Translations under genes and position numbers: made by a program
In this document: one piece after another, positions 1-64,000 of the stretch
How the letters are laid out: every line of letters begins with the position of its first letter
How positions within the stretch are numbered: position 1 is the first letter of the stretch
Notes under the pieces: model-generated
Databases searched by the model: none
What the model saw: only the letters and a program-made list of their open reading frames with translations
What the model was told of the DNA's origin: nothing
Assembly (NCBI RefSeq): GCF_001618865.1
Contig: NZ_CP015136.1
Coordinates: forward strand, 4,065,001-4,129,000
Source of the DNA: Luteitalea pratensis
GTDB taxonomy: Bacteria; Acidobacteriota; Vicinamibacteria; Vicinamibacterales; Vicinamibacteraceae
Direction of reading: 5' to 3'
Length of the DNA stretch: 64,000 nucleotides

Positions 1-1
1 G

Positions 2-1225
<1,224 letters not shown>

Positions 1226-1250
1226 GTCGCGTCGACAGACGCGACACGAG

Positions 1251-1280
1251 GTAGCCTGCAGGCTGCAGGCTGCAGCCTAC
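1251..1280. repeat. GTAG...CTAC bounded CTGCAGG-rich repeat
   Basis: A 30-bp stretch starts with GTAG, ends with CTAC and holds overlapping CTGCAGG/GCTGCAG units between. Both ends match the head sequence of the REP-like palindromes found elsewhere in the window, so it may be a divergent member of that family. Confidence 0.45.
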
Positions 1281-1286
1281 GAGAAA

Positions 1287-1310
1287 GGGCCGACTCGATC
1301 CAGTCGGCCC
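1287..1310. terminator. Bidirectional hairpin terminator
   Basis: A perfect 9-bp stem (GGGCCGACT / AGTCGGCCC) with a 6-base loop lies between two convergent genes. AAA precedes the stem and TTCGTT follows it, so it could work for both. The T-tract is weak. Confidence 0.6.
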
Positions 1311-1317
1311 TTCGTTC

Positions 1318-1725
1318 CTACCAGCGTGGCTCGCGACGGCCACCGCCGCCACCACCGCCGCCATACCCTCCACCACCGCGACCACCGCCGCCGCCCGGCT
1401 TGCGCCCGCCACCACCACCGGGGCGGCCGCCACCGAATCCACCGCCCCCACCACCGAAGTCGCCGGGGCCGCGCTCCGGACGGGGACGCGCTTCGTTCAC
1501 CGCAATCGCGCGGCCACCGAGCTGCGCGCCATCGAATTGCTGGATCGCCTTCTGGGCGTCGTCGTCGTTCGCCATCGAGACGAACGCGAAACCGCGTGGG
1601 CGGCCGGTCATGCGATCGCGCATGACGGTGACGCTCTCCACGGCACCAGCCTGCGCGAACATCTCCTCGAGTTCGGGCTCACTGATCTGGTATGGGATGT
1701 TCCCGACGAACAGGCTCTTCGCCAC
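1318..1725 (-). CDS. Glycine-rich RRM RNA-binding protein
   Basis: A 135-residue protein with one RNA recognition motif (about residues 3-80) followed by a glycine/arginine-rich tail. RNP2 (LFVGNIPY) and RNP1 (RGFAFVSM) are both recognisable. This is the layout of bacterial cold-inducible or cyanobacterial Rbp-type proteins, which bind single-stranded RNA. The GTG at 1725 was chosen because AAGGAGG sits just upstream and the RRM begins two residues later; the frame stays open further upstream but without RRM-like sequence. Confidence 0.9.
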   Translation of the reverse strand: MAKSLFVGNIPYQISEPELEEMFAQAGAVESVTVMRDRMTGRPRGFAFVSMANDDDAQKAIQQFDGAQLGGRAIAVNEARPRPERGPGDFGGGGGGFGGGRPGGGGGRKPGGGGGRGGGGYGGGGGGGGRREPRW

Positions 1726-2009
1726 TGCCGATCCTCCTTGCCTGACGATGCCGGCCGCGTCCCGGGGAGGGTCCACGACCACTCGGAAGATGCCGGAGGC
1801 CTCGTGGTCTCCGCTCACAGGCACGCGAGCAGAATCGAGTCAGGCGGGCTCGAAACTCGTGGCGTAGAGTCTGGCTGTCCTTCCAACCTGTGACGGTACC
1901 ACTGAGGCGCGTCGCCTGCAACGGGTGGCGACCCCTCGACGAACCTGAGTGGACAGGCACCACCGGAGTCGCTTGCCTCGGCCCGTGGCTCGTGCATACA
2001 GTGCGCGTC

Positions 2010-3803
2010 ATGGTCGTGCTGATCCTCGCTCTTCTGGCCCAATCGCCGGCGCCGGCGGCAGCCACGCCGCCCGCCGTGACCGCGGCCGCTGCCGATCGCC
2101 GCAACGTCGAGGTCCCCGACACCGACACGCACATGGTGCTGGCCGATTTCGCCACGAAAGACGCCTGGGAAGCCCACCGCGCCCGCGTGCGGCTGCAGAT
2201 CCTCACCGCCGCCGGGCTCGATCCAATGCCCGAGAAGACGCCGCTCCATCCCCAGCGCTTCGGCAAGCTGGAGCGGGACGGCTACACCATCGAGAAGGTG
2301 CTGCTCGAGACCTGGCCCGGGTTCTTTCTCGGCGGCAACCTGTACGTGCCGACGACGCCTGGCAAGCATCCGGCGGTGGTGTCGCCGCATGGCCACTGGA
2401 ATTACGGTCGCCTGGAGCATCAGCCGCTGGCGTCGATACCGCTGCGAGCGGCGAACCTGGCGCGGCGTGGCCATGTCGTCTTCATCTACGACATGGTCGG
2501 ATACAACGACACGATCCAGGTGCCGCATTCGTTCAACGGCCGCCGCGAAACGCTGTGGGCCTTCAGTCCGCTCGGCCTGCAGTTGTGGGACTCGATCCGC
2601 GTCGTGGACTACATCGCATCGCTCCCCGAAGTGGATGACACCCGCATCGGCGCCACTGGCGCCTCCGGGGGCGGGACGCAGACGTTCCTGCTCGCCGCCG
2701 TGGACGATCGCATCGCCTACGCCGCGCCGGTCAACATGGTGTCGGCCTACATGCAGGGCGGGTCGTATTGTGAGAATGCTCCAGGGCTTCGCCTCGGGAT
2801 CAGCAACCTGGACATCGCCGCGACACTGGCGCCCAAACCGATGCTCCTGATTTCCGCGACCGGCGACTGGACCAAGCACGTGCCCCAGGAGGAGTACCCG
2901 GCGATCAAACGGATCTACGACCTGTATGGGGCGGGCGAGAAGTTGACCGAGCACCAGGTCGACGCACCGCACAACTACAACCAGGAGACACGGGAGCACG
3001 TGTACCGCTTCCTCGACCAGCAGGCGTTCGGGCGCACCGATGACGGCAAGGAGAAGTCGGCGCCGATCGAGAAGCTGGGCGACATGCTGGCGCTGATGAA
3101 CCATCCGCTGCCAGCACACGCGCTGAACTACGATGGACTCCTTGCCGACTGGCAGCGCGTGGCCCGTGCGCAGGCCGACGCCACCGAGGATCTGGTCGTG
3201 CTGCGGGCGCGGTTCGCACGGGTGCTGGCCGTGCCGTCACTGGCACACGTGTCACGCGATTGGATGGGCGTCATCAGCCGAGGTGATGGCGATCGCATCC
3301 TCAGCGCGTGGACCCCTGGCAAGGGACGCCCGCTGGTCGTCGTCCATCCCGACGGCGTGCCCGCGGGGCTCGCGCTCCCCGAGGTCGAGGCGGCGAGAAA
3401 GGCGAAGCGCCCGCTGCTGGTCCTCGGCGTGTTCCAGACAGGATCGTCGGTCGCGCCGCGCAAACGAACACATAACCACTGGCTGACCTTCAACGTGAGC
3501 GACGACCAGGCGCGCGTGCACGACATCGCGGCGAGCCTGGCCTGGTTGAAGGTCGACGGGGGCGCCGACGTCCTCGCCACGGGAGCGGCCCGCTACTGGG
3601 CCGCCGTGGCAGTCGCGGCGACAGGGGGATCGCATGCCCTGGCGTTCGACGTCAACGCGCTCAGCGGCGACGACCAGGTCCTGGAGGAGCAGTGTTTCAT
3701 CCCGGCGCTGCAGCGGGCAGGCGGCCTGCGCACCGTGCAGCGACTGGTTGCAAGGAGTGATTCGTGGCCGCGTTCGTCCTCAGGGCAGGGCTCGTTACGG
3801 TAA
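2010..3803 (+). CDS. Secreted acetyl-xylan-esterase-like alpha/beta hydrolase
   Basis: About 597 residues from the ATG at 2010, which begins a short hydrophobic signal peptide ending near PAAA. The hydrolase core shows the nucleophile elbow GASGGG (near residue 220), an HGHWN segment in the oxyanion region and a late HNYN segment that may hold the catalytic histidine. This resembles the acetyl xylan esterase / dienelactone hydrolase families of secreted carbohydrate esterases. The roughly 200 residues after the core look like a second alpha/beta domain without a clear nucleophile. The 3' end overlaps the next gene by 40 bases. The substrate is not readable from sequence. Confidence 0.8.
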   Translation: MVVLILALLAQSPAPAAATPPAVTAAAADRRNVEVPDTDTHMVLADFATKDAWEAHRARVRLQILTAAGLDPMPEKTPLHPQRFGKLERDGYTIEKVLLETWPGFFLGGNLYVPTTPGKHPAVVSPHGHWNYGRLEHQPLASIPLRAANLARRGHVVFIYDMVGYNDTIQVPHSFNGRRETLWAFSPLGLQLWDSIRVVDYIASLPEVDDTRIGATGASGGGTQTFLLAAVDDRIAYAAPVNMVSAYMQGGSYCENAPGLRLGISNLDIAATLAPKPMLLISATGDWTKHVPQEEYPAIKRIYDLYGAGEKLTEHQVDAPHNYNQETREHVYRFLDQQAFGRTDDGKEKSAPIEKLGDMLALMNHPLPAHALNYDGLLADWQRVARAQADATEDLVVLRARFARVLAVPSLAHVSRDWMGVISRGDGDRILSAWTPGKGRPLVVVHPDGVPAGLALPEVEAARKAKRPLLVLGVFQTGSSVAPRKRTHNHWLTFNVSDDQARVHDIAASLAWLKVDGGADVLATGAARYWAAVAVAATGGSHALAFDVNALSGDDQVLEEQCFIPALQRAGGLRTVQRLVARSDSWPRSSSGQGSLR

Positions 3804-4468
3804 TGATGTTCGCGTGGGCGTCTGCCGCCCGCGCGCAGTCCAGTCCAGCAGTGCAGGATCTTCAAGCCTGGGTGTTGTTGCTCGGTCAGATTCCTGTCGG
3901 CGATCAGTGGCTGATTCACGCGGAGGTACAACCGCGCTTCAACGACGACATCAGTCAGGCGGACCAGTTGCTGCTCCGCGGCGGAATCGGCCGCCGTTTC
4001 GGGCGGCGGGTCACGGCGTGGGCAGGCTACGGGTACGGCCAGAAATGGAACGGGGCGCCTGTCACGCACGAGCAGCGCACGTGGGAGCAGGTGAACGCGA
4101 CCCTGCCGAAGCTGGGCAAGTGGGCGCCGTCGATGCGATTCCGGCAGGAACAGCGCTTCCTCGAGCAGTCGGGCGATTGGTCGCACAGATTCCGCGCGCT
4201 CGGACGGGTCGTACACCCGATCGGCGCGAGTCCGTGGTCGTTTGCGGCGTGGGATGAGTGGTTCGTGACGTTGGACGACACGGCCAACGGGCCGCGCCAG
4301 GGCTTCGACCAGAATCGCGTGTACCTCACGGCGCTCCGCAAGATCTCGTCGGCCGTCACGCTCGAGTGCGGATACATGTGGCAGCACTCGGCGGCAACCA
4401 CGAAGGCGCCCGAGCGAAACGGCCATACGCTGTTCACGTCGTTCACGTACGCACCGCCGGTGAGGTAG
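3764..4468 (+). CDS. DUF2490 family outer-membrane beta-barrel protein (first of two)
   Basis: A 234-residue protein with a signal peptide ending near ARAQ and alternating aromatic/polar strands. The family segments include QAWVLLLGQIPVGDQW, an EVQPRF strand and a GFDQNR segment typical of DUF2490. It is presumably an outer-membrane barrel of unknown role. The GTG start lies inside the end of the hydrolase gene, so the two are probably co-transcribed. The stop TAG is formed by the GTAG head of a degenerate REP-like palindrome. A paralogue follows. Confidence 0.8.
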   Translation: MAAFVLRAGLVTVMMFAWASAARAQSSPAVQDLQAWVLLLGQIPVGDQWLIHAEVQPRFNDDISQADQLLLRGGIGRRFGRRVTAWAGYGYGQKWNGAPVTHEQRTWEQVNATLPKLGKWAPSMRFRQEQRFLEQSGDWSHRFRALGRVVHPIGASPWSFAAWDEWFVTLDDTANGPRQGFDQNRVYLTALRKISSAVTLECGYMWQHSAATTKAPERNGHTLFTSFTYAPPVR

Positions 4469-4512
4469 GGCCGCGAGCGTCGAGCAAGTTCGACGCCGAC
4501 ATTATTTGGGCT

Positions 4513-4536
4513 GTAGCCGTCGACCTTGGTCGACGG
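4513..4536 (+). repeat. REP-like palindrome (GTAG head)
   Basis: GTAG is followed by a perfect 9-bp stem CCGTCGACC / GGTCGACGG with a TT loop. The same 24-bp unit recurs at 63084-63107, almost 59 kb away. A degenerate second palindrome lies just upstream at 4465-4497. Confidence 0.75.
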
Positions 4537-4642
4537 GCGGCGCAGGGTCGAAATCGAGGACCGCCGGTGAGTAGCAAGGGCCGTCCCTTGAGCGCCGAAG
4601 CCTTGGCGGAGGCGACCAGCCCGGCGTTCCCGTCCTCGAGGG

Positions 4643-5545
4643 ATGACTGACGCGCGACCGTCCGGCATAATTGTGCTTGCTTCTGTCGTGCCCCCATTGA
4701 TTGTCACGCTTATGGTTCGCCGGTTCAGGAGCGCAGCTCCTTGCAAGGTTTCTGCGCGCGTGGCCCGTACACGACGCGTCGTGACGTCGCTGGTCCGCCT
4801 CACGGTGCTCGCGACCGTCCTGGCCATGTGCCCGGGTTCAGCATCCGGGCAAGCCATCGTCGACCAGTGGGACGCGCAGCTCTGGGTGCAGTGGAACAGC
4901 CAGATTCCAGTCGCGGACACCTGGGGTCTCATCCTCGAGGCGCAGCCCCGTTGGAACGAGAACTTCAGCCACTACGACCAGGTGACCCTTCGCGCGGGGC
5001 TGTTCAAGCGCGTCACGCCAAAGCTGCAGGTGAGCGCGGCATACGCATTCGTCCCGAGGCACACGGTCCTCGGCACGCTCTACGAGCACCAGGCGTACGA
5101 GCAGGCGTCGTTCGTCCTGCCTCGGATAGGGAAGTGGACGGCGCAGGCGCGCGTGCGCGAGGACCAGCGGTATCTCGGGCAATGGGGCGAGCTCTCGCAC
5201 CGGATGCGGGAGCAGTTCCGGTTCACGCGTCCGATCCCGAGCGTGCCCTCGTGGGCGATGGTGCTGCACCAGGAGCTGTTCATCAACTGGAGCGACACGC
5301 ACCTGGGTCCCGCGGCGGGGTTCGACCAGCACCGCTTGTTCGCGGGCGTGAATCATCCGGTGACGAGTGCGATCGCCGTCGAGGCCGGGTACATGTGGCA
5401 GGAAGTCTTCCGGCTTGGACTGCGCCCGGAGCGTCACAACCACATCGCGATGCTGCAGTTCCAGTTCCGGCCACGTCGCGGCAGTGCACCGCTGCCGCCC
5501 GCCGCCCCCATGACTCTGACGCCAAGCAGTCGCGCCGAGGAGTAG
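4643..5545 (+). CDS. DUF2490 family outer-membrane beta-barrel protein (second of two)
   Basis: The frame is 300 residues from the first ATG, but the mature domain starts near the signal-peptide end SGQAIVDQWDAQLW. The true start may be the ATG at 4712 or the GTG at 4760, which give more usual signal peptides. The domain matches the preceding gene: WVQWNSQIPVADTWG, EAQPRW, GFDQHR and EAGYMWQE align with corresponding segments of the neighbour, so the pair looks like a tandem duplication separated by REP-like palindromes. The role is unknown; a beta-barrel envelope protein is inferred. Confidence 0.78.
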   Translation: MTDARPSGIIVLASVVPPLIVTLMVRRFRSAAPCKVSARVARTRRVVTSLVRLTVLATVLAMCPGSASGQAIVDQWDAQLWVQWNSQIPVADTWGLILEAQPRWNENFSHYDQVTLRAGLFKRVTPKLQVSAAYAFVPRHTVLGTLYEHQAYEQASFVLPRIGKWTAQARVREDQRYLGQWGELSHRMREQFRFTRPIPSVPSWAMVLHQELFINWSDTHLGPAAGFDQHRLFAGVNHPVTSAIAVEAGYMWQEVFRLGLRPERHNHIAMLQFQFRPRRGSAPLPPAAPMTLTPSSRAEE

Positions 5546-5578
5546 TCGCACGAACCAGGGGCTGCCTTCCACGGCGCC

Positions 5579-6289
5579 TTGTTCCGAAGTTCGCCCCGCG
5601 GCAGACCGAAGGCGGAGGCAGCGCGGATATCGGTCCGCGATATCGGCGAGAGTCTGTGCGAGAAGGCTACTGCCGTACTGGCGCTGGTCTTGCCCTGCAC
5701 AAGGCGGCGCCGCGCTGTGGCGTCCACTCATGGGCGTGTGGCCCGGGCGAGGTCCGTCGTGTCCCTTCTCCAACCAGACGCTGCCGCTTCCATTGGCGGG
5801 GCTGCGCGCCGCCTCCATCTCTACGTCGTCAAGAGCGTCACGGAAGTCGCCGCGGCGACGCGGCAGGCGCCGCGCGCCACGGGGACCTCATCGCGGCCTG
5901 GCGAGCGCGTGCTGCTCGACGAGTGGCGCGAAGCGCATTGGACCTTGCGGCTTCGCCTCCGGGAGGTCGCGCAGGAGGGTCAGCATGGCGACCTGGAGCC
6001 GCTGTACGACGCGGCACGGCGAGCTGACAACCTGCTGACGGAGTTCTATCAGTTGCGCGCCGAACATCTCGCCCGCAGGTTGCGGGCCGCGTTGATCGCT
6101 GGAGTTCCCGCCGCCGAGACGCACTCGCCCGACCGGGAACTCGTCGACGATGAGGAGCACGTCCTGTTGTGGCACTTTCGTGCCCTGGCGGCAGAGGATC
6201 GCGCATCCTTGCTGCGGCTCGCGTCGCGGCTTGGTGACTCCCGCACACTGCCTCGTCGGTCGGCCTCGCCCCTTGTGCCAGCCACGTAG
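5579..6289 (+). CDS. Doubtful hypothetical protein
   Basis: An open frame of 236 codons with no recognised family. The first 100 residues are arginine-rich and look like a shadow. The second half (from about residue 105, LLDEWREAHW onward) has the acidic/amphipathic make-up of a real helical protein, so a shorter gene starting internally is possible. No convincing ribosome-binding site was found. The stretch from 5546 to 6550 holds nothing else I can support. Confidence 0.3.
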   Translation: MFRSSPRGRPKAEAARISVRDIGESLCEKATAVLALVLPCTRRRRAVASTHGRVARARSVVSLLQPDAAASIGGAARRLHLYVVKSVTEVAAATRQAPRATGTSSRPGERVLLDEWREAHWTLRLRLREVAQEGQHGDLEPLYDAARRADNLLTEFYQLRAEHLARRLRAALIAGVPAAETHSPDRELVDDEEHVLLWHFRALAAEDRASLLRLASRLGDSRTLPRRSASPLVPAT

Positions 6290-6550
6290 ACGACGCATAC
6301 GAACGTGGCCGCGCGACCGGACTACATTTCGCGCGTCCGCAGCCGCTCCAGGGACACCGCTGCAACCTCGAGCGTGTCGGCCTGGCCGCAAGCGGCTGTC
6401 GCCGCGTTTGGCGCAACGCGTCACGTCGGCTTTGCTTGCCAATCGACTGGCGACCCGCTGACGCCGGCTGAGCGCGACTTGGCACTCGACGTCAGGTTCC
6501 GACACAAACGATTGCGTGCGGTGGGGCCGCGCGGTACGCTCGCGCCATCC

Positions 6551-6838
6551 GTGTCAGAGATCCCCACCGTCATCGTCTTCGTACCGGCGCCGCTGCGCCA
6601 GTACTGCGGCAATGCATCCGAACTGGTCGTGTCGGCCGACACGGTACAGCAGGCTCTCGGCGAGATGGAACGCACGCAGCCGCAGCTATACCGAAACGTG
6701 TGCGACGAGACCGGAGCGATCCGACGGCACCTCAACGTGTTCGTCAACGACGACAACGTGCGCGACCTCGATGGCGTCGCGACCAGGCTGAGGCGGGAGG
6801 ACGTCGTCACGATCCTTCCCGCCGTTTCAGGAGGCTGA
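6551..6838 (+). CDS. MoaD/ThiS-like ubiquitin-fold small protein
   Basis: A 95-residue protein from the GTG at 6551. It has the MoaD/ThiS layout: an initial beta hairpin (TVIVFVPAPLRQYCG), a helix (ADTVQQALGEMERTQP), a central FVNDDNVRDLDG segment, RREDVVTILPAVSGG, and a C-terminal Gly-Gly end. Such Gly-Gly tails are thiocarboxylated or adenylated to carry sulfur or to be conjugated. The next gene starts two bases after this stop, so the pair is very likely one operon. The partner enzyme cannot be named from this window. Confidence 0.82.
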   Translation: MSEIPTVIVFVPAPLRQYCGNASELVVSADTVQQALGEMERTQPQLYRNVCDETGAIRRHLNVFVNDDNVRDLDGVATRLRREDVVTILPAVSGG

Positions 6839-6840
6839 GC

Positions 6841-7956
6841 ATGGCTGACCGTGTGCTTCTCACCATTGGCACGAAGAAGGGCGTGTTCGTCGCTGAGTCC
6901 GCCAAGAAGCGGGGCCGTTTTGATCTGCGTGGTCCCTTCGGCGAAGGCGTGCCGGTGTATTCGAGCCTCGTCGATACGCGCGGCAGCACCCCGAAGATCT
7001 ACGCGTCGAGCTGCAATCCGTTCTTCGGCATGAAGGTGTTGAAATCGACCGACCTGGGCCGATCGTTCAAAGAGACGAAGTCCGCTCCTGCGTTCCCGAA
7101 GGACGATGGACGCGCGCTCGCGAACATCTGGTCGCTCGAGATGGGCGCCGGCAAGAAGGAACTGCTGGCGGGCGTCGAGCCTGCGGCATTGTTCCGCAGC
7201 CCCGATGGCGGCGACTCGTGGGCGTTGGTCGACGGCATCAGCAATCATCCGCACGCACGTCAATGGCAGCCCGGCAACGGCGGCCTGTGCATGCACACGA
7301 TTGTCCGCAGCGGCGACCGGGTGCACCTCGGCATTTCCACCGGTGGTCACTACCTCAGTGAGGACGGCGGCCAGACGTTCGTTGCGTCGAACGAGGGTGT
7401 CGGCGCCGGTTTCTCGCCCAATCCGTATCCCGAATTCGGCCAGTGCGTGCACAAGATCGCGCGGCACGAAGACCTGCCCTCCCGGCTCTACATGCAGAAC
7501 CACGGCGGCTGGTCCGAGTGGGCGGGCCCCGGCGGGCCGCGACCCGGCATCGGCGTGCTCAGGAGCGACGACTACGGTCATAGCTGGCGATCGATCGCGG
7601 ATGGCCTGCCGAGTGACTTCGGATTCCCGATCCTCGTGCACCCGCACGATCCGGACACGGTGTATGTGGCACCGCTCGAGCCGTCCACGCGCACGTGTCC
7701 GGGAGGCACGCCGGCGATATGGCGCAGCGAGAACGGCGGCGGCTCGTGGCGCAAGCTCACGAAGGGCCTGCCGCGCAAGGCGAGCTACTTCACCATCCTC
7801 AGGGATGCGATGGACGTCGATCGGTTGAAGACGCCGGCGCTCTATTTCGGCACGACGACCGGTCAGCTGTGGATCGGGCGCGAAGGCGGCGAGCAGTGGG
7901 ACTGCGTGTTCGACGCGCTGCCTCCCATCCACAACGTCAAGGTCGCGATCGTGTGA
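6841..7956 (+). CDS. BNR/sialidase-like beta-propeller protein
   Basis: A 371-residue protein with repeated Asp-box type motifs (SPDGGDSWALV, SEDGGQTFV, SDDYGHSWRSI, SENGGGSWRKL), the signature of BNR-repeat propellers related to sialidases and glycosyl-hydrolase 33-type folds. There is no signal peptide, so it is probably cytoplasmic. The ATG at 6841 was chosen because it directly follows the stop of the MoaD-like gene; the longer frame upstream overlaps that gene and lacks repeats. No catalytic sialidase set was identified, so enzyme activity is not claimed. Confidence 0.82.
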   Translation: MADRVLLTIGTKKGVFVAESAKKRGRFDLRGPFGEGVPVYSSLVDTRGSTPKIYASSCNPFFGMKVLKSTDLGRSFKETKSAPAFPKDDGRALANIWSLEMGAGKKELLAGVEPAALFRSPDGGDSWALVDGISNHPHARQWQPGNGGLCMHTIVRSGDRVHLGISTGGHYLSEDGGQTFVASNEGVGAGFSPNPYPEFGQCVHKIARHEDLPSRLYMQNHGGWSEWAGPGGPRPGIGVLRSDDYGHSWRSIADGLPSDFGFPILVHPHDPDTVYVAPLEPSTRTCPGGTPAIWRSENGGGSWRKLTKGLPRKASYFTILRDAMDVDRLKTPALYFGTTTGQLWIGREGGEQWDCVFDALPPIHNVKVAIV

Positions 7957-8068
7957 CAGTTCGGGCAGCGATTCGCACCCGGCCGTCCACCCACGGTCGA
8001 ATTTCCACTCCGGCGTGCCGTCGTCGACCCCGAGCTGCTGCCGTCAGCCGCAGGCGATCCGGATTATT

Positions 8069-8085
8069 CTGACAGGGCCTGTCAG
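8069..8085. promoter_or_regulatory. Perfect palindrome, possible operator
   Basis: CTGACAGG-G-CCTGTCAG is a perfect 8-bp inverted repeat around one base. It lies about 115 bases upstream of the methyltransferase-like gene in the 245-bp gap after the BNR gene. It could bind a dimeric regulator or form a short hairpin; no T-tract follows. Confidence 0.4.
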
Positions 8086-8200
8086 CGTGCGACGCTGGCC
8101 CCGTGAGCCCCATCGCGGCGACCCACGGTGAGGTGGCGCGTTCTTGACCGCTCCAAGGTGTTCAGGGCGGTTGGCACTGTGGCTACAGAGGATACGGATA

Positions 8201-9109
8201 ATGATCAAGGCTGTCGTTCGAGCACTCCTTCGCAGGCTCGACTTAAGTTTGCAGAGGCGTCTCGCCCTCGGTACGCTCAACAACATCCTGACGACCGCGC
8301 CGGCTAGTGCACTCGCTGAGCTGAGAGTCCTCCATGAGGAAGGCGAGTGGTTTCAGGTCACCCTCGAAGATCGCATCCGGCAGATCAATTTGTCCGGCCG
8401 AGAGACCACGCGCGCCGATCAATCGCTTCGGACCTATCTGATGGAGGACGACGCGCCATGGAAAGCGCATCACCTCGACGCCATCGACATGCCTGGCATG
8501 ATCTCTGACGAAGAAGCGCAATACTACGAATGGATCGGCCAAACGTACCTTGGCCGCGGAGAAGTGATCGAGCTCGGTCCGTGGCTCGGCAAGTCAACGC
8601 GGCACATCATTCGAGGGCTCAGGTCGAACCCGAAATTCAGCGACAAGCAACTTCACGTCTACGACGATTTCGTGTGGCGCACATCGTGGATGAACCAGTA
8701 TGTCGACCAAGCGGATCGGCTTCCGAACCACGCCGACTTCCGCGCACTGTTTGATCGGTTCATTGGCGACGCGAGGCCGTTTCTGAACGTGGTCCGGGCC
8801 AAGATTTCCGATCACGACGGCAACGAATCGCTACCACCCATCAAGTGGCCCGGTTCCCCAATCGAGATCATGTATGTCGACTGCGGCAGGACCATGAAGG
8901 TGAACCAAGACTGGTTTGACACATTCTCCCCGAGCTTCATGCCAGGCATCACCCTGGTTGTCATGCAGGATTGGCGACTGCACCGGGAGCGTCCGCGCAA
9001 GGCTTACAACGAGACGCTTTGGTTTACCCAAGCGCACCCCGAACTCGAACTAATCCACGAGGTCAAGCACGGGGGGGTTGCGGCATTCCTTTTCAAGCCA
9101 GTCCCGTGA
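8201..9109 (+). CDS. Class I SAM-methyltransferase-like protein
   Basis: A 302-residue protein. The segment VIELGPWLGKSTRHI (near residue 130) has the shape of the SAM-binding motif I, and EIMYVDCGRTM (near residue 225) fits a later core strand. This is the pattern of small-molecule or sugar O-methyltransferases of the TylF-like group, often found near polysaccharide genes. Phe/Tyr content and codon use look less GC-biased than neighbours, which may hint at transfer. The ATG at 8201 begins a basic amphipathic N-terminus; no substrate can be named. Confidence 0.6.
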   Translation: MIKAVVRALLRRLDLSLQRRLALGTLNNILTTAPASALAELRVLHEEGEWFQVTLEDRIRQINLSGRETTRADQSLRTYLMEDDAPWKAHHLDAIDMPGMISDEEAQYYEWIGQTYLGRGEVIELGPWLGKSTRHIIRGLRSNPKFSDKQLHVYDDFVWRTSWMNQYVDQADRLPNHADFRALFDRFIGDARPFLNVVRAKISDHDGNESLPPIKWPGSPIEIMYVDCGRTMKVNQDWFDTFSPSFMPGITLVVMQDWRLHRERPRKAYNETLWFTQAHPELELIHEVKHGGVAAFLFKPVP

Positions 9110-9159
9110 CCCAAGGCGCGGTTTAGGGGACAAGCGCATTCGTGGCCGATGGAGGTGTG

Positions 9160-10878
9160 ATGTCTTACCGAGCTGCCCGTTTGATCGTCGCTTCGGGTCT
9201 GGCGCTCTGGGGCGCGGCCGGAGTCCAGGCACAGACCGTCGTCACGCCGCTGTTTCCCGGCGTCACCCATATCAAGCGAACGGAGCCGTACCCGCAGTTC
9301 CAGTGTCCCGGGTGCCCCGCGCCGACGCCGAACCCACGCCTGGCGCGGATGAACATCCTGCTCATCGACCTGTGGTCACCCGCGGTCCACTTCAAGCTCA
9401 CGCCGCCCGGAGAGAACCTGCCGGCTGTAGCCCCTGGCTCTACGACACCGAACTGGCCGGTCGTTCCCTTCGAGGTCGTCCGGCAGCGCACCCTCGACTT
9501 CCTCGACACGGCGCACGCGCAGGCGGCGATCAACGTTCACTTCTTCGCGCCGTTTCCGGTGCCCGGCGGATCGACCCAGGGCGCGTTTGCGTACGTGATC
9601 GGCCTGGCCGCCTCGCGCGGGAAGGTCTATTCGGGCTTCGAGTCGTCGCCCATCCAGAGCTACGCGATCGTCGCCAATGCTCCCGGGCTGAACGTCGACA
9701 AGTCCAACAACGCGAGCATCGTCCATCGTGATCCTGGCTCGGTCGACGGGATGGGCATCCTCGAGGGCGTGGAGCTGTGGAACGCGCTCGCTGGATCCGG
9801 TCAGATCCTGACAAATGGCGTCAAGACGATCCCGGAGTACACCGACGCCACCCACCCCGACGCGCTCCTCACCCCCGGCCCGGTGCCTCCCCTCGGCACG
9901 CTGCCGCTCACATACACGCGCGCCGGGCGCCACTGGTACGACCTGAGTAACGCGCGCACGGCCATCGGCGTGACCCAGGACGGCCGGACCATGGTCCTGT
10001 TCACAGTCGACGGCACCAACGGCGGCCATGGCATGCAAGTGGGCGAAGTCGCCGACCTGCTGAAGAACGACTACGGCGTCTGGAACGCGCTCAACCTGGA
10101 CGGCGGCGGTTCCACGACCATGGCGGTCGAAGACCCCGTGACTCACCTGCGGAAGCTGGTGAACGTGCCCGCCGAGAATCCGCCACGCCTGGAGGCGACC
10201 AACTTCGCCGTGTACTCGGATGCCGTCGATCCGGTCACCACCGCGAAGGTGGATCCGTCGCCGAACGCCAACGGCTGGAACCAGGCCGCCGTCAGCGTGA
10301 GCCTCGAAGCGACCGACCTCGCGAGCGGTCTGACCGACACGCCCACCGGATGGGTCGACCTGCTCCGGTATTCGCTGGCCGGCGCGCAAACGGGCGGCGA
10401 GACGATCGTGCCGGGACACTCCGCGTCGTTCGCGGTCGCCCCGGAGGGCGTCACGACAGTCAGCTACTTCGCGACCGACGCCGCCGGCAACGAGGAGACA
10501 GCGCGCACGCTCGACGTCAAGATCGACGGTGTGCCTCCGGTCCTGAGCGGACTGCCCTCGGAGGGCTGCACGCTCTGGCCGGCGAACCACAAGCTCCAAC
10601 GGGTCGCGGTCCTGGGCGCCAGCGACCCCGTGTCCGGCATCGCACGCGGATCTTTCCAGGTGACCGCCACCAGCAACGAGCCGATGGACCCGGGTGACGT
10701 GGTCGTCACCGAGGACGAGCACGGCGGACTGGTCGTTCAACTGCGTGCCGAGCGCTCGGGTGGCAACAAGTCAGGCCGCATCTACAACCTGACGATCACG
10801 GCGCAGGACGTGGCCGGCAACGAGGTGACCGCGACGGCCAACTGCGTTGTCCCGCACGACATGGGTAAGGGGAAGTAA
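9160..10878 (+). CDS. Secreted NAGPA-domain (phosphodiester glycosidase) protein
   Basis: A 572-residue exported protein with a signal peptide ending near VQAQ. Residues about 100-350 form a NAGPA/DUF2233 phosphodiester glycosidase domain; the diagnostic NLDGGGSTTMAVED motif is present, as is VLFTVDGTNGGHGM. Family members cleave phosphodiester-linked sugars or act in exopolysaccharide turnover. The C-terminal part has Ig-like repeats (YFATDAAGNEETA) and a Cys/WPANHK module seen in secreted proteins. The ATG at 9160 was preferred over the GTG at 9142 because it starts the signal peptide. Confidence 0.85.
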   Translation: MSYRAARLIVASGLALWGAAGVQAQTVVTPLFPGVTHIKRTEPYPQFQCPGCPAPTPNPRLARMNILLIDLWSPAVHFKLTPPGENLPAVAPGSTTPNWPVVPFEVVRQRTLDFLDTAHAQAAINVHFFAPFPVPGGSTQGAFAYVIGLAASRGKVYSGFESSPIQSYAIVANAPGLNVDKSNNASIVHRDPGSVDGMGILEGVELWNALAGSGQILTNGVKTIPEYTDATHPDALLTPGPVPPLGTLPLTYTRAGRHWYDLSNARTAIGVTQDGRTMVLFTVDGTNGGHGMQVGEVADLLKNDYGVWNALNLDGGGSTTMAVEDPVTHLRKLVNVPAENPPRLEATNFAVYSDAVDPVTTAKVDPSPNANGWNQAAVSVSLEATDLASGLTDTPTGWVDLLRYSLAGAQTGGETIVPGHSASFAVAPEGVTTVSYFATDAAGNEETARTLDVKIDGVPPVLSGLPSEGCTLWPANHKLQRVAVLGASDPVSGIARGSFQVTATSNEPMDPGDVVVTEDEHGGLVVQLRAERSGGNKSGRIYNLTITAQDVAGNEVTATANCVVPHDMGKGK

Positions 10879-10980
10879 GACCAGGCTCCGTAATGGCGTG
10901 GGACACGTCGAAGCCGCGGGGAAGCTGGGCGTCTCGTTGAACCGCCTGAACTCCCCTCGACTCCTCGCGCGTCCCTTTCT

Positions 10981-12651
10981 TCACGTATGGCGAATGCGGC
11001 TCAGCGACAAAGGCGCAAGGACGCTGGCCAGCAGCGGCAGCAGGACCGGCGACAGCATCCAGACGGCGTCCGTGGTGGGCATTCCGGCGAGCGACACGCC
11101 CGCCGCACGCAGCATCGTCAGCCATGCCGTCCCGAATGCCGCCGAGACCAGAACGGCGACACACGCCGAGCGCAGCGTCAGCAGTCGCTCCGCGAACGCC
11201 CTCCAGGAGAGGTAGGCCGTCGCCAGCACAATCGCCGGTGCGTCGATGAACCGTGTCGGTCCGAAGAGCAATCCAATCCCGCGGTGTCCGGCCAGCGCCA
11301 GCAGGACGAGGACGAGCCCCCAAGACAACATGTACAGCCACGTCGCGATGTTCAGCGAACGCGGATACCGTGCCGCGAGCGCCAGGATTGCAGCGACCAA
11401 GGCGACCATGACAGCGACCGCGACGCACGCGACGACTGCCAGTGCGACCTCCTGGTTACCGGTCAGCGCTCCGAGGGCGCCTTCGATCACACGAAGCTCA
11501 CGGCGCAGATACTCGTTGCCGACCATGATGAACGACAGGGATGCCCAGGCACTCAGGCCGACCGCAAACAGCGCGGGCAACACGCAGGCCGACCTCACGA
11601 GCACTTTGAGGCTGGCGAGTCGAGCGGTTCCGTACGGCTGGGTCGCCTCGAACGCGCTCGCATACGCACGTCCCTGTCTCCAGCGAATACCGAAGGCATT
11701 GACCCCGAACATCAGCACGGCCATTACGGAGAGCATCGCCAAGCTCACGGCAAAACGATGGGCGACCTCGAAGGGACGCGTGATCGCGAACACCAGCGGA
11801 TTCACGATCGCGAGTACCAATCCCATCGTCAGCACCGGCAGTCCACTGGACTTCATGTCGAACCACACCTGCGCCCGCGTCGCGGACGAGACCGGACACG
11901 GGAACCGGAACAGGTTGACGAGATCCTCCGGGAATCCTGGGAAGTCCACTGTCCGGGGCATGGCTGCCGGCGCATCGCCGTGGCGCTGGCGGGCCGCACT
12001 GGCGACCGCCACACCGAACGATGCCAGGCCAATCGCGCCGATCAGTGCATAGTCCGTGAGTGGGAAGTCGAAGAGCGTCGGCCACAGCTTCGGGGGCCAG
12101 TCGTAGCTGCCCTGGATCTCCACGGCTGTCAGGCGATGAACGGCCAAAGACAGCCAGGCCGAGGTGGCAACCATCACGCCCAGCATCTGAATGAGCCTGT
12201 TGCGGGTCGACCAGTTCGTCGCTGCCAGGACCAGATTGAGGGCCGCGATCCACGCGGCGACGGGCAGCAGCGGGAACGGATAACCGGAGGTCGCCCTCAG
12301 GACAAGCGCTGACACGAGATAGAGCGCAGCCGGCATCGCCGCGAGATACGCCATCGGGACGGCGACGAGTACCGACGTCCGCACCGGACGGGTGTAGAGG
12401 AGATGAAGCGGAAAACCGGGCCGCCCGCTCGTGAGCTTCGACAGCGACAGCCACCCCACGAAATGCAGCATGACGATGAGGGTGAGGGCGATTGCCGCGC
12501 TGAAGTCCTTGGCCACCTCGCGTTGGGACGAGAACACGGCCAGGACGGTCAGGCCCCCGACGATCCCCAGGACCAGACGCCAGGCGGCCTCGAGCCGTGT
12601 CAGGCGCCAGATTTCCCACAGCATGGCGACGATGGGTGAACGCATCGTCAT
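10981..12651 (-). CDS. ABC transporter permease of the GntR-controlled operon
   Basis: About 556 residues with some 12 hydrophobic segments and no ATP-binding motif. The ATG at 12651 overlaps the ATPase stop as ATGA, so translation is coupled and it is the transporter's membrane subunit. The arrangement regulator-ATPase-permease matches ytrA-type operons that answer cell-envelope stress. Substrate unknown. Confidence 0.85.
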   Translation of the reverse strand: MTMRSPIVAMLWEIWRLTRLEAAWRLVLGIVGGLTVLAVFSSQREVAKDFSAAIALTLIVMLHFVGWLSLSKLTSGRPGFPLHLLYTRPVRTSVLVAVPMAYLAAMPAALYLVSALVLRATSGYPFPLLPVAAWIAALNLVLAATNWSTRNRLIQMLGVMVATSAWLSLAVHRLTAVEIQGSYDWPPKLWPTLFDFPLTDYALIGAIGLASFGVAVASAARQRHGDAPAAMPRTVDFPGFPEDLVNLFRFPCPVSSATRAQVWFDMKSSGLPVLTMGLVLAIVNPLVFAITRPFEVAHRFAVSLAMLSVMAVLMFGVNAFGIRWRQGRAYASAFEATQPYGTARLASLKVLVRSACVLPALFAVGLSAWASLSFIMVGNEYLRRELRVIEGALGALTGNQEVALAVVACVAVAVMVALVAAILALAARYPRSLNIATWLYMLSWGLVLVLLALAGHRGIGLLFGPTRFIDAPAIVLATAYLSWRAFAERLLTLRSACVAVLVSAAFGTAWLTMLRAAGVSLAGMPTTDAVWMLSPVLLPLLASVLAPLSLSRIRHT

Positions 12652-13550
12652 GCCGCCTCCACCGGTTGGCGGCTGCGACCAGCGCGCGCCAGGAAGATCT
12701 CTTCGAGCGTGGCGTCGCGCGAGTCGACGACCTCGCCGCCGCGCGCGAGGACCGAGTGATGGAACTGCTCGAGCGATCCGCTGTGGACGACGCTCCACGT
12801 GCGGCCACCACCTTCCATGGCCAGCGCCGTCTCGAGAACCGGCGGTTGCTCGAAGTGCTCGACGAAGCGCACGCGGCTGCGCTGGTAGCCGCGGCGCACG
12901 TCGTCGAGTACGCCGCTGAGCATCACGCGCCCCTGGTGCATCAACGTCACGTGGTCCGACATCCGCTCCACCTCGTCGAGCAGGTGCGACGAGAAGATCA
13001 CCGTCCGCCCGTCATCGGCCACGGTGCGGACGATGGCATCGAGGATGTCGCGGCGCACGACCGCGTCGAGGCCGGACGAGGGCTCGTCGAGAACCAGCAG
13101 CGCGGGACGATGGGCCACGGCTGCGATCAGGGCGGCCTGGGCACGCATGCCCTTCGAGAGCTCCTTGACCTTTTTGGCCGGGTCCAGCGCGAACGACTCG
13201 AGCAGCGCGCGCGCATACGCCGCATCCCATGTCGGATGGAAGGCCTGCGTGTAGCGCATCAGCTCGTCGACGCGCATCCACTCCGGCAGTTCGCGTTCCT
13301 CGGACAGGTAGCCGGCGCGGCTCAGCACGCCCACAGGGTCGCGAACCGGGTCGAGGTCGAAGACGCGCACCGAGCCGGTGGCGGCCCGCAGCAGGCCGAG
13401 CAGGTGCTTGAGGAGCGTCGTCTTGCCGGCGCCGTTGGCGCCTACGAGGCCGTAGACCTGCCCCGCGGCGGCGTGGAATGACACGCCGTCGAGCGCGCGC
13501 TTGCCGCCGAACGATCGCGAGAGGTCGATGACGTCGACTATCTGTCCCAT
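12648..13550 (-). CDS. ABC transporter ATP-binding protein
   Basis: A 300-residue ATPase. Walker A GANGAGKTTLLKHLL (near residue 38), signature ELSKGMRAQ, Walker B LLVLDEPSSGLD and the switch histidine in VIFSSHLLDEVE are all present. It belongs to the CcmA/ytrB-like drug-exporter group. It lies between the GntR regulator (one base apart) and the permease (4-bp overlap), forming a three-gene operon. Confidence 0.93.
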   Translation of the reverse strand: MGQIVDVIDLSRSFGGKRALDGVSFHAAAGQVYGLVGANGAGKTTLLKHLLGLLRAATGSVRVFDLDPVRDPVGVLSRAGYLSEERELPEWMRVDELMRYTQAFHPTWDAAYARALLESFALDPAKKVKELSKGMRAQAALIAAVAHRPALLVLDEPSSGLDAVVRRDILDAIVRTVADDGRTVIFSSHLLDEVERMSDHVTLMHQGRVMLSGVLDDVRRGYQRSRVRFVEHFEQPPVLETALAMEGGGRTWSVVHSGSLEQFHHSVLARGGEVVDSRDATLEEIFLARAGRSRQPVEAA

Positions 13551-13551
13551 G

Positions 13552-13965
13552 CTATTTCTCCACGTCCGCCGGTTCGGCGGTGGTCCCGGGGTCCATGGCC
13601 GCCTTGCGTTCGCGGACCATCCGGAGGATGTCGTCCGCGCTGAAGTTCAACTGGTGTGCCTCGGCCAGCAGGGCGTCGATGCGCTGCTCGATGATGCGGC
13701 GCCGCTCCAGAAGCGCCAGCTTCGGACGTCCCTCAGACACGAACGTGCCGGAGCCGCGGCGCATGTGCACGACTCCCGAGCTCTCCAATTCGTCGTACGC
13801 CTTCACGATCGTGTTTGGCGTCACCTTCAGCTGCAGCGCGAGCGTGCGGATGGGGGGAAGCTCTTCGCCGGGCTGGAGCAGTCCTGATGCCACTAAGTAC
13901 TTGACCTGGTTGACGATCTGGCGATAGATCGGCACGCCGTCGGTCAGGGTGATGGTGATGTCCAT
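13552..13965 (-). CDS. GntR-family regulator, YtrA subfamily
   Basis: A 137-residue regulator with an N-terminal winged helix (PIYRQIVNQVKYLVASG, ELPPIRTLALQLKVTPNTI, GTFVSEG) and a short helical C-terminus, the size of the YtrA subfamily. The ATG at 13965 gives the usual start; the frame extends 17 codons upstream but would overlap the operator. It is the first gene of the ABC operon and probably represses it in response to an effector. Confidence 0.9.
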   Translation of the reverse strand: MDITITLTDGVPIYRQIVNQVKYLVASGLLQPGEELPPIRTLALQLKVTPNTIVKAYDELESSGVVHMRRGSGTFVSEGRPKLALLERRRIIEQRIDALLAEAHQLNFSADDILRMVRERKAAMDPGTTAEPADVEK

Positions 13966-13992
13966 AGGAGAGGGGCTGGCCGTCAACAGTTT

Positions 13993-14018
13993 AAGTGTAT
14001 GGGTATACTGATACACTT
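13993..14018. promoter_or_regulatory. YtrA-type operator/promoter
   Basis: A perfect inverted repeat AAGTGTAT-N10-ATACACTT lies 28 bases upstream of the GntR start. The spacer holds GGGTATACTG. Spacing and symmetry fit autoregulation by the adjacent GntR protein. Confidence 0.75.
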
Positions 14019-14199
14019 ATCAGCGGCTGTCAAGCTCGCCGTCAGGTGCCGGATTCTGATGAGCAGGTGACGTAGTGGACGGCCTGAGATTCACGCCGTG
14101 TCGATGAGGCCTCGGCGGTATCGGGCGGGTCTCTGGGAATCGCTGCTCGCCCGTCTCCTCTTCCCTTGACCGTCTAAGTAAGGCTGTGCTCAACTGACA

Positions 14200-14222
14200 C
14201 TCACTCAGACGCTCTAAGTGAG
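14200..14222. promoter_or_regulatory. Probable PadR operator
   Basis: CTCACTCAGA-CGC-TCTAAGTGAG is an inverted repeat with one mismatch in ten pairs. It ends 24 bases before the padR start codon, where an autoregulatory site would sit. A related half-site (GTCTAAGT) lies about 30 bases upstream. Confidence 0.55.
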
Positions 14223-14246
14223 AGGCGCTGGGAAGGAGTCGAATCG

Positions 14247-14591
14247 ATGGCTGTGCGGAAAGGCGATCTGCTGCAGGGCACGCTGGATCTCCTGGTGCTG
14301 AAAGTGTTGTGGACCGGACCCAATCACGGCTACGGCATCACGGCGCGGCTGCATCAGCTCTCCGATGATGTTCTGCGCGTGGAGGAGGGTTCGCTCTATC
14401 CGGCGCTCTATCGCATGGAAGAACAAGGTCTGATCGAGGCCGAATGGCGCCCCACCAGCAACAACCGCAACGCCAAGTTCTACGCGCTGACGCGGAAGGG
14501 CCGTCGCGCGGCGCAGGCCGAGCTCGAAGGCTGGCTGCGGCTGTCGGGCGCCGTCGCGCGCGTGCTGCGCGCGCTCGAGCAGGAGGCGTGA
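14247..14591 (+). CDS. PadR-family transcriptional regulator
   Basis: A 114-residue PadR protein: GDLLQGTLDLLVLKVL start, NHGYGITARLHQLS, the wing segment EEGSLYPALYRMEEQGLIEAEW and KFYALTRKGRRAA. It lies one base before the large permease gene. In acidobacteria this pair is a standard unit, the PadR protein regulating the orphan permease. Confidence 0.93.
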   Translation: MAVRKGDLLQGTLDLLVLKVLWTGPNHGYGITARLHQLSDDVLRVEEGSLYPALYRMEEQGLIEAEWRPTSNNRNAKFYALTRKGRRAAQAELEGWLRLSGAVARVLRALEQEA

Positions 14592-14592
14592 C

Positions 14593-17223
14593 ATGGCCCT
14601 GCGACCACCGCTCTTCATTCGTCGCGTACTCGCATTGTTCCGACGCCACTCGAGGGATCGCGACATGGAGCGCGAGATGGCGTTCCATGTCGATTCGCTC
14701 GCACGCGACTACGCTCGTGACGGGCTCAGCGACGCCGATGCGCAACGCGCCGCCCGGCGACAGTTCGGGAATCTGACGCGGCTCAAGGAACGCGGCCACG
14801 ACGAGCGGACGATGCGGCTGGTAGAAGATGTCACCCGAGACGTCAGGCACGCCGCTCGCGGGCTCTGGCGCAGTCCGGGCTTTTCGCTCGCCGTGATCCT
14901 GACGCTGGCCCTCGGCATCGGCGGCAACACCGCTGTCTTCTCGGTCGTCGATCAGCTTCTGCTGCGGCCCCTGCCGTACCCGGACGGCGACCGACTCGTG
15001 ACGGTCGAAGAGTCTGTTGGCGCCAACCCGCACGCCGACGTCTCGCCCGCCAACTGGCTCGACTGGCAGCGCGAGAGCCGCACGTTTCGACGATTCGCCG
15101 CCTGGCGGCCGTGGTCGTTCACGATGACCGGCACCGGCGAGCCGCGACGCGTGAGCGCCCAACAGGTGTCGGCGGAATTCTTTCCGCTGCTCGGCGTCGC
15201 ACCGCTCCTCGGCCGTGCGATCTCCGAGGAGGACGACCGCCCGAATGGCCCACGCGTCGCGGTGCTCAGTTACCGCGCCTGGCAGGAGCAGTTGGGTGGC
15301 GACGAGCGCGCCATCGGCCGCACGGTCCAGCTCGACGAGCTCCCGTACGAGATCGTCGGCGTGATGCCGGCCGGCTTTCGCTTCGTGCAGCAGGATGTGG
15401 ACGTGTGGACGGCGTCTCAGCTCGATCGAAACCGCCCGTGGCGGCAGACGACCGACGGACGTTTCATCCAGGTCATCGGACGCCTCGCCGCCGGCACGAC
15501 GACGGGCGCGGCCCGATCGGAGCTGGAGGGCATCGCGCGGCGTCTCGCGGCGACCCACGCGTTCAACAGGAACACGAGCGTGACGGTGACGCCCCTACGC
15601 GAGGTGCTCACGGGCCAGGTGCGGACGTCAGTGCTCGTGCTCTTCGCCGGCGTGGGCGTACTGCTCGCCATCGCCTGCTTCAACGTCGCCAACATGCTCA
15701 TGGCGCGATCGGCGTCGCGTCAGCGTGAGATCGCGATTCGCGCGTCACTCGGGGCGGGACGCTGGGCGATTGCGCGATCAGTGCTGGTGGAAAGCCTGCT
15801 GCTCGCTGGCGCCGGCGGGGTCCTCGGCCTCGGGCTCGCGCGCGCGAGTCTCGACGCACTGCTCGCCGTGGCCCCCGCGAACATGCTCGGCGTCTCCGAA
15901 CTGTTCATCGATCGACGCGTCTTGATCTACGCCTTCGGGCTGTCGGCCGCGACAGGCGCGATCGCCGGCCTCGCACCGACGATCCTGTTCGCGCGACGAT
16001 CGATGGCCGACGCGTTGCGGACGCGCGGCTCGAAGGGCGGGCACGCGCCCCGTGTGCGACAGGCGCTCGTCGTCGTGCAAGTCGCCATGACCGTCGTCCT
16101 GCTCTGCGGCGCCGGCGTCATCGTTCGCACGCTGATCGCGCTGAATCGCTCACCAATGGGATTCGACCCACACAACGTCCTCACGATGAGTGTGGCCGTC
16201 TCGCCGGCGCGCTGTAGCGCCGAGCGATGCCGCGAGTTCTATCGCGAGGCTGTGACGCGCGTGCGCGCGCTGCCTGGAGTCGAGTCGGCAGCGGCGGGGA
16301 TAAGCCTTCCGATGATCGGCGTTCCCCGCGGTGGCACGCGTTTTCACGAGTTGGGCACGCCAGAACGTCCGGTGGGTGAACGGACGTCGACCGTGGTCCG
16401 GATGGTGGCGCCCGGATATTTCCGAACACTTCGCATTCCCGTGCTGCGTGGACGAGAATTCACGGACGCGGACAATGCGAATCCGATGGCGGGATTCGTC
16501 GTCAACGAGTCGTTCGCCCGTACCTATTTTGCGGGGCGTGATCCGTTTGCCTCGTCGATCTCTGTCTGGATGATGGCCGACAACCCATACCTGCCGATCA
16601 TCGGCGTCGTCGGCGACGTGAGCGAAGGGTCTGTGAGAAACGCGCCGAAGCCGACCGTGTTCTACAGCCACGGCCGCATGACGTGGTCGATGATGACGCT
16701 GTTCGTCCGCGCGAGCCAGCCCGAGTCGATGGTCAAGCCGGTCACGGCGTTATTGCACGAGCTCGATCCAACGCTGGTGGTCTCGAACGTTCGCACGATC
16801 GAGAGCGCGCTGGCCGAGAGTCTGGCGCGCGAACGCATCAGCGCGCTCATCTCGACGAGCTTCGGCGTCGGCGGTCTGCTGCTGGCGGCGCTCGGACTCT
16901 ACGGTCTGCTCGCCTATCTCGTCGCTGAGCGGACAAAGGACATCGGCATCCGCATCGCTCTTGGCGCGCGGCTGGCACGCATCACAGGTTCGGTCGTCGC
17001 GGGCGGCCTTGCGCTCGTCGCCATCGGCGCAGCCATCGGCGTCGCCGGCTCGCTGCTGCTCCTGCGCGCGCTCGGCTCGCTTCTCTTCGGCGTCACGCCA
17101 TACGACGTTCCGACGTACGCGAGCGTCCTCGTGCTGCTAGGCACCATCGCCGCGATCGCGTCGTACCTGCCCGCGCGTCGTGCCGCGCGCATCGAGCCGC
17201 TGACGGCGCTCCGACAGGAATAG
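14593..17223 (+). CDS. Acidobacterial duplicated orphan ABC permease (ADOP, MacB/FtsX type)
   Basis: An 876-residue membrane protein with an N-terminal cytoplasmic segment (DMEREMAFHVDSLARDYARD) typical of the ADOP family, then two MacB_PCD/FtsX repeats. Each repeat has a periplasmic domain (about residues 100-330 and 510-730) followed by three membrane segments; DVRHAARGLWRSPGFSLAVI and the closing ASYLPARRAARIEPLTALRQ are characteristic. No ATPase is encoded with it, hence orphan. Function is presumed to be export or mechanotransmission; the substrate is unknown. Confidence 0.93.
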   Translation: MALRPPLFIRRVLALFRRHSRDRDMEREMAFHVDSLARDYARDGLSDADAQRAARRQFGNLTRLKERGHDERTMRLVEDVTRDVRHAARGLWRSPGFSLAVILTLALGIGGNTAVFSVVDQLLLRPLPYPDGDRLVTVEESVGANPHADVSPANWLDWQRESRTFRRFAAWRPWSFTMTGTGEPRRVSAQQVSAEFFPLLGVAPLLGRAISEEDDRPNGPRVAVLSYRAWQEQLGGDERAIGRTVQLDELPYEIVGVMPAGFRFVQQDVDVWTASQLDRNRPWRQTTDGRFIQVIGRLAAGTTTGAARSELEGIARRLAATHAFNRNTSVTVTPLREVLTGQVRTSVLVLFAGVGVLLAIACFNVANMLMARSASRQREIAIRASLGAGRWAIARSVLVESLLLAGAGGVLGLGLARASLDALLAVAPANMLGVSELFIDRRVLIYAFGLSAATGAIAGLAPTILFARRSMADALRTRGSKGGHAPRVRQALVVVQVAMTVVLLCGAGVIVRTLIALNRSPMGFDPHNVLTMSVAVSPARCSAERCREFYREAVTRVRALPGVESAAAGISLPMIGVPRGGTRFHELGTPERPVGERTSTVVRMVAPGYFRTLRIPVLRGREFTDADNANPMAGFVVNESFARTYFAGRDPFASSISVWMMADNPYLPIIGVVGDVSEGSVRNAPKPTVFYSHGRMTWSMMTLFVRASQPESMVKPVTALLHELDPTLVVSNVRTIESALAESLARERISALISTSFGVGGLLLAALGLYGLLAYLVAERTKDIGIRIALGARLARITGSVVAGGLALVAIGAAIGVAGSLLLLRALGSLLFGVTPYDVPTYASVLVLLGTIAAIASYLPARRAARIEPLTALRQE

Positions 17224-17267
17224 AAAGAGGCCCGGACGAAGGTGGGCCGGATGGCGCGCAGCCCATA

Positions 17268-17296
17268 GCGCGCCAATCTGACCCGGGGTGGACCCT
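17268..17296. repeat. Left-end motif, copy in element A
   Basis: GCGCG-N-CAATC-Y-GA-S-CCGGGGTGGAC-S-CT is shared with 19130-19158 and 25320-25348. In all three places it precedes the 3' end of a leftward PEP-CTERM gene, marking a conserved left end of the elements. Confidence 0.6.
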
Positions 17297-17373
17297 CGGC
17301 GGTGACGGTTTAGGTGTAAGGGCGGGCGAGTTCTGCTGGGCCTGGACCGATTAGAATCCGGGACGAAGACGCC

Positions 17374-18006
17374 TCAGCATCGTCGCGCACGAACGCGACC
17401 TGTAGCGGCGACTGCCACCAACAACGAAAGCTGCAGCACCGAAGGTTCCGGGACTGATCTTGTCGAGGTGTCGTGGATTGTAAAGTTCATCCCCCCACCT
17501 TCGGGGCCTGCAAACAAGGCGACGTTGTTGAACGGGAACGGAATCGTGTTTCCGGGCGAACCTGAAAATTCGACAATCAGTAGATTGATTGCTGCTGAGC
17601 GAAGCTCGTTGAGTGAGTACGGGCCGGACGCCCCCATGTTGGAAACGCGGAACCTGACGTTGTCTATCGGCAATGGTCGCCAATTGCATTCGTTGGCGTC
17701 GACTTCCACGTTACCGACGGCGCGAGTCCAGACCAGACTTCCAGCGGTTAAGGCGATGTTGGTGAGAGCCTGATACGTTGCGCCGCCGTTAGGACAAGCC
17801 GCCATGGGAATGGAGGAGTCCACCGTCGCCAAGAACGTGAACATCGAGCCGTCCGGGATCGCCCCAGTGGGGATGATCGGCCCGCCTCGGGGGGATGTGA
17901 CCGTTACGAGGCCCGTTACTTGTACCTCGAACAAAGCGGCCTGAGCAGGAGTGGAGAGCAGTAAAACAGCCAACCCTACAAGGACGGGAGCAAATCGCAT
18001 GAACAT
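17374..18006 (-). CDS. PEP-CTERM sorting-domain protein (element A)
   Basis: A protein of about 210 residues with a signal peptide (ending TPAQA) and a C-terminal VPEP motif followed by a hydrophobic stretch and a basic tail (GRVRARRC). That tail is the exosortase-dependent PEP-CTERM sorting signal. The body is a beta-rich extracellular domain of unknown role. The start is the ATG at 18006 (a second at 18000); the frame runs further upstream into integrase-derived sequence. No exosortase gene lies in this window. Confidence 0.72.
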   Translation of the reverse strand: MFMRFAPVLVGLAVLLLSTPAQAALFEVQVTGLVTVTSPRGGPIIPTGAIPDGSMFTFLATVDSSIPMAACPNGGATYQALTNIALTAGSLVWTRAVGNVEVDANECNWRPLPIDNVRFRVSNMGASGPYSLNELRSAAINLLIVEFSGSPGNTIPFPFNNVALFAGPEGGGMNFTIHDTSTRSVPEPSVLQLSLLVAVAATGRVRARRC

Positions 18007-18068
18007 CTCGAGCCATCCATCTTCAGAGGGGGAACCCAACAAGAAACGGCCGGACTTCGCCGCGCTGC

Positions 18069-18340
18069 GGGCGTGCCGTTGACGACGATCCAAACTACCT
18101 CGGTCACACGTCGGTGACAACGACGGCCAAGTATTTGGAGGCCGACCAGCTCCTCGTGGCGACGGCCGTCGACGCCATGAACGCGGCTGGAGCGACGACC
18201 GTATTCGGACTGTTGCGCGGCGACAATTAGATCTGCACGACCGGCAAGAGTAGTTGACGCCGCGCAGACTGTATTCGGACTCTCGCCAGAAACACCCGAA
18301 GGGCCCCGTCTTGGGCGGTAGCCGTAAGTTGTTTAATTAG
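18069..18340 (+). pseudogene. Integrase 3' remnant of element A, with a small insertion
   Basis: The sequence runs parallel to the last third of the intact integrase gene, from GCGTGCCGTTGACGACGATC through the segment encoding GHTSVTTTAKYLEADQ to the CCGTAAGTTGTTTAATTAG 3' end, with roughly 90% identity by eye. It lacks the 5' two thirds, has indels near its start and end, and carries a 53-bp insertion. It abuts the att core exactly as the intact gene does. Confidence 0.85.
18214..18266. mobile_element. 53-bp MITE-like insertion with terminal inverted repeats
   Basis: The segment begins TGCGCGGCGACAATTA and ends TAGTTGACGCCGCGCA; these are inverted repeats matching at 14 of 16 positions, the outer nine perfectly. 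It is flanked by GACTGT on both sides. Removing it and one GACTGT restores the intact integrase sequence (GACTTTATTCGGACT there), so it is a clean insertion with a 6-bp target duplication. It encodes nothing. Confidence 0.75.
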
Positions 18341-18350
18341 AATGGTTTAG

Positions 18351-18396
18351 ATGGTGCCGAGGGGCGGAATTGAACCGCCGACACTACGATTTTCAG
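18351..18396. other. Attachment core att1 (A/B junction)
   Basis: A 46-bp copy of the 3' half of tRNA-Phe (CCA end to anticodon loop), identical to the core at 40983-41028. The sequences diverge right after TTTTCAG. It separates element A (left) from element B (right). Confidence 0.9.
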
Positions 18397-18540
18397 GTTC
18401 ACGCAAGCGGCGTCACTGAGCGAATTCTGGCGTATTTTCCATGCATCGAGTGGGTCCGAGCGCCTTGAAGTGACGTCTGTGGCCGTCGTATTTGCACACG
18501 GGTTTGCACATGAACCGGAACCGCGGCTGGTGGCGTCGCC

Positions 18541-18598
18541 AACGGGAACCGCGAACATGTACAGGCCAGTGCGCGGGAGGTTTAGGCGCGCGGCGTAG
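18541..18598. repeat. Imperfect direct repeat, left copy
   Basis: About 58 bp (GGAACCGCG, ACATGTACAGGCC, GCGCGC...GTAG) recur at 19059-19119. The two copies bracket the single membrane-protein gene 18620-19045, which looks like an inserted cassette. Confidence 0.55.
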
Positions 18599-18619
18599 CA
18601 GTCCGTGGTGAAAGTGGCC

Positions 18620-19045
18620 TTAGCCGTCCCCCGGCCTTGGGCTGCTGTGCTTCGCTTTTGGCTTGGGGCGGTGGCCTAAAACCGCAAAGGCTAAAAAGCA
18701 CCCGGTGGCTAGAGCCACCGCGGCCCCGACGCGCAGGAGCGCGGTTCCCTGCATCGTCTCCCATTCAAGGACCGCGCGCGCGCGACCAGGCCCGAGGAGC
18801 GTCGCCGTAAGTGCTTGCATACACATCAGGGCGCCCAACGCGCACAGCGTCTTTGGCGCACGCGAGGCCGGGGCATACAGAATCACCACCAGTCCCATAG
18901 CAAGGCGAACAACACCGGCTGCATAAAGTCCAACAGGCGTCGCGAAGTAGAGCCGTCGAACCGTCGTCCCGCTATCGGGAGAAATGAGGCCCACTACGCC
19001 GACCGTGATGGTGAAGACGGCGACGAGCAACGCGGCAGATCTCAC
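18620..19045 (-). CDS. Small four-helix membrane protein
   Basis: A protein of about 141 residues with four predicted membrane segments (SAALLVAVFTITVGVVGLI, GLYAAGVVRLAMGLVVILY, LCALGALMCMQALTATLL, LLRVGAAVALATGCFLAFAVL) and a basic tail. The GTG at 19045 was chosen because GAGGGA lies six bases upstream; the ATG at 19078 would put codons inside the flanking repeat. Topology recalls DoxX-like proteins but no family signature is clear. Nothing equivalent appears in element C. Confidence 0.6.
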   Translation of the reverse strand: MRSAALLVAVFTITVGVVGLISPDSGTTVRRLYFATPVGLYAAGVVRLAMGLVVILYAPASRAPKTLCALGALMCMQALTATLLGPGRARAVLEWETMQGTALLRVGAAVALATGCFLAFAVLGHRPKPKAKHSSPRPGDG

Positions 19046-19058
19046 GTTTTCTCCCTCG

Positions 19059-19119
19059 ACGGGGAACCGCGCGGACATGTACAGGCCCGTTCGCGGGCAG
19101 TTCCGGCGCGCCGCTTAGC
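19059..19119. repeat. Imperfect direct repeat, right copy
   Basis: The partner of 18541-18598, about 80% alike by eye. It also overlaps the alternative ATG start of the membrane-protein gene. Confidence 0.55.
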
Positions 19120-19129
19120 CCGCCCACGG

Positions 19130-19158
19130 CGCGACAATCCGAGCCGGGGTGGACCCTG
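19130..19158. repeat. Left-end motif, copy in element B
   Basis: The copy of the shared motif (see 17268-17296). From here to about 20200 the sequence closely follows element C from 25320 to 26430. Confidence 0.65.
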
Positions 19159-19206
19159 TACGAGGGCGCTTCGGCTCGATGTGCGCGTCTTCCGCACGTC
19201 CTGTGA

Positions 19207-19854
19207 TCAGCGACGGCGGCGCCGTAGGGCGACCGCGCCAGCGACAAAGAGGAGCAGGGTGGTCGGCTCAGGCACAACATCGACCTCCCTGACGCTGGCG
19301 GATGCTTCGGTGAAGACGCCATTGATGTTGGTCAGTCCGACGCGCATGGCTAGCGCGCCGCCGAGGACACCGGCCGCCGACGTCGGGATGGCATAGCCAG
19401 GCGTGCCGAACCACCACAGGGCGCCCTCGATCGGTGGCTGGAACGTGCCGAACATCGTGGTCGACGTGACCGTGAAGAACCGGAACTGGACGCCAGCGCC
19501 GACCATGCCGATCCCGCAGTTCCCGCCCTGCGTGTTCATCTCGAGCGCGCCGCTGCGGAGGGTGAAGGCATCGTCGCCGATGGTGCTCGTGCCCAAGGGG
19601 GCGAACGAGTAGACGCCCCCTGCGCCCCCGGCCTGCGGGTAGCTGCACCCGTTGATCGTGTCCGTGTTCAGGGCCAGGTCGACGCGCCACGGGTCGCCGA
19701 CCGCGAAGTGCGATCGGAAGTCGCCGCCGCCGATGTTGGGGTTCACGCTCAGCGAGGTCACGGTGCCGAGGAAGGTCCAGTCCACGATGGCCGCGGCAGA
19801 TGGCGAGGCGGTGCAGACGAGAGCGAGCGCAGTCGCGATGATGAACCGGAACAT
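19207..19854 (-). CDS. PEP-CTERM sorting-domain protein (element B)
   Basis: A 215-residue secreted protein with a signal peptide ending SAAA, a beta-rich body containing two cysteine segments (NGCSYPQAGGAGG, GGNCGIGMVGAG), and the C-terminal sorting signal VPEPTTLLLFVAGAVALRRR. It is a close paralogue of the gene at 25397-26044 in element C; both sit in the same orientation near the left end. It is expected to be handled by an exosortase encoded elsewhere. Confidence 0.88.
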   Translation of the reverse strand: MFRFIIATALALVCTASPSAAAIVDWTFLGTVTSLSVNPNIGGGDFRSHFAVGDPWRVDLALNTDTINGCSYPQAGGAGGVYSFAPLGTSTIGDDAFTLRSGALEMNTQGGNCGIGMVGAGVQFRFFTVTSTTMFGTFQPPIEGALWWFGTPGYAIPTSAAGVLGGALAMRVGLTNINGVFTEASASVREVDVVPEPTTLLLFVAGAVALRRRRR

Positions 19855-20057
19855 AGTGAGCAGCTTAGCGCCAACTTCACGCGGGGGCTAGGTCCGGGGC
19901 GACATCCGCGCGGTGACTGGCGAACGGTCCACACAAGCTTCGAGCGTTGGAAACCGACGCTAGGGGCCTAGCTCTCCCGGTCGGGTCGTGTGGTACCCGT
20001 TGCGCATCCACGGCCGTCAGACGCGGGCAGGTGCGGCCGTCAGGCACACGTCCGCCC

Positions 20058-20282
20058 ATGGTCAACCCGGCATCTCTCCAGGCAATCGCCCCGATCCGCG
20101 TGCCAGTGCCGGTACGCGGCCGTGCCTACGTTCACGAATTGAAGTTCGACGGCTTCCGTGGCGTGGTCTGCATCGCCAACGACGAGCCCGTGGTGTACAG
20201 CAAGCGCGGGTATCGGTTCACCCGGTTCGCCCAACTCGCGCGCGACGTCGCCGTGTCCCGTCGACGCTGGACGGCGGTCTGA
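20058..20282 (+). pseudogene. Truncated DNA-ligase adenylation domain (element B, copy 1)
   Basis: The first 65 or so residues match the intact copy at 26286 almost perfectly, including the nucleotidyl-lysine motif HELKFDGFRG. After RDVA the sequence departs and reaches a stop. Motifs III, IIIa, IV and V are missing, so it cannot be a working ligase. Confidence 0.85.
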
Positions 20283-20525
20283 CGCGTATCGCCGTCCACG
20301 TCGCACCGCAACTCGAATCCGAGCGGATGCGGCCACAACTCGCATCCATGAGGCGTATCGTTCCGCGTCATACCGTCATGGCCAACTGAAAGGTCACGGG
20401 GGATGGCTCTGTCCGCTCAGACACGGTTGCACGTTCTATATAGCCGATGGGCTGCACCGTTGAAGTGATGGCCTAAGGGAAGTGCCGCGCTTCCGAACTG
20501 GTCGCGCTTTCTTGGGGAGAAGCAG

Positions 20526-21173
20526 ATGAAGATGCTACCAACGTTGCTCGCATTTGCGCTAGTTTCGACCGTGGCCGTTATGCCGGCGCAGGCCGCAGTC
20601 ATCGCCGTTGGGCCTGGCGCGTTTGGACCGGGGGCGACGCTAACCACGTTCAACGGGCTGGCCGATGGATTGGAGGTCGACGGCCTCGTCGTGAATGGCA
20701 TCCTGTTCGACTACAGTCTCGGCGCAGGCAGTGTCGTCATCAATGGCGGCCCCGGTGTCACGAACAACATTGCGCCGCAAAACATTGTTTCGATTGGTGC
20801 GAATGCCGGCGTTCTGACCCTCACTTTGCCAGGACCGGTCAGCACGTTCGGGTACGGGTTCGCGCTCCTGAACACGATTCCGGTTCCGGCAGCGACAACG
20901 ATCCGGTTGTTCAGCGGCGCGACTGACGTCGGATCACTCTCGTACGCCGGGGCGCCTGACCCTGTCTTCACCGGTGGGTTCGCCGGTATTCAAAGCACAC
21001 TGCTCTTTAACCGCGTCGAACTGACCTTCAACGCCGTGGCGGCGCCCGCCTTTGCGCTGGACAACATCCGCACAAGTACGGCGGCGAACGTGCCGGAGCC
21101 TGGGACTATGCTGCTGCTGACTGCGAGTCTCGCGGTCCTCGGCGCCCGCGTCTTTCGGCGCAGCTGTTCCTAA
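20526..21173 (+). CDS. PEP-CTERM protein (second in element B)
   Basis: A 215-residue protein with a signal peptide (ending MPAQA), a beta-sandwich-like body rich in Gly/Thr and a C-terminal VPEPGTMLLLTASLAVLGARV-type sorting signal with a basic end. GGGGAGA lies ten bases before the ATG. It has no close relative in element C. Function unknown; extracellular attachment is inferred from the signal. Confidence 0.85.
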   Translation: MKMLPTLLAFALVSTVAVMPAQAAVIAVGPGAFGPGATLTTFNGLADGLEVDGLVVNGILFDYSLGAGSVVINGGPGVTNNIAPQNIVSIGANAGVLTLTLPGPVSTFGYGFALLNTIPVPAATTIRLFSGATDVGSLSYAGAPDPVFTGGFAGIQSTLLFNRVELTFNAVAAPAFALDNIRTSTAANVPEPGTMLLLTASLAVLGARVFRRSCS

Positions 21174-21534
21174 ATCGCCGTCATGGTGTGAGCCTCCTCG
21201 GGCTTCTCTGGTCGCACGCACCCTGCCTGCCGCTCATTCTCAGTGATCTCTGCCGACGGGAAGACGATCACCAATACCGTGTGGAACTTCGGGGCTGGCG
21301 GTCCCACGGCCAAGCCGGCAGTCTTCGTCTGGGTGAAGGAGTAGTACAGGCCAACGGCGTCTCACGCGGCCTCGTCGTCCTGCGTCGGCGTCGCCAGGGC
21401 CGGCGGGCCGCCTGCTAGTCGGCTTCGGATCTGCCGCACGCTGACGCCGGCCAGCGTGGCCCACAGGTCGAGGCCATCTGAGCACGCCCGTCAGACGGCG
21501 GCAGGCGACGGCGTCCGACAGGTGTCTAACGCCC
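21174..21534. other. Gap with mosaic element-derived sequence
   Basis: No gene is seen. The part from about 21360 to 21470 resembles 26878-26960 in element C (shared CACGCGGCCTCGTCGTC and TGCCGCACGCTGACGCCGG), so it is a fragment of the same element family joined out of order. Confidence 0.5.
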
Positions 21535-22157
21535 ATGGTCAACCCGGCATCCATTCAGCCAATCGCGCCCGTCCGGGTACCCGTCCCGCCTCGTGACCGG
21601 TCGTACATCCACGAGGTGAAGTTCGACGGCTTCCGTGGCGTCATCTACATCGGCCAGGGCGAGCCCGCCGTGTACAGCAAGCGCGGGTACCGGTTCGCCC
21701 GCTTCGCCCAGCTTGGACGGAACGTCACCGACGCACTCCGCGGTCGTGCAGCGATCCTCGACGGCGAGATCGTCTGTCTCGACGCGAACGGACGGCCAGA
21801 CTTTGCCGCGCTCATGACACGGCGAGGCACCCCCGTCTATGCCGCGTTCGATCTGCTGGCGCTGGACGGCCAGGATCTTCGGGCCCTCCCGCTGCTCGAT
21901 CGAGAGCGCCGGCTGCGGCGCCTCATTCGACAGGACGGGCCCGCTCTCCGATACGTGCCACATGTCCGCTGCGATGGCGTGGACTTTTCCGGGCGGCGTG
22001 TGCACTCGATCTCGAAGGCATCGTCAGCAAGCCGGCCGGCTCGCCGTACGTCCGCGAGCCGAGCCCGTGGCGGAAGACGCTGAATCCCGCCTACAGCCAG
22101 AAGACTGACGCGCGTTTCGAGCTGTTTCGGGAAGTGAAGCACCTAGATACTGCTTGA
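21535..22157 (+). pseudogene. Frameshifted DNA-ligase adenylation domain (element B, copy 2)
   Basis: The sequence aligns along its length with the intact copy at 26286: motif I HEVKFDGFRG, then AILDGEIVCLDANGRPDF and YAAFDLLALDGQD. Near 21990 one T is missing in GACTTTTCCGG, shifting the frame; the other frame continues with LEGIVSKPAGSPY and SPWRKTLNPAYSQ to a TGA at 22157. Its end (FREVKHLDTA) probably shows the original C-terminus, which is altered in the element C copy. Confidence 0.85.
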
Positions 22158-22350
22158 GCTTGACACGACACGGCACAAGCGATACTCAAGCTTCCGCTCA
22201 ACGTACGCCCAGCCCCCTCCCCGGGGAGCATCCGAGAGCACCTCGTCACCGACGTGCAGGCTCTGACACGCTTGAGGGCCGTGCCTTGCGCCGACGCACG
22301 TATCGCTGGTGATCGTTGCAGGACCACAGCCCTCATAAAGCGGGTGAGTC

Positions 22351-22929
22351 ATGCGACGTTACGTAGAAACCGCAGCAGGTATCGTGCTCATGGCGGCGGG
22401 GTTGTTGGCCACTGGACCCCTTCCCGCGCTGGCGCAAGGCGTCCTGAAGCCTGTACAGGCCGTGATCGTGAACGACACTGCGAACCCAGTGCCTGTGAGC
22501 GTCGTTGCCGCGCCGTCCCCAACGACAGTGGTCTGCACGGGCAAGCTCGGCGGAAGCGGTCTGGGAGGTCCGATCACCACGGGCATAGCCGCAATCAACA
22601 ACAGCGGTTTCGTGTGCTCCGGTGGCGCCACGAGCATCGACGTGTCACGCATTATCTACACACCTGATCTCGGCAATTTTGTTTCCGAACACATCATTGC
22701 GTTCCGCGCGACCGTCACCCACCGCAACGAAGAAAGTGGATTTGAACCGGGGGACATACTCGCTGTCCTTACCGATGGCGCTCCCGACGCGACGGTTGTA
22801 CGCCCATTTCGCTTTGATTCCATGGCCAGCGGCAGATTCGTGAACGTGGTCACCGGGAGTTCAGGGATACAGGGTTTTAACGCGGTCATCAGCGGCACAA
22901 TCCTGCTCATCGGGGCGCCGGCGCAATAG
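22351..22929 (+). CDS. Secreted hypothetical protein
   Basis: A 192-residue protein with a signal peptide (AAGIVLMAAGLLATGPLPA, ending LAQ). The mature part is beta-rich with two cysteines and no recognised domain and no PEP-CTERM tail. It lies alone between the second ligase relic and the decayed terminase. A cargo gene of element B, not found in C. Confidence 0.65.
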   Translation: MRRYVETAAGIVLMAAGLLATGPLPALAQGVLKPVQAVIVNDTANPVPVSVVAAPSPTTVVCTGKLGGSGLGGPITTGIAAINNSGFVCSGGATSIDVSRIIYTPDLGNFVSEHIIAFRATVTHRNEESGFEPGDILAVLTDGAPDATVVRPFRFDSMASGRFVNVVTGSSGIQGFNAVISGTILLIGAPAQ

Positions 22930-23013
22930 GGGCTCGGAGCCGGCGCGGACGGCGGGCCGGACATCCCGCCTCCAGCCACACGAGCACGCATCACCTGGAC
23001 CGTCTTGCCGCTG

Positions 23014-23130
23014 TTAGCGATAACGTTCGAGCGCCGACACGCGCGCGCCCAAGGCCGCGAGGGCGGCCACCTGACGGACGATCACGCACGCGGCCAGCAA
23101 CACCAGCAACATCGCGACGGCGAACCTCAT
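23014..23130 (-). CDS. Possible 38-residue membrane peptide
   Basis: ATG to TAA gives one membrane helix (MRFAVAMLLVLLAACVIV) and a short charged tail (ALERYR). The composition is that of a real single-pass or lipoprotein-like peptide; LLAAC could be a lipobox. No strong ribosome-binding site was seen. Confidence 0.4.
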   Translation of the reverse strand: MRFAVAMLLVLLAACVIVRQVAALAALGARVSALERYR

Positions 23131-23438
23131 CGGCGTTTCACCACTCGGCCAAATTGTGAGTTGCCCCGGTTGTGCACCGCCGGGGCCCGGCTCACCCGCC
23201 GACGGGGGGCGTCGACAGGGCGAGACGCATCTGGCGTGTCAGTGCGCGGGAGGGCGCCCTGGCTGGTACACGATTCGACGCGTCACACGAGCGAGAGTCA
23301 CCGCGAACAAGGCCCGAGTCGACACTGCCCTCGAAGGCCTGGCCGGATTGCCCGTAGCGAACTCTCGGCCGTGAGATCGCCATCGCGGTGAAGAGTGGGC
23401 ACGGCCCCGCGAAGGGACCGGCCCGAAGGTCCTAACAG
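23131..23438. other. Gap without a supported gene
   Basis: Only short overlapping frames without protein character are present. The last part corresponds to the terminase 3' flank of element C. Confidence 0.4.
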
Positions 23439-24840
23439 CTAGACCCAGTCCATTAACGCGTCCACCCGGACGAACGCGCACGTCGGCCCGGCTCGATGCT
23501 GCTCGAGCCCGCACGCAACCCCCGCGATTACATTGGCGCAATCGTCGTGGCCGCCGGGTGGGTGGTTGATGGTGTCGCGGCCGATGGCGCTAGTGCGACG
23601 TTCCAAGGCCGTAAGCTGGAGCGCCAACCGCTCGTCGCGAAGTAGTCGGACTCGCCCCGACGTCAAGATGGGCAGCAACCCCAAGTACAACTCGGAGCGG
23701 TTCTGCTCGGCGATGCGGTAGCGGATACCGCGACGGTCGAAGGGCTGGCGCGCCCACTCGCCGGCAAACCGGTCGCCGAACACCGTCGAGATGCGGTACT
23801 CGCGCAGATGCCGCACGAACCGGTCGACCGCCTCCTCGGGACTAAACGGTGGTCGAATCTCTACCAGCAAGTCAATGACATGCGTGCTGACGTCACGCAC
23901 CCGCTCGGTGTGCGCGATGGCGATTGTCATTGAATCCTGGCCAGAGCCGCCGGCCGGGTCAACGAAGGCGCGATAGGCGTGCCGGCTGTCGTACGGACGG
24001 ACGGTCACGTCGTCGGTGCACGCCTCGACGATCTCGCGCGAGACGTAGCCCTCGAGGTCGGACCGGAACTCGGCGCCGTATTCGCTGCGGGCCGAGGCCT
24101 CGTCCCGGTGCATCGCCATCGTGATCGTCCGTTCGCTCACGGTGGGATTGAAGACCCGCGTGGGAGCGCGCCAGACCTGAACCGGGGCGTCGTCCTTGCC
24201 GTAGTAGCGATCGAAAATCCGATACACCTCGCCACGCTTAGCATGGGGTGACGACAATAGAACGAGCATCGCATCGGGGACCGTAGACATCGCGGGCCTC
24301 AGCGCCGATAAAATCTCGTGATCCGGGTTCGCGGAATCGTCACTTCCGAGGAAGGCGAGTTCATCGACGCACGCGCCGATGCACGTAAATCCACGCACGG
24401 ATCTGAACGATCCTGTGTGGACCTCCAGCCGCACCCCCGTCGTGAAAAGAATGCTGTCCTTCGTCTCGCTCGCGATGGTGGCGGCGAGCACCGGAACGGC
24501 GCGCAGCAGTCCGCGCACGTAGCGCAGCAACACCCGCGCCTGGCGCCTGTCCGCCGCGATGCACATGAAGACCGGGTCCGTACCGGCCGGGAGGTGTTAC
24601 TGCTTGAAGACGCAGCGATCGATCGCAATCGCCGCCGTCGCGAACGTCTCTCCTGACCGCCGGCCCATCACGCCGAGCACTCTGGCGTCGGCGCCGTGGG
24701 CCAGGCTTGCCGCCCCGTGCACGACTGGTACAGTGCGAGCGAGTCCTCGTACGGGGGCGGTAGCCCGTGCACCGCCGCAACGAAGGTGTGCCAACTGCGG
24801 AAGGACTCGCCGCCGAGGTGCGGGCCGAGAAGCTCATCGG
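23439..24840 (-). pseudogene. Large terminase subunit, inactivated (element B)
   Basis: The sequence matches the intact terminase at 29735-31144 over nearly its whole length. Three lesions are visible against that copy: a one-base deletion just before the Walker A region (PTPE then out of frame), lysine-to-glutamate in Walker A (GRRSGET for GRRSGKT), and TAC to TAA after CVFKQ. The remaining 375-codon frame keeps the nuclease motifs FVDPAGGSGQDS and GDRFAGEWARQP. The 5' end stops at the deletion junction with integrase sequence. Confidence 0.92.
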
Positions 24841-25082
24841 CCCCGGCATCACCGACCTGCACTTCCACGACCTGAGGCGCGAGTTCGCGAGCCGACTGCT
24901 GGATGGCGGGACGCCGTTGACGGTGATCAGCGCCTACCTCGGCCACGCGTCCACGACGACGACGGCGCGGTACTTGGCGGCCGATTTCGCAGCTCGTGGC
25001 GACGGCATTGCCGGTCGTGGAACAGGCATGGTCCGCCGATCGGGTTCGCACATTGGGCCGATTCGGACCCAGCGAGCCATGA
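24841..25082 (+). pseudogene. Integrase 3' remnant of element B
   Basis: Encodes the catalytic end of a tyrosine recombinase: LHFHDLRREFASRLLDGG, YLGHASTTTTARYLAAD. After GCCGAT an indel shifts the frame; the continuation QLVATALPVVEQAWSADRVRTL matches the intact integrase end. The remnant is fused at about 24841 to the terminase 5' end. It is clearly more diverged from the integrase of C than the A remnant is. Confidence 0.88.
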
Positions 25083-25122
25083 AGGTCAAGAGCCGGAAGT
25101 GCTTGATTTTAAAGGGGTTGAT

Positions 25123-25168
25123 ATGGTGCCGAGGGGCGGAATTGAACCGCCGACACAACGATTTTCAG
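25123..25168. other. Attachment core att2 (B/C junction)
   Basis: The 46-bp tRNA-Phe 3'-half core again, with one change (ACACAACG for ACACTACG). The left flank differs from the other two cores, in keeping with the more diverged integrase remnant beside it. Confidence 0.9.
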
Positions 25169-25243
25169 ACTGTCAAATCGGGTATTCCGGAGCGAATTTG
25201 ACGCGATTTATTGAGCAATTCGCATGATCGAGTGGTACTGAGT

Positions 25244-25283
25244 AGTCCGAATGTACGGCGTTATTCGGACTGTTATTCGGACT
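25244..25283. repeat. Candidate arm-type integrase sites, left arm of C
   Basis: TATTCGGACT occurs at 25262 and 25274 (12-bp spacing) and an inverted AGTCCGAAT at 25244, about 75-115 bp inside att2. The same decamer is repeated in the right arm at 40894. Confidence 0.6.
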
Positions 25284-25319
25284 TTTTTTCTAGCGTCCAA
25301 CGCCTAGCCTGGCCCACAA

Positions 25320-25348
25320 GCGCGGCAATCCGAGCCGGGGTGGACGCT
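25320..25348. repeat. Left-end motif, copy in element C
   Basis: Third copy of the motif described at 17268-17296, just before the 3' end of the PEP-CTERM gene. Sequence identity with element B continues for about a kilobase. Confidence 0.65.
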
Positions 25349-25396
25349 ACACGAGGGCGCTCCGGCTCGAAGTGCGCGTCTCCGCACGTCCTGTGA

Positions 25397-26044
25397 TCAG
25401 CGACGGCGGCGCCGTAGGGCGACCGCGCCAGCGACAAAGAGGAGCAGGGTGGTCGGCTCAGGCACGGCGCGCACGGTGGCGGTCGCCTCGGTAAAGATCC
25501 CGCCGACGTTGGTCAGCCCGATCCGCATCGCCAAGCTGCCCCCCGTGACACCCGCCGCCGACGTCGGGATGTCATAACCTGGCGTGCCATACCACCACAA
25601 CGCACCTTCAATGGGCGTCGGGAACTGCGGGTCAAACACCGTCGTGGACGACACGCGGAAGAACCGGAAGACGACACCCGCGCCGATCTTGCCGATCCCG
25701 CAATTGCCGTCCTGTGTGTTCATTTCGAGTGGCCCGCCGAGGATCGCGAAACTGTCGTCGCCAATGGTACTGCTGCCAAAGTTCGCGAACGAGTAGACGC
25801 CTCCTGCCCCACCCGCCCGCGGATCGCTGCATCCGTTGCGCGTCTCCGTGTTCAGTGACAGGTCAACGCGCCACGGGTCGCCAAGGGCGAAGTGGGATCG
25901 AAAGTCACCCGCGCCGGTGCCGAAGTCCGGGCGGACGTCCATCACCGTGACGGTGCCTGTGAATGTCCAGTCAACGATGGCTGCAGCGGATGGCGAAGCG
26001 GTGCAGATGAGAGCGAGCGCAGTCGCGATAATGAGTCGGAACAT
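25397..26044 (-). CDS. PEP-CTERM sorting-domain protein (element C)
   Basis: A 215-residue paralogue of 19207-19854: the same signal peptide region (ATALALICTASPSAAA), the paired cysteine segments and the same tail VPEPTTLLLFVAGAVALRRR. The coding differences between the two copies are more numerous than in the flanking repeat, yet both frames stay open. This suggests the protein is kept functional. Confidence 0.88.
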   Translation of the reverse strand: MFRLIIATALALICTASPSAAAIVDWTFTGTVTVMDVRPDFGTGAGDFRSHFALGDPWRVDLSLNTETRNGCSDPRAGGAGGVYSFANFGSSTIGDDSFAILGGPLEMNTQDGNCGIGKIGAGVVFRFFRVSSTTVFDPQFPTPIEGALWWYGTPGYDIPTSAAGVTGGSLAMRIGLTNVGGIFTEATATVRAVPEPTTLLLFVAGAVALRRRRR

Positions 26045-26285
26045 AGTGCGCAGCTTAGCGCCAAATGGGCCGCACGGATCAGCTTAATCGGCACCGTGGC
26101 AATTTCACGCGGGGGCTAGGGTCCCGGGCGACATCCGCACGGTGACTGGCGAACGGTCCACACAACTTCGAGCGTTGGAAACCGCCGCTAGGGGCCTAGC
26201 GCTCCCGGTCGAGTCGTGTGGTACCCGTTGCGCATCCACGGCCGTCAGACGCGGGCAGGTGCGGCCGTCAGGCACACGTCCGCCC

Positions 26286-26927
26286 ATGGTCAACCCGGCA
26301 TCTCTCCAGGCAATCGCCCCGATCCGCGTGCCAGTGCCGGTACGCGGCCGTGCCTACGTTCACGAATTGAAGTTCGACGGCTTCCGTGGCGTGGTCTGCA
26401 TCGGCGACGACGAGCCCGTGGTGTACAGCAAGCGCGGCCACCCGTTCGCCCGCTTCGCGCAGCTCGGGCGCGAAGTCGCCGCCGCTCTCGCCGGCAGGAC
26501 GGCGATCCTGGATGGTGAAATCGTCTGCCTCGACGCGAATGGACGGCCAGACTTCGCCGCGCTCATGTCACGGCGTGGCACGCCGGTCTATGCGGCGTTC
26601 GACTTGATGGCGCTCGACGGCCAGGATCTGCGGGCACTCCCGCTTCTCGAGCGGAAGCGCCGGCTGCGGCGCCTAGTTCGACACGACGGACCCGCGCTGC
26701 GGTACGTGCCGCATGTGCGGTGCGATGGCGCGGACTTCTTCCGAGCGGCCTGCGCGCTCGACCTCGAGGGCATCGTCAGCAAGCCGGCCGACTCTCCGTA
26801 CGTCTGTGCGCCGAGCCCGTGGCGGAAGACGTTGAACCCGACGTACAGCCAGAAGTCTGAAGCGCGCTTCGAGTTGTTCACGCGGCCTCGTCGTCTTGCA
26901 GTCGGCGCCTCACCTGCCGCACGCTGA
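26286..26927 (+). CDS. DNA-ligase adenylation domain protein without OB fold
   Basis: A 213-residue protein matching the nucleotidyltransferase domain of ATP-dependent ligases of the LigD type. Motif I HELKFDGFRG (lysine near residue 30), AILDGEIVCLDANGRPDF, motif IIIa-like AAFDLMALDGQD, motif IV LEGIVSKPADSPY and motif V SPWRKTLNP are all present. The OB-fold domain that normally follows, with motif VI, is absent. The last 15 residues (TRPRRLAVGASPAAR) differ from the copy in element B and seem to come from a recombination joint. Whether it seals nicks alone is unknown. Confidence 0.8.
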   Translation: MVNPASLQAIAPIRVPVPVRGRAYVHELKFDGFRGVVCIGDDEPVVYSKRGHPFARFAQLGREVAAALAGRTAILDGEIVCLDANGRPDFAALMSRRGTPVYAAFDLMALDGQDLRALPLLERKRRLRRLVRHDGPALRYVPHVRCDGADFFRAACALDLEGIVSKPADSPYVCAPSPWRKTLNPTYSQKSEARFELFTRPRRLAVGASPAAR

Positions 26928-27169
26928 CGCCGGCCAGGTCGGCCCACAGCTCGATCCGGTGCTTGTCAGTGGGCAGCAAGGCCCACGTGAATTATCGGCT
27001 CCCATACCGACATCTCCGACGAGATGTCATTCGCCAAGACGACAACAGTTCGCCGCGCAGTAAATTGTGCCAACGCCTTTGCACTTCTGTCCCACTTTTG
27101 CAGTGGCATTGATTTCGCACTTCAGCCGTATGCCCCCGGTGTGCATCTTCGAGTGCTGGAGATGAAACT

Positions 27170-27604
27170 ATGCAGGCGGTTGCTTGGTTGCTCGGTGTAG
27201 CAGCGTTTGTGTTGTCGACTTGGTGTCTTGTCTTTGGCCCTGCAGCCTCAGAATTGTTAAGAATCCTCGCTGCGCTGGTGTCTGCGGGGGGGCTATGCCT
27301 TGTTGTGAGCCTTACTCTTCTCGGCGAAGCGGGGAAGCAACACGCCGATCAAGACGACGAGGCGGACGCACGCCGCATTCGCGACTACTTCACGCAGAAT
27401 CCGCAGCACCTTCTTGAGCTGAAACGGCATGTTCAGCGCCGGAAGGCATACCAAGACGAACGTGGCTATTGGCACGCTGACGACTGGTTTCGCGGGCTTG
27501 ATCGGTATATCGAGGAGAAACTTACGTCAGAAATCGCCCGCGCAGCCCAACTCTCCGATGTGCGCCCGGAGACCGATAAGACTCTTGGGTGCGGAAAACA
27601 TTGA
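27170..27604 (+). CDS. Hypothetical membrane-anchored protein
   Basis: A 144-residue protein with two N-terminal membrane segments (AVAWLLGVAAFVLSTWCLVF, LRILAALVSAGGLCLVVSLTLL) followed by a charged soluble part (DYFTQNPQHLLELKRHVQRRKAYQ...). No family recognised. GGAG lies just before the ATG. The gap 26928-27169 upstream holds no gene I can support, and this stretch is less GC-rich than its surroundings. Confidence 0.6.
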   Translation: MQAVAWLLGVAAFVLSTWCLVFGPAASELLRILAALVSAGGLCLVVSLTLLGEAGKQHADQDDEADARRIRDYFTQNPQHLLELKRHVQRRKAYQDERGYWHADDWFRGLDRYIEEKLTSEIARAAQLSDVRPETDKTLGCGKH

Positions 27605-27755
27605 TTCGGCGAGGTATCTGTCAGTCCTTCGGGCTCAGGTCACCGACACCGGGAGTCAAGGACAGTGCATAGCGCCACTGGCCTGGCCGCATCTCAAGCA
27701 GATGCTGGTAGCGGACAACATTACGCCGCGGTGCGCGAAGAATTCAGGCAGGGCA

Positions 27756-28115
27756 CTAACGCCAGCGACGCCGGAGCAGCAGCACACCAGCGACCGCAGT
27801 GCCGAGCAACGGGAGAGTAGCGCCTGGGTCTGACACCGCAACGGCCTTCTGTGATCCTTTTTCGTCACCCGATGCCCCGCACGAGGGGCCTCGCCGGTCG
27901 GGACCACAGCCGCGGTCTGCCCCTTGCCCACCAGTTCGATTTGCGGCTACGGCTCGCGCAGACATAGGAGCCAGACTTACGACGTCTGTAGCTCGACCTG
28001 CGGCGACGAATCCGGTGAAGTTCTCGGCCTTGACCTGGGCGGCTATGGCGGGGGCAGTACTCGCCAGCAAGGCAATGCAGGCAGCCGCAAGTGTCCACTG
28101 GACATCATTCTTCAC
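27756..28115 (-). CDS. Small secreted protein with VPDSG/PEP-CTERM-like tail
   Basis: About 119 residues from the GTG at 28115: a signal peptide (WTLAAACIALLASTAPAIA), a Gly/Arg-rich low-complexity middle with two cysteines, and a C-terminal VSDPGATLPLLGTAVAGVLL stretch ending RRRWR. The tail has the three parts of a protein-sorting signal and most resembles the VPDSG-CTERM variant. The upstream extension of the frame lacks a signal peptide. The 243 bp before it contain no supported gene. Confidence 0.65.
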   Translation of the reverse strand: MKNDVQWTLAAACIALLASTAPAIAAQVKAENFTGFVAAGRATDVVSLAPMSARAVAANRTGGQGADRGCGPDRRGPSCGASGDEKGSQKAVAVSDPGATLPLLGTAVAGVLLLRRRWR

Positions 28116-28358
28116 AGTCTGTCCCCCCGCTTGCCTGAGTCTGCCTTCGCAGCTGCAAGCCTTAGGCCAATCCGCACATCGATCCTTGCCGGGTCCAGGC
28201 AAGCCGGAGATTGGCCCACACGGCCAGAATGTGCCTTTCGTGGGCGACAATTAACAGGCGGATGCCCACTTTCAAGGTGACATGAGCACGTCGCCAGTCC
28301 CCGCACACAATCGCTAGACGGCGCGCGCGGTGAACGCTGATTGGCGTTGGCGTCGCGG

Positions 28359-28778
28359 TCACCGGCGACGTTGCGACACTCTACGGGCCGCCGCAGCCAG
28401 CTCACTGGCGACGCGCTCGTCCACCTCAAACGCCACGGCGAATCCGAGTGGAGGATTGACGTAGGCCACGTGTCCGGCGGCTTCGATGGGACTACCGCCT
28501 GGCACTCGCAGCGTGAGCGTCACGCGCTCGCCCGTGACCGGCGTGGCAATGTCCTCAATGAAGCAGCCGCTGAGACTGAAGTCCGCGACGCGCACGTGGC
28601 GGTGCCCCGAGGTTCCGCTCCAGGTCACTTCGAATGGACCGATAGCGCGGTGCTTGCCGCGACGTTCGGCGGTCATCGGCGCGATTCTGCGCGTCGAACA
28701 CTTCTCGTCTCTCGTCGGCGGGTCAGACAGTGCCGGCGCCTCGCCCACCTGCCCGCCGGCGGCTCTTTTAGACGTCAT
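28359..28778 (-). CDS. PilZ-domain protein
   Basis: About 139 residues. The C-terminal 105 residues form a PilZ domain: RRGKHRAIGPFEVTW, VRVADFSLSGCFIED and the strand pair GHVAYVNPPLGFAVAFEV. PilZ domains bind cyclic di-GMP through RxxxR and (D/N)xSxxG motifs; here RRGKHR and DFSLSG fit. The ATG at 28778 overlaps the end of the upstream gene by 11 bases; a later ATG at 28676 is possible. Last gene of a three-gene leftward operon. Confidence 0.78.
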   Translation of the reverse strand: MTSKRAAGGQVGEAPALSDPPTRDEKCSTRRIAPMTAERRGKHRAIGPFEVTWSGTSGHRHVRVADFSLSGCFIEDIATPVTGERVTLTLRVPGGSPIEAAGHVAYVNPPLGFAVAFEVDERVASELAAAARRVSQRRR

Positions 28779-29052
28779 GGTCGTCGACCGTGGCGTCCAG
28801 CGGGGTGTACAGCCCGTCAACGCAGCGGTAGCCGCGGGTGCTGGACGCTGCGGCCATCAGTCGGGCCTCGTCTTCGAAGCGGGGGCCGGCCTCCACGACA
28901 GACTCGAAGGTGACCCGAATCACCCTCTGGGTGGCATTATCCGAGAGCCGGATCAGGGCGAGACGCGAATTGCCGGACAGACGTTGCCGCTGGTAGAGGA
29001 CGACGTAGTCTCCGGGGCCAGGCGCAAGGGGAGATGTCGCGTCGCTCATCAT
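28768..29052 (-). CDS. Hypothetical protein in PilZ operon
   Basis: A 94-residue protein, beta-rich and acidic at the C-terminus (GLYTPLDATVDDHDV). No family recognised. The start overlaps the stop of the upstream HTH gene as ATGA and its end overlaps the PilZ gene, so the three are translationally coupled. Confidence 0.6.
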   Translation of the reverse strand: MMSDATSPLAPGPGDYVVLYQRQRLSGNSRLALIRLSDNATQRVIRVTFESVVEAGPRFEDEARLMAAASSTRGYRCVDGLYTPLDATVDDHDV

Positions 29053-29273
29053 CGGCCGCCGTCGGTCTTCGAGGGAAAGGGTTGTCGCCTTGGGCCGCGC
29101 GACGGCAGGTCGTCTTGCAGCGAGAGGCTTTCATGCGCGGCCTTGGTGCGAACGGCCTCCACAGTGCGTCCCAGCGTGCCGGCGATCGCGGTTAGCGGTT
29201 CCTTGCGCTGCGCCAGTCGGCGCAGCAACGCAAGTTCGTCGGCGGTCCATCTACGGCTCTTGCTGTCCGACAT
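29049..29273 (-). CDS. SANT/Myb-like helix-turn-helix protein
   Basis: A 74-residue protein with RRWTADELALLRRLAQRKEPLTAIAGTLGRTVEAVRTKAAHE, the pattern of the small Myb/SANT-like DNA-binding domains found in phages and alpha-proteobacterial GcrA-type proteins. It begins the PilZ operon and may regulate it. The basic tail would fit DNA contact. Confidence 0.68.
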   Translation of the reverse strand: MSDSKSRRWTADELALLRRLAQRKEPLTAIAGTLGRTVEAVRTKAAHESLSLQDDLPSRGPRRQPFPSKTDGGR

Positions 29274-29734
29274 CGCATTCGCAACTCTTCACAAGCCCGC
29301 ACGCCAGTGGGCCAGGGAGGCTCTGGCGGCATGATCGGCAGGTCCGCCCAAATCATGAGAGCGACGCCTTGACGCGGGAGTTTGTGAGCAGCCCGGCTCG
29401 AATGCACTGGACGGGCACAGCGGTCGGGACACGCGGGGGCATGTCCCGACCTAACAGCAGGCCGCGCGGGAGGTACCAACACGGGCTGTCACATCACTGA
29501 CAGGGCACGCTTAGATGTACCCCGCATACCTAATCGGCTTCATGAAGCGGCACGTGAATGGCGCAGGTCGTCTGCTCGACGCGGATTGACTTGCACCACC
29601 AAAACGAGGTTCACCGCGGCCGGGTGTCGTAGGTCCCGCCGGAGGATTCCGGGCATGCCTTCGGCCGTGCAGAGGCACCGCGGTGAAGAAACGGGCTCAG
29701 ACCCGCAAGGGCCAGGCCCGGAGTTCCTGAAGGG
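29274..29734. other. Gap between the PilZ operon and the terminase gene
   Basis: No frame with protein character, tRNA or clear repeat was seen in these 461 bp. It holds the promoter region of the leftward operon and the terminase 3' flank. Confidence 0.4.
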
Positions 29735-31144
29735 TCATACCCAGTCCATCAGTGCGTCCACCCGAACGAACGCACAGACCGGGCCGCCACGGTGCTGCTC
29801 GAGCCCGCACACGACGCCCGCAACGACATTGGCCAAGTCATCATGCCCACCGGGCGGGTGGTTGATGGTGTCGCGGCCGACCGCACTGGTGCGGCGTTCC
29901 AAGGCCGTGAGCTGGAGCGCCAACCGCTCGTCGCGGAGCAAGCGCACCCGTCCAGAGGTCAGGACCGGCAGCAATCCCAGGTACAACTCGGAGCGGTTCT
30001 GCTCGGCGATGCGGTAACGAATCCCGCGCCGATCAAACGGCTGGCGCGCCCACTCGCCGGCAAACCGGTCGCCGAACACCGTCGTGATGCGGTACTCGCG
30101 CAGATGCCGCACGAATCGGTCGACCGCCTCCTCGGGACTAAACGGAGGTCGAATCTCTACCAGCAAGTCAGTGACATGCGTACTCACGTCACGCACCCGC
30201 TCGGTGTGGGCGATCGCCAGTGTCATCGAGTCCTGGCCAGAGCCGCCGGCCGGGTCAACGAAGGCGCGATAGGCGTGCCGGCTGTCGTACGGACGGACGG
30301 TCACGTCATAGGTGCACGCCTCGACGATCTCACGCGAGACGTAGCCCTCGAGGTCGGAGCGGAACTCGCCGAGGTATTCGCTGCGGGCCGACGCCTCGTC
30401 CCGGTGCATCGCCATCGAGATCGTGCGTTCACTCACGGTGGGGTTCATTAAGCGCGTGGGGCTGCGCCACACAAGGCACGGGGCGTCCGCCTTGCCGTAG
30501 TACTTATCGAACAGCCGGTAGACCTCCCCGCGCTTCGCGTACGGGCTCGACAAAAGGACGAGCATCGCATCGGGGACTGTGGCCATCGCGGGCCTGAGCG
30601 CCGATAGAATCTCGTGATCCGGGTTCGCAGAATCGTCCGATCTGAAAAAGGCCAGTTCATCGACGCACGCGCCTACGCAGGTGAAGCCGCGGATGGATCG
30701 GAAATTGTTGGCGTGCACCTCCAGCCGGACGCCCGACGAGAACGTTATGGACTCCTTGGTCTCGCTGACGATGGTCGCCGCGAGCACTGGGACGGCGCGC
30801 AGTAGTCCGCGCACATACCGCAACAGCACCCTTGCCTGGCGACGGTCAGCCGCGATGCACATGAAGACCGGGTCCGTACCGGCGGGGAGGTGGTACTGCT
30901 TGAAGACGCAGCGATCGATCGCAATCGCCGCCGTCGCGAACGTCTTCCCTGACCGGCGGCCCATCACGCCGAGCACCTCGGGGGCCGCTGCGGTGGGCCA
31001 GGTCTGCCGCCCCGTGCACGCTTGAAACACCTCGAGCGAGTCCGCGTACGGGGTCGGCAGGCCGTGCACCGCCGCAACGAAGGTGTGCCAACTGCGGAAG
31101 GACTCGCCGCCGAGGTGCGGACCGAGGAGTTCCTCAGCCCGCAT
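29735..31144 (-). CDS. Phage-type terminase large subunit (TerL)
   Basis: 469 residues from the ATG at 31144 (a GTG at 31183 is possible). The ATPase part has Walker A GVMGRRSGKT (near residue 65) and Walker B CVDELAFF (near residue 155), followed by LLSSPYAKRGEVY, which fits the coupling motif. The nuclease part shows FVDPAGGSGQDS, GDRFAGEWARQPF and the metal-binding HDDLANV near the end. Large terminases cut concatemeric DNA and drive it into procapsids. No capsid or portal gene lies in the element, so it would have to load helper-phage particles or have another use. An inactivated copy lies in element B. Confidence 0.88.
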   Translation of the reverse strand: MRAEELLGPHLGGESFRSWHTFVAAVHGLPTPYADSLEVFQACTGRQTWPTAAAPEVLGVMGRRSGKTFATAAIAIDRCVFKQYHLPAGTDPVFMCIAADRRQARVLLRYVRGLLRAVPVLAATIVSETKESITFSSGVRLEVHANNFRSIRGFTCVGACVDELAFFRSDDSANPDHEILSALRPAMATVPDAMLVLLSSPYAKRGEVYRLFDKYYGKADAPCLVWRSPTRLMNPTVSERTISMAMHRDEASARSEYLGEFRSDLEGYVSREIVEACTYDVTVRPYDSRHAYRAFVDPAGGSGQDSMTLAIAHTERVRDVSTHVTDLLVEIRPPFSPEEAVDRFVRHLREYRITTVFGDRFAGEWARQPFDRRGIRYRIAEQNRSELYLGLLPVLTSGRVRLLRDERLALQLTALERRTSAVGRDTINHPPGGHDDLANVVAGVVCGLEQHRGGPVCAFVRVDALMDWV

Positions 31145-31184
31145 CACGTCCAGCGCCGTCACGGTGGTGGATGCGTTGACCACG

Positions 31185-31298
31185 CTAGGCCACCACCGAC
31201 GTCTTCTGCGACCGCGACAGCCGCCGCACAATCGCGTCTTCGACCGCTTCTGCGATTGCTTTCTGCACCATCGTCGGACCGCTGCGTCGCTTCGCCAT
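31185..31298 (-). CDS. Small basic protein upstream of terminase
   Basis: A 37-residue frame (MAKRRSGPTMVQKAIAEAVE...) predicted to be one basic amphipathic helix. It lies two bases after the stop of the 366-residue gene and directly before the terminase, in the same direction. The compact spacing supports a real gene; no family is recognised. Confidence 0.5.
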   Translation of the reverse strand: MAKRRSGPTMVQKAIAEAVEDAIVRRLSRSQKTSVVA

Positions 31299-31300
31299 GA

Positions 31301-32401
31301 CTAGGTCTTCGCCTTCTTCAGGACTGGCGCCCAGGCCTTCGACGTCGCCGTGCGGAGACGCGCGCGCTGATCCGCATCCCGCTGTGCGCTCTCCAGCCCG
31401 AACACACCCGACGGCGCGAAGCCGTGCTTCATGGCGTTCTGCAACAAGACGGTCGCTTTCGCAACCTGCGCATGCATGACATCGATCAGCGCCCGTTCGG
31501 CGGCATGCGCTTGACGGATGGACGCCGGCACGCGCGCGGTTCGGATGTCGTCGACCCGCTGGCGCAATGCGGACGGCAACACATCCGCCGGCAGCGGCGT
31601 CGGCAGCGACCCGTCGAGTACGAGGTCGAGCAAGAAATCAGCCCGACGCTTCAATGCTCCCGACGTGCCCGATTCCGCGTACCGCAGGAGCAGCGCGACC
31701 GACGTGTCGCGGGGAATCTCGGTGGCCGCCGTCTGCTCGTCAATCGAGGAACGGATCGCCGTCATGTCCTGACGCAGCGCACGCAGTTCGACAAGCTGAC
31801 GGCCTACGAGCTGGTCCGTCGAGTGCAGTAATGACTTCGGATCCAGCGCGCGCTGCTCGTCGGCGGTGAGAGCCGGTACCGCGTTGATGGCGTAGGCGTC
31901 CGGTACGCTGCGGCTGGTCTGTACGGCGCGCGCGTGGGCCTCGGCGATGGCCGTATGCGCTTCCTGCAGCGAGCCCACGACAGCCTCGGCAACCGCACGC
32001 TGCTGGTCCTGCCAGGCGCGGTCGATACGCCGTGCGACCTCGCCGTCGACCTCGTCGACCGACATCGCCTTGTTGCGGGGCAGTGTCCGCATGTACTCCG
32101 CGCGCGCCGCCGCGATCCGCTGCTGGCGCGTGACCGGGTCCTGGCCGGTGAACGCGAGTGGCAGCGATTCGAGCACGTCGACCAGGGCATCGAAGCGCGG
32201 GCCGAGCGGGGCGATAGTCTTCGCCATGGTCACGGCCGACGTGTCGCCGAAGACGCGTACGGCGTACTCGGTGTCGACGTCCTCGGCCGGCGTAGCCGCC
32301 TTCAACAGGTCGCTCGACGACAGCGTGGACGGGACTGGCGCGGCGGGCGTAGGAACTGCGGCGACGACGGGAATCGTATCAACGGCCTGCATTAGGCTCA
32401 T
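31301..32401 (-). CDS. Unknown 366-residue helical protein between terminase genes
   Basis: A Pro/Ala-rich N-terminus is followed by long Ala/Arg/Glu-rich helices (EVDGEVARRIDRAWQDQQRAV, AIAEAHARAVQ) and a basic C-terminus (SKAWAPVLKKAKT). No membrane segment, no cysteine-rich part, no catalytic motif known to me. The position in the packaging-gene string suggests a structural, scaffold or packaging accessory role, but nothing in the sequence proves it. Confidence 0.7.
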   Translation of the reverse strand: MSLMQAVDTIPVVAAVPTPAAPVPSTLSSSDLLKAATPAEDVDTEYAVRVFGDTSAVTMAKTIAPLGPRFDALVDVLESLPLAFTGQDPVTRQQRIAAARAEYMRTLPRNKAMSVDEVDGEVARRIDRAWQDQQRAVAEAVVGSLQEAHTAIAEAHARAVQTSRSVPDAYAINAVPALTADEQRALDPKSLLHSTDQLVGRQLVELRALRQDMTAIRSSIDEQTAATEIPRDTSVALLLRYAESGTSGALKRRADFLLDLVLDGSLPTPLPADVLPSALRQRVDDIRTARVPASIRQAHAAERALIDVMHAQVAKATVLLQNAMKHGFAPSGVFGLESAQRDADQRARLRTATSKAWAPVLKKAKT

Positions 32402-32582
32402 GGGTCAGGGCTCCTGCGAATGGTTCAAGTGTTGGTGTGTCTCGTACGACACCGCGTGGTGTCGCTGCCGATGGCGTTGGCCACAACTCCTCAAGTAGTT
32501 CGCCGTGCTCGTCATGCACGAGGAGCGGCCACGTCGGAGGTGGGGCAGGTGTCTCGCGGTCGGGGCGTTCGTGCTTCGTCAC
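32379..32582 (-). CDS. Hypothetical 67-residue protein
   Basis: A short Pro-rich acidic protein (PAPPPTWPLLVHDEHGELLEELW). It overlaps the 366-residue gene by 23 bases and begins four bases after the HTH gene stops, consistent with the compact operon. No family recognised. Confidence 0.45.
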   Translation of the reverse strand: MTKHERPDRETPAPPPTWPLLVHDEHGELLEELWPTPSAATPRGVVRDTPTLEPFAGALTHEPNAGR

Positions 32583-32586
32583 CGGC

Positions 32587-32898
32587 CTACCGTCGGGTCG
32601 TGGTGGACTTCAAAGCTTCGGGCGGGATGTTGCCCTTGCCGTACTGGAGGGCGGCCCGCTCGGCCGGCGTGAACGCGCCGTAGCTACGGACCGCAGGTCC
32701 AGGCGCGATGAGGGAATCCACGTCGACGTCGAGCGTGGCCGCGAGGGCCTCGGCGGCACGGCGGGATGGGCCGCGACGCTGACAGAGGGCGTAGGTCCAC
32801 ACGGTGGTCTCGTCGAGACCGGCGTGGTACGCAATGAGGGCGAGTGCGCGCCCGTCCTTGAGAGCGGCGTCAGCGAGGCCGCGAAGGTGGGTAGCCAT
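32587..32898 (-). CDS. HTH-like small protein
   Basis: 103 residues. LALIAYHAGLDETTVWTYALCQRRGPSRRAAEALAATLDV reads like an XRE-type helix-turn-helix, and YGAFTPAERAALQYGKGNIP follows. The ATG directly follows the TAA of the preceding gene. It may be a regulator of the late genes. Confidence 0.6.
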   Translation of the reverse strand: MATHLRGLADAALKDGRALALIAYHAGLDETTVWTYALCQRRGPSRRAAEALAATLDVDVDSLIAPGPAVRSYGAFTPAERAALQYGKGNIPPEALKSTTTRR

Positions 32899-33123
32899 TT
32901 AATCGATCTCCTGTCGGGTGGGTGGGCGCTGGTGACGCGGCGCGACGAACGTCGGGAAGGCAGCTAGGAGCGCACGAGCGAGGCGATCGCGCTGTGCCAG
33001 TAGGCAGGGCACCATCACTTCGCACACAAGCGCGGAGAACGGCTCGGAGGGCGCGGGCGTGCGCGCGTAGCGCTCGGCTTCCTCGAGCACGTCGGTCAGG
33101 GCAGTCTCGGGTTTGGCGATCAC
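32899..33123 (-). CDS. Hypothetical 74-residue protein
   Basis: A helical protein (ETALTDVLEEAERYARTPAP, LVCEVMVPCLLAQRDRLARALL). The GTG at 33123 overlaps the upstream stop as GTGA, which decides the start; the longer frame upstream is arginine-rich shadow. No family recognised. Confidence 0.55.
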   Translation of the reverse strand: MIAKPETALTDVLEEAERYARTPAPSEPFSALVCEVMVPCLLAQRDRLARALLAAFPTFVAPRHQRPPTRQEID

Positions 33124-33449
33124 GACGTCGGTCCTTCTGTGGGCGGGACGCGCAACACCGTGCCATCGACCTGCGTGATGGCGTCGTATTGCGACAACGT
33201 GACGATCGTGTTGGCACCGTCGTGGACCAGCGCCAGTCCCGCATCCGTCAGCGGGACGCGCACCAGCCCGACGTCGTGACAGCCGCGCCGACGCGTGATG
33301 CGCACCCACGGGTCGAGCGCGTTGGCCATGCCGTCGATCGCCGCCTGATGGTCGTCACCGGACAGCGGGCCAGCCGCCGGCAGTCCGGCTATGGTGTTGG
33401 CGATGGCGTACAAGTCGGTGTCGGTGACGATGCGGCTGGACGCGTTCAT
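33120..33449 (-). CDS. Hypothetical 109-residue protein
   Basis: The protein mixes a helical N-terminal half (DLYAIANTIAGL, DDHQAAIDGMANALDPWVRI) with a beta-rich C-terminal half (LVRVPLTDAGLALVHDGAN, TVLRVPP). The ATG overlaps the upstream stop as ATGA. No family recognised; its coupling to the small-terminase-like gene suggests a shared role. Confidence 0.6.
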   Translation of the reverse strand: MNASSRIVTDTDLYAIANTIAGLPAAGPLSGDDHQAAIDGMANALDPWVRITRRRGCHDVGLVRVPLTDAGLALVHDGANTIVTLSQYDAITQVDGTVLRVPPTEGPTS

Positions 33450-34015
33450 CGTGTCGGCTCCTGTTTGCGGGCAGTGATGCTCGCGATCACGGAGTCGATG
33501 GTGTCGACCGACTTGGGCACGCGGCTCAGACCGATCTGGCCGGCCACGCGGTGGCGGCGATCGATGACCTGAAGCCACAGGGTCGCGGCTGCACGGCATC
33601 GGCCTTTCGACGACAGCAATCCGCCTTCGAGGTGCTGCTCGAGGCCGGCAGCGTACAGACCGAGGCGGACCCAATCGCGAATCAGTCCGGCCTTGGTGAC
33701 GCTCACCTGGGCCTCACCACCAAGGTCGGCGACGATGGCCGCAGCCTGCTCCTGAATCAGCCCGGCGACTGCCTGCTGGCCCGGGAGTAGCCCCGCCTGC
33801 ATGGCGCGGGACCGTCCACCATGGGTTTGCCGGGCTGTGTTGCCCTCGCCGAACCTCTGGCCCACGCCGTTCCCTGGCTGAAAGCGGCCATGGCGATCAC
33901 GTCCAGCCGTCGGGCTTTCCTCGTTCGGCCGTACCAATTCCATCGCCGGTTCGGACTGCGGTTCGGACTGCGCCGCCATAATCGGCGATATCTCGTTAAT
34001 TTCGGCCTGATTCAT
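33446..34015 (-). CDS. Small-terminase-like protein (tentative)
   Basis: 189 residues. The segment DRHGRFQPGNGVGQRFGEGNTARQTHGG has the RFxPGN...GNxxxxxHG pattern common at the start of phage small-terminase and DUF5681-type proteins. It is followed by a helical region (LIQEQAAAIVADLGG, LIRDWVRLGLYAAGLEQHL) and a short tail. Small terminases recognise the packaging site. First gene after the primase in the leftward string. Confidence 0.5.
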   Translation of the reverse strand: MNQAEINEISPIMAAQSEPQSEPAMELVRPNEESPTAGRDRHGRFQPGNGVGQRFGEGNTARQTHGGRSRAMQAGLLPGQQAVAGLIQEQAAAIVADLGGEAQVSVTKAGLIRDWVRLGLYAAGLEQHLEGGLLSSKGRCRAAATLWLQVIDRRHRVAGQIGLSRVPKSVDTIDSVIASITARKQEPTR

Positions 34016-34135
34016 ACGGCACCACTAAGACGGCTGGTCTTGTCGGCCACCAATCGCGGGTAACGACGATCGCGGTCGTACGAACCTGACGTGATTGCCA
34101 TGGGGTTGAGTGCGTGGGGCTCAACAAAGGCGTCT

Positions 34136-36688
34136 TCACGCAACCTCCTCTGACTCAATGACGGATAGTGACGCGTCATCCCGAAGAGAGCTGTATAGCG
34201 GTTTGGTACGTGAGACCTTTTCAAAAACAGGGCCCGATGCGTCATCCGTCATGATCGAGACGGGACCGGCGGCCAGACGCAGGCCCGTGAAGCCCCGCCG
34301 GATGGAGGTCCGGGACGGGGTCGCATGCTTCTGAATTTCCGCGCCGAACCGCTTGGCACCCCACCGATCGCGGCCGCGGATGCCTTCGCTGTCGCACCAC
34401 GCCTCGAACGCGCCGTACAGGGCGGCACTGGTTTCGTACGCCGCTGCGTCCTTGACGGTGCGCGCGTTGAGGAACTGGCCGAGGATGTCCGAGTCGTCCC
34501 GCCACTGCGCTGTGGTCCGCTGGACGATGCGCGGCTCAGGCAGGCCCTGCCGCTGGAAGTACGCGACGCAGCCGGACACCAGCCACGCCAGGATGCCCGG
34601 GGCCTGCGCCTTGAGCCCGTCCTTGTACGACGCATTGACCGGGAAGCTGTGCGGGAATGGCACGGTGCGGACGCGTCGCCAGAAGCCCTTCGAGGTGTCG
34701 TTGACGTTGGGCAATTCGTTGCACGCGAAGAGCAACTTGAACTGCGGGTAGAACTCCATGAAATTCTGATGCAGCAGCCGGCACTTGATCGGCTCGTCGC
34801 CGGTCAGGTTCTTGAGGCGGACCGCATCCATCTGTCGTGAGTTCGAGAACTCCGAGACGGCGACGACCCGCTTCCCGCGAAGGACGGCAAGATCCTCGCC
34901 CCGCTTGTCCGCATCGCCGACAAACGAATCCGCGTTGGCGGTGGCCCCGTACTCGCCGAGGACGTACAGCAGGAGGTCGAGCAAGGTGCTCTTGCCGTTG
35001 GCGCCGCCACCCACACACAGCAACCACACCTGCTCGGTGGTCAGCCCGGTCAGGCACAGTCCGAGGAACAGCCATAGGAACTCGAGCAGCTCGAGACTCT
35101 CCTCGACGGTGAGTTTGCCAGGGCATTCGGCGAAGGTCGTGTTAAGGAACGTTTCGAACCGATCCATTGGCGCATCGGGATCGAACGGGATGCGCGTGGA
35201 CAGCGTGATCATGTCGGCGGGCTGGCCGGGCCGGAGCGCACCGGTCCGCAGATCTACGACGCCCGACGGCGTGCACAGGACGAGCGGGTTGGTGTCCCAC
35301 TCGGATCCGGACGTGGCGATCGCGGCGCGCGATTTGATCAACGACAACACCGCCTGCAAACCGCGGTTGGACTCGCACCGCCACAGGAACTTCAACCGGT
35401 TCGCGCGTGCATCCTTGTCGTCGATATCGAGCGCGTCATGCTGTAGGTGACGGACGTACGCGGCCAGAGCCCGGTCGGTGCGGTGATCGACGTCCTTGAC
35501 CCACCGGTGGCCGGTGAAGCTGTAGAACGTCTTCGCCTGGATGTCGTACTTGATCTGCCCGTCGTGCGCGGCGGCGAACTGCTCGGCGAGACGCAGCTCG
35601 GTATTCCGGGCGGCGTCGGTGGTCGGCTCGGCGTCGGTCGCAGTCGGCTCACCCGTTCGCTCCAGCCGCACCGGCACCGGCTGCGACGCGGGTGTGCCGT
35701 ACCCTTGCGCCCAGAGCGCCTTGGCGGCGGCCTTGTGGTCGCCGCCATGCTCGTAGGCCGCGTACACGCCGAACTTGTCGTACGAGCTGCGGCCGGAATC
35801 GAGCAGGCTGGAACTGGTGAACACCTTCATCACGTCCGAGCCGCCATAGCCGGTCGTAGCCGACAGGCCGGCCGTGGTCTTGCCGGGCCGCAGCCATGCC
35901 GTCACGCCATCGCGGCGCGTGTAGAGCGCCTGCCAGCCGTACCGGTCAAGGACGTCGTGCCACGACTGTCTAGCGTTGTAGTCATCGCCGGGGCGCACGT
36001 CCTGTCCTGCGGCGCGCGTTGCGCCACGCGGCGCGGCTGACGTCGGCACCTTGGCGGGCATCTCGTCGTACGACCGGAGATAGTCCAGAAGTGCGCGCCG
36101 TTCGGCCGGAGTGATCTCCACGATGGTCGCAAAGCCACCGGACAGGCGTACGTAGGGCTTCCCTGAGGGATGCACGCTGCTGAGGGTGGGCGCCACGACG
36201 GCATAGCCGCCTGTGCCGCGTGTCTCGATCAGCGTCGTCACCTCGTGGGCGGTGGCGGGACGGTGCGCAATCTTCTGGCTGCCCGTCACATCGGTGCAGC
36301 GATACAGCCAGCGACGGCCGCCCCGAGGGGTCCGATCGCAATAGCCGTTCTCGATCCGCGTCACGACGTCGTGGATCCGAGCGGCGTCCGCATGCTCTTT
36401 GGCTTGCAGGTACGTGGCTTCGTCGTCGAAGTCCATCGCCTCGACGCCAGGGAGCGCCGCGACGCGCGGATCCGGGTCGTCGGGTTTGGGTCCCGTGACA
36501 ATGCCGAGGGACGCGGCGCCGGGGTAGTAGCTGCGCACAGCCTGCGCGTTCGGCCGGGCGCGCTGGTACGCGGCCCACGCTTCAACGGGACGCTTCTCGT
36601 GGTTGCACGGCAGCGGCGAGAGTCCGGCCCTCCATGCCTCGCGCGCTTCATGGTGGACGAGATCGAGTTCAGCAGGGGAGGGATTCAC
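34136..36688 (-). CDS. P4-type primase-helicase (prim-pol plus SF3 helicase)
   Basis: 850 residues. The N-terminus (about 10-190) is a bifunctional primase-polymerase domain with LPCNHEKRP, an acidic DFDD motif near residue 95 and TPRGGRRWLYRC. The middle has the D5_N region (SFTGHRWVKD, WDTNPLVLCTPSGVVDLRTG). The helicase core (about 560-720) shows Walker A CVGGGANGKSTLLD, a Walker-B-like VAVSEFS, sensor KLLFACNELP and arginine segment GFWRRVRTVPF. A winged-helix end follows. Such proteins prime and unwind satellite or phage DNA for autonomous replication after excision. Confidence 0.93.
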   Translation of the reverse strand: MNPSPAELDLVHHEAREAWRAGLSPLPCNHEKRPVEAWAAYQRARPNAQAVRSYYPGAASLGIVTGPKPDDPDPRVAALPGVEAMDFDDEATYLQAKEHADAARIHDVVTRIENGYCDRTPRGGRRWLYRCTDVTGSQKIAHRPATAHEVTTLIETRGTGGYAVVAPTLSSVHPSGKPYVRLSGGFATIVEITPAERRALLDYLRSYDEMPAKVPTSAAPRGATRAAGQDVRPGDDYNARQSWHDVLDRYGWQALYTRRDGVTAWLRPGKTTAGLSATTGYGGSDVMKVFTSSSLLDSGRSSYDKFGVYAAYEHGGDHKAAAKALWAQGYGTPASQPVPVRLERTGEPTATDAEPTTDAARNTELRLAEQFAAAHDGQIKYDIQAKTFYSFTGHRWVKDVDHRTDRALAAYVRHLQHDALDIDDKDARANRLKFLWRCESNRGLQAVLSLIKSRAAIATSGSEWDTNPLVLCTPSGVVDLRTGALRPGQPADMITLSTRIPFDPDAPMDRFETFLNTTFAECPGKLTVEESLELLEFLWLFLGLCLTGLTTEQVWLLCVGGGANGKSTLLDLLLYVLGEYGATANADSFVGDADKRGEDLAVLRGKRVVAVSEFSNSRQMDAVRLKNLTGDEPIKCRLLHQNFMEFYPQFKLLFACNELPNVNDTSKGFWRRVRTVPFPHSFPVNASYKDGLKAQAPGILAWLVSGCVAYFQRQGLPEPRIVQRTTAQWRDDSDILGQFLNARTVKDAAAYETSAALYGAFEAWCDSEGIRGRDRWGAKRFGAEIQKHATPSRTSIRRGFTGLRLAAGPVSIMTDDASGPVFEKVSRTKPLYSSLRDDASLSVIESEEVA

Positions 36689-36906
36689 GAGGCGGCCTGC
36701 TCCGGTCGTCGAGCGAGATCATCAAGCACATCGCCGAGGGCGAGTTGCGCACGTACAGCGGCCAGTTCGAGCACGCGGGCCCGATGCCCTACTTCGCGGG
36801 GACATGCGGCACCGACGAGGCGATACCGGCCGGCGAGACTGGCGAGGAGATCCACGGCCCGGTCTGCGGCCTCGATATGGGATACACTACTGGTTGAATC
36901 TTGCAT
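36685..36906 (-). CDS. Small hypothetical protein before the primase
   Basis: 73 residues, helical (IEAADRAVDLLASLAGRYRL, LAAVRAQLALGDVLDDLARR). The stop overlaps the primase start as ATGA. The ATG at 36906 was chosen over the upstream frame, which lacks protein character. Function unknown. Confidence 0.6.
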   Translation of the reverse strand: MQDSTSSVSHIEAADRAVDLLASLAGRYRLVGAACPREVGHRARVLELAAVRAQLALGDVLDDLARRPEQAAS

Positions 36907-37002
36907 CGCTAGCGCACTCCATGGCGCCTTGCGGTGATCGCGGCGCGTTTGGGTCCCCACCCCAACGCGCCGCAACTGTTATCTCCCCTGTGAACGTCTC
37001 GC

Positions 37003-37197
37003 TCAGCCGACGGCGGCGAACGATTCCAGCCACGCATCCACCGACGACTGCCGCATCCTGAAGTGCCTTCCGCCCTGGAGGCGGATGGCCCGCAAGCGAC
37101 CAGACCGGATGCCGCGGCGCACGGTCGCGGGATCGCACTGCGCGATTGCGGCAGCCTGCTGCACCGTCAGCCACGGATCGGTCACGACAGGCGCCAT
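37003..37197 (-). CDS. Excisionase/MerR-like HTH protein
   Basis: 64 residues, WLTVQQAAAIAQCDPATVRRGIRSG with GRHFRMRQSSVDAWLESF, the helix-turn-helix-17 layout of excisionases and AlpA-like activators. The ATG at 37197 overlaps the upstream TAA as TAATG, which decides the start. Likely role: directing excision and/or switching on the primase operon. Confidence 0.8.
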   Translation of the reverse strand: MAPVVTDPWLTVQQAAAIAQCDPATVRRGIRSGRLRAIRLQGGRHFRMRQSSVDAWLESFAAVG

Positions 37198-37406
37198 TAC
37201 GGATTCGCGCATACCACCTGTCCCTGTAGCCAACGCTCGATGCCGTCAACTGGCAGCCGACAGTCACCACGCGCGCTGAAGCGGACCGCCGGCAACGCAC
37301 CGGCGTGAATCGCGCGATAGATAACGGCCCGGTGAATCCGCAGCGCCCGCGCGAGTTCGCGTGGTGTGCACGGGTTGGGTAAATCGCGCGTCAATGAGTC
37401 AGTCAT
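37197..37406 (-). CDS. Excisionase-like HTH protein
   Basis: 69 residues: CTPRELARALRIHRAVIYRAIHAGALPAVRFSARGDCRLPVDGIERWLQG has the same helix-turn-helix-17 pattern as the next gene. The two are translationally coupled and probably act together. The ATG at 37406 was chosen because the frame upstream has no protein character. Confidence 0.78.
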   Translation of the reverse strand: MTDSLTRDLPNPCTPRELARALRIHRAVIYRAIHAGALPAVRFSARGDCRLPVDGIERWLQGQVVCANP

Positions 37407-37686
37407 CAGTGTCACGTCCTGCAATGCGATGCACCGAGACGCGGTGCGGGAGTGGCCTACTGACAGTGTCAGGGACTGGAGGTTGATCTGTGATACCGCT
37501 GCCGCCACTCGCCTTGCCAATCGCCGGCGTGGGCGTCTGTTATGGCCGGCGCTCCACTCACACTGTGGGGCCGGGATCGCTTTGTCAAGGCCAAAGCGTA
37601 AGGATTAGTTCACATTAGGCCACTCTGGTCCACTCTGGTCCAACGCGGAAGCCCGCACAGGCCGACAGGGCCACTTCTCCGCGTCT

Positions 37687-37959
37687 CTATGCCACTCCGC
37701 GGCTCGCATTCCGTCTCGACGAATACGTTGACGGGGACTCGCTAAGCGACACGGCGAGATGCACGCAGAGTCGTGCCACCCGCGGATCGTCCAGGGGGAT
37801 ACGACGGATGCCGTTGATCCACGCGCTGAGCGTGCTGTGGTGGACGCCAGCGAGGTGCGCGAGCGTGTAGGCACGGAAACGGGACGTGCGTACCGCGACC
37901 CGCAGACGCTCGGTGAAGACGTCTGGTAGGACTACCGCGGAAATGTTTTCGATGTGCAC
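37687..37959 (-). CDS. XRE-like HTH repressor candidate
   Basis: 90 residues with RAYTLAHLAGVHHSTLSAWINGIRRIPLDDPRVARLCVHL, a lambda-repressor-like helix-turn-helix. It points left toward the excisionase and primase genes and diverges from the RHH gene, the usual place for the lifestyle switch. Two direct CCACTCTGGT units lie just beyond its 3' end (37619-37642). Confidence 0.72.
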   Translation of the reverse strand: MHIENISAVVLPDVFTERLRVAVRTSRFRAYTLAHLAGVHHSTLSAWINGIRRIPLDDPRVARLCVHLAVSLSESPSTYSSRRNASRGVA

Positions 37960-38116
37960 AATTCAGAATACCAGAGATCAAAGGTCGGTTGAAGCTGTGA
38001 AGGCGACCCCTAACCCCTGCTTTTGCAATGACTTAACTTGTGGACGCCGCTTGTGGAAAAACGTGCGTACAGGAACGCGATTCGCGCGGACGCCGTCCCC
38101 ACTTGCGTCTGTAGCT

Positions 38117-38133
38117 GTGATGTATTACATTAC
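38117..38133. promoter_or_regulatory. Palindromic operator before the RHH gene
   Basis: GT-N-ATGTA-N-TACAT-N-AC is a 17-bp palindrome symmetric at 14 positions. It ends four bases before the ATG of the ribbon-helix-helix gene, so a bound dimer would block ribosome access or transcription. Confidence 0.65.
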
Positions 38134-38137
38134 CGAC

Positions 38138-38332
38138 ATGGCACCCAAGACGGTTACGCTGACCTTCCGCGCGGAGGTCGACCTGTACGCGCGGCTGGAT
38201 GCCGTGCGCCAGGCGTTCGGAACGCCGTTCAGCGAGCAGCTTCGACGCGGGATTGAACTGTGGCTGGCGCAGGTCGAGGGAGGCGGACTACCGCGGTCAC
38301 CAGCCAGGAAGGTCGCCGGCAAGAAGCGATAG
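38138..38332 (+). CDS. Ribbon-helix-helix (Arc/CopG-like) protein
   Basis: 64 residues: a strand KTVTLTFRAE, helix VDLYARLDAVRQAF, turn GTPF and helix SEQLRRGIELWLAQ, then a basic tail (ARKVAGKKR). This is the Arc/CopG/MetJ fold pattern. A palindrome just upstream suggests autorepression. It reads toward the integrase. Confidence 0.7.
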   Translation: MAPKTVTLTFRAEVDLYARLDAVRQAFGTPFSEQLRRGIELWLAQVEGGGLPRSPARKVAGKKR

Positions 38333-38459
38333 GCACAGCAGCAACGTCAGAAGATCGAAGCACCCGATACATGCACGAGCACCTGAAATAGAAAATGGCC
38401 CGCCGTGGCGCTAGCGTCGTCCCGTTTCCCGCGTCTCGCCGGTCCGTCAGCGGGGACGC

Positions 38460-38765
38460 GTGACCGCTCACGACTCTACCGACATGCCTCTCGACCCTGA
38501 CGCACCCGATCCCGTCGCCGCGCCGTCCCGGGTGCGTCTCTGGACGTTGCACAAGGACGGCCGCACGGCGACGTGCGACGCACAGGCGCACATGCTCGGC
38601 GTCGAGATCGTGTCCGAGGTGGACGGCGACGTCAGGCGGACGGAAGTGGCCCGCACGCCGCAGGCCGGCCAGGCGCTGGCGGACGAGGAAGCGCGTCATC
38701 AGCACGTGCGGCGAGCGCTGGCCGATGGCGTGAACGGGCGTGTCTCCGGCCGGAGTATCCGATGA
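38460..38765 (+). CDS. Hypothetical 101-residue protein
   Basis: A GTG start, then a Pro/Asp-rich N-terminus and RVRLWTLHKDGRTATCDAQ...ARHQHVRRALADGVNG. The C-terminal part resembles the frameshifted gene at 39352-39580 (WTVHF..., ARHHLVRRALADGVDA), so the two are paralogues flanking the SLOG-like gene. No family recognised. Overlaps the next gene as ATGA. Confidence 0.6.
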   Translation: MTAHDSTDMPLDPDAPDPVAAPSRVRLWTLHKDGRTATCDAQAHMLGVEIVSEVDGDVRRTEVARTPQAGQALADEEARHQHVRRALADGVNGRVSGRSIR

Positions 38766-39355
38766 CCGGCAGGGCGGTGGGCTTCATAAGCACCCGCGCT
38801 AGTATCCGGGATAGGGGCGAGCAGAGGTGGCGATTCGCCGATGTGCTGTGCCTGCTATTTTCGAGCGGCTACGGTCTGCCGAACGCGGGTCCCGGCATGA
38901 CGCCCGGGCAGCGGCTCCGGTTGGACGACTTGCTGGACACTTACGGCGCGTGGACCCCGGGCCTCGCGAGGGCGCACCACGGCATGGCGGCAGGAGCCGA
39001 CGCCGAGTTTCATGCCGCCGTGACCGCGCTGGGGTTGCCTACCTTTGGGCACCCAGGCGTGCATCGTGACGGCCGGCCCGAGGATCGGGCCGATGGCTTG
39101 GTCTGCACTAATGTGCGGCCCGAGTGCTTCGTGGACGAGAGGAATCGCGCGATCGCTCGCCAGACGGACGTGTTGTTTGTCGCCTCGCGAATTAGACGCG
39201 GCGGGCAGTATGACTCGGACATGGTGGCGGCCATCAGCGTCGCGCTGGACTTTCATAAGCCGATCTACGTCATGTGGCCCGACGGCACGTTCTCGAATGA
39301 CTTCTCGGCATGGCAGGCCTCCAGACAGACGTTTCCGCCGAGCTTCAGACCATGA
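38762..39355 (+). CDS. SLOG/DprA-like Rossmann-fold protein
   Basis: 197 residues. The arrangement AHHGMAAGADAEFHAAVTALGL, FGHPG, then FVDERNRAIARQTDVLFVA...GGQYDSDMVAAISVALDFHKPIYVMWPDG matches the SLOG superfamily (DprA, LOG, DUF2493 groups): a GAD turn, an (E/R)RN segment and a late strand ending PDG. Such proteins bind nucleotides or nucleotide-derived ligands, and many act in phage conflict. The start is coupled to the upstream gene. Its exact ligand is unknown. Confidence 0.68.
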   Translation: MTGRAVGFISTRASIRDRGEQRWRFADVLCLLFSSGYGLPNAGPGMTPGQRLRLDDLLDTYGAWTPGLARAHHGMAAGADAEFHAAVTALGLPTFGHPGVHRDGRPEDRADGLVCTNVRPECFVDERNRAIARQTDVLFVASRIRRGGQYDSDMVAAISVALDFHKPIYVMWPDGTFSNDFSAWQASRQTFPPSFRP

Positions 39356-39580
39356 GCGCCTGGACCGTGCATTTCGGCCCGTCACCCGCCGGACTGGCGT
39401 GAGGTTGTTCAGCGCGAGGACGGCAGCGGCCCCGCGATCGTCTGCCCGCCCGACCAGTACGAGGAAGCGCGGCACCATCTCGTACGGCGCGCCCTGGCCG
39501 ATGGCGTGGACGCGGTGCAGTACGTCGTGGACGTGGCGCAGGGGCAGCCGTGTGTGCGGCGCGAGGTGTTGGACCGCTGA
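39352..39580 (+). pseudogene. Frameshifted small gene, paralogue of 38460-38765
   Basis: The ATG overlaps the SLOG-like gene stop as ATGA and codes MSAWTVHFGPSPAGLA before a TGA at 39402. The next frame continues with WREVVQREDGSG, then DQYEEARHHLVRRALADGVDA and ends at a TGA (39580). One missing or added base near 39390-39400 would join both. It may be a pseudogene, a programmed shift or a sequencing error. Confidence 0.6.
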
Positions 39581-39610
39581 CCGCGGCTACGGTCAACGAA
39601 GGGAACGGCG

Positions 39611-40972
39611 ATGCCGAAAGTCACTCACAATGGCCTGACGAAGCGGTGCGAGTGCAAGCAGACGCAGTGGACCAAGTGCGCTCACCCGTGGATCGTGCGC
39701 TTCCACACCGACGGCCGTGAGCACTTCGTGAGCCTGCACAAATATGTTGGCTGGCCGAAGGGCAGTGTCATGCCGAAGACACAGGCCCTCAAGCTGGTGG
39801 ACAAGGTGCGGACCGAACTCCGCGACGGGCAGATCCGAAAGCGTTCGGCGGCCACCGCGACGACGGTCGGTGCGGTGATCGAGGCGTACCGCGAACGGTT
39901 CGTTCGGGTGCCCACGCGTCGCCAGCATGCCCGCGTGTCAATGGAAGGGCACCTCGACATGGTCGCGCGCCTCTCGGTGCCCGATGCGCGTGGGCGCCAG
40001 GTGCCGTTTGTCGATCTGCGGATGCGTGACGTCACGCCAGCCACGATCGAGGCGCTACGACACGCCCGCCGCCTCGAGCTGGCCGCAGCGGATGCCGCCT
40101 ACACCGAAGTGGTCCGGCTCACGGGCGCCGGGAAGGACGTGCCGACCGACCTGCGTCGGCGATCCCGACTGCGGACGCGCGGGAAGGGTGGGGAAGTCGG
40201 CCTCAACCGCCTGTTGGCCCGGCTACGACACCTCTTCTCGTGGGCGATCGCCCGCTACCAGGAAATCGAGCACCATCCCTTCCGGAAGGGCGGGATCGCC
40301 GTCGTGAAGCTGGCGAAGGAGACGGCGAGGTCTCGGCGGCTCCGAGCAGGCGAGGAAGACGGACTCATGATGCACGCCGGGCCACACCTGAAGTCGGTCA
40401 TCCTCGCCGGCCTGCAGACGGGCGCCCGCATCGGCGAATTGCTGAGCCTGCAATGGCATCAGGTCGAGCGAGACGCGCAGGACCGTCCCGTCCGGCTGCG
40501 TCTGACGGCCGACAAGACCAAGACGAGCCGAACCCGGATCCTGCCGGTGCCGCGCATGCTGGCGGCCATCCTTGACATGCGCCAGACGGCCCCAGACGGG
40601 CGGCGGCACGGCGACCACGCCTACGTGTTCGGCAACGAGGTCGGCGAGCAGGTGGAGCGGGTCCAGACGGCGTGGGAGACCTGCTGCCGGGCTGCCGGCA
40701 TTGCCGGGCTGCACTTCCATGACTTGCGGCGGGAGTTCGGGTCGCGGCTGCTGGACGCGGGCGTGCCGTTGACGACGATCCAGACCTACCTCGGCCACAC
40801 GTCGGTCACGACGACGGCGAAGTATTTGGAAGCCGATCAGTTGCTCGTGGCGACGGCCGTCGACGCCATCGAACGCGGCTGGAGCGACGACCGTATTCGG
40901 ACTTTATTCGGACTTTCGCCAGAAACGCCCGAAGCCACCGGTGTGGGCGGTGGCCGTAAGTTGTTGAATTAG
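39611..40972 (+). CDS. Tyrosine recombinase (integrase) of element C
   Basis: 453 residues. The catalytic domain holds all expected residues: arginine in GLQTGARIGELL, lysine in TADKTKTSRTR, HFHDLRREFGSR (H-x-x-R), the GHTSVTTTAKYL histidine and the final tyrosine. The N-terminus has a CECKQTQWTKCAHPW segment, perhaps a zinc-binding arm-binding domain. The gene ends ten bases before the att core in tRNA-Phe. Its last codons contain two TATTCGGACT repeats. Remnants of the same gene lie beside both other cores. Confidence 0.95.
   Translation: MPKVTHNGLTKRCECKQTQWTKCAHPWIVRFHTDGREHFVSLHKYVGWPKGSVMPKTQALKLVDKVRTELRDGQIRKRSAATATTVGAVIEAYRERFVRVPTRRQHARVSMEGHLDMVARLSVPDARGRQVPFVDLRMRDVTPATIEALRHARRLELAAADAAYTEVVRLTGAGKDVPTDLRRRSRLRTRGKGGEVGLNRLLARLRHLFSWAIARYQEIEHHPFRKGGIAVVKLAKETARSRRLRAGEEDGLMMHAGPHLKSVILAGLQTGARIGELLSLQWHQVERDAQDRPVRLRLTADKTKTSRTRILPVPRMLAAILDMRQTAPDGRRHGDHAYVFGNEVGEQVERVQTAWETCCRAAGIAGLHFHDLRREFGSRLLDAGVPLTTIQTYLGHTSVTTTAKYLEADQLLVATAVDAIERGWSDDRIRTLFGLSPETPEATGVGGGRKLLN
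40894..40914. repeat. Candidate arm-type integrase sites, right arm
   Basis: Two copies of TATTCGGACT, 11 bp apart, lie within the integrase 3' end about 70-90 bp from att3. They match the repeats in the left arm of C (25262, 25274) and those in the A remnant (18202, 18272). Confidence 0.6.
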
Positions 40973-40982
40973 AATGGTTTAG

Positions 40983-41028
40983 ATGGTGCCGAGGGGCGGA
41001 ATTGAACCGCCGACACTACGATTTTCAG
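40983..41028. other. Attachment core att3 in tRNA-Phe
   Basis: The 46-bp core that forms the 3' half of the functional tRNA-Phe gene. It ends at the anticodon loop (TTTTCAG), where the other cores diverge, so the strand exchange is within or next to the anticodon region. Confidence 0.92.
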
Positions 41029-41059
41029 TCGTATGCTCTACCAACTGAGCTACCTCGGC
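40984..41059 (-). tRNA. tRNA-Phe (GAA)
   Basis: A 76-base cloverleaf with acceptor stem GCCGAGG / CCTCGGC, anticodon stem TACGA / TCGTA around loop CTGAAAA (anticodon GAA), T-arm GGCGG-TTCAATT-CCGCC and an encoded CCA. The gene remains intact because the element replaces its 3' half on integration. Confidence 0.97.
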
Positions 41060-41115
41060 ACGAAGTAGCGGGGCGGGAACAACCCGCGAAGCATAGCACA
41101 GGGCGAAAGAGGCTG

Positions 41116-41213
41116 GTAGGGCCGGCTCGCACTGAGCCGACCATCTCCTCGAGCTGTGTGAGGCAGGGGAGGCTGGTCCGCGATCCGCGCGAGACGCGGA
41201 CCGCGTACCCTAC
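41116..41213. repeat. REPIN-like inverted pair
   Basis: GTAG-headed palindrome GGCCGGCTC...GAGCCGACC on the left and a GGTCCGCG...CGCGGACC palindrome ending in CCTAC on the right, heads outward. It lies between tRNA-Phe and recA, directly outside the integrated elements. Confidence 0.6.
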
Positions 41214-41260
41214 CAACGTCGTGCGGGACCACGGGCCCCGCAAGACTCGTACGACGCGCG

Positions 41261-42289
41261 CTAGCCGGCGACCGGTTCGGCCGTGGCCGGGGCCAGCCCC
41301 AACTCCTTGCGCAGGCGCTCGTCGATCGCCTGGTACGTCGCCGGATTGTCTTTCAGGAACTGCTTGACGTTCTCGCGGCCCTGCCCGAGCCGCTCGCCGC
41401 TGTACGAGAACCAGGTGCCGCTCTTGTCGACGATCTTGCGCTCCACCGCGAGGTCGAGCAGGTCGCCTTCCTTCGAGATGCCCTCGCCGTACATCACGTC
41501 GAACTCGGCCTCACGGAAGGGCGGCGCGACCTTGTTCTTCACGACCTTGACGCGCGTCCGGCCCCCCGTCACCTGATCGCCGTCCTTGATCGCGCCGATG
41601 CGGCGGATGTCGATACGCACCGACGAGTAGAACTTCAGCGCCCGGCCACCGGTGGTCGTTTCCGGGTTGCCGAACATCACGCCGATCTTCTCGCGCAGTT
41701 GGTTGATGAAGATCAGGCAGGTCTTGCTCTTCGAAACCGCGCCCGTGAGCTTGCGCAGCGCCTGCGACATCAGCCGGGCCTGCAGGCCCATCTGCTGGTC
41801 GCCCATCTCACCCTCGATCTCGGCCCGCGGAACCAGGGCGGCCACCGAGTCGACCACGATCACGTCCACGCTGCCCGAACGCACCAGCACTTCGACGATC
41901 TCCAGCGCCTGCTCGCCGTTGTCAGGCTGCGACACCAGCAGGTCCTCGAGGTTCACGCCGAGCTTCTGCGCATACGAGGCGTCCAGCGCGTGCTCGGCAT
42001 CCACGAACGCCGCCATCCCACCCAGCTTCTGCGCCTGCGCGATCACCTGCAGCGCCAGTGTCGTCTTGCCCGAGGACTCCGGGCCGAAGACCTCGATCAC
42101 GCGGCCACGCGGCACGCCGCCGACTCCGAGCGCATAGTCGAGGCTGATGGAGCCAGTCGAGATGCTCGGGATCGCGACGGCGTCCTTCTGACCCAACCGC
42201 ATGATGGAGCCCTTGCCGAACTGCTTCTCGATCTGGCCGACGGCCATCTCGATGGCGCGGGCACGTTCCTTCAGGTCGTCAACGGGCAT
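41261..42289 (-). CDS. recA: RecA recombinase
   Basis: 342 residues with Walker [13 protein letters not shown], Walker [12 protein letters not shown], loop L1 [12 protein letters not shown], loop L2 [28 protein letters not shown] and the C-terminal region [12 protein letters not shown]. It forms the filament for homologous recombination and SOS induction. The ATG at 42289 gives the standard N-terminus ([24 protein letters not shown]). No extein/intein break. No LexA box was recognised upstream. Confidence 0.98.
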
Positions 42290-42373
42290 CACTCGAACTC
42301 CTTGCGGTCGGGAAAACGGCTGACAGGGGCACGCCACCCGGGCTCGGGAGGCACATCGCTGTGAGCCTCACGT

Positions 42374-42402
42374 ATTCTAAGGACGTGCCAGCCCGCTGTC
42401 AA
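42374..42402 (-). promoter_or_regulatory. recA promoter
   Basis: On the minus strand: TTGACA, a 17-base spacer, then TAGAAT, about 85 bases upstream of the recA start. This is close to the sigma-70 consensus. Confidence 0.75.
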
Positions 42403-42546
42403 GCGAAAGTGTTGACAATAGATACTTATAAACATCGTTGATACAGCATGTTACGAGTCATTGGCACTTTCGCCATCGACGACGCCGGTGGCAGGAAATG
42501 CGCTCCTCGGGTTGCCGCGACTCGGCAGGATTGCTACTGTCGCCGG

Positions 42547-43089
42547 ATGCCCAGCCCCGTGGGGCACGCACTGGCCGGCCTGGCGGTGGGCGTGCTCGCC
42601 GCCGGTCCGCGAAACCTCGTCCGCTCCCTCGACCCGCCTGCCGCACGCCGTCCCATCGACACCGCCCTGCTTGCCATGTTGCCCATGGCAGCGCTGGGGG
42701 TCTTGCCGGACTTCGATCTGCTGTTCGGCGTCCATTCGATGTACACGCACAGTCTCGGCGCGGTCGTCGCGGTGCTCCTCGTCGCTCGCGTCGTCACGGG
42801 GGCGTGGCGCTGGGCCATTGCCGCCAGCCTGGCCTACGCCAGCCATATCCTGCTCGACTGGCTGGGCCACGACACGACGGCCCCGATCGGGATCATGGCC
42901 CTCTGGCCAATCACACCAGCCTACTTCCAGTCCGACCTGCACCTGTTCCTGCCGATTTCACGCCGCTACTGGGTGCAGGGTTTCCTCGCCCACAACCTCT
43001 CCGCGGTGGCACGCGAAATCGTCTGCATCGGGCCGTTCGCCTTCCTTGCGTACTGGCGCCTCACGCACGTCGCCGGCAAGCGCATGTAG
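42547..43089 (+). CDS. YdjM/DUF457-type membrane-bound hydrolase-like protein
   Basis: 180 residues starting MPSPVGHALAGLAVGVL, with PDFDLLFGVHSMYTHSLGA and YASHILLDWLGHD. These His/Asp motifs and the hydrophobic segments are those of the LexA-regulated YdjM/DUF457 family (metal-dependent hydrolase-like membrane proteins). The ATG at 42547 was preferred to an upstream one because the family starts with PSPxGH. Divergent from recA. Confidence 0.85.
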   Translation: MPSPVGHALAGLAVGVLAAGPRNLVRSLDPPAARRPIDTALLAMLPMAALGVLPDFDLLFGVHSMYTHSLGAVVAVLLVARVVTGAWRWAIAASLAYASHILLDWLGHDTTAPIGIMALWPITPAYFQSDLHLFLPISRRYWVQGFLAHNLSAVAREIVCIGPFAFLAYWRLTHVAGKRM

Positions 43090-43115
43090 ATGGGACACGG
43101 CGACGCTGCGGACAT

Positions 43116-43210
43116 GGACCGCTCGGAGAGCGGTCCCTACCATCCAGACGCGACGTCATTTGCCGATCTGACACCCATGTCGGTGGTAGGGACGCCTTGC
43201 CGAGGCGTCC
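43116..43210. repeat. Two REP-like palindromes, heads inward
   Basis: GGACCGCTC...GAGCGGTCC-CTAC (43116-43140, minus) and GTAG-GGACGCCTTGCCGAGGCGTCC (43186-43210, plus). The orientation is opposite to that of the REPIN pairs. The stretch 43270-43325 also has imperfect AAGGCC/GAAGGCCG repeats. The gap 43090-43332 holds no gene. Confidence 0.7.
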
Positions 43211-43332
43211 ATGACCAAGACGGCACCAGGAACTCGCGCTGACGGCCATGGATCGCTCGACGAGGCACCGTGGGAGCTGGCGCGAAGGCCCAAGGCCGAT
43301 GGCCGAAGCCCGAAGGCCGTCAGCGAAGCCGT

Positions 43333-44181
43333 CTACGCGTAGCGATAGAACCCGCGGCCTGATTTCCGGCCCAGGTGTCCGGCCGCCACCATCCGCCGGA
43401 GCAGGGGACACGCACGATACTTCGGGTCGCCGAGCCCTTCGTGCAGCACGTCGAGAATCGCGACGCATACGTCCAGGCCGATGAAGTCAGCCAGCGTCAG
43501 CGGCCCCATCGGATGGTTCATGCCCAGCTTCATCACCGAATCGATCGCCTCTGCCGTCCCGACGCCTTCCATCAGGGCGAACACCGCCTCGTTGATCATC
43601 GGCATCAGGATCCGGTTGGCGATGAATCCGGGGTAATCGCTGGCCGGCACACCGGTCTTGCCGAGACGGGTGCAGAGTGACTCGGCCAGCTCCATCGACG
43701 CGTCCGACGTCGACTGCCCGCGGATCAACTCCACCAGGGTCATCAGCGGCACGGGATTCATGAAGTGCATCCCCAGCACCTGCTCGGGGCGCGTCGTCGC
43801 CGCGGCGATGTCGGTGATCGAGATGGATGACGTGTTGCTCGAAAGCACGACGTCGGGGCGCACCAGGGCATCGAGCTTCGCAAACAGGTCGCGCTTGGCG
43901 TCACGCCGTTCGACAATCGCCTCGACGATGTAATCGACATCGGCGAGATGATCGATCGATCCGGAGAAGTGCAACCGGGCCAGGGTGGCGTCGCGGTCCG
44001 CGGCGCTCAGCGCACCCTTGTCGACGAACTTCGTGAGGCTCTTGTCGATCGTGGCCTTCGCCTTGTCGAGCGCGGGCGCAGACACATCGACAAGACGCAC
44101 GTCGAATCCGTGCTGCGCGAACGTCTGGGCAATTCCGTTGCCCATCGTCCCCGATCCGATTACACCGATGGCCTGAATCAT
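43333..44181 (-). CDS. 3-hydroxybutyryl-CoA / 3-hydroxyacyl-CoA dehydrogenase
   Basis: 282 residues. NAD-binding GVIGSGTMGNGIAQTFA at the N-terminus, SSNTSSISI, the family signature HFMNPVPLMTLVELI and the C-terminal NRILMPMINEAVF and GMNHPMGPLTLADFIGLD match short-chain 3-hydroxyacyl-CoA dehydrogenases. It oxidises 3-hydroxyacyl-CoA (or the reverse). It lies 36 bases after the thiolase gene and is co-directional, so the two make successive steps of beta-oxidation or butanoate metabolism. Confidence 0.94.
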   Translation of the reverse strand: MIQAIGVIGSGTMGNGIAQTFAQHGFDVRLVDVSAPALDKAKATIDKSLTKFVDKGALSAADRDATLARLHFSGSIDHLADVDYIVEAIVERRDAKRDLFAKLDALVRPDVVLSSNTSSISITDIAAATTRPEQVLGMHFMNPVPLMTLVELIRGQSTSDASMELAESLCTRLGKTGVPASDYPGFIANRILMPMINEAVFALMEGVGTAEAIDSVMKLGMNHPMGPLTLADFIGLDVCVAILDVLHEGLGDPKYRACPLLRRMVAAGHLGRKSGRGFYRYA

Positions 44182-44217
44182 GCGCGTGTCGTGAGCCAGT
44201 CGCCTGCGGGCTGCAAC

Positions 44218-45405
44218 CTACGTGAGTTCTATCGCCAGCGCCACTCCGTTGCCGCCGCCGAGGCAAAGCGCCGCCACACCTCGCCGCATTGCCCGGCGCT
44301 CGAGCGCGTGCAGCAGGGTGGTCAACACGCGCGCGCCGCTCGCGCCGATCGGATGGCCGAGGGCGACGGCGCCGCCGTGCACGTTGACCTTCTCTTCCGG
44401 GATGCCGAGATCGCCGGTCACCGCAATCGCCTGCACCGCGAATGCCTCGTTGATCTCGAACAGATCGACATCCCCGAGCGACCAACCGGCTTTCGCGAGG
44501 ACGGTCCGGATGGCGGGAACGGGCGTCATCATCACCCACTTCGGCTCGAGTCCGCTGGTGGCCTGCGCGACAATGCGCGCTCGGACCAGGAGGCCACGCG
44601 CGCGGGCGATGTCCGCTGCTGCGACGACAAGGGCTGCGGCACCGTCGTTGACGCCGGGGGCATTGCCGGCAGTCACGGTGCCTTGCGGGTCGAAGGCCGG
44701 CTTCAATCGCGCCAATGCTTCCACCGACGTGTCAGCGCGCACTGACTCGTCCTGCGCCACGACGATCGGGTCGCCCCTCTTCGGGGAAATGGTCACCTGG
44801 AGCAGTTCGGCAGCAAAGGCGCCGTCGGCCTGCGCCTGCGCCGCTTTGTGGTGGCTCCTGACGGCGTAGGCGTCCTGCGCCTCGCGCGAGACGCCGTAGC
44901 GGCTGGCCACCGCCTCGCCGGTCATCCCCATGTGCCAGTGCTCGATCGCACACCACAGGCCGTCCTGGATCATGCTGTCGACGACCTGTGCATGGCCCAT
45001 GCGAAAGCCTTCGCGCGCACGGGGTAAGAGATACGGCGCCTGACTCATCGACTCCATCCCGCCCGCCACGACGATGTCTCGATCTCCGGCGGCGATGCCC
45101 TGCGCCGCGAGCATCACGGCGCGCAACCCCGACCCGCAGACCATGTTCACGTTCAGCGATGGCACCTCGGCAGGCAGTCCGGCCTTCAGCGCCGCCTGCC
45201 GCGCCGGATGCTGGCCCTGTCCCGCGGACACGACGTTGCCGAGGATGCATTCGTCGACGTCGTCGGGCGCGAGGGACGCACGCGTCACCGCCTCGCGCAC
45301 CACCAGCGCACCGAGGTCGGCGGCGGCCAAATCCTTCAGGCCGCCCAGGAACTTGCCGGTCGGCGTGCGCACGGCTGAGAGGATGACGGACTCGCGCGGG
45401 CTCAT
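44218..45405 (-). CDS. Acetyl-CoA acetyltransferase (thiolase)
   Basis: 395 residues from the ATG at 45405. The acyl-accepting cysteine lies in [13 protein letters not shown] (near residue 88), the thiolase signature [21 protein letters not shown] is near residue 340 and the catalytic [10 protein letters not shown] closes the protein. Condenses or cleaves acetoacetyl-CoA. The upstream frame is repeat-derived and not part of the gene. Confidence 0.95.
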
Positions 45406-45487
45406 GAGGACCAGCCTATAGCCTACGCCTGCGGTCTGCGAGGCGGAGGATCCACCACCGAGTTCTCCTCCCGTGCCCTGCCGCTGA

Positions 45488-45513
45488 CCGTCGGACTGAA
45501 GTCCGACGGCTAC
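45488..45513 (-). repeat. REP-like palindrome
   Basis: CCGTCGGAC-TGAA-GTCCGACGG followed by CTAC; on the minus strand the GTAG head precedes a perfect 9-bp stem. Confidence 0.7.
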
Positions 45514-45557
45514 GTCCGATGAGATTTGGCGTTCCGGCACGCTAATCCATCGGTTGG

Positions 45558-45689
45558 GTAGGGACGCCTCTCCGAGGCGTCCATCTCCTCCCGAGGTCAT
45601 CTCCGACCTCTTACCGATGTCATCTCCGATCCTTCCCGAGGTCATCTCCGACGCACGTGGCGATGGACGGCTGGGACAGCCCTCCCTAC
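45558..45689. repeat. REPIN-like pair with an internal triple repeat
   Basis: GTAG-GGACGCCTCTCCGAGGCGTCC (45558-45582) on the left, GGACGGCT...AGCCCTCC-CTAC (45665-45689) on the right, heads outward. Between them GTCATCTCCGA occurs three times at 22-23 bp intervals (about 45596-45655). This fills most of the 308-bp gap between the thiolase and DciA-like genes. Confidence 0.7.
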
Positions 45690-45713
45690 CTCCCCAGCTG
45701 ATACTCTGGCGGT

Positions 45714-45998
45714 GTGGTCCCGACCTCGACGCTGGTGAATGGATCGGTCACGCAGTTGATCGCCGCCCAACCCCACAGCAAGGGCAAGGTGGAGGCGGCG
45801 TGGCATCTCGCCGTCGGCGGCGCCATGGCCCGGCTGAGCGGACCGGTGCGCGACGCCAATGGCATCGTCTACGTCGAGGCTCGTGACGCCAGGATTGCCG
45901 ACCAGCTGGTACTGCACCGCCGCGTCATCGAGGCGAGGCTACGCGAAGTGCTCGGCACGAAGGGAAGGGCCTTCGTGATCCTCACCGGGCCGGCGTGA
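45714..45998 (+). CDS. DUF721/DciA-like protein
   Basis: A 94-residue protein with the DUF721 core: [43 protein letters not shown] followed by a strand. DciA helps load the replicative helicase in most bacteria. The GTG start is preceded by GGCG-rich sequence; an internal start is possible. It overlaps the next gene as GTGA. Confidence 0.75.
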
Positions 45999-46567
45999 CC
46001 AGCATGAAGCTCATCCTCGCCTCATCCTCACCACGCCGCTCGGCGCTGCTGTCCGCCGTGGGCTACCACTTCGAGGTCCGTGTCGCCGACGTGGACGAGA
46101 CCCCGCTGGATGGCGAGACGGCCGAGGCGCTCGTACGGCGACTGGCGCGGCTCAAGGCGTGGAAGGTGGCCTGTAGCGAGGACGAAGTCGTGCTGGCCGC
46201 CGACACGACGGTCGCGTGCGACGGCGAAATCATGAACAAGCCCGAGGACCATGCCGAGGCCACCCGCATGCTGCGGCGGCTGTCGGGCCGCGAACACGAG
46301 GTGTTCACCGGGGTCACCCTGCGCCACGTCGGCGGCGAGGAAACGTTCGTCGAGCGCACCGTGGTTTGGTTCGCACCGATGTCGGAGGCAGAGATCGCCT
46401 GGTACGTGGACTCGGGCGAGCCCCTGGGCAAGGCCGGGGCCTACGGCATCCAGGGCCGCGCCTCCCGGTTCGTTACCCGCGTGGAAGGCTCCTATCCCAA
46501 CGTGGTTGGTCTGCCCACCGCGCAGGTGGCGAAACATCTGGCGAAATACGTGCAACCGGCGTCATAA
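45995..46567 (+). CDS. maf: Maf-family nucleotide pyrophosphatase
   Basis: 190 residues with LILASSSPRRSALL, DETP, the LAADTTVACDGEIMNKPEDHAEATRMLRRLSGREHEVFTGV block and GKAGAYGIQGRASRFV. Maf proteins hydrolyse non-canonical or canonical nucleoside triphosphates (dTTP/UTP type for this set of motifs). GTG start coupled to the DciA-like gene. Confidence 0.93.
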   Translation: MTSMKLILASSSPRRSALLSAVGYHFEVRVADVDETPLDGETAEALVRRLARLKAWKVACSEDEVVLAADTTVACDGEIMNKPEDHAEATRMLRRLSGREHEVFTGVTLRHVGGEETFVERTVVWFAPMSEAEIAWYVDSGEPLGKAGAYGIQGRASRFVTRVEGSYPNVVGLPTAQVAKHLAKYVQPAS

Positions 46568-46611
46568 TCCGCCCGAGGGGCGTTGCATCTGCCGAGCCCC
46601 TCCCCAAAATC

Positions 46612-47061
46612 ATGAGCGGATCCAGGACTGCCAAAATCGCAATCTCGACCCTCGTGCTCGGGCTGGCGTTCAGCGCCATGCTCTACTCGAGCCTCGCCGA
46701 GGATACGCAGTACTACAAGCACGTCGACGAGGTGATGACGCGACCGGTCGAGTGGTACGGCAAGCGGCTGCAATTGCACGGACACGCCTCCGACATCCGG
46801 CGCAAGCCCGACTCGCTCGACTACCGCTTCGAGGTCACCCACAACGGGCAACTGGTCAAGGCGACCTATAGGGGGATCGTTCCCGATACGTTCAAGGACG
46901 GCTCCGAGGTCGTGATCAAGGGCACTCTTGGGCCCAACGGCTTCGTCGTCGAGCCCGACGGCGTGATGGCCAAGTGCCCCTCCAAGTACGAAGCCGGCAA
47001 GCCCGGCGCCCCGGGGCAAACGTCGCGTCCGGCGCCCGGGACCCAGTCGTCGGCGAACTAG
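46612..47061 (+). CDS. ccmE: Cytochrome c maturation heme chaperone CcmE (CxxxY type)
   Basis: 149 residues: one N-terminal anchor (ISTLVLGLAFSAMLYSSL), then the OB-fold periplasmic domain (GKRLQLHGHAS, DYRFEVTHNGQLVKATYRGIVPDTFKDG). The heme-binding motif reads AKCPSKY, so cysteine stands where most proteobacterial proteins have histidine. CxxxY forms are known from other lineages and bind heme covalently too. First gene of the ccm operon. Confidence 0.92.
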   Translation: MSGSRTAKIAISTLVLGLAFSAMLYSSLAEDTQYYKHVDEVMTRPVEWYGKRLQLHGHASDIRRKPDSLDYRFEVTHNGQLVKATYRGIVPDTFKDGSEVVIKGTLGPNGFVVEPDGVMAKCPSKYEAGKPGAPGQTSRPAPGTQSSAN

Positions 47062-47067
47062 GAAGCC

Positions 47068-49539
47068 ATGCCCGCACTTGGCACGTTCCTCCTCCTGACC
47101 TGCTTCATCGTCGCCGCGTATGCCGCCACCGCGAGCATCGCGGGCGCGCGCCGGCAGTCCACACGGCTGACCGAGAGCGGCATCGGCGCCTTCTACCTGG
47201 TAACGGCGCTGATGGTCGTGGCGTCGGCCGTGATCATGTACGCCTTCGTCACCGACACGTACGCGATCAAGTACGTCGACCGCTACTCGGATGCCGCGCA
47301 GCCGCTCCTGTTCAAGATCACCGCGTATTGGGGCGGACTCGACGGCTCGATCATGTTCTGGGTGCTGTTGCTGTCGGTGTTCGGCGCCATCGCGGTGCGC
47401 AACTCGCGGGAATCGCATCGCGAGCTGATCCCGTACGCGGTTGCGGTGATGGCCATCGTGGAGATGTTCTTCCTCTTCCTGATGGTCGTGCACAACAACC
47501 CGTTCGAAACGTACCTGGCCGACATCCCCGCGGATGGACAGGGGCTCAACCCCCTGTTGCAGAACGTCTACATGGTGATCCACCCGCCGTCGCTGTACAT
47601 CGGCTTCGTCGGGATGACCATTCCGTTCGCGTTCGGCATGGCCGCCCTCGCCACGGGGTACCTCGACGACTCGTGGCTGCGCGCCGTGCGCCGCTGGACG
47701 ATGGTGAGCTGGCTGTTCCTGTCGCTGGGCCTCACGCTCGGCATGATCTGGGCCTATGAGGAACTCGGCTGGGGTGGCTACTGGGGCTGGGATCCGGTGG
47801 AGAACGCGGCCCTGCTGCCGTGGTTCACGGCCACCGCCTTCCTGCATTCGGTGATGGTGCAGGAGCGCCGTGGGATGCTCCGCGTCTGGAACATGACGCT
47901 GGTCATCATCACATTCTTCCTGACGATCTTCGGCACGTTCATGACCCGCTCGGGTGTCGTGCAGTCGGTGCATGCCTTCGGCGAGGACAAGGAACTCGCG
48001 TGGATGTTCACCGTGTTCATGGTGGTGCTGCTCGTCACGAGCTTCGGACTGCTGATCTACCGCCTGCCGTTGCTGCGCGCTCGACACGAGCTGGACTCGT
48101 GGGTATCGCGTGAAGGGGCCTTCCTGGTCAACAACTGGATCCTGCTGTTCTCGGCGATGTTCGTCCTGTTTGCGACGATGTTCCCGACGTTGAGCGAGGC
48201 GGTCGCGGGGCAGCGACTCACCGTGGGCCCGCCGTTCTTCAACAAATGGATGCTCCCGATCGGCCTGATGCTGCTGCTGCTCACCGGCATCGGACCGCTG
48301 CTCGCGTGGCGCAAGTCGACCATCGACAATCTCCGGCACCAGTTCCAATGGCCGACCCTGGCGGCAATCGTCACCGCCGCCACGCTGGCGGCCCTGGGTG
48401 TTCGCGTCTGGTCGTCGGGAACCTGCTTCGCGTTGTCGGCGTTCGTCGTGACGACGCTGGTGCAGGAATTCGTGCGCGGCGCCCGTGTCCGCCAGCAATA
48501 TTCGGGGTCCGACCTTGCAACGTCGGCGATCGGCCTTTTCGCCCGCAACCAGCGTCGCTACGGCGGCTACATCGTGCATCTCGGCATCGTACTGATGGGC
48601 CTGGGCTTTGCCGGTGACGGCTTCAAGCAGGAAGAGCAGTTGCTCCTCAAGCCAGGCCAGTCGGTGACCGTGGGTGGCTTCACGGTGCGCCACGACGGCC
48701 TCGCGATCACGCAGGATGCCCAGAAGCAGATGGTCACCGCGAAGATGACCGCGCTCCAGGGCGGCAAACAACTCGGCACGATCACGCCAGCCAAGTGGTT
48801 CTACAACAAGCGGGCCGAGGAGCCGACCACCGAAGTCGCGATCCGCCGGTCGTTCGCGTACGACCTGTACGTCGTCCTGGCCGCCTTCGACGCCGAGCAG
48901 CAGAGCGCCACGTTCCACGTCGTAGTCAATCCGCTCGTGAACTGGATCTGGGCCGGATTCGCATTGCTCGCGATGGGCACGTTGATCGCGTTGCTGCCGG
49001 AACGGGCCCTGGCCGTGGTCGGCGTCAAGGTGGCGACGGCAGCTACGTCCTCGACCGCCACGACGTCGACGACGGTCCTCCTGCTGGTGATGCTGGCACT
49101 GCCGGGGCTGGCGCGCGCGCAGGACACGGGCACTGTCGTGAAGCGCTCGCACCTCGAGCGCGAGTTGGAGAACGAGATCCTCTGCACCTGCGGATGCCGG
49201 CTTCCGGCCGGCACCTGCGGGATGTTCAACTGCCCGGGCAAGGCGAAACAGCTCGGGCGCCTGAAGCAGTTGGTCGATCAGGGCAACGATCGGGAAATGA
49301 TCCTGGCGACGTTCGTGAAGGAGAACGGCGGCGCGGACATCCTGACGCAGCCCCCTGACACGGGCTTCAATCGACTGATCTGGGCCGTCCCGTTCGCTGT
49401 CGGCCTCTTCGGAGCCACGGCTGCGGGCGTCGCTGCCGTCAAGTGGTCGCGACGGTCGGCGGAGACGGTGCCGCAGGCGGTGCGGGAGGGGGACCCGTAC
49501 CAGGCGAAGCTCGACGAGGAACTGCGTGACCTCGACTGA
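47068..49539 (+). CDS. ccmF: CcmF-CcmH fusion, heme lyase for c-type cytochromes
   Basis: 823 residues. The first 660 or so form CcmF: many membrane helices, the WWD heme-handling segment GWGGYWGWDPVENAALLPW (near residue 235) and VIHPPSLYIGF. After MLALPGLARAQ, which looks like an internal signal segment, comes a CcmH/CycL-type domain with ILCTCGCRLPAGTCGMFNCPGK, then a final membrane helix. The cysteine motif is longer than the usual LRCxxCQ. The fusion joins apocytochrome reduction and heme ligation in one chain. Confidence 0.9.
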   Translation: MPALGTFLLLTCFIVAAYAATASIAGARRQSTRLTESGIGAFYLVTALMVVASAVIMYAFVTDTYAIKYVDRYSDAAQPLLFKITAYWGGLDGSIMFWVLLLSVFGAIAVRNSRESHRELIPYAVAVMAIVEMFFLFLMVVHNNPFETYLADIPADGQGLNPLLQNVYMVIHPPSLYIGFVGMTIPFAFGMAALATGYLDDSWLRAVRRWTMVSWLFLSLGLTLGMIWAYEELGWGGYWGWDPVENAALLPWFTATAFLHSVMVQERRGMLRVWNMTLVIITFFLTIFGTFMTRSGVVQSVHAFGEDKELAWMFTVFMVVLLVTSFGLLIYRLPLLRARHELDSWVSREGAFLVNNWILLFSAMFVLFATMFPTLSEAVAGQRLTVGPPFFNKWMLPIGLMLLLLTGIGPLLAWRKSTIDNLRHQFQWPTLAAIVTAATLAALGVRVWSSGTCFALSAFVVTTLVQEFVRGARVRQQYSGSDLATSAIGLFARNQRRYGGYIVHLGIVLMGLGFAGDGFKQEEQLLLKPGQSVTVGGFTVRHDGLAITQDAQKQMVTAKMTALQGGKQLGTITPAKWFYNKRAEEPTTEVAIRRSFAYDLYVVLAAFDAEQQSATFHVVVNPLVNWIWAGFALLAMGTLIALLPERALAVVGVKVATAATSSTATTSTTVLLLVMLALPGLARAQDTGTVVKRSHLERELENEILCTCGCRLPAGTCGMFNCPGKAKQLGRLKQLVDQGNDREMILATFVKENGGADILTQPPDTGFNRLIWAVPFAVGLFGATAAGVAAVKWSRRSAETVPQAVREGDPYQAKLDEELRDLD

Positions 49540-50071
49540 CACGCGCGCGCGGGCCTGGCAGTTCTTCATCGTCCTCGGGTTGATCGGCGCGACCGCCGCA
49601 GTGTGGCGCGAGCCGCGCTTCACCCGCCCCGAGCACCTCGTCCTGCTCAGTATCGGCATCATCGCTGCCGCCGTCGCCGGGGCAGCGATGCATCGCACGC
49701 TCCTGCCGCTGGTGTCTCCCGAGCAGGTCGTCGGCGACTCACGGCGGTCCTCCCGTCACCTGATGGCGCTGGAGCGTGAGAAGCGCCTCGTGCTGCGCAG
49801 CATCAAGGAACTCGAGTTCGACAAGGCGATGGGCAAGGTCGCCGAAACCGATTTCGACGAGATGGTCGTTCGCCTGCGGCAGCGCGCCGTCGGACTCATG
49901 CAGCGCATCGATGTCGGCGAGACCGGCCTGCGCGAACGTATTGCCAGCGATCTGGCGGGGCTGAAGCAGCCGAAGGCGACCAGGAAGGTGAGTGCGCAGC
50001 AGTGTGCCGAGTGCAAGACGCTCAACGACGCGGACGCCCGGTTCTGCAAGTCCTGCGGGACTGCGCTGTGA
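49526..50071 (+). CDS. CcmI-like membrane protein with zinc ribbon
   Basis: 181 residues: two membrane segments (FFIVLGLIGATAAVW, LVLLSIGIIAAAVAGAAM), a coiled-coil-like stretch (HLMALEREKRLVLRSIKELEFDKAMGKVAETDFDEMV) and a C-terminal zinc ribbon CAECKTLNDADARFCKSCG. The KELEFDKAMGKVAETDF pattern is like CcmI/CycH N-termini. Starts inside the CcmF-CcmH gene (14-bp overlap). Confidence 0.7.
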   Translation: MTSTDTRARAWQFFIVLGLIGATAAVWREPRFTRPEHLVLLSIGIIAAAVAGAAMHRTLLPLVSPEQVVGDSRRSSRHLMALEREKRLVLRSIKELEFDKAMGKVAETDFDEMVVRLRQRAVGLMQRIDVGETGLRERIASDLAGLKQPKATRKVSAQQCAECKTLNDADARFCKSCGTAL

Positions 50072-51321
50072 GCGGTCACCGTGGTTGGCTCAGATGCGCG
50101 GTACTGCTATGTGCGACCGTGCTGGCCGCCGTCTCGGTCCGCGCCCAGATGCCCGACCTGCGGCAGATGAACGGCATGGCGCTGCCCAGCCAGGACCTGC
50201 CTGACGGCGCCGTGTCGGTCCGCGTCGTCAAGCAGACGATCGGCAACAACGTCGTCGGGACCACAGTGACGGTGACCGGTGATGGCGTGTCCGACACGGC
50301 GCCGACCGATGACTCCGGACGGGCCATCTTCGCGGCGCTCGGCCCTGGCAAGACGGCCGTCGCGACGGTCACGGTCGATGGCGAGACGGTCAGATCGCAG
50401 CCTTTCCAGGTACCGACGCGCGGCGGCTTGCGCGTGATCCTTGCCGTGGGCCTCGACGGCGCGGCGACGGGTTCGACGGCCTCGCCAGGCGTGCCATCGA
50501 CCGGACCGCAGGCGCCAGCGATCGCGGCCACGCCCGGTACGGTGGTGCTCGGCACGCAGTGGCGCACCGTCGTGGACTTCGCCGACGAGAAGCTCGAGGT
50601 GTTCCACATCTTCGAGTTCGTCAACGCCACCGCGGGGCCGGTCTCGGTGCCGGAACCACTCAAGATCGGCATGCCTGCCGATGCCGAGCAGGTGACGCTG
50701 CTCGAGGGCTCGACGTCGCAGGCGCGCGTCTTCGAGCGTCAGCTCGTCGTCGCGGGGCCGTTCGCCTCCGGCCGCACGGTCGCGCAGGTCGCCTACCGCT
50801 TACCAATCACCGGCCCGCAACGGCGAATCGAGATCGCCCTGCCGGTCGCGAGCATGGCGACCAACGTCATCGTCCGTCGCCTCGGCGAGACCCGACTCGC
50901 CGCGCCGGCGTTGCCGCAGTCGCGCGAGGCGGACGCGGAAGGCAAGAAGTACTTCACCGGCACCGGGCCCGGGCGCAAGGCAGGCGAGACGTTGACGCTC
51001 GTCGTGGAGGGGCTCCCGTACCACCCGAGGTGGCCGCGGTATACCGCTCTCACCCTCGCCGGGCTCATCGTCGCGGCGGGACTCTGGCTGATGTTCGGCG
51101 TGCCGGTTGACGTGTCCGGACGGATCAAGCAACTCGAGGCGCAGCGTTCGACCCTGCTAGGACGGTTGCAGCGGCTCGAGCGGGACGGCGAGCCAGCCAG
51201 TGAGGACCTCCGTGAGGAGCGCGATGCCGTGCTGCGTGACCTGGAGGGCGTTTACGCGTTGCTCGATGCGGAGCGCGCGCGAGCGAATGGCCAACCGCAG
51301 GTGGAACGGCGAGCTTCGTAG
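50068..51321 (+). CDS. Secreted/membrane protein of the ccm operon, carboxypeptidase-regulatory-like
   Basis: 417 residues from the GTG at 50068, which overlaps the upstream stop as GTGA. A signal peptide (ending VRAQ) is followed by a beta-sandwich (VTVTGDGVSDTAPTDDSGRAIFAAL), another beta domain (VVDFADEKLEVFHIFEFVNATAG) and one membrane helix (ALTLAGLIVAAGLWLMFGV). The tail is a cytoplasmic coiled coil (RIKQLEAQRSTLLGRLQRLER). Probably anchors or regulates the maturation complex; no known function. Confidence 0.7.
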   Translation: MSGHRGWLRCAVLLCATVLAAVSVRAQMPDLRQMNGMALPSQDLPDGAVSVRVVKQTIGNNVVGTTVTVTGDGVSDTAPTDDSGRAIFAALGPGKTAVATVTVDGETVRSQPFQVPTRGGLRVILAVGLDGAATGSTASPGVPSTGPQAPAIAATPGTVVLGTQWRTVVDFADEKLEVFHIFEFVNATAGPVSVPEPLKIGMPADAEQVTLLEGSTSQARVFERQLVVAGPFASGRTVAQVAYRLPITGPQRRIEIALPVASMATNVIVRRLGETRLAAPALPQSREADAEGKKYFTGTGPGRKAGETLTLVVEGLPYHPRWPRYTALTLAGLIVAAGLWLMFGVPVDVSGRIKQLEAQRSTLLGRLQRLERDGEPASEDLREERDAVLRDLEGVYALLDAERARANGQPQVERRAS

Positions 51322-52911
51322 GTGGAGGCGTCGGCCCCGGACCGGGTGAGCAGCCAGGTGCGGCCGACCCCGCTGCTGGTCTGTTCGCGCGTGGCGCGCC
51401 AATTCGGCCGGCGGCGCGTTCTTCGCGACGTCTCCTTCGACGGGTATGCCGGGGAAGTGTTCGGCATCCTGGGGCCGAACGGCTCGGGCAAGACGACGCT
51501 GCTCGGCGTGCTCTCGACACTTGCGGAACCCTCTCGCGGCAGCCTCTTCTATCCCGCGGCCGCCACCCTCGACTCGCCGCGCCGGATCATCGGCGTGCTC
51601 GGCCACGAGCCGCAGTTGTACGGCGAACTCACTGCACGCGAGAACCTCGAGCTATTCGGACGCCTGGCCGATGTGCCTGATCTGCAGGGTGCCGTGCAAC
51701 GTGCGCTGCAACAGGCGCGCCTCACCGACCGCGGCGATGACCTGGTGGATCGCTTCTCCCGCGGCATGCGCCAGCGCCTCGCGTTCGAGCGCGTCCTGCT
51801 GGCGGCGCCGCGTGTCCTGTTGCTCGACGAACCGTTCACCGGCCTGGACGACGAGAGCGCGCACCGCATGGTCGCGCGCCTGGCCTCTCTCCGCGACAAC
51901 GGCACCTTGATCGTCCTGGCGACGCACGACCTGTTACTGGTGGAGTCGCTGGTGGACCGCGCCTGCATCGTCAAGGGCGGCGTGCTGCTGCCGCTCGACC
52001 GAACGCTGCCGCTCGCGGAGTCGTATCGCGCAGCGGTAAATGCCAGCACCACCGATGCCGTTGGTAGGGCCGGCTCTCCGCTCGGCGCGCCGAAGTCCGC
52101 GGGCGAAGGCGGGAGCCGGCCATCTCCAGACAAGAGGACCGACCCCGACGCAGACGGCCGGCTGGGACAGCCGGCCCTACCTGACTCGTCAGAAGCGTCC
52201 CTGTCCGACATCGCGGCCGCGGCTTGGGTACTGCTCGCGAAGGACGTGCGTATCGAGTGGCGGTCGCGCGAAGGGCTCCTGACCACGGCGTGCTTCGCGC
52301 TGGCGTGCGTACTCGTGTTCTCCTTCGGCCTGGTGCGCAACGGCACGCCCATGCCCGACGCCGGGCCTGCGGTCCTGTGGGTGACGGTCGCCCTGGCCGG
52401 GACGTTGGCCATGGCGCGCACGTTCGAGCGCGAGCGCGCCGCTGGCACCCTGATGGCAGTACTGGCCTCGCCGACGCCGCGCCCTGCCATCTATCTCGGC
52501 AAGTGGGGCGCGCTGATGGTGCTGATGTTCGCCGTCGAAATCGTCCTGCTGCCGCTCGTGGCGTTGTTCTTCCAGATGCCCCTCGATCGGCGGCCGCTGC
52601 TGGTCGTCGGCCTGCTCGCCGCGGGCACCACCGGCTACGCCGCCATCGGCACCCTGTTTGCCGCCATGCTGGCCCGCACGCGGACTCGCGACGTGCTCCT
52701 GCCGCTGCTGCTGTACCCGATGAGCGTGCCGGTGATCATCGGTGGCGTGCGCGGCACGGCAGCGGCGCTGGCCGACCCGTACGTCCCCGGCGTGGTCAGC
52801 CTGTGGTTGCCCCTCTTGATATGCTTTGACGCGGTGTTCGCGATCCTCGCCCTGTGGACCTTCGGCACGCTGATGACCGAGGCCGCGCCGCGAGTGGCCA
52901 AGGAGGCCTGA
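51322..52911 (+). CDS. ccmA: CcmA-CcmB fusion (heme exporter ATPase plus permease)
   Basis: 529 residues. Residues 20-235 are the ATPase: Walker A GPNGSGKTTLLG, signature RFSRGMRQRLAF, Walker B VLLLDEPFTGLD, switch ATHD. Residues 295-529 are CcmB, with six membrane segments and the FERERAAGTLMAVLASPTPRP family stretch. The linker (about 248-293) is encoded by a REPIN-like repeat, so the two genes appear to have been joined by that insertion. GTG start immediately after the previous stop. Together with CcmC the complex moves heme to CcmE. Confidence 0.9.
   Translation: MEASAPDRVSSQVRPTPLLVCSRVARQFGRRRVLRDVSFDGYAGEVFGILGPNGSGKTTLLGVLSTLAEPSRGSLFYPAAATLDSPRRIIGVLGHEPQLYGELTARENLELFGRLADVPDLQGAVQRALQQARLTDRGDDLVDRFSRGMRQRLAFERVLLAAPRVLLLDEPFTGLDDESAHRMVARLASLRDNGTLIVLATHDLLLVESLVDRACIVKGGVLLPLDRTLPLAESYRAAVNASTTDAVGRAGSPLGAPKSAGEGGSRPSPDKRTDPDADGRLGQPALPDSSEASLSDIAAAAWVLLAKDVRIEWRSREGLLTTACFALACVLVFSFGLVRNGTPMPDAGPAVLWVTVALAGTLAMARTFERERAAGTLMAVLASPTPRPAIYLGKWGALMVLMFAVEIVLLPLVALFFQMPLDRRPLLVVGLLAAGTTGYAAIGTLFAAMLARTRTRDVLLPLLLYPMSVPVIIGGVRGTAAALADPYVPGVVSLWLPLLICFDAVFAILALWTFGTLMTEAAPRVAKEA
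52064..52180. repeat. REPIN-like pair inside the ccmA-ccmB frame
   Basis: Left: GTAG-GGCCGGCTC...GAGCCGGCC (52064-52121); right: GGCCGGCT-GGGAC-AGCCGGCC-CTAC (52156-52180). Heads face outward. It is in frame and has no stop, coding the linker between the ATPase and permease parts. Confidence 0.8.
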
Positions 52912-52912
52912 G

Positions 52913-53572
52913 ATGTTGACGCGCAGCGTGCCTGCGATGCTGATGGTGGCTCTCGCGATGTTCTCCATCGCGCCGTACTTCATCGCGCAGGCGCCGTACG
53001 AGTCCACGATGGGACTGGTCCAGAAGATTTTCTACTATCACGCGCCGGTCGGCATCGTGATGTTCGTGTCGACGTTCACTTGCGGATTCGCGAGCCTCGC
53101 GTACCTGGTGCGTGGCAAGGCCAGGAGCGACCGGCTGGCCGAAGCCGCCGCCGAGCTCACGGTGGTCCTCGGGGCGATCGTCCTGCTCACCGGGCCGCTG
53201 TGGGCCCGCAAGGCCTGGGGCGTGTGGTGGCAGTGGGATGCGCGGCTCACGTCGACGCTCGTGCTGTGGCTGCTGTTTGCGGCGTACCTGTTGCTGCGGC
53301 GCTTCGGCGGGCCCGGCACGGAGAAACTCGCCGCGGGGGTGGCGCTGTTCGGCATGGCCAACGTGCCGTTCATCTACTGGTCGGTCAACGTCTGGCGGAC
53401 GATGCATCCCAAGACCTCCGTCGTGCCGTCGCTGGTGCCGGAGATGCGCTTCCCGTTCTACTGGTGTGTGGTGGCATTCCTGCTCCTGTTCGTGGCGCTG
53501 CTGCGGACGCGCGTGCGCCTTGCCGAACAGCAGGATGCCCTCGACATGCTCCTCGCGGAGGCTGAAGGCTAG
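52913..53572 (+). CDS. ccmC: Cytochrome c maturation protein CcmC
   Basis: 219 residues with six membrane segments, the WWD segment WGVWWQWDARLTSTLVLW, histidines in KIFYYHAPVG and MHPKTS. CcmC loads heme onto CcmE. Starts one base after the fused ccmAB gene. Confidence 0.93.
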   Translation: MLTRSVPAMLMVALAMFSIAPYFIAQAPYESTMGLVQKIFYYHAPVGIVMFVSTFTCGFASLAYLVRGKARSDRLAEAAAELTVVLGAIVLLTGPLWARKAWGVWWQWDARLTSTLVLWLLFAAYLLLRRFGGPGTEKLAAGVALFGMANVPFIYWSVNVWRTMHPKTSVVPSLVPEMRFPFYWCVVAFLLLFVALLRTRVRLAEQQDALDMLLAEAEG

Positions 53573-53574
53573 CT

Positions 53575-53883
53575 ATGTCCTTTCTGAATCGCATCGCCCG
53601 CACGGGTGCCCTCCTGCTGCTGCTCGTCGCCGCCTCCGCACCGGCCGCGCGCGCACAGGCCACGCAAGCGCCGCAAGCCCCGGCGACCACCGCTGCCCAG
53701 GACGAGTACGTCCCGATCGACCAGCTCCCGGACAGCGAGAAACTGCCGGCCGCGCCGTTCCTCATCGGGGCCTATGTCGTCGTGTGGGGCGCGTTGCTGC
53801 TGTACGTGCTGATGTTGTGGCGGCGTCTCGGGCGCGTCGAGGCTGAGGTGCGCCAGGCACAACGGATGGCGGGGGGCCGGTAG
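53575..53883 (+). CDS. CcmD-like small membrane protein
   Basis: 102 residues: a signal-like first helix (ALLLLLVAASAPAARAQ) and a second helix PFLIGAYVVVWGALLLYVLMLWRRLGRVEAEV, the AYxxxWxxLLxYxxxLxRRLxRxE pattern of CcmD. Helps release heme-loaded CcmE. Longer than usual because of the exported N-terminal extension. Confidence 0.78.
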   Translation: MSFLNRIARTGALLLLLVAASAPAARAQATQAPQAPATTAAQDEYVPIDQLPDSEKLPAAPFLIGAYVVVWGALLLYVLMLWRRLGRVEAEVRQAQRMAGGR

Positions 53884-53889
53884 GACGTC

Positions 53890-54024
53890 GTGACCGCCGG
53901 GCATTTCATCTTCATCCCCGCGGTGCTGCTCGTGGGGATCGTCATCGGATGGATCCTGGGATCGCGCGCCGCGATGGACGCGATGCGGTCTCAGCAGAAG
54001 CGCGCGGACGAGAAACGAAGGTAG
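53890..54024 (+). CDS. Small membrane protein ending the ccm operon
   Basis: 44 residues from a GTG: one helix FIFIPAVLLVGIVIGWILGSRAA and a basic tail (RSQQKRADEKRR). The stop TAG is part of the GTAG head of a REP palindrome, so the original C-terminus may have been longer. Co-directional and close to the CcmD-like gene. Confidence 0.6.
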   Translation: MTAGHFIFIPAVLLVGIVIGWILGSRAAMDAMRSQQKRADEKRR

Positions 54025-54155
54025 GGACGCCTCTCCGAGGCGTCCATTGCCTCTCCGAGGCGTCCATCGCCTCCGTACTCACTTCCGCTGGCCAGCCGAT
54101 GCCGTACGGCGAAGGCGGCAGGCGGAGGTCATGGACCGCTCGGAGCGGTCCCTAA
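54021..54155. repeat. REPIN-like pair between convergent genes
   Basis: Left: GTAG-GGACGCCTCTCCGAGGCGTCC, with the GCCTCTCCGAGGCGTCCAT part duplicated in tandem (54048-54067). Right: GGACCGCTCGGAGCGGTCC followed by CTAA, a decayed head. The left head gives a TAG stop, the right end a CTA that is the stop of the phosphoesterase gene. Confidence 0.75.
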
Positions 54156-54895
54156 CGACCTTCGGCTAAACGGGACGCCAGCAATTCCGGCAGGCCCGCC
54201 GCACGGATCGCGGCCTGCTCGGCGGCGACGTCGTACGCAATGCGCCGCAGCGTGATCTTGCGCGCGCCCAGGTCCACGATGGCGTAGGCCGCACGCGGGT
54301 CGCCGTCACGCGGCTGACCGACTGACCCTGGATTGACCAGCCAGCGATCCTCGAGGCGAATCGACAGCGTCGTGTGTGTCCAGGTGTCGCCGCTCTCGAC
54401 CACTGGATGGCCCTCGCCCGATCCGTACGCGCCCTGCACATGGGTGTGCCCGAACAGGCACAACGGGCGGCGTCCCAGCGCCGCGGCATCGCGAATGTCG
54501 TCAATCCAGACCAGGTACGCATCCTCGTCGGCCGGCGACCCGTGCCACACCTCCAGCACGTCGTCGACGAGCAGCGGACCGGCTGGCAGGTCGCGCAGGT
54601 ACGCCAGTTGCGGCTCGGAGAGCGCCCGTGTCGTCCACTCGGCCGCCTCCCGGGCATGGGAGTTGAAGGCCAGGAGGTCCATCACGCCGCAGACGGCCTT
54701 GTCGTGGTTGCCGCGGACGACCACGTGAGGCGCAAGCGCCCGGACGCGATCGATGATCGCGCCGGGCTCGGCACCGTAGCCCACGAGGTCACCCAGCACC
54801 AGTACGCGATCATAGGTTTCTGGCGGGCAGTCCCGGAGGACTGCGGCCAGAGCCGGGAGGTTGCCGTGAATGTCGCTGATGACGAGGTAGCGCAC
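54152..54895 (-). CDS. Calcineurin-like metallophosphoesterase (YfcE/MJ0936 type)
   Basis: 247 residues with DIHGN at the N-terminus, LGDLVGYGAEP, VVRGNHDKAV, WHGSP and FGHTHVQ, the full metal-ligand set. Members hydrolyse phosphodiesters or nucleotides. Lies 41 bp downstream of aroK, so it may share that transcript. Confidence 0.92.
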   Translation of the reverse strand: MRYLVISDIHGNLPALAAVLRDCPPETYDRVLVLGDLVGYGAEPGAIIDRVRALAPHVVVRGNHDKAVCGVMDLLAFNSHAREAAEWTTRALSEPQLAYLRDLPAGPLLVDDVLEVWHGSPADEDAYLVWIDDIRDAAALGRRPLCLFGHTHVQGAYGSGEGHPVVESGDTWTHTTLSIRLEDRWLVNPGSVGQPRDGDPRAAYAIVDLGARKITLRRIAYDVAAEQAAIRAAGLPELLASRLAEGR

Positions 54896-54936
54896 GCTGT
54901 GGCTCTATTAACGCTCGAGAGGGCGATCCTGAACGG

Positions 54937-55443
54937 TCACCATCCGAGCTTGTGCAGCAGGCGCTCGACGAGGGCTTCGACCCGACCCTGGGCGTCGAGG
55001 CGCATGTGCGCCAATCGGTAAACGGCTCGTCGCTCTTCGAACAGGGCGGCAAACGCCTCCCGGTCCGCAGCCAGGGGACGCCGGCCGTCTGATGGCACCC
55101 GATCGACGATGTGATGGAAGGCCGCGTCGAGCCAGACGGTGACACCGTCAGCAAGGATGTCGGCCCGGTTCGCGGCCTGGATGAAGGTGCCCCCGCCGGT
55201 GGCCACGATCGCATGGCGCGCGGGCAGGAAGGCGAGCAGGACCTCCCGTTCGACCTTGCGGAAATAGGTTTCGCCGTGTTCGGCAAACACCTGCGAGATC
55301 GTGCGTCCCTCGCGGCGCTCGATCTCTTCGTCGAGATCGATGACGCGCCAGCCGAGCCGACGTCCGAGTGCGCGCGCCACGGTCGTCTTGCCCGACCCCA
55401 TGAACCCCACGAGGTAGATCTTGTCGGTGGTCGAGGGGGTCAT
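54937..55443 (-). CDS. aroK: Shikimate kinase
   Basis: 168 residues: Walker A LVGFMGSGKTTVARALG, shikimate-binding IDLDEEIERREGRTI, FRKVERE and ATGGGTF, RRPLA in the lid. Phosphorylates shikimate in aromatic amino acid synthesis. The ATG overlaps the aroA stop as ATGA, so the two are coupled, two steps apart... in sequence aroK then aroA in the pathway. Confidence 0.95.
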   Translation of the reverse strand: MTPSTTDKIYLVGFMGSGKTTVARALGRRLGWRVIDLDEEIERREGRTISQVFAEHGETYFRKVEREVLLAFLPARHAIVATGGGTFIQAANRADILADGVTVWLDAAFHHIVDRVPSDGRRPLAADREAFAALFEERRAVYRLAHMRLDAQGRVEALVERLLHKLGW

Positions 55444-56762
55444 TTCCTCAGCGCATCGAGGACGTCGAAGAATCCCGGGTAGGACACGTCGACGGCATCG
55501 GCGCCGCGAATCAGGGTCGGCTCGAGGGCGCCCAGCCCGGCGACCGCGAACGCCATCGCCAGGCGGTGGTCGTCTGCGGCATCGACCTGTCCGCCAAGGA
55601 GGCGGCGTGAGCCTCGTACATGGAAGCCGTCTGGCAGTTCGTCGGCGTCGGCACCGAGGGCGCGCAAGCCGTTGACGAGCGCCGTGATGCGGTCGCTTTC
55701 CTTGGCGCGGAGTTCGCCCGCGCCGGTGACGCGCAGTTCGCCGCCGTGCGTGGCCAGCGCCGCGAGTACCGGCAATTCGTCGATGAGTCCCGGGACGTCG
55801 GCTGGCGTCAGGTCGAGGCGACTCATCGTCCGATGCCGCACCCGGACACGACCGACGGGTTCCTCGGCGTCGACGCGATCGACCTGCACGTCCACGTCGG
55901 CACCAAGGCGGCGCAGGACGTCGAAGATGGCCGTGCGGCTCGGGTTCAGTCCGACGTCCCGCAGCTCGAGAAAGGAGCCGGGCAGCGCCGCGGCCGCGCA
56001 TGCCCAGAAGGCCGCCGATGACGGGTCACCCGGCACGGCCAGATTGCGGCCCGTGAGCCGCTGTCCGCCTGCGATCCGGATCACGTGCCCGTGCACGTCG
56101 ACGGTCGCCCCGAACGCCTTCAGCGCCCGTTCCGTGTGATCGCGCGTCCCGGCAGGCTCCTCGAACGTCGTCAGGCCCTGCGTCTGCAGGCCGGCGAGCA
56201 GGACCGCCGTCTTGACCTGGGCGCTCGGGGACTCGGGTCGATACGTGATTGGCTGCAGGTTGCCACCGGTCACCGCCACGGGCGGGCGACCATTGAACGA
56301 GGTGACCTCGGCGCCCATCTGCTGCAGCGGCGTCACCACCCGGAGCATGGGCCGGCGCCGCAGCGAGGCGTCGCCCGTGAGCACGCTCGTGAACGGATGC
56401 GCGGCCAGGATGCCGGCGAGCATCCGCAGCGTGGAACCGGAGTTGCCACAGTCGAGATCCGCGGTCGGCGACTGCAGTCCCAGCAGCCCGCGGCCGACTA
56501 TCTGAACAGTCGGCACCTCGGCGCCCGTGTCCCTGTCGAAGGACGCGTGTCGCGAGACGATTGTCCCGAGCTGCTCGAGGCATTTGAGCGTGCTCTGGCA
56601 GTCCTTGCCCGGGGCGTAGTGACTGATCCGCGTGACGCCGTCGGCCAGAGCCGCGAGCATCGCGTACCGATGGGAGATGGACTTGTCACCAGGCACGCGC
56701 ACCACCCCTTCGAGGGCAGTGGCGGGGCGGACGGTGACGGTCTTGGTGAACTCGGCGGGCAT
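55440..56762 (-). CDS. aroA: 3-phosphoshikimate 1-carboxyvinyltransferase (EPSP synthase)
   Basis: 440 residues. PGDKSISHRYAMLAALADG, LDCGNSGSTLRMLAGIL, PVAVTGG, QVKTAVLLAGLQ and AKESDRITALVNGLRALG are the family motifs; substrates are shikimate 3-phosphate and phosphoenolpyruvate. A GTG four codons upstream of the chosen ATG is an alternative. Divergent from the anti-sigma-type gene, 57 bp apart. Confidence 0.96.
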   Translation of the reverse strand: MPAEFTKTVTVRPATALEGVVRVPGDKSISHRYAMLAALADGVTRISHYAPGKDCQSTLKCLEQLGTIVSRHASFDRDTGAEVPTVQIVGRGLLGLQSPTADLDCGNSGSTLRMLAGILAAHPFTSVLTGDASLRRRPMLRVVTPLQQMGAEVTSFNGRPPVAVTGGNLQPITYRPESPSAQVKTAVLLAGLQTQGLTTFEEPAGTRDHTERALKAFGATVDVHGHVIRIAGGQRLTGRNLAVPGDPSSAAFWACAAAALPGSFLELRDVGLNPSRTAIFDVLRRLGADVDVQVDRVDAEEPVGRVRVRHRTMSRLDLTPADVPGLIDELPVLAALATHGGELRVTGAGELRAKESDRITALVNGLRALGADADELPDGFHVRGSRRLLGGQVDAADDHRLAMAFAVAGLGALEPTLIRGADAVDVSYPGFFDVLDALRK

Positions 56763-56819
56763 CGCGGGCTTCACTGTAACAAACAGTGGAGCGTGTATGA
56801 TGCACGCCACCCCGACCAC

Positions 56820-57266
56820 ATGGCCGCAGAACGCTCCGCGCTGTCCCTGGTGCTCAACAGCCACGTCGACGTCCTTGACTACGTGCAGGTGGTCTGTGAC
56901 CAGCTGTGCGCGTCCGCCCAGCTGAACGAGGATGCGGGCCACTGGGTGGGTGTCTCGGTCCGCGAGTCGGTGGTCAACGCCATCCGGCACGGCAACAAGT
57001 TCGACCCGGCCAAGCATGTCCGGGTCCACTTCGCCTTCGTGCCAGCCGAGGCGCCGGAATACCTGGAGGTCAGTGTCCAGGACGAGGGCGAGGGGTTCGA
57101 GCCTGAAGAGGTCGGCGACCCGCTGGCGCCGGAGAACCTGCTGAAATCCAGCGGGCGCGGTATCTTCTTCATGCGCAACTTCATGGACGACGTCCAGTTG
57201 CGCCGTCGGCCCGAAGGCGGCATGGAAGTCCGCATGCGCAAGCGCCTGTCGGTCCCTGCTGAATGA
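56820..57266 (+). CDS. RsbW-like anti-sigma factor / serine-protein kinase
   Basis: 148 residues with the GHKL ATP-binding N box VRESVVNAIRHGNK, D-x-G box VQDEGEGF and the GRGIFFMRNFMDDVQLRR lid/G box. Such single-domain kinases phosphorylate anti-anti-sigma proteins or bind sigma factors. No sigma or antagonist gene is next to it; it overlaps the phosphatase gene as ATGA. Confidence 0.88.
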   Translation: MAAERSALSLVLNSHVDVLDYVQVVCDQLCASAQLNEDAGHWVGVSVRESVVNAIRHGNKFDPAKHVRVHFAFVPAEAPEYLEVSVQDEGEGFEPEEVGDPLAPENLLKSSGRGIFFMRNFMDDVQLRRRPEGGMEVRMRKRLSVPAE

Positions 57267-58096
57267 ACGCACTCGATCCCCTGTTGCTCGCCACGGCCAT
57301 CGAGGCCGTGCAGAAGGCCGGCGTCATCCAGATGGCTCACTTCGGTGGGCCGATGCGCATCGACAAGAAAGGCGATATCGACCTCGTGACGGAGGTCGAC
57401 GTGGCGGTCGAACGCATGTTCCGCGCCATGATTGCCGAGCGCTTCCCCGATCACGTCGTGCTCGGTGAGGAACTCCAGCAGGACGACCTGGTCCGGCATT
57501 CGGCGCCTGGCTATTGCTGGGTCTTCGATCCGATCGACGGGACCACCAACTTCGCGCACGGGTTGCCTATCTTCTGCGCGTCGCTGGGCCTCGAACTCGA
57601 TGGCCAGGCCATCGCCGCTGCCGTCTACGATCCGACGCGGCGAGAGCTGTTCACGGCCGAAAAGGGAGCGGGGGCCCGGCTCAACGGCGCGCCCATCGCC
57701 GTGACGCGGGCCGCCAGCGTGCTCGACAGCCTCCTGGTCACGGGGTTCCCGTACACCGTCCAGCAGCCGGAGGTCGGCGCGGAACTGGTCGCCTTGTTCG
57801 GTCATTTCCTCGGCCGAAGCCGCGCCGTGCGGCGCCTGGGCTCAGCCGCCCTGGACCTCTGTTACGTGGCGGCTGGTCGCCTCGATGGCTTCTACGAGGC
57901 GTCGCTCAAGCCGTGGGACTCCTGTGGCGGGGCGCTGATCGTCCAGGAAGCGGGCGGCAACGTGACCGACTGGAAGGGGACACCGTTCCAGTCGCGACTG
58001 CCACAGATCCTGGCGACCAACGGCCGCATTCACGCCGAAATGTTGGCGATGCTCGCGGAGTTCGAGGCCGGTCGCCGCAGCGACGACGCCAACTGA
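57263..58096 (+). CDS. Inositol monophosphatase family protein
   Basis: 277 residues: DLVTEVDVAVE, GEE, WVFDPIDGTTNFAHG and KPWDSCGGALIVQEAGG supply the metal-binding and catalytic residues of the IMPase/SuhB family. Hydrolyses inositol-1-phosphate or similar sugar phosphates. Translationally coupled to the kinase gene. Confidence 0.94.
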   Translation: MNALDPLLLATAIEAVQKAGVIQMAHFGGPMRIDKKGDIDLVTEVDVAVERMFRAMIAERFPDHVVLGEELQQDDLVRHSAPGYCWVFDPIDGTTNFAHGLPIFCASLGLELDGQAIAAAVYDPTRRELFTAEKGAGARLNGAPIAVTRAASVLDSLLVTGFPYTVQQPEVGAELVALFGHFLGRSRAVRRLGSAALDLCYVAAGRLDGFYEASLKPWDSCGGALIVQEAGGNVTDWKGTPFQSRLPQILATNGRIHAEMLAMLAEFEAGRRSDDAN

Positions 58097-58218
58097 TGCC
58101 CGCGGGTGACATCAGCCAGGGCACATTCCTTGCTTGAGCTCCTCTCAGCTAGTGTGCAGGTGGCAGCACGCACGAGGCGTGACCACTTGGGACGTCATCC
58201 GGCAGGGGAGACAGGCTC

Positions 58219-58914
58219 ATGGTTCGACGGTTGTTGGCGAGCGGTGCGATGGTGTTGGCGTGCAGTGGCGCGGCGTTCGCGCAGGACATGGTCGTCGGCG
58301 GCAACATCGGGGGGTTCCTGGTCAGGAACGAGGAGAGCCGCGACAGGGACGACGTACTACGAAACAACCGGACGTTCCTGGCATTCGAGATCGAGGACTT
58401 CGACAGCACGACCTTCGGCGGCGACTTCGCCGTAAGCGTCGGCTCGTTCCTCGAGGTGGGTGTAGGCCTGAACTACTCCCAGAGCACGGTCCCGTCGGTC
58501 AACGAAGAGTTCGTGGACGATGACGGCACCGAAATCTTCATGGAGATGAAGCAGAAGGTCGTGCCGCTGGCGCTCACGGCGAAGTTGTTTCCCTTCACGC
58601 GTGACGCGAAAATCCAGCCGTACCTCGGCGGCGGGGTGCAGTTCAATCGCTGGCAGTACACCGAAGTGGGCGAATTCCTGGATTACGACACCGGCGACAT
58701 CTTCCGCGACAGCTTCACCGACGACGGCGTCGAGACCGGCCCGGTGTTCCTCGCGGGTCTTCGGTTCCCGGTGGGAGCCAACCTGTTGTTGGGCGGGGAG
58801 TGGCGCTACGCGACCGCAAAAGCGGACCTCGATCCGGATCTCGGTTTCTACGGGAAGACCCTGGACCTCGGCGGCCACACCTGGCTGTTCACGGTCGCCT
58901 ACAAGTTCAAATAG
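58219..58914 (+). CDS. Outer-membrane beta-barrel protein
   Basis: 231 residues: signal peptide ending AAFAQ, then alternating strands (GVGLNYSQSTV, IQPYLGGGVQFNRWQY, FLAGLRFPVGANLLLGGEWRY) and a C-terminal WLFTVAYKFK, the terminal aromatic strand of OmpW/OprF-like small barrels. The stop lies right before a REP head. Confidence 0.8.
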   Translation: MVRRLLASGAMVLACSGAAFAQDMVVGGNIGGFLVRNEESRDRDDVLRNNRTFLAFEIEDFDSTTFGGDFAVSVGSFLEVGVGLNYSQSTVPSVNEEFVDDDGTEIFMEMKQKVVPLALTAKLFPFTRDAKIQPYLGGGVQFNRWQYTEVGEFLDYDTGDIFRDSFTDDGVETGPVFLAGLRFPVGANLLLGGEWRYATAKADLDPDLGFYGKTLDLGGHTWLFTVAYKFK

Positions 58915-58989
58915 GTAGGGACGCCTCTCCGAGGCGTCCAAGTCATGCGAGCAATCGAGGAAATGGACCGCTCGGAGAGCGGTCCCTAC
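58915..58989. repeat. REPIN, clearest example in the window
   Basis: GTAG-GGACGCCTCTCCGAGGCGTCC (58915-58939) and GGACCGCTCGGAGAGCGGTCC-CTAC (58965-58989), heads outward, 75 bp in all. The right head supplies the stop TAG of the minus-strand gene that follows. Confidence 0.85.
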
Positions 58990-60524
58990 CGCCGCACGTA
59001 CAACGCAACCCCGCCGCCTTCACACGTGCGCACGAAGCCCTCGAGAAATGTCGGGACCTCCTGCGCCATACGGAACAACTGGTCGCCACCTTCGGCCTTC
59101 TCCTCCACGAGGACGAAGGCCGCGTGTCGTTTCGGGCTTTTCAGCGCCTCGAACCAGATCTCGCCGATGCCTTCGTGGATGAAATGGTGGATCGCGAGTC
59201 CGTTGGTGGCCGTTTCCTGCATGTAATGCGCGAGTGAGCCCATGCTGACCAGGATCGGCTCGCCGCGCCATGCATCGAGCAGGCACGCCGTGACGTGACG
59301 ACGTGCCTTCTGGTTGGCACGATCCCACTGCGCTTCGGCAACCATCGGCGACGTCAACCCGAGTGGCCGTCGCTCGAACGCGAGCACACCGACTACGAGC
59401 AGCAGCACCGCCGCGCGGTAAGGCCTGGGCAACAGCGTGACCAGCATGCCGATGCACGCCGCAGCCGCGGTGATGAGCAGGATCATGTAACGGATCCGGA
59501 ACGGGTGCCCGCTCACGAAGGCGTAGTAGGGCAGCGCCGCGGAGCCGGCAAGCGCGAGCACGAACCACCAATCCTGACGATCGTTCCGGACCAGTCCCTG
59601 CAACAGCACGACAACCGCGCCGGCCGCGGCTGCCCAGGCGACCGGCCACCCGCCGACACGGCCGAGGCCCCAGCCGACCTGCACGAGCGCCTTCGCGGGC
59701 TCGTGGTAGGCGGGGTTGTTCGGCTCGTAGAAGCCCCCGGTCACGAGCCACGCACCCACCGTGACCTTGCTCAGGATCAGGAACAGGACGAGCGCACCGA
59801 GCGGCCACAGGCCGACGCGCATCATCGCGGCAAGCGATGGCCCGAACCCGACTCGGTTACGCAAGAGGGTCAGCCAGGCCACCAGCCCTGCCGCGACCGT
59901 CATCGGCCACGCCTCGTACCTCGTCAGGCAGGCCAGCGCGAGCACCAGTCCCGCCGGCCACGCGGCGCCCGTGCCCCTGGTGGCCGTCCACGCATAGAGC
60001 AACGCGGTGCCCGTCACCGTCAGGCCGAGCAGGAGGGGTTCGGTCATCGGTGTGGCCTGCAGGTAGAGCAGGTCCGGCTGGTAGACGAAGACCGCCAGCG
60101 TCACCCATGCCGCAGGGAGTGAGCCCGACAGGCGGGCGACGAGCCACGTCAGCGACGCGGCGGCCGCGGCAAACGACAGCATCGAGATGGCCACGCCCGA
60201 CAGGCCGGTGCGATACCAGGCATCCACCTGGACGGGTATCGCGTTGAGCACATGCGGCAGCGGCAGCCAGACGGCGCCGATCTGCCGCCAGCCGGGCGTC
60301 AGGCTGTCGAAGATGCGCCGCGCCACCACCAGGTGGGCCTTGGCGTCGTAATGACTGAGAGTCAGGTCCTGGCCGGCATAGTACGTGGTCGCGATGCTGC
60401 CCACGATGAGAGCGACCAGCGCGGCCATGACGGGGACGAAGGCAGGGCGCAAGGTCAGGGGTGGCGAAGCAGGCACGAGCAGGGCTTGGTTATAATCACG
60501 GTCGGGGTCCGACCATCCCGCCAT
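58986..60524 (-). CDS. Polytopic membrane protein, GT39/dolichyl-mannosyltransferase-like
   Basis: 512 residues with about 11 membrane segments. The first loop has the acidic LSHYDAKAHLVVARRI and LPLPHVLNAIP, and the region QATPMTEPLLLG resembles GT-C family glycosyltransferases that use lipid-linked sugars. The soluble C-terminus is short. The stop comes from the REPIN head. Exact substrate unknown. Confidence 0.72.
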   Translation of the reverse strand: MAGWSDPDRDYNQALLVPASPPLTLRPAFVPVMAALVALIVGSIATTYYAGQDLTLSHYDAKAHLVVARRIFDSLTPGWRQIGAVWLPLPHVLNAIPVQVDAWYRTGLSGVAISMLSFAAAAASLTWLVARLSGSLPAAWVTLAVFVYQPDLLYLQATPMTEPLLLGLTVTGTALLYAWTATRGTGAAWPAGLVLALACLTRYEAWPMTVAAGLVAWLTLLRNRVGFGPSLAAMMRVGLWPLGALVLFLILSKVTVGAWLVTGGFYEPNNPAYHEPAKALVQVGWGLGRVGGWPVAWAAAAGAVVVLLQGLVRNDRQDWWFVLALAGSAALPYYAFVSGHPFRIRYMILLITAAAACIGMLVTLLPRPYRAAVLLLVVGVLAFERRPLGLTSPMVAEAQWDRANQKARRHVTACLLDAWRGEPILVSMGSLAHYMQETATNGLAIHHFIHEGIGEIWFEALKSPKRHAAFVLVEEKAEGGDQLFRMAQEVPTFLEGFVRTCEGGGVALYVRR

Positions 60525-60568
60525 AGTACCTCGGCCACCAGGCGGCCTCCCGGTCGAGGTCCTGCGTC

Positions 60569-60593
60569 GGACCGCTCCGCCAGCGGTCCCTAC
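60569..60593 (-). repeat. REP-like palindrome
   Basis: GGACCGCT-N-AGCGGTCC followed by CTAC; GTAG head on the minus strand. It lies in the 83-bp gap between two divergent genes. Confidence 0.7.
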
Positions 60594-60607
60594 CCAACGT
60601 TCTCCGC

Positions 60608-61213
60608 ATGTCGAAAGTCGTCGCCGCCATCAAGTCGTTCGCGTTGACCCTCGGGGCCCCCGGCCTCTTCCTGGTCGCGCTGCTCGACTCCTCGTTCCTG
60701 TCGTTGCCGCAGGTGCCCGACCTGCTGTTGATTTTCATGGTCACGCGACACCCGTCGCTCTGGCTCGTCTACGCACTCATGACCACGGCCGGATCCATCG
60801 CCGGGTGCGTCGGGATGTACCTGCTCGCGCGCAAGGGCGGCGAGCGCGTGCTGCGCAAGATGGTGAGCGCCGAACGCATGGAGCGCGGGCGCGCCACGTT
60901 CCAGAAGTGGGGACTCCTGGCGGTCCTCGTGCCCTCCATCCTGCCACCGCCGGCGCCTTTCAAGCTGTTCGTGCTGCTTGCAGGGGTGGTGCAGATTCCC
61001 TTGTGGGAGTTCGTGGCCGCCATCGGGCTCGGCCGCGGCTTCCGGTACGGGCTGGAGGCCTTGCTGGCCCGCTGGTACGGACAGCAGGCGATGACGTTCA
61101 TCGACAAAAACCTGAGGCCGGTTTCGCTCGCGCTGGCAGCCGTCCTGATACTCGGTGGAGTGGCCTACGCGGTGCTCCGGCAACGCCGGGCACAGCATGC
61201 CGGTGCGGTATAA
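60608..61213 (+). CDS. VTT-domain (DedA/YqaA-like) membrane protein
   Basis: 201 residues: LFLVALLDSSFLSLPQVPDLLLIF, TTAGSIAGCVGMYLLARKGG, WGLLAVLVPSILPPPAPFKLFVLLAG and GLGRGFRYGLEALLA follow the VTT/SNARE-associated pattern. Members act in membrane lipid transport. Read with the two downstream genes. Confidence 0.88.
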   Translation: MSKVVAAIKSFALTLGAPGLFLVALLDSSFLSLPQVPDLLLIFMVTRHPSLWLVYALMTTAGSIAGCVGMYLLARKGGERVLRKMVSAERMERGRATFQKWGLLAVLVPSILPPPAPFKLFVLLAGVVQIPLWEFVAAIGLGRGFRYGLEALLARWYGQQAMTFIDKNLRPVSLALAAVLILGGVAYAVLRQRRAQHAGAV

Positions 61214-61228
61214 TCGCGCGTTCTCCTG

Positions 61229-62248
61229 ATGTCTCCCGAGATCTCGCTGGTCATCCCCATCTACAACGAAGCGCCCAACATCGAGGCGCTCTACGGGGAG
61301 ATCACGGCAGCGCTGGCGCAATGGGGCCGCACCTACGAGGTACTGCTGATCGACGACGGGAGCACCGACGGCAGCGCGGCGCTGCTGGCGTCGCTGCCGG
61401 CGCGAGATGCCCGCTTCCGCATCATCCGCTTCCGCAAGAACTTTGGTCAGACGCCGGCATTCTCGGCCGGTTTCGCCTACGCGCGCGGCCAGATCATCAT
61501 CACGTCCGACGGCGACCTGCAGAACGACCCGAAGGACATCCCGATGCTCGTCGCCAGGCTCGAGGAGGGCAACGACATCGTGTGCGGCTGGCGCAAGGAC
61601 CGCAAGGACACGCTGATCACGCGCCGCATCCCGTCGATACTCGCCAACAAGCTGATCTCGCGCGCCACCGGCGTCGACCTCCACGACTACGGCTGCTCGC
61701 TCAAGGCGTTCCGCAGCGAGGTCGTCAAGCCGCTGCGCCTGTACGGCGAGATGCACCGCTTCATCCCGGCGATCGCGAGCGAGTTCGGCGTGAAGGTCGC
61801 CGAGGTCGTCGTCAACCATCGGGCGAGGCGGGCCGGCACGTCGAAATACGGCCTGTCGCGCACCATCCGCGTCATCCTGGACCTTGTCACCGTCAAGTTC
61901 CTGCTCAATTACGCGACACGACCGCTGCAGATCTTCGGGCTGGTCGGCGTGATTCTCGGCAGTCTCGGTGCGCTGATCATGGCGTACCTCGCGTTCGTGC
62001 GTCTGTTCATGCACCAGGGCATCGCCGATCGGCCGCTGCTGCTGTTCGGCATCCTGCTCGTCTCATCCGGCCTGCAATTGTTGACGATGGGACTGCTGGC
62101 GGAACTGCAGGCACGCACGTACCACGAGTCGCAGGACAAGCCGACCTACGCGATCCGCGAGATCGTCGAGGCGACGGCGGAACATCCCGAGCCGATGCAC
62201 CTGGCCGTGAACATCAGCGCCGGCCCCCGGGAGCTGTCACGGGGGTGA
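61229..62248 (+). CDS. GT2 glycosyltransferase (DPM1/ArnC-like)
   Basis: 339 residues. SLVIPIYNEAPNIEALYGEI, LLIDDGSTDGS, the DXD-like TSDGDLQNDPKDIP and GWRKDRKD are the family A motifs, and two C-terminal membrane helices follow. Such enzymes transfer a sugar to polyprenyl phosphate. Its stop overlaps the next gene as GTGA. Confidence 0.93.
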   Translation: MSPEISLVIPIYNEAPNIEALYGEITAALAQWGRTYEVLLIDDGSTDGSAALLASLPARDARFRIIRFRKNFGQTPAFSAGFAYARGQIIITSDGDLQNDPKDIPMLVARLEEGNDIVCGWRKDRKDTLITRRIPSILANKLISRATGVDLHDYGCSLKAFRSEVVKPLRLYGEMHRFIPAIASEFGVKVAEVVVNHRARRAGTSKYGLSRTIRVILDLVTVKFLLNYATRPLQIFGLVGVILGSLGALIMAYLAFVRLFMHQGIADRPLLLFGILLVSSGLQLLTMGLLAELQARTYHESQDKPTYAIREIVEATAEHPEPMHLAVNISAGPRELSRG

Positions 62249-63006
62249 AGCCGCCGCGCGAGCACGACGCGCGGATCACCGTGATCCAGCGCGAGCTGTT
62301 CGACGAGAAGAAGTCGAAGGCGCAGCGGTACGCCGAGCTGGTCGTTGGCAAACCCGGCCTCCTCCCGTTGTTCAAGCACGAAGTGATCACGCTCATCTGC
62401 TGGGGGCTGCCGGGGGCGCTCGGGCTCTTCATCCGGTCGAAGCTGTACCCGTGGCTGCTCGGCTCGTGCGGGCGGGGCGTGGCATTCGGCGCCGGCGTGG
62501 TCCTGCGCCATCCCCACAAGATCCACATCGCCGACAACGTGGTCGTCGACGATGGCTGCTGCCTCGATGCCAAGGGGACCGACAACGACGGCATCCGGAT
62601 CGGCAGCGGCGTGTTCCTCGGCCGCAACGCGATCCTCAGTTGCAAGAACGGCGACATCATCGTCGATGACGAAGCCAACATCGGCTTCAACACCGAGATC
62701 TTCTCGGCCTCACGAGTGCGGGTCGGCAAGAAGGTCCTGATCGCCGCGTATACCTACCTGGTGGGCGGGGATCATCTCTACGATCGGGTGGACATCCCGG
62801 TGCTCGATCAGGGGCGGACAGCCGCCGGCATCGACATCGGCGATCACGCGTGGCTCGGCGCGCACGTGGTCGTGACCGACGGCTCCCGTGTCGGGCGCGA
62901 TGCGATCGTGGGCGCGGGTGCTGTCGTCGTCGGCGAGATCCCGGAATTCGCGATCGCCGTCGGCACGCCAGCGAAGGTGGTGCGCGACCGGCGAACGCCG
63001 GCCTGA
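62245..63006 (+). CDS. Left-handed beta-helix acyltransferase
   Basis: 253 residues: a helical N-terminus then hexapeptide repeats (VVLRHPHKIHIADNVVVDDG, IRIGSGVFLGRNAILSCKNGDI, AGIDIGDHAWLGAHVVVTDGSRVGRDAIVGAGAVV), ending PAKVVRDR as in many maltose/sugar O-acetyltransferases. The GTG overlap decides the start. Expected to modify a sugar on the polyprenyl or exopolysaccharide route of its neighbours. Confidence 0.88.
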   Translation: MKPPREHDARITVIQRELFDEKKSKAQRYAELVVGKPGLLPLFKHEVITLICWGLPGALGLFIRSKLYPWLLGSCGRGVAFGAGVVLRHPHKIHIADNVVVDDGCCLDAKGTDNDGIRIGSGVFLGRNAILSCKNGDIIVDDEANIGFNTEIFSASRVRVGKKVLIAAYTYLVGGDHLYDRVDIPVLDQGRTAAGIDIGDHAWLGAHVVVTDGSRVGRDAIVGAGAVVVGEIPEFAIAVGTPAKVVRDRRTPA

Positions 63007-63030
63007 GTGTCGAGCAAGCTCGACACCTAC
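63007..63030 (-). repeat. REP-like palindrome
   Basis: GTGTCGAGC-AA-GCTCGACAC followed by CTAC, a perfect 9-bp stem starting directly after the acyltransferase stop codon. Confidence 0.75.
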
Positions 63031-63083
63031 GACAGCCTGTGTGGCCGTCGGTCCTGGCCGGCGGACATGCGACAACAGCATGT

Positions 63084-63174
63084 GTAGCCGTCGACCTTGG
63101 TCGACGGACAGTGATGTTCGAGGTGGGCTGTCATCGAGCCCGCAGCCAGCGCGCGGGACAAGTCCCGCGCCTAC
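63084..63174. repeat. REPIN-like pair before asnB
   Basis: GTAG-CCGTCGACC-TT-GGTCGACGG (63084-63107; identical to 4513-4536) and GCGCGGGAC-AA-GTCCCGCGC-CTAC (63151-63174), heads outward. The two stems differ, so the pair is not a simple duplication. Confidence 0.75.
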
Positions 63175-63192
63175 GTGTCGAGTCCAGACCCA

Positions 63193-64000
63193 ATGTGCGG
63201 CATCGTCGCCATCGCCCATCGTGATCTCCGCGCCCCCGTGAGCGAGGCCGCCCTGCGCGGCATGGCGCGCACGCTCGTCCACCGCGGCCCGGAAGACGAA
63301 GGCGTGCTCGCGGGTTGCGGCGGTGGACTCGGCTTCCGGCGCCTGTCGTTCATGGACATCCCCGGCGGCCAGCAGCCGTTCACCAACGAAGCGGGCAACG
63401 TCCACGTCGTCGGCAACGGCGAGATTTACAACTACCCGGAATTGCGCGGTGAGCTCGAAGCACTGGGTCACCGCTTCCGATCCGGGTCGGACATCGAGGC
63501 CGCCCTCCACGCCTACGAGCAGTGGGGCTGCGACGCGTTCACCCACCTGCGCGGCATGTTCGCGCTGGCGCTGTACGACGAACGCACGCACGCACTCGTG
63601 GCGGCTCGCGATCGCGCAGGCGAGAAGCCGCTGTTCTACGCCGACACGACTGACGGCCTTTTCCTCGCGTCCGAGGTCAAGGCCCTGCTGGTGCGGCCCG
63701 AGGTCTCACGCGAGTTCGATCTGCAGGCGCTGGACCAGTTCCTGACCTACGAGTACGTCATCGCACCGCGGACGCTGTTTGCACAGATCCGCAGCCTTCC
63801 GGCCGCACATTACCTTGTCTATCGCGACGGGAAGGTGCGCGTCGAGCGCTACTGGGACGTGGCCGAGGTACCGGTTCGCGAGTGGGCTGCGGCCGACGCG
63901 GCCACTGCGGTGCGTACGGCCCTGGCGACGGCCGTCGATCGGCAGATGATGTCGGATGTGCCGCTCGGGGTGTTCCTGTCGGGCGGGATCGACTCGAGCG
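63193..64000 (+). CDS. asnB: Asparagine synthase (glutamine-hydrolysing), 3' end beyond window
   Basis: 269 residues are visible. The N-terminal nucleophile begins MCGIVAIAH (Cys2), with HRGPEDEG, GFRRLSFMD, NGEIYNY and GSDIEAALH of the glutaminase domain. The synthase domain begins near residue 200 and shows the PP-loop SGGIDSS at the edge. It amidates aspartate or, in exopolysaccharide clusters, a related acid. Next to glycosyl- and acyltransferase genes the second role is possible. Confidence 0.94.
   Translation, partial: MCGIVAIAHRDLRAPVSEAALRGMARTLVHRGPEDEGVLAGCGGGLGFRRLSFMDIPGGQQPFTNEAGNVHVVGNGEIYNYPELRGELEALGHRFRSGSDIEAALHAYEQWGCDAFTHLRGMFALALYDERTHALVAARDRAGEKPLFYADTTDGLFLASEVKALLVRPEVSREFDLQALDQFLTYEYVIAPRTLFAQIRSLPAAHYLVYRDGKVRVERYWDVAEVPVREWAAADAATAVRTALATAVDRQMMSDVPLGVFLSGGIDSS

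What the first reader, a model, noticed from the sequence alone, without database searches (positions are those of the whole stretch)
25169..41028. Element C: satellite-like element with a large terminase but no capsid genes
The gene order integrase, RHH/HTH switch, two excisionase-like genes, P4-type primase-helicase, small-terminase-like gene, unknown string, TerL is like P4 or PICI satellites, but known satellites mostly carry a small terminase or capsid-modifying genes rather than TerL alone. Carrying its own TerL could redirect helper-phage procapsids to its own DNA. Relatives of the terminase in two of the three tandem elements show that it is part of the family and not a chance passenger. 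A decayed prophage is the main alternative.
Basis: partly seen in the sequence, partly recalled or inferred. Interest (0 to 1): 0.8.

Follow-up and report, generated by a model that had tools for sequence, protein, structure and literature searches.

The report
Capsid-less satellite with its own terminase
A 16-kb mobile element in a bacterial chromosome carries a virus DNA-packing motor but no recognised genes for a virus shell, and many bacteria hold similar compact elements, which suggests a common kind of virus parasite that brings its own motor to stolen shells.

Summary
Element C (25169-41028) lies between 45-bp copies of the tRNA-Phe 3' end. It carries an integrase, two excisionase-like genes, a Prim-Pol/D5 primase, a small-terminase-like protein (top fold match HK97 TerS, weak) and an intact two-domain TerL. 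No portal, capsid or tail gene was recognised. Element B is a deletion derivative with a broken TerL (dN/dS to C 0.13).

TerL relatives occur in Acidobacteriota, Pseudomonadota, Nitrospirota and Myxococcota. I delimited 38 att-bounded elements (6.4-16.2 kb, window included). Portal models hit none; 2 have a major capsid gene, 4 a head protease, 10 a tape measure. Two metagenome contigs with terminal repeats have TerL and tape measure but no recognised portal or capsid. A distant relative, Rctr16k, came from a viral metagenome; its authors could annotate no head protein.

I read C as a phage satellite that loads itself with its own TerS-TerL into helper procapsids. Packaging and helper are inferred. 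It fits none of P4, PICI, cfPICI, PLE or PICMI as described in passages read; two key satellite papers were not held. The same genome has two tRNA-bounded elements with the reverse content: capsid, no terminase detected.

The parts
25124..25168 (+). distal att copy (left border of C), 44/45 identical to tRNA-Phe 3' end
40984..41059 (-). tRNA-Phe; its 3' 45 bp (40984-41028) is the proximal att of C
39611..40972 (+). tyrosine integrase, 453 aa, ending 11 bp before the tRNA
   Evidence: PF00589 3.1e-24; PHROG integrase 1.6e-40
38138..38332 (+). ribbon-helix-helix-like small protein
   Evidence: weak Arc-like PHROG match E 0.18; homologues in L024, L025, L057
37687..37959 (-). HTH_3 / Cro-CI-type repressor-like
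   Evidence: PF01381 4.8e-05; PHROG repressor 3e-05
37197..37520 (-). HTH_17 excisionase-like protein 1
   Evidence: PF12728 5e-09
37003..37233 (-). HTH_17 excisionase-like protein 2
   Evidence: PHROG excisionase 3e-10; PF12728 9e-13
34136..36688 (-). Prim-Pol / D5 primase-helicase, 850 aa
   Evidence: PF09250, PF08706, PF19263; PHROG DNA primase 4.7e-102
33446..34015 (-). small-terminase-like protein (TerS), 189 aa
   Evidence: no Pfam hit, one unknown-function PHROG at E 0.16; homologues directly before TerL in 70 of 87 loci; Foldseek rank 1 HK97 TerS 8pop_B, prob 0.93, E 0.39
33120..33449 (-). 109-aa unknown
   Evidence: no PHROG hit
32899..33123 (-). 74-aa unknown
   Evidence: coding score; the longer ORF 32899-33309 has only Pfam matches below cut-off
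32587..32898 (-). 103-aa HTH-like unknown
   Evidence: PF13560 E 0.033, below cut-off
31301..32401 (-). 366-aa protein of unknown function, no homologue found
   Evidence: no Pfam hit, one unknown-function PHROG at E 0.018; among 19631 ORFs of the fetched loci only itself; no PDB relative at E under 0.1
29735..31183 (-). large terminase (TerL), 482 aa, ATPase and nuclease halves present
   Evidence: PHROG terminase 1.2e-28; family profile A1 matches T4 gp17 1e-9, two other phage TerL nucleases 1e-6 and a further TerL (6z6d) 5e-5; invariant K80, D310, D372, D448, D449
29049..29273 (-). 74-aa match to part of a D5-like transcription regulator
   Evidence: phrog_323 1.4e-08
28768..29052 (-). 94-aa unknown
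   Evidence: no PHROG hit
28359..28820 (-). PilZ-domain protein, likely cargo
   Evidence: PF07238 6.4e-08
26286..26927 (+). ATP-dependent DNA ligase-like protein, likely cargo; also in element B
   Evidence: PF01068 6e-18; relatives at 21535-22095
25397..26044 (-). PEP-CTERM protein, likely cargo; relative in element B at 19207-19854
   Evidence: PF07589 5.8e-05; 76% identical
23439..24847 (-). broken TerL of element B (frameshift, stop, changed Walker A lysine)
24845..25079 (+). integrase C-terminal remnant of element B, directly abutting its TerL remnant: deletion junction
18067..18396 (+). element A remnant: integrase end (about 92% identical to C) plus att

Best explanation
Element C is an integrative phage satellite of a type that supplies its own DNA-packaging motor (TerS-like + TerL) but no capsid, portal or tail. 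On a helper signal the HTH switch is relieved, integrase and excisionase cut it out of tRNA-Phe, and the Prim-Pol/D5 primase-helicase makes concatemers. Its TerS marks satellite DNA, its TerL cuts it, docks on the portal of helper procapsids and pumps it in; helper tails and lysis complete transfer. Shown here: att borders, gene content, conserved TerL motifs, recurrence of the same module set in 38 att-bounded elements, contigs of relatives with terminal repeats (circular or concatemeric form), one distant relative from a viral metagenome. Inferred: induction, packaging specificity, docking on a helper portal.
For: 45-bp att borders at tRNA-Phe; in same-genus genome G002 the flanks of the insertion are only about 2.2 kb apart. 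TerL two-domain profile matches and invariant catalytic-type residues. dN/dS 0.13 between the TerLs of C and B. Relatives: 37 other att-bounded elements, median of all 38 11.7 kb; TerS cluster in 32 of 38, adjacent to TerL in 23 of those 32; portal HMM hits 0 of 38. Terminal direct repeats: L136 and L138, with TerL and tape measure and no portal or capsid HMM hit (PHROGs of 10 L136 proteins). Rctr16k: TerL homologue (1e-45), no portal/MCP HMM hit, from a viral metagenome (passages of PMC5099504). Own genome has no PF04860 or phrog_12 portal, consistent with an outside helper.
Against: No direct evidence that C excises or is packaged. No helper identified. TerS identity rests on position and a weak fold match (HK97 TerS tied with generic helical bundles in the second aligner). 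C's TerL has a long branch in the tree. C has extra genes between TerS and TerL, including a 366-aa protein without relatives. TerL relatives with portals exist on viral contigs, so the TerL is not exclusive to satellites. 13 of the 38 elements carry at least one recognised virion gene besides terminase. Only 16 of 38 carry one of the three primase clusters counted, though other primases occur (L086, L068, L110).
Confidence: 0.7

Rival explanations
1. Decayed prophage: C is what is left of a tailed prophage that lost its structural genes while int, primase and terminase happened to survive.
For: Element B next to it shows that such deletions happen. TerL relatives with portals exist in viral contigs. 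C's left arm holds cargo rather than virion genes.
Against: The same compact integrase-(primase)-TerS-TerL layout without a detected portal recurs in 37 other att-bounded elements across several phyla, which independent decay would hardly give; TerL is under purifying selection (dN/dS 0.13); contigs of relatives with terminal repeats lack a recognised portal, and L136 and L138 also a capsid.
Confidence: 0.12
2. The family is a real satellite type, but C itself is no longer mobile; its terminase is open yet useless without a helper, or it lost a needed gene.
For: No resident portal of the types tested; extra unique genes between TerS and TerL; tandem remnants A and B show decay at this site.
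Against: Integrase, primase and TerL of C are open and of family length; satellites of virulent phages need no resident helper (PICMI, passages of PMC10803314).
Confidence: 0.13
3. The terminase serves another end: for example, TerS-TerL act as an anti-phage nuclease or a mobilisation enzyme, and the element moves by other means such as general transduction or as a plasmid.
For: Plasmid forms exist in Komagataeibacter (pKNA06, apparent tandem dimer with ParA).
Against: Both ATPase and nuclease halves and the TerS neighbour are kept; several relatives also carry tape measure, protease or capsid genes, which only make sense in virions; Rctr16k came from a viral metagenome.
Confidence: 0.05

Closest known systems
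PICI / SaPI satellites with terS (passages of PMC6092414)
   Same: Integrase at one end, divergent switch, excisionase, primase, TerS in the late arm, no portal.
   Different: Own TerL here; in the PICI passages packaging relies on the helper with TerS or cos/pac, and the text has 0 occurrences of 'terL'.
Capsid-forming PICI (cfPICI) and Streptomyces MulchRoom/MiniFlayer (passages of PMC10690885)
   Same: Own TerS and TerL in a small satellite.
   Different: Those carry portal and major capsid (plus protease or scaffold and connectors) as well; C carries none that I could recognise.
PLE of Vibrio cholerae (passages of PMC7567579; PMC12987554)
   Same: Integrating satellite; PLEs also replace tail parts (TMP, TAC, BhuB), as 10 of the 38 elements here may do with their tape measure.
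   Different: [quoted passage not shown] C has TerL and no recognised tape measure. The 2026 paper also reports tmp genes in some cfPICIs, so a satellite tape measure is not new.
PICMI (passages of PMC10803314)
   Same: Minimal satellite with integrase and primase and no capsid genes.
   Different: PICMI 'lacks identifiable packaging genes'.
Virus Rctr16k KX853514 (PMC5099504, passages and section 28)
   Same: 16.7 kb, integrase, TerL homologue, no head protein annotated by the authors, from a viral metagenome.
   Different: TerL only 26-29% identical to satellite TerLs; has a head protease and tape measure and a weak scaffold match; its authors call it a phage.

Membership tests
Integrative phage satellite (broad) | integrase plus att-bounded small element | tested here: met
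   45-bp att, integrase, 15.9 kb
Integrative phage satellite (broad) | lacks a full virion gene set | tested here: met
   no portal, capsid or tail hit
Integrative phage satellite (broad) | mobilised and packaged by a helper phage | not testable with these tools
   needs experiment
P4-like | uses the helper's terminase, with Sid/Psu-type genes | tested here: not met
   own TerL present; no Sid/Psu match for the 10 C proteins given to PHROGs and 10 given to Pfam
PICI | int, switch, xis/AlpA, primase, optional terS; no TerL | tested here: not met
   first part met; own TerL present
cfPICI | MCP, portal, protease and connectors with TerS/TerL | tested here: not met
   no MCP or portal HMM hit in C
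PLE / PICMI | no large terminase gene | tested here: not met
   TerL present
Complete tailed prophage | portal, capsid and tail module | tested here: not met
VEIME / tycheposon | virion-encapsidated marine integrative elements | not tested
   the Eppley 2022 paper is not held; tycheposon paper not looked up; definition from passages of PMC10803314

The most novel reading that the evidence does not exclude
Virion parts are spread over several satellites. In this genome one element brings the packaging motor (C: TerS + TerL) and two others (L209 at tRNA-Pro, L210 at tRNA-Thr) bring an HK97 capsid and a prohead-protease-like protein, with no terminase or portal detected. They might work as a mix-and-match kit: co-induced by one helper, satellite-made capsids are filled by a satellite-made motor, and the helper supplies only portal and tail.
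Probability: 0.12. Interest if true: 0.92.

Novelty: new variant of a known kind. Interest (0 to 1): 0.76.

Why it matters
In the passages read, known satellites either borrow the packaging motor, redirect it with TerS or an adaptor, or make the whole head. A satellite that brings the complete motor but no shell would need its TerL to work on a foreign portal. That makes it testable how specific the terminase-portal contact is, and whether such satellites can use many helpers. The family is wide (Acidobacteriota, Alpha- and Gammaproteobacteria, Nitrospirota); its TerL is annotated 'hypothetical protein' on the plasmid records found (two Komagataeibacter, two Methylobacterium, one partial Roseomonas match), and C's TerL has no match of 60% identity or more in 50,697 phage records. 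Satellite finders that look for capsid plus TerL, or for TerS alone, may therefore miss it (inference).

Tried and rejected
Full prophage with missed head genes: rejected for C, since Pfam and PHROG scans gave no head or tail hit besides TerL and portal and capsid HMMs gave none. TerL as a chance passenger: rejected, because of the conserved neighbours TerS, primase and integrase. c7/c8, a helical protein in 14 of 38 elements: mean pLDDT 93, but no informative match in PDB or BFVD; absence of a match is not evidence of a new fold. TerS second look by VIA-align: HK97 TerS Z 8.7 (rmsd 2.8, 85 aligned), tied with unrelated helical bundles: inconclusive.

PHROG tally of 140 proteins: it prints only 25 of 145 families, so single portal hits could hide there; I added portal HMMs, size accounting and single scans. 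The tally shows one major-head family (phrog_617) matching 3 members, while capsid HMMs find only 2 (L083, L108) among the same proteins and in six frames; the third member is not identified. It may be L083's protease, but that is a guess, so 'capsid in 2 of 38' could be 3. Size accounting leaves proteins of 340 aa or more without assignment (L019 424 aa, L076 379, L088 463 and 380, L101 584: no PHROG hit at 1e-3; others not scanned, for example L024 425 aa, L085 349, L087 346, L088 343 and 737, L104 430 and L146 1108); L085 432 aa, L071 365 aa, L111 431 aa and L115 369 aa match only unknown-function PHROGs. The portal HMMs rest on 2 to 18 sequences each.

Flanking repeats: 73 loci besides the window have TerL and integrase; 41 printed a repeat or tRNA; I dropped L091 and L125 (same contigs as L018, L019), L090 (repeats not at a tRNA, look like a duplicated stretch) and L096 (contig ends). 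Own-genome phrog_146 found nothing, but its control did not ring: uninformative. Tree: quick method, long branches; L156, L157 and L159 were labelled no-portal but have portals, so its 6 portal changes are only indicative. Helper co-occurrence: portals in 29 of 48 genomes, HK97 capsids in 31 of 48, no baseline, so no claim. Literature: 10 searches listed no paper recognisable as describing TerS+TerL satellites without capsid; Eppley 2022 and Moura de Sousa 2023 are not held, so novelty is not proven. AH14b (PMC4936722, passages and outline): no terminase named for it in the passages seen.
Full report
OBSERVATION. The window is 64 kb of a 7.48-Mb single-contig genome. Its tRNA-Phe gene (40984-41059, minus strand) gives three copies of its 3' 45 bp: 40984-41028, 25124-25168 and 18352-18396. 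Element C is the 15.9-kb unit next to the tRNA; the integrase ends 11 bp before it. In same-genus genome G002 the two flanks (window 4460 and 41261) are about 2.2 kb apart, with the tRNA between them, in inverted orientation relative to the flanks, and 0.76 kb from the 4460 side; in G001 about 10 kb of other DNA lies between window 5480 and the tRNA. So about 35 kb at this tRNA is extra DNA: an insertion hotspot. The species may be Luteitalea pratensis; this is recalled from genome size and gene content and was not checked.

GENE CONTENT OF C. Integrase, HTH repressor-like protein, two HTH_17 excisionase-like proteins, Prim-Pol/D5 primase-helicase, a 189-aa small-terminase-like protein, four unknowns (109, 74, 103 and 366 aa), TerL, then a cargo arm with PilZ, DNA ligase-like and PEP-CTERM proteins. 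The TerL family profile matches T4 gp17 over the ATPase part, two other phage TerLs over the nuclease part, and 6z6d (I recall these as D6E, G20c and HK97 TerL, the table does not say so). Invariant residues in nine relatives include K80 of the Walker A motif and D310, D372, D448, D449, which lie where RuvC-like TerL nucleases have catalytic acids (the assignment to catalysis is inference).

ELEMENTS A AND B. B (18397-25168) is a deletion derivative of a C-like element: a TerL remnant directly abuts an integrase C-terminal remnant. Its TerL has a frameshift, a stop and a changed Walker A lysine. Over 375 codons, C and B TerL differ with dS 0.56 and dN 0.073, dN/dS 0.13, so the TerL was under selection for most of that divergence. 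A is only an integrase tail plus att.

THE FAMILY. A scan of species genomes gave 108 loci, 80 kept: mostly Alphaproteobacteria, also Halomonas, Marinobacter, Pseudidiomarina, Pseudomonas, Alteromonas, Nitrospira, Acidobacteria and Deltaproteobacteria (one labelled Myxococcota). Viral contigs gave 35. Among 116 loci clustered, TerL is in all, a TerS-like cluster in 87 (immediately upstream of TerL in 70), and an integrase cluster in 74. Against 50,697 phage records C's TerL finds 128, all under 60% identity; the 20 listed are at 20.6-27.2%. TerLs of L068, L134 and L136 find 9, 67 and 4 records, all under 60%.

BORDERS. Of 73 loci with TerL and integrase, 41 printed a repeat or nearby tRNA; after dropping four (see Tried and rejected) 37 remain. 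With the window, 38 elements of 6.4-16.2 kb, median 11.7 kb; 24 have repeats of 25 bp or more, 14 have 14-22 bp. In a control, 17 of 300 random locus pairs gave repeats of 14 bp or more, so the short repeats are weak alone; in 13 of those 14 the repeat overlaps a tRNA gene, L115 being the exception.

WHAT THEY LACK AND HAVE. Portal HMMs built from six portal types hit none of the 38 even at E<10. The HK97 capsid is in 2 (L083, L108) and a head protease in 4 (L078, L083, L111, L146). A tape-measure match is present in 10: L019, L024, L059, L099, L083, L066 (weak), L070, L095, L107, L108; L068 has an 840-aa protein without a hit. That leaves 25 of 38, window included, with no virion gene recognised beyond the terminase, within the limits under Tried and rejected (one unidentified major-head match, capped list, unassigned proteins). 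Outside the 38, some loci carry a portal: L141, L147, L151, L152, L154, L156, L157, L159, L160, L162, L163, L165, L166, L169, L170 (L147, L154, L157, L162 and L169 by similarity to scanned ones); L163 has portal and capsid and looks like a phage. In a quick tree portal-bearing loci lie among the satellite TerLs, so satellites and phages seem to have exchanged this TerL. C's own TerL sits on a long branch.

SMALL TERMINASE AND c7/c8. The model of C's 189-aa protein on 61 sequences (mean pLDDT 76.6) has HK97 TerS as Foldseek rank 1 (prob 0.93, E 0.39; other HK97 chains prob 0.57-0.89), but the second aligner ties it with generic bundles. Position and weak fold together support TerS. A helical protein, c7/c8 (two clusters, HHalign probability 98.7), is found in 14 of 38 elements, as a rule right after TerL; its role is unknown. 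C does not have it.

FREE FORMS. Whole contigs L136 (9,398 bp), L138 (9,819 bp) and L149 (9,545 bp) from IMG/VR and L096 (14,168 bp, Acetobacter pomorum) have exact terminal repeats of 60, 114, 123 and 51 bp, as circular or concatemeric molecules give. L138 and L136 are cut at different points of the same map. L136 has integrase, replication-initiator-like protein, TerS, TerL, c7, a connector (tail completion or Neck1) and tape measure; none of the 10 proteins scanned is a portal or capsid. L149 has capsid and protease (by cluster) and tape measure but no portal HMM hit at 1e-3. Whether these metagenomes were virus-enriched is not known. Relatives also exist as plasmids in Komagataeibacter.

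A RELATIVE FROM A VIRAL METAGENOME. Virus Rctr16k (KX853514, 16.7 kb) has a homologous TerL (profile E 1e-45), an integrase, a tape measure, a head protease and a weak scaffold match, and no portal or capsid HMM hit. From passages and section 28 of Gambelli et al. 2016 (PMC5099504): one sample's biomass was DNase-treated and PEG-precipitated (I did not read the full preparation); the 16-kb contig had identical ends, read as complete and circular; [quoted passage not shown] The relation is distant (26-29% identity), so it supports the idea by analogy, not C directly.

MECHANISM. See Best explanation. The anatomy implies excision, own replication and own DNA loading; helper shells, portal and tail are inferred because they are missing. 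Members with a tape measure may also build chimeric tails, as shown for PLE (passages of PMC12987554).

HELPER. In the own genome PF04860 and phrog_12 portals are absent, with controls that ring. PF05065 capsid is found at four places. Two are tRNA-bounded elements, L209 (49-bp repeats, tRNA-Pro, 9.5 kb) and L210 (50-bp repeats, tRNA-Thr, 9.3 kb), each with integrase, capsid and a protein that reads like a prohead protease, and without a hit to the portal HMMs or the TerL profile A1; phrog_2 terminase matches in this genome also lie elsewhere. The protease name is by eye. The other two places look like remnants. Thus one genome holds motor-only and capsid-only elements; whether they cooperate is unknown.

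NOVELTY. By the passages read, P4, PICI, cfPICI, PLE, PICMI and the Streptomyces satellites differ in a defining feature. Ten paper searches listed no description of TerS+TerL satellites without capsid, but the VEIME and SatelliteFinder papers are not held. I rate it a new variant of a known kind.

Noticed in passing
L209 2789-12321 and L210 6159-15482 (G000:C1 about 4588789-4598321 and 5381159-5390482): Two further tRNA-bounded elements in the same genome carry integrase, prohead-protease-like protein and HK97 capsid but no hit to the TerL profile or portal HMMs: the reverse of element C.
   Followed up: partly
window 18397-25168: Element B is a deletion derivative: broken TerL fused to an integrase tail, with ligase-like and PEP-CTERM cargo related to that of C.
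   Followed up: yes
window 4460-40983: The flanks of this stretch lie about 2.2 kb apart in same-genus G002, where the tRNA is inverted, and G001 has about 10 kb of other DNA there: an insertion hotspot.
   Followed up: partly
L202 (Komagataeibacter nataicola pKNA06): A 25.8-kb plasmid looks like a head-to-tail dimer of a TerS-TerL-DUF2213 element with VapE primase and ParA; TerL is annotated as hypothetical protein.
   Followed up: partly
L201 (Rctr16k, KX853514): A 16.7-kb genome from a viral metagenome with TerL, protease and tape measure but no portal or capsid hit; possibly an unrecognised satellite.
   Followed up: partly
L082:11486-11902 and L078:11481-12221: Small protein c25 after TerL seems by eye to share C-terminal repeats with the DUF2213 head protease c19; perhaps a scaffold-like remnant.
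   Followed up: no
L078, L111 (Nitrobacter vulgaris) and L077, L106 (Mesorhizobium tianshanense): Some genomes hold two loci of this TerL family on different contigs.
   Followed up: no
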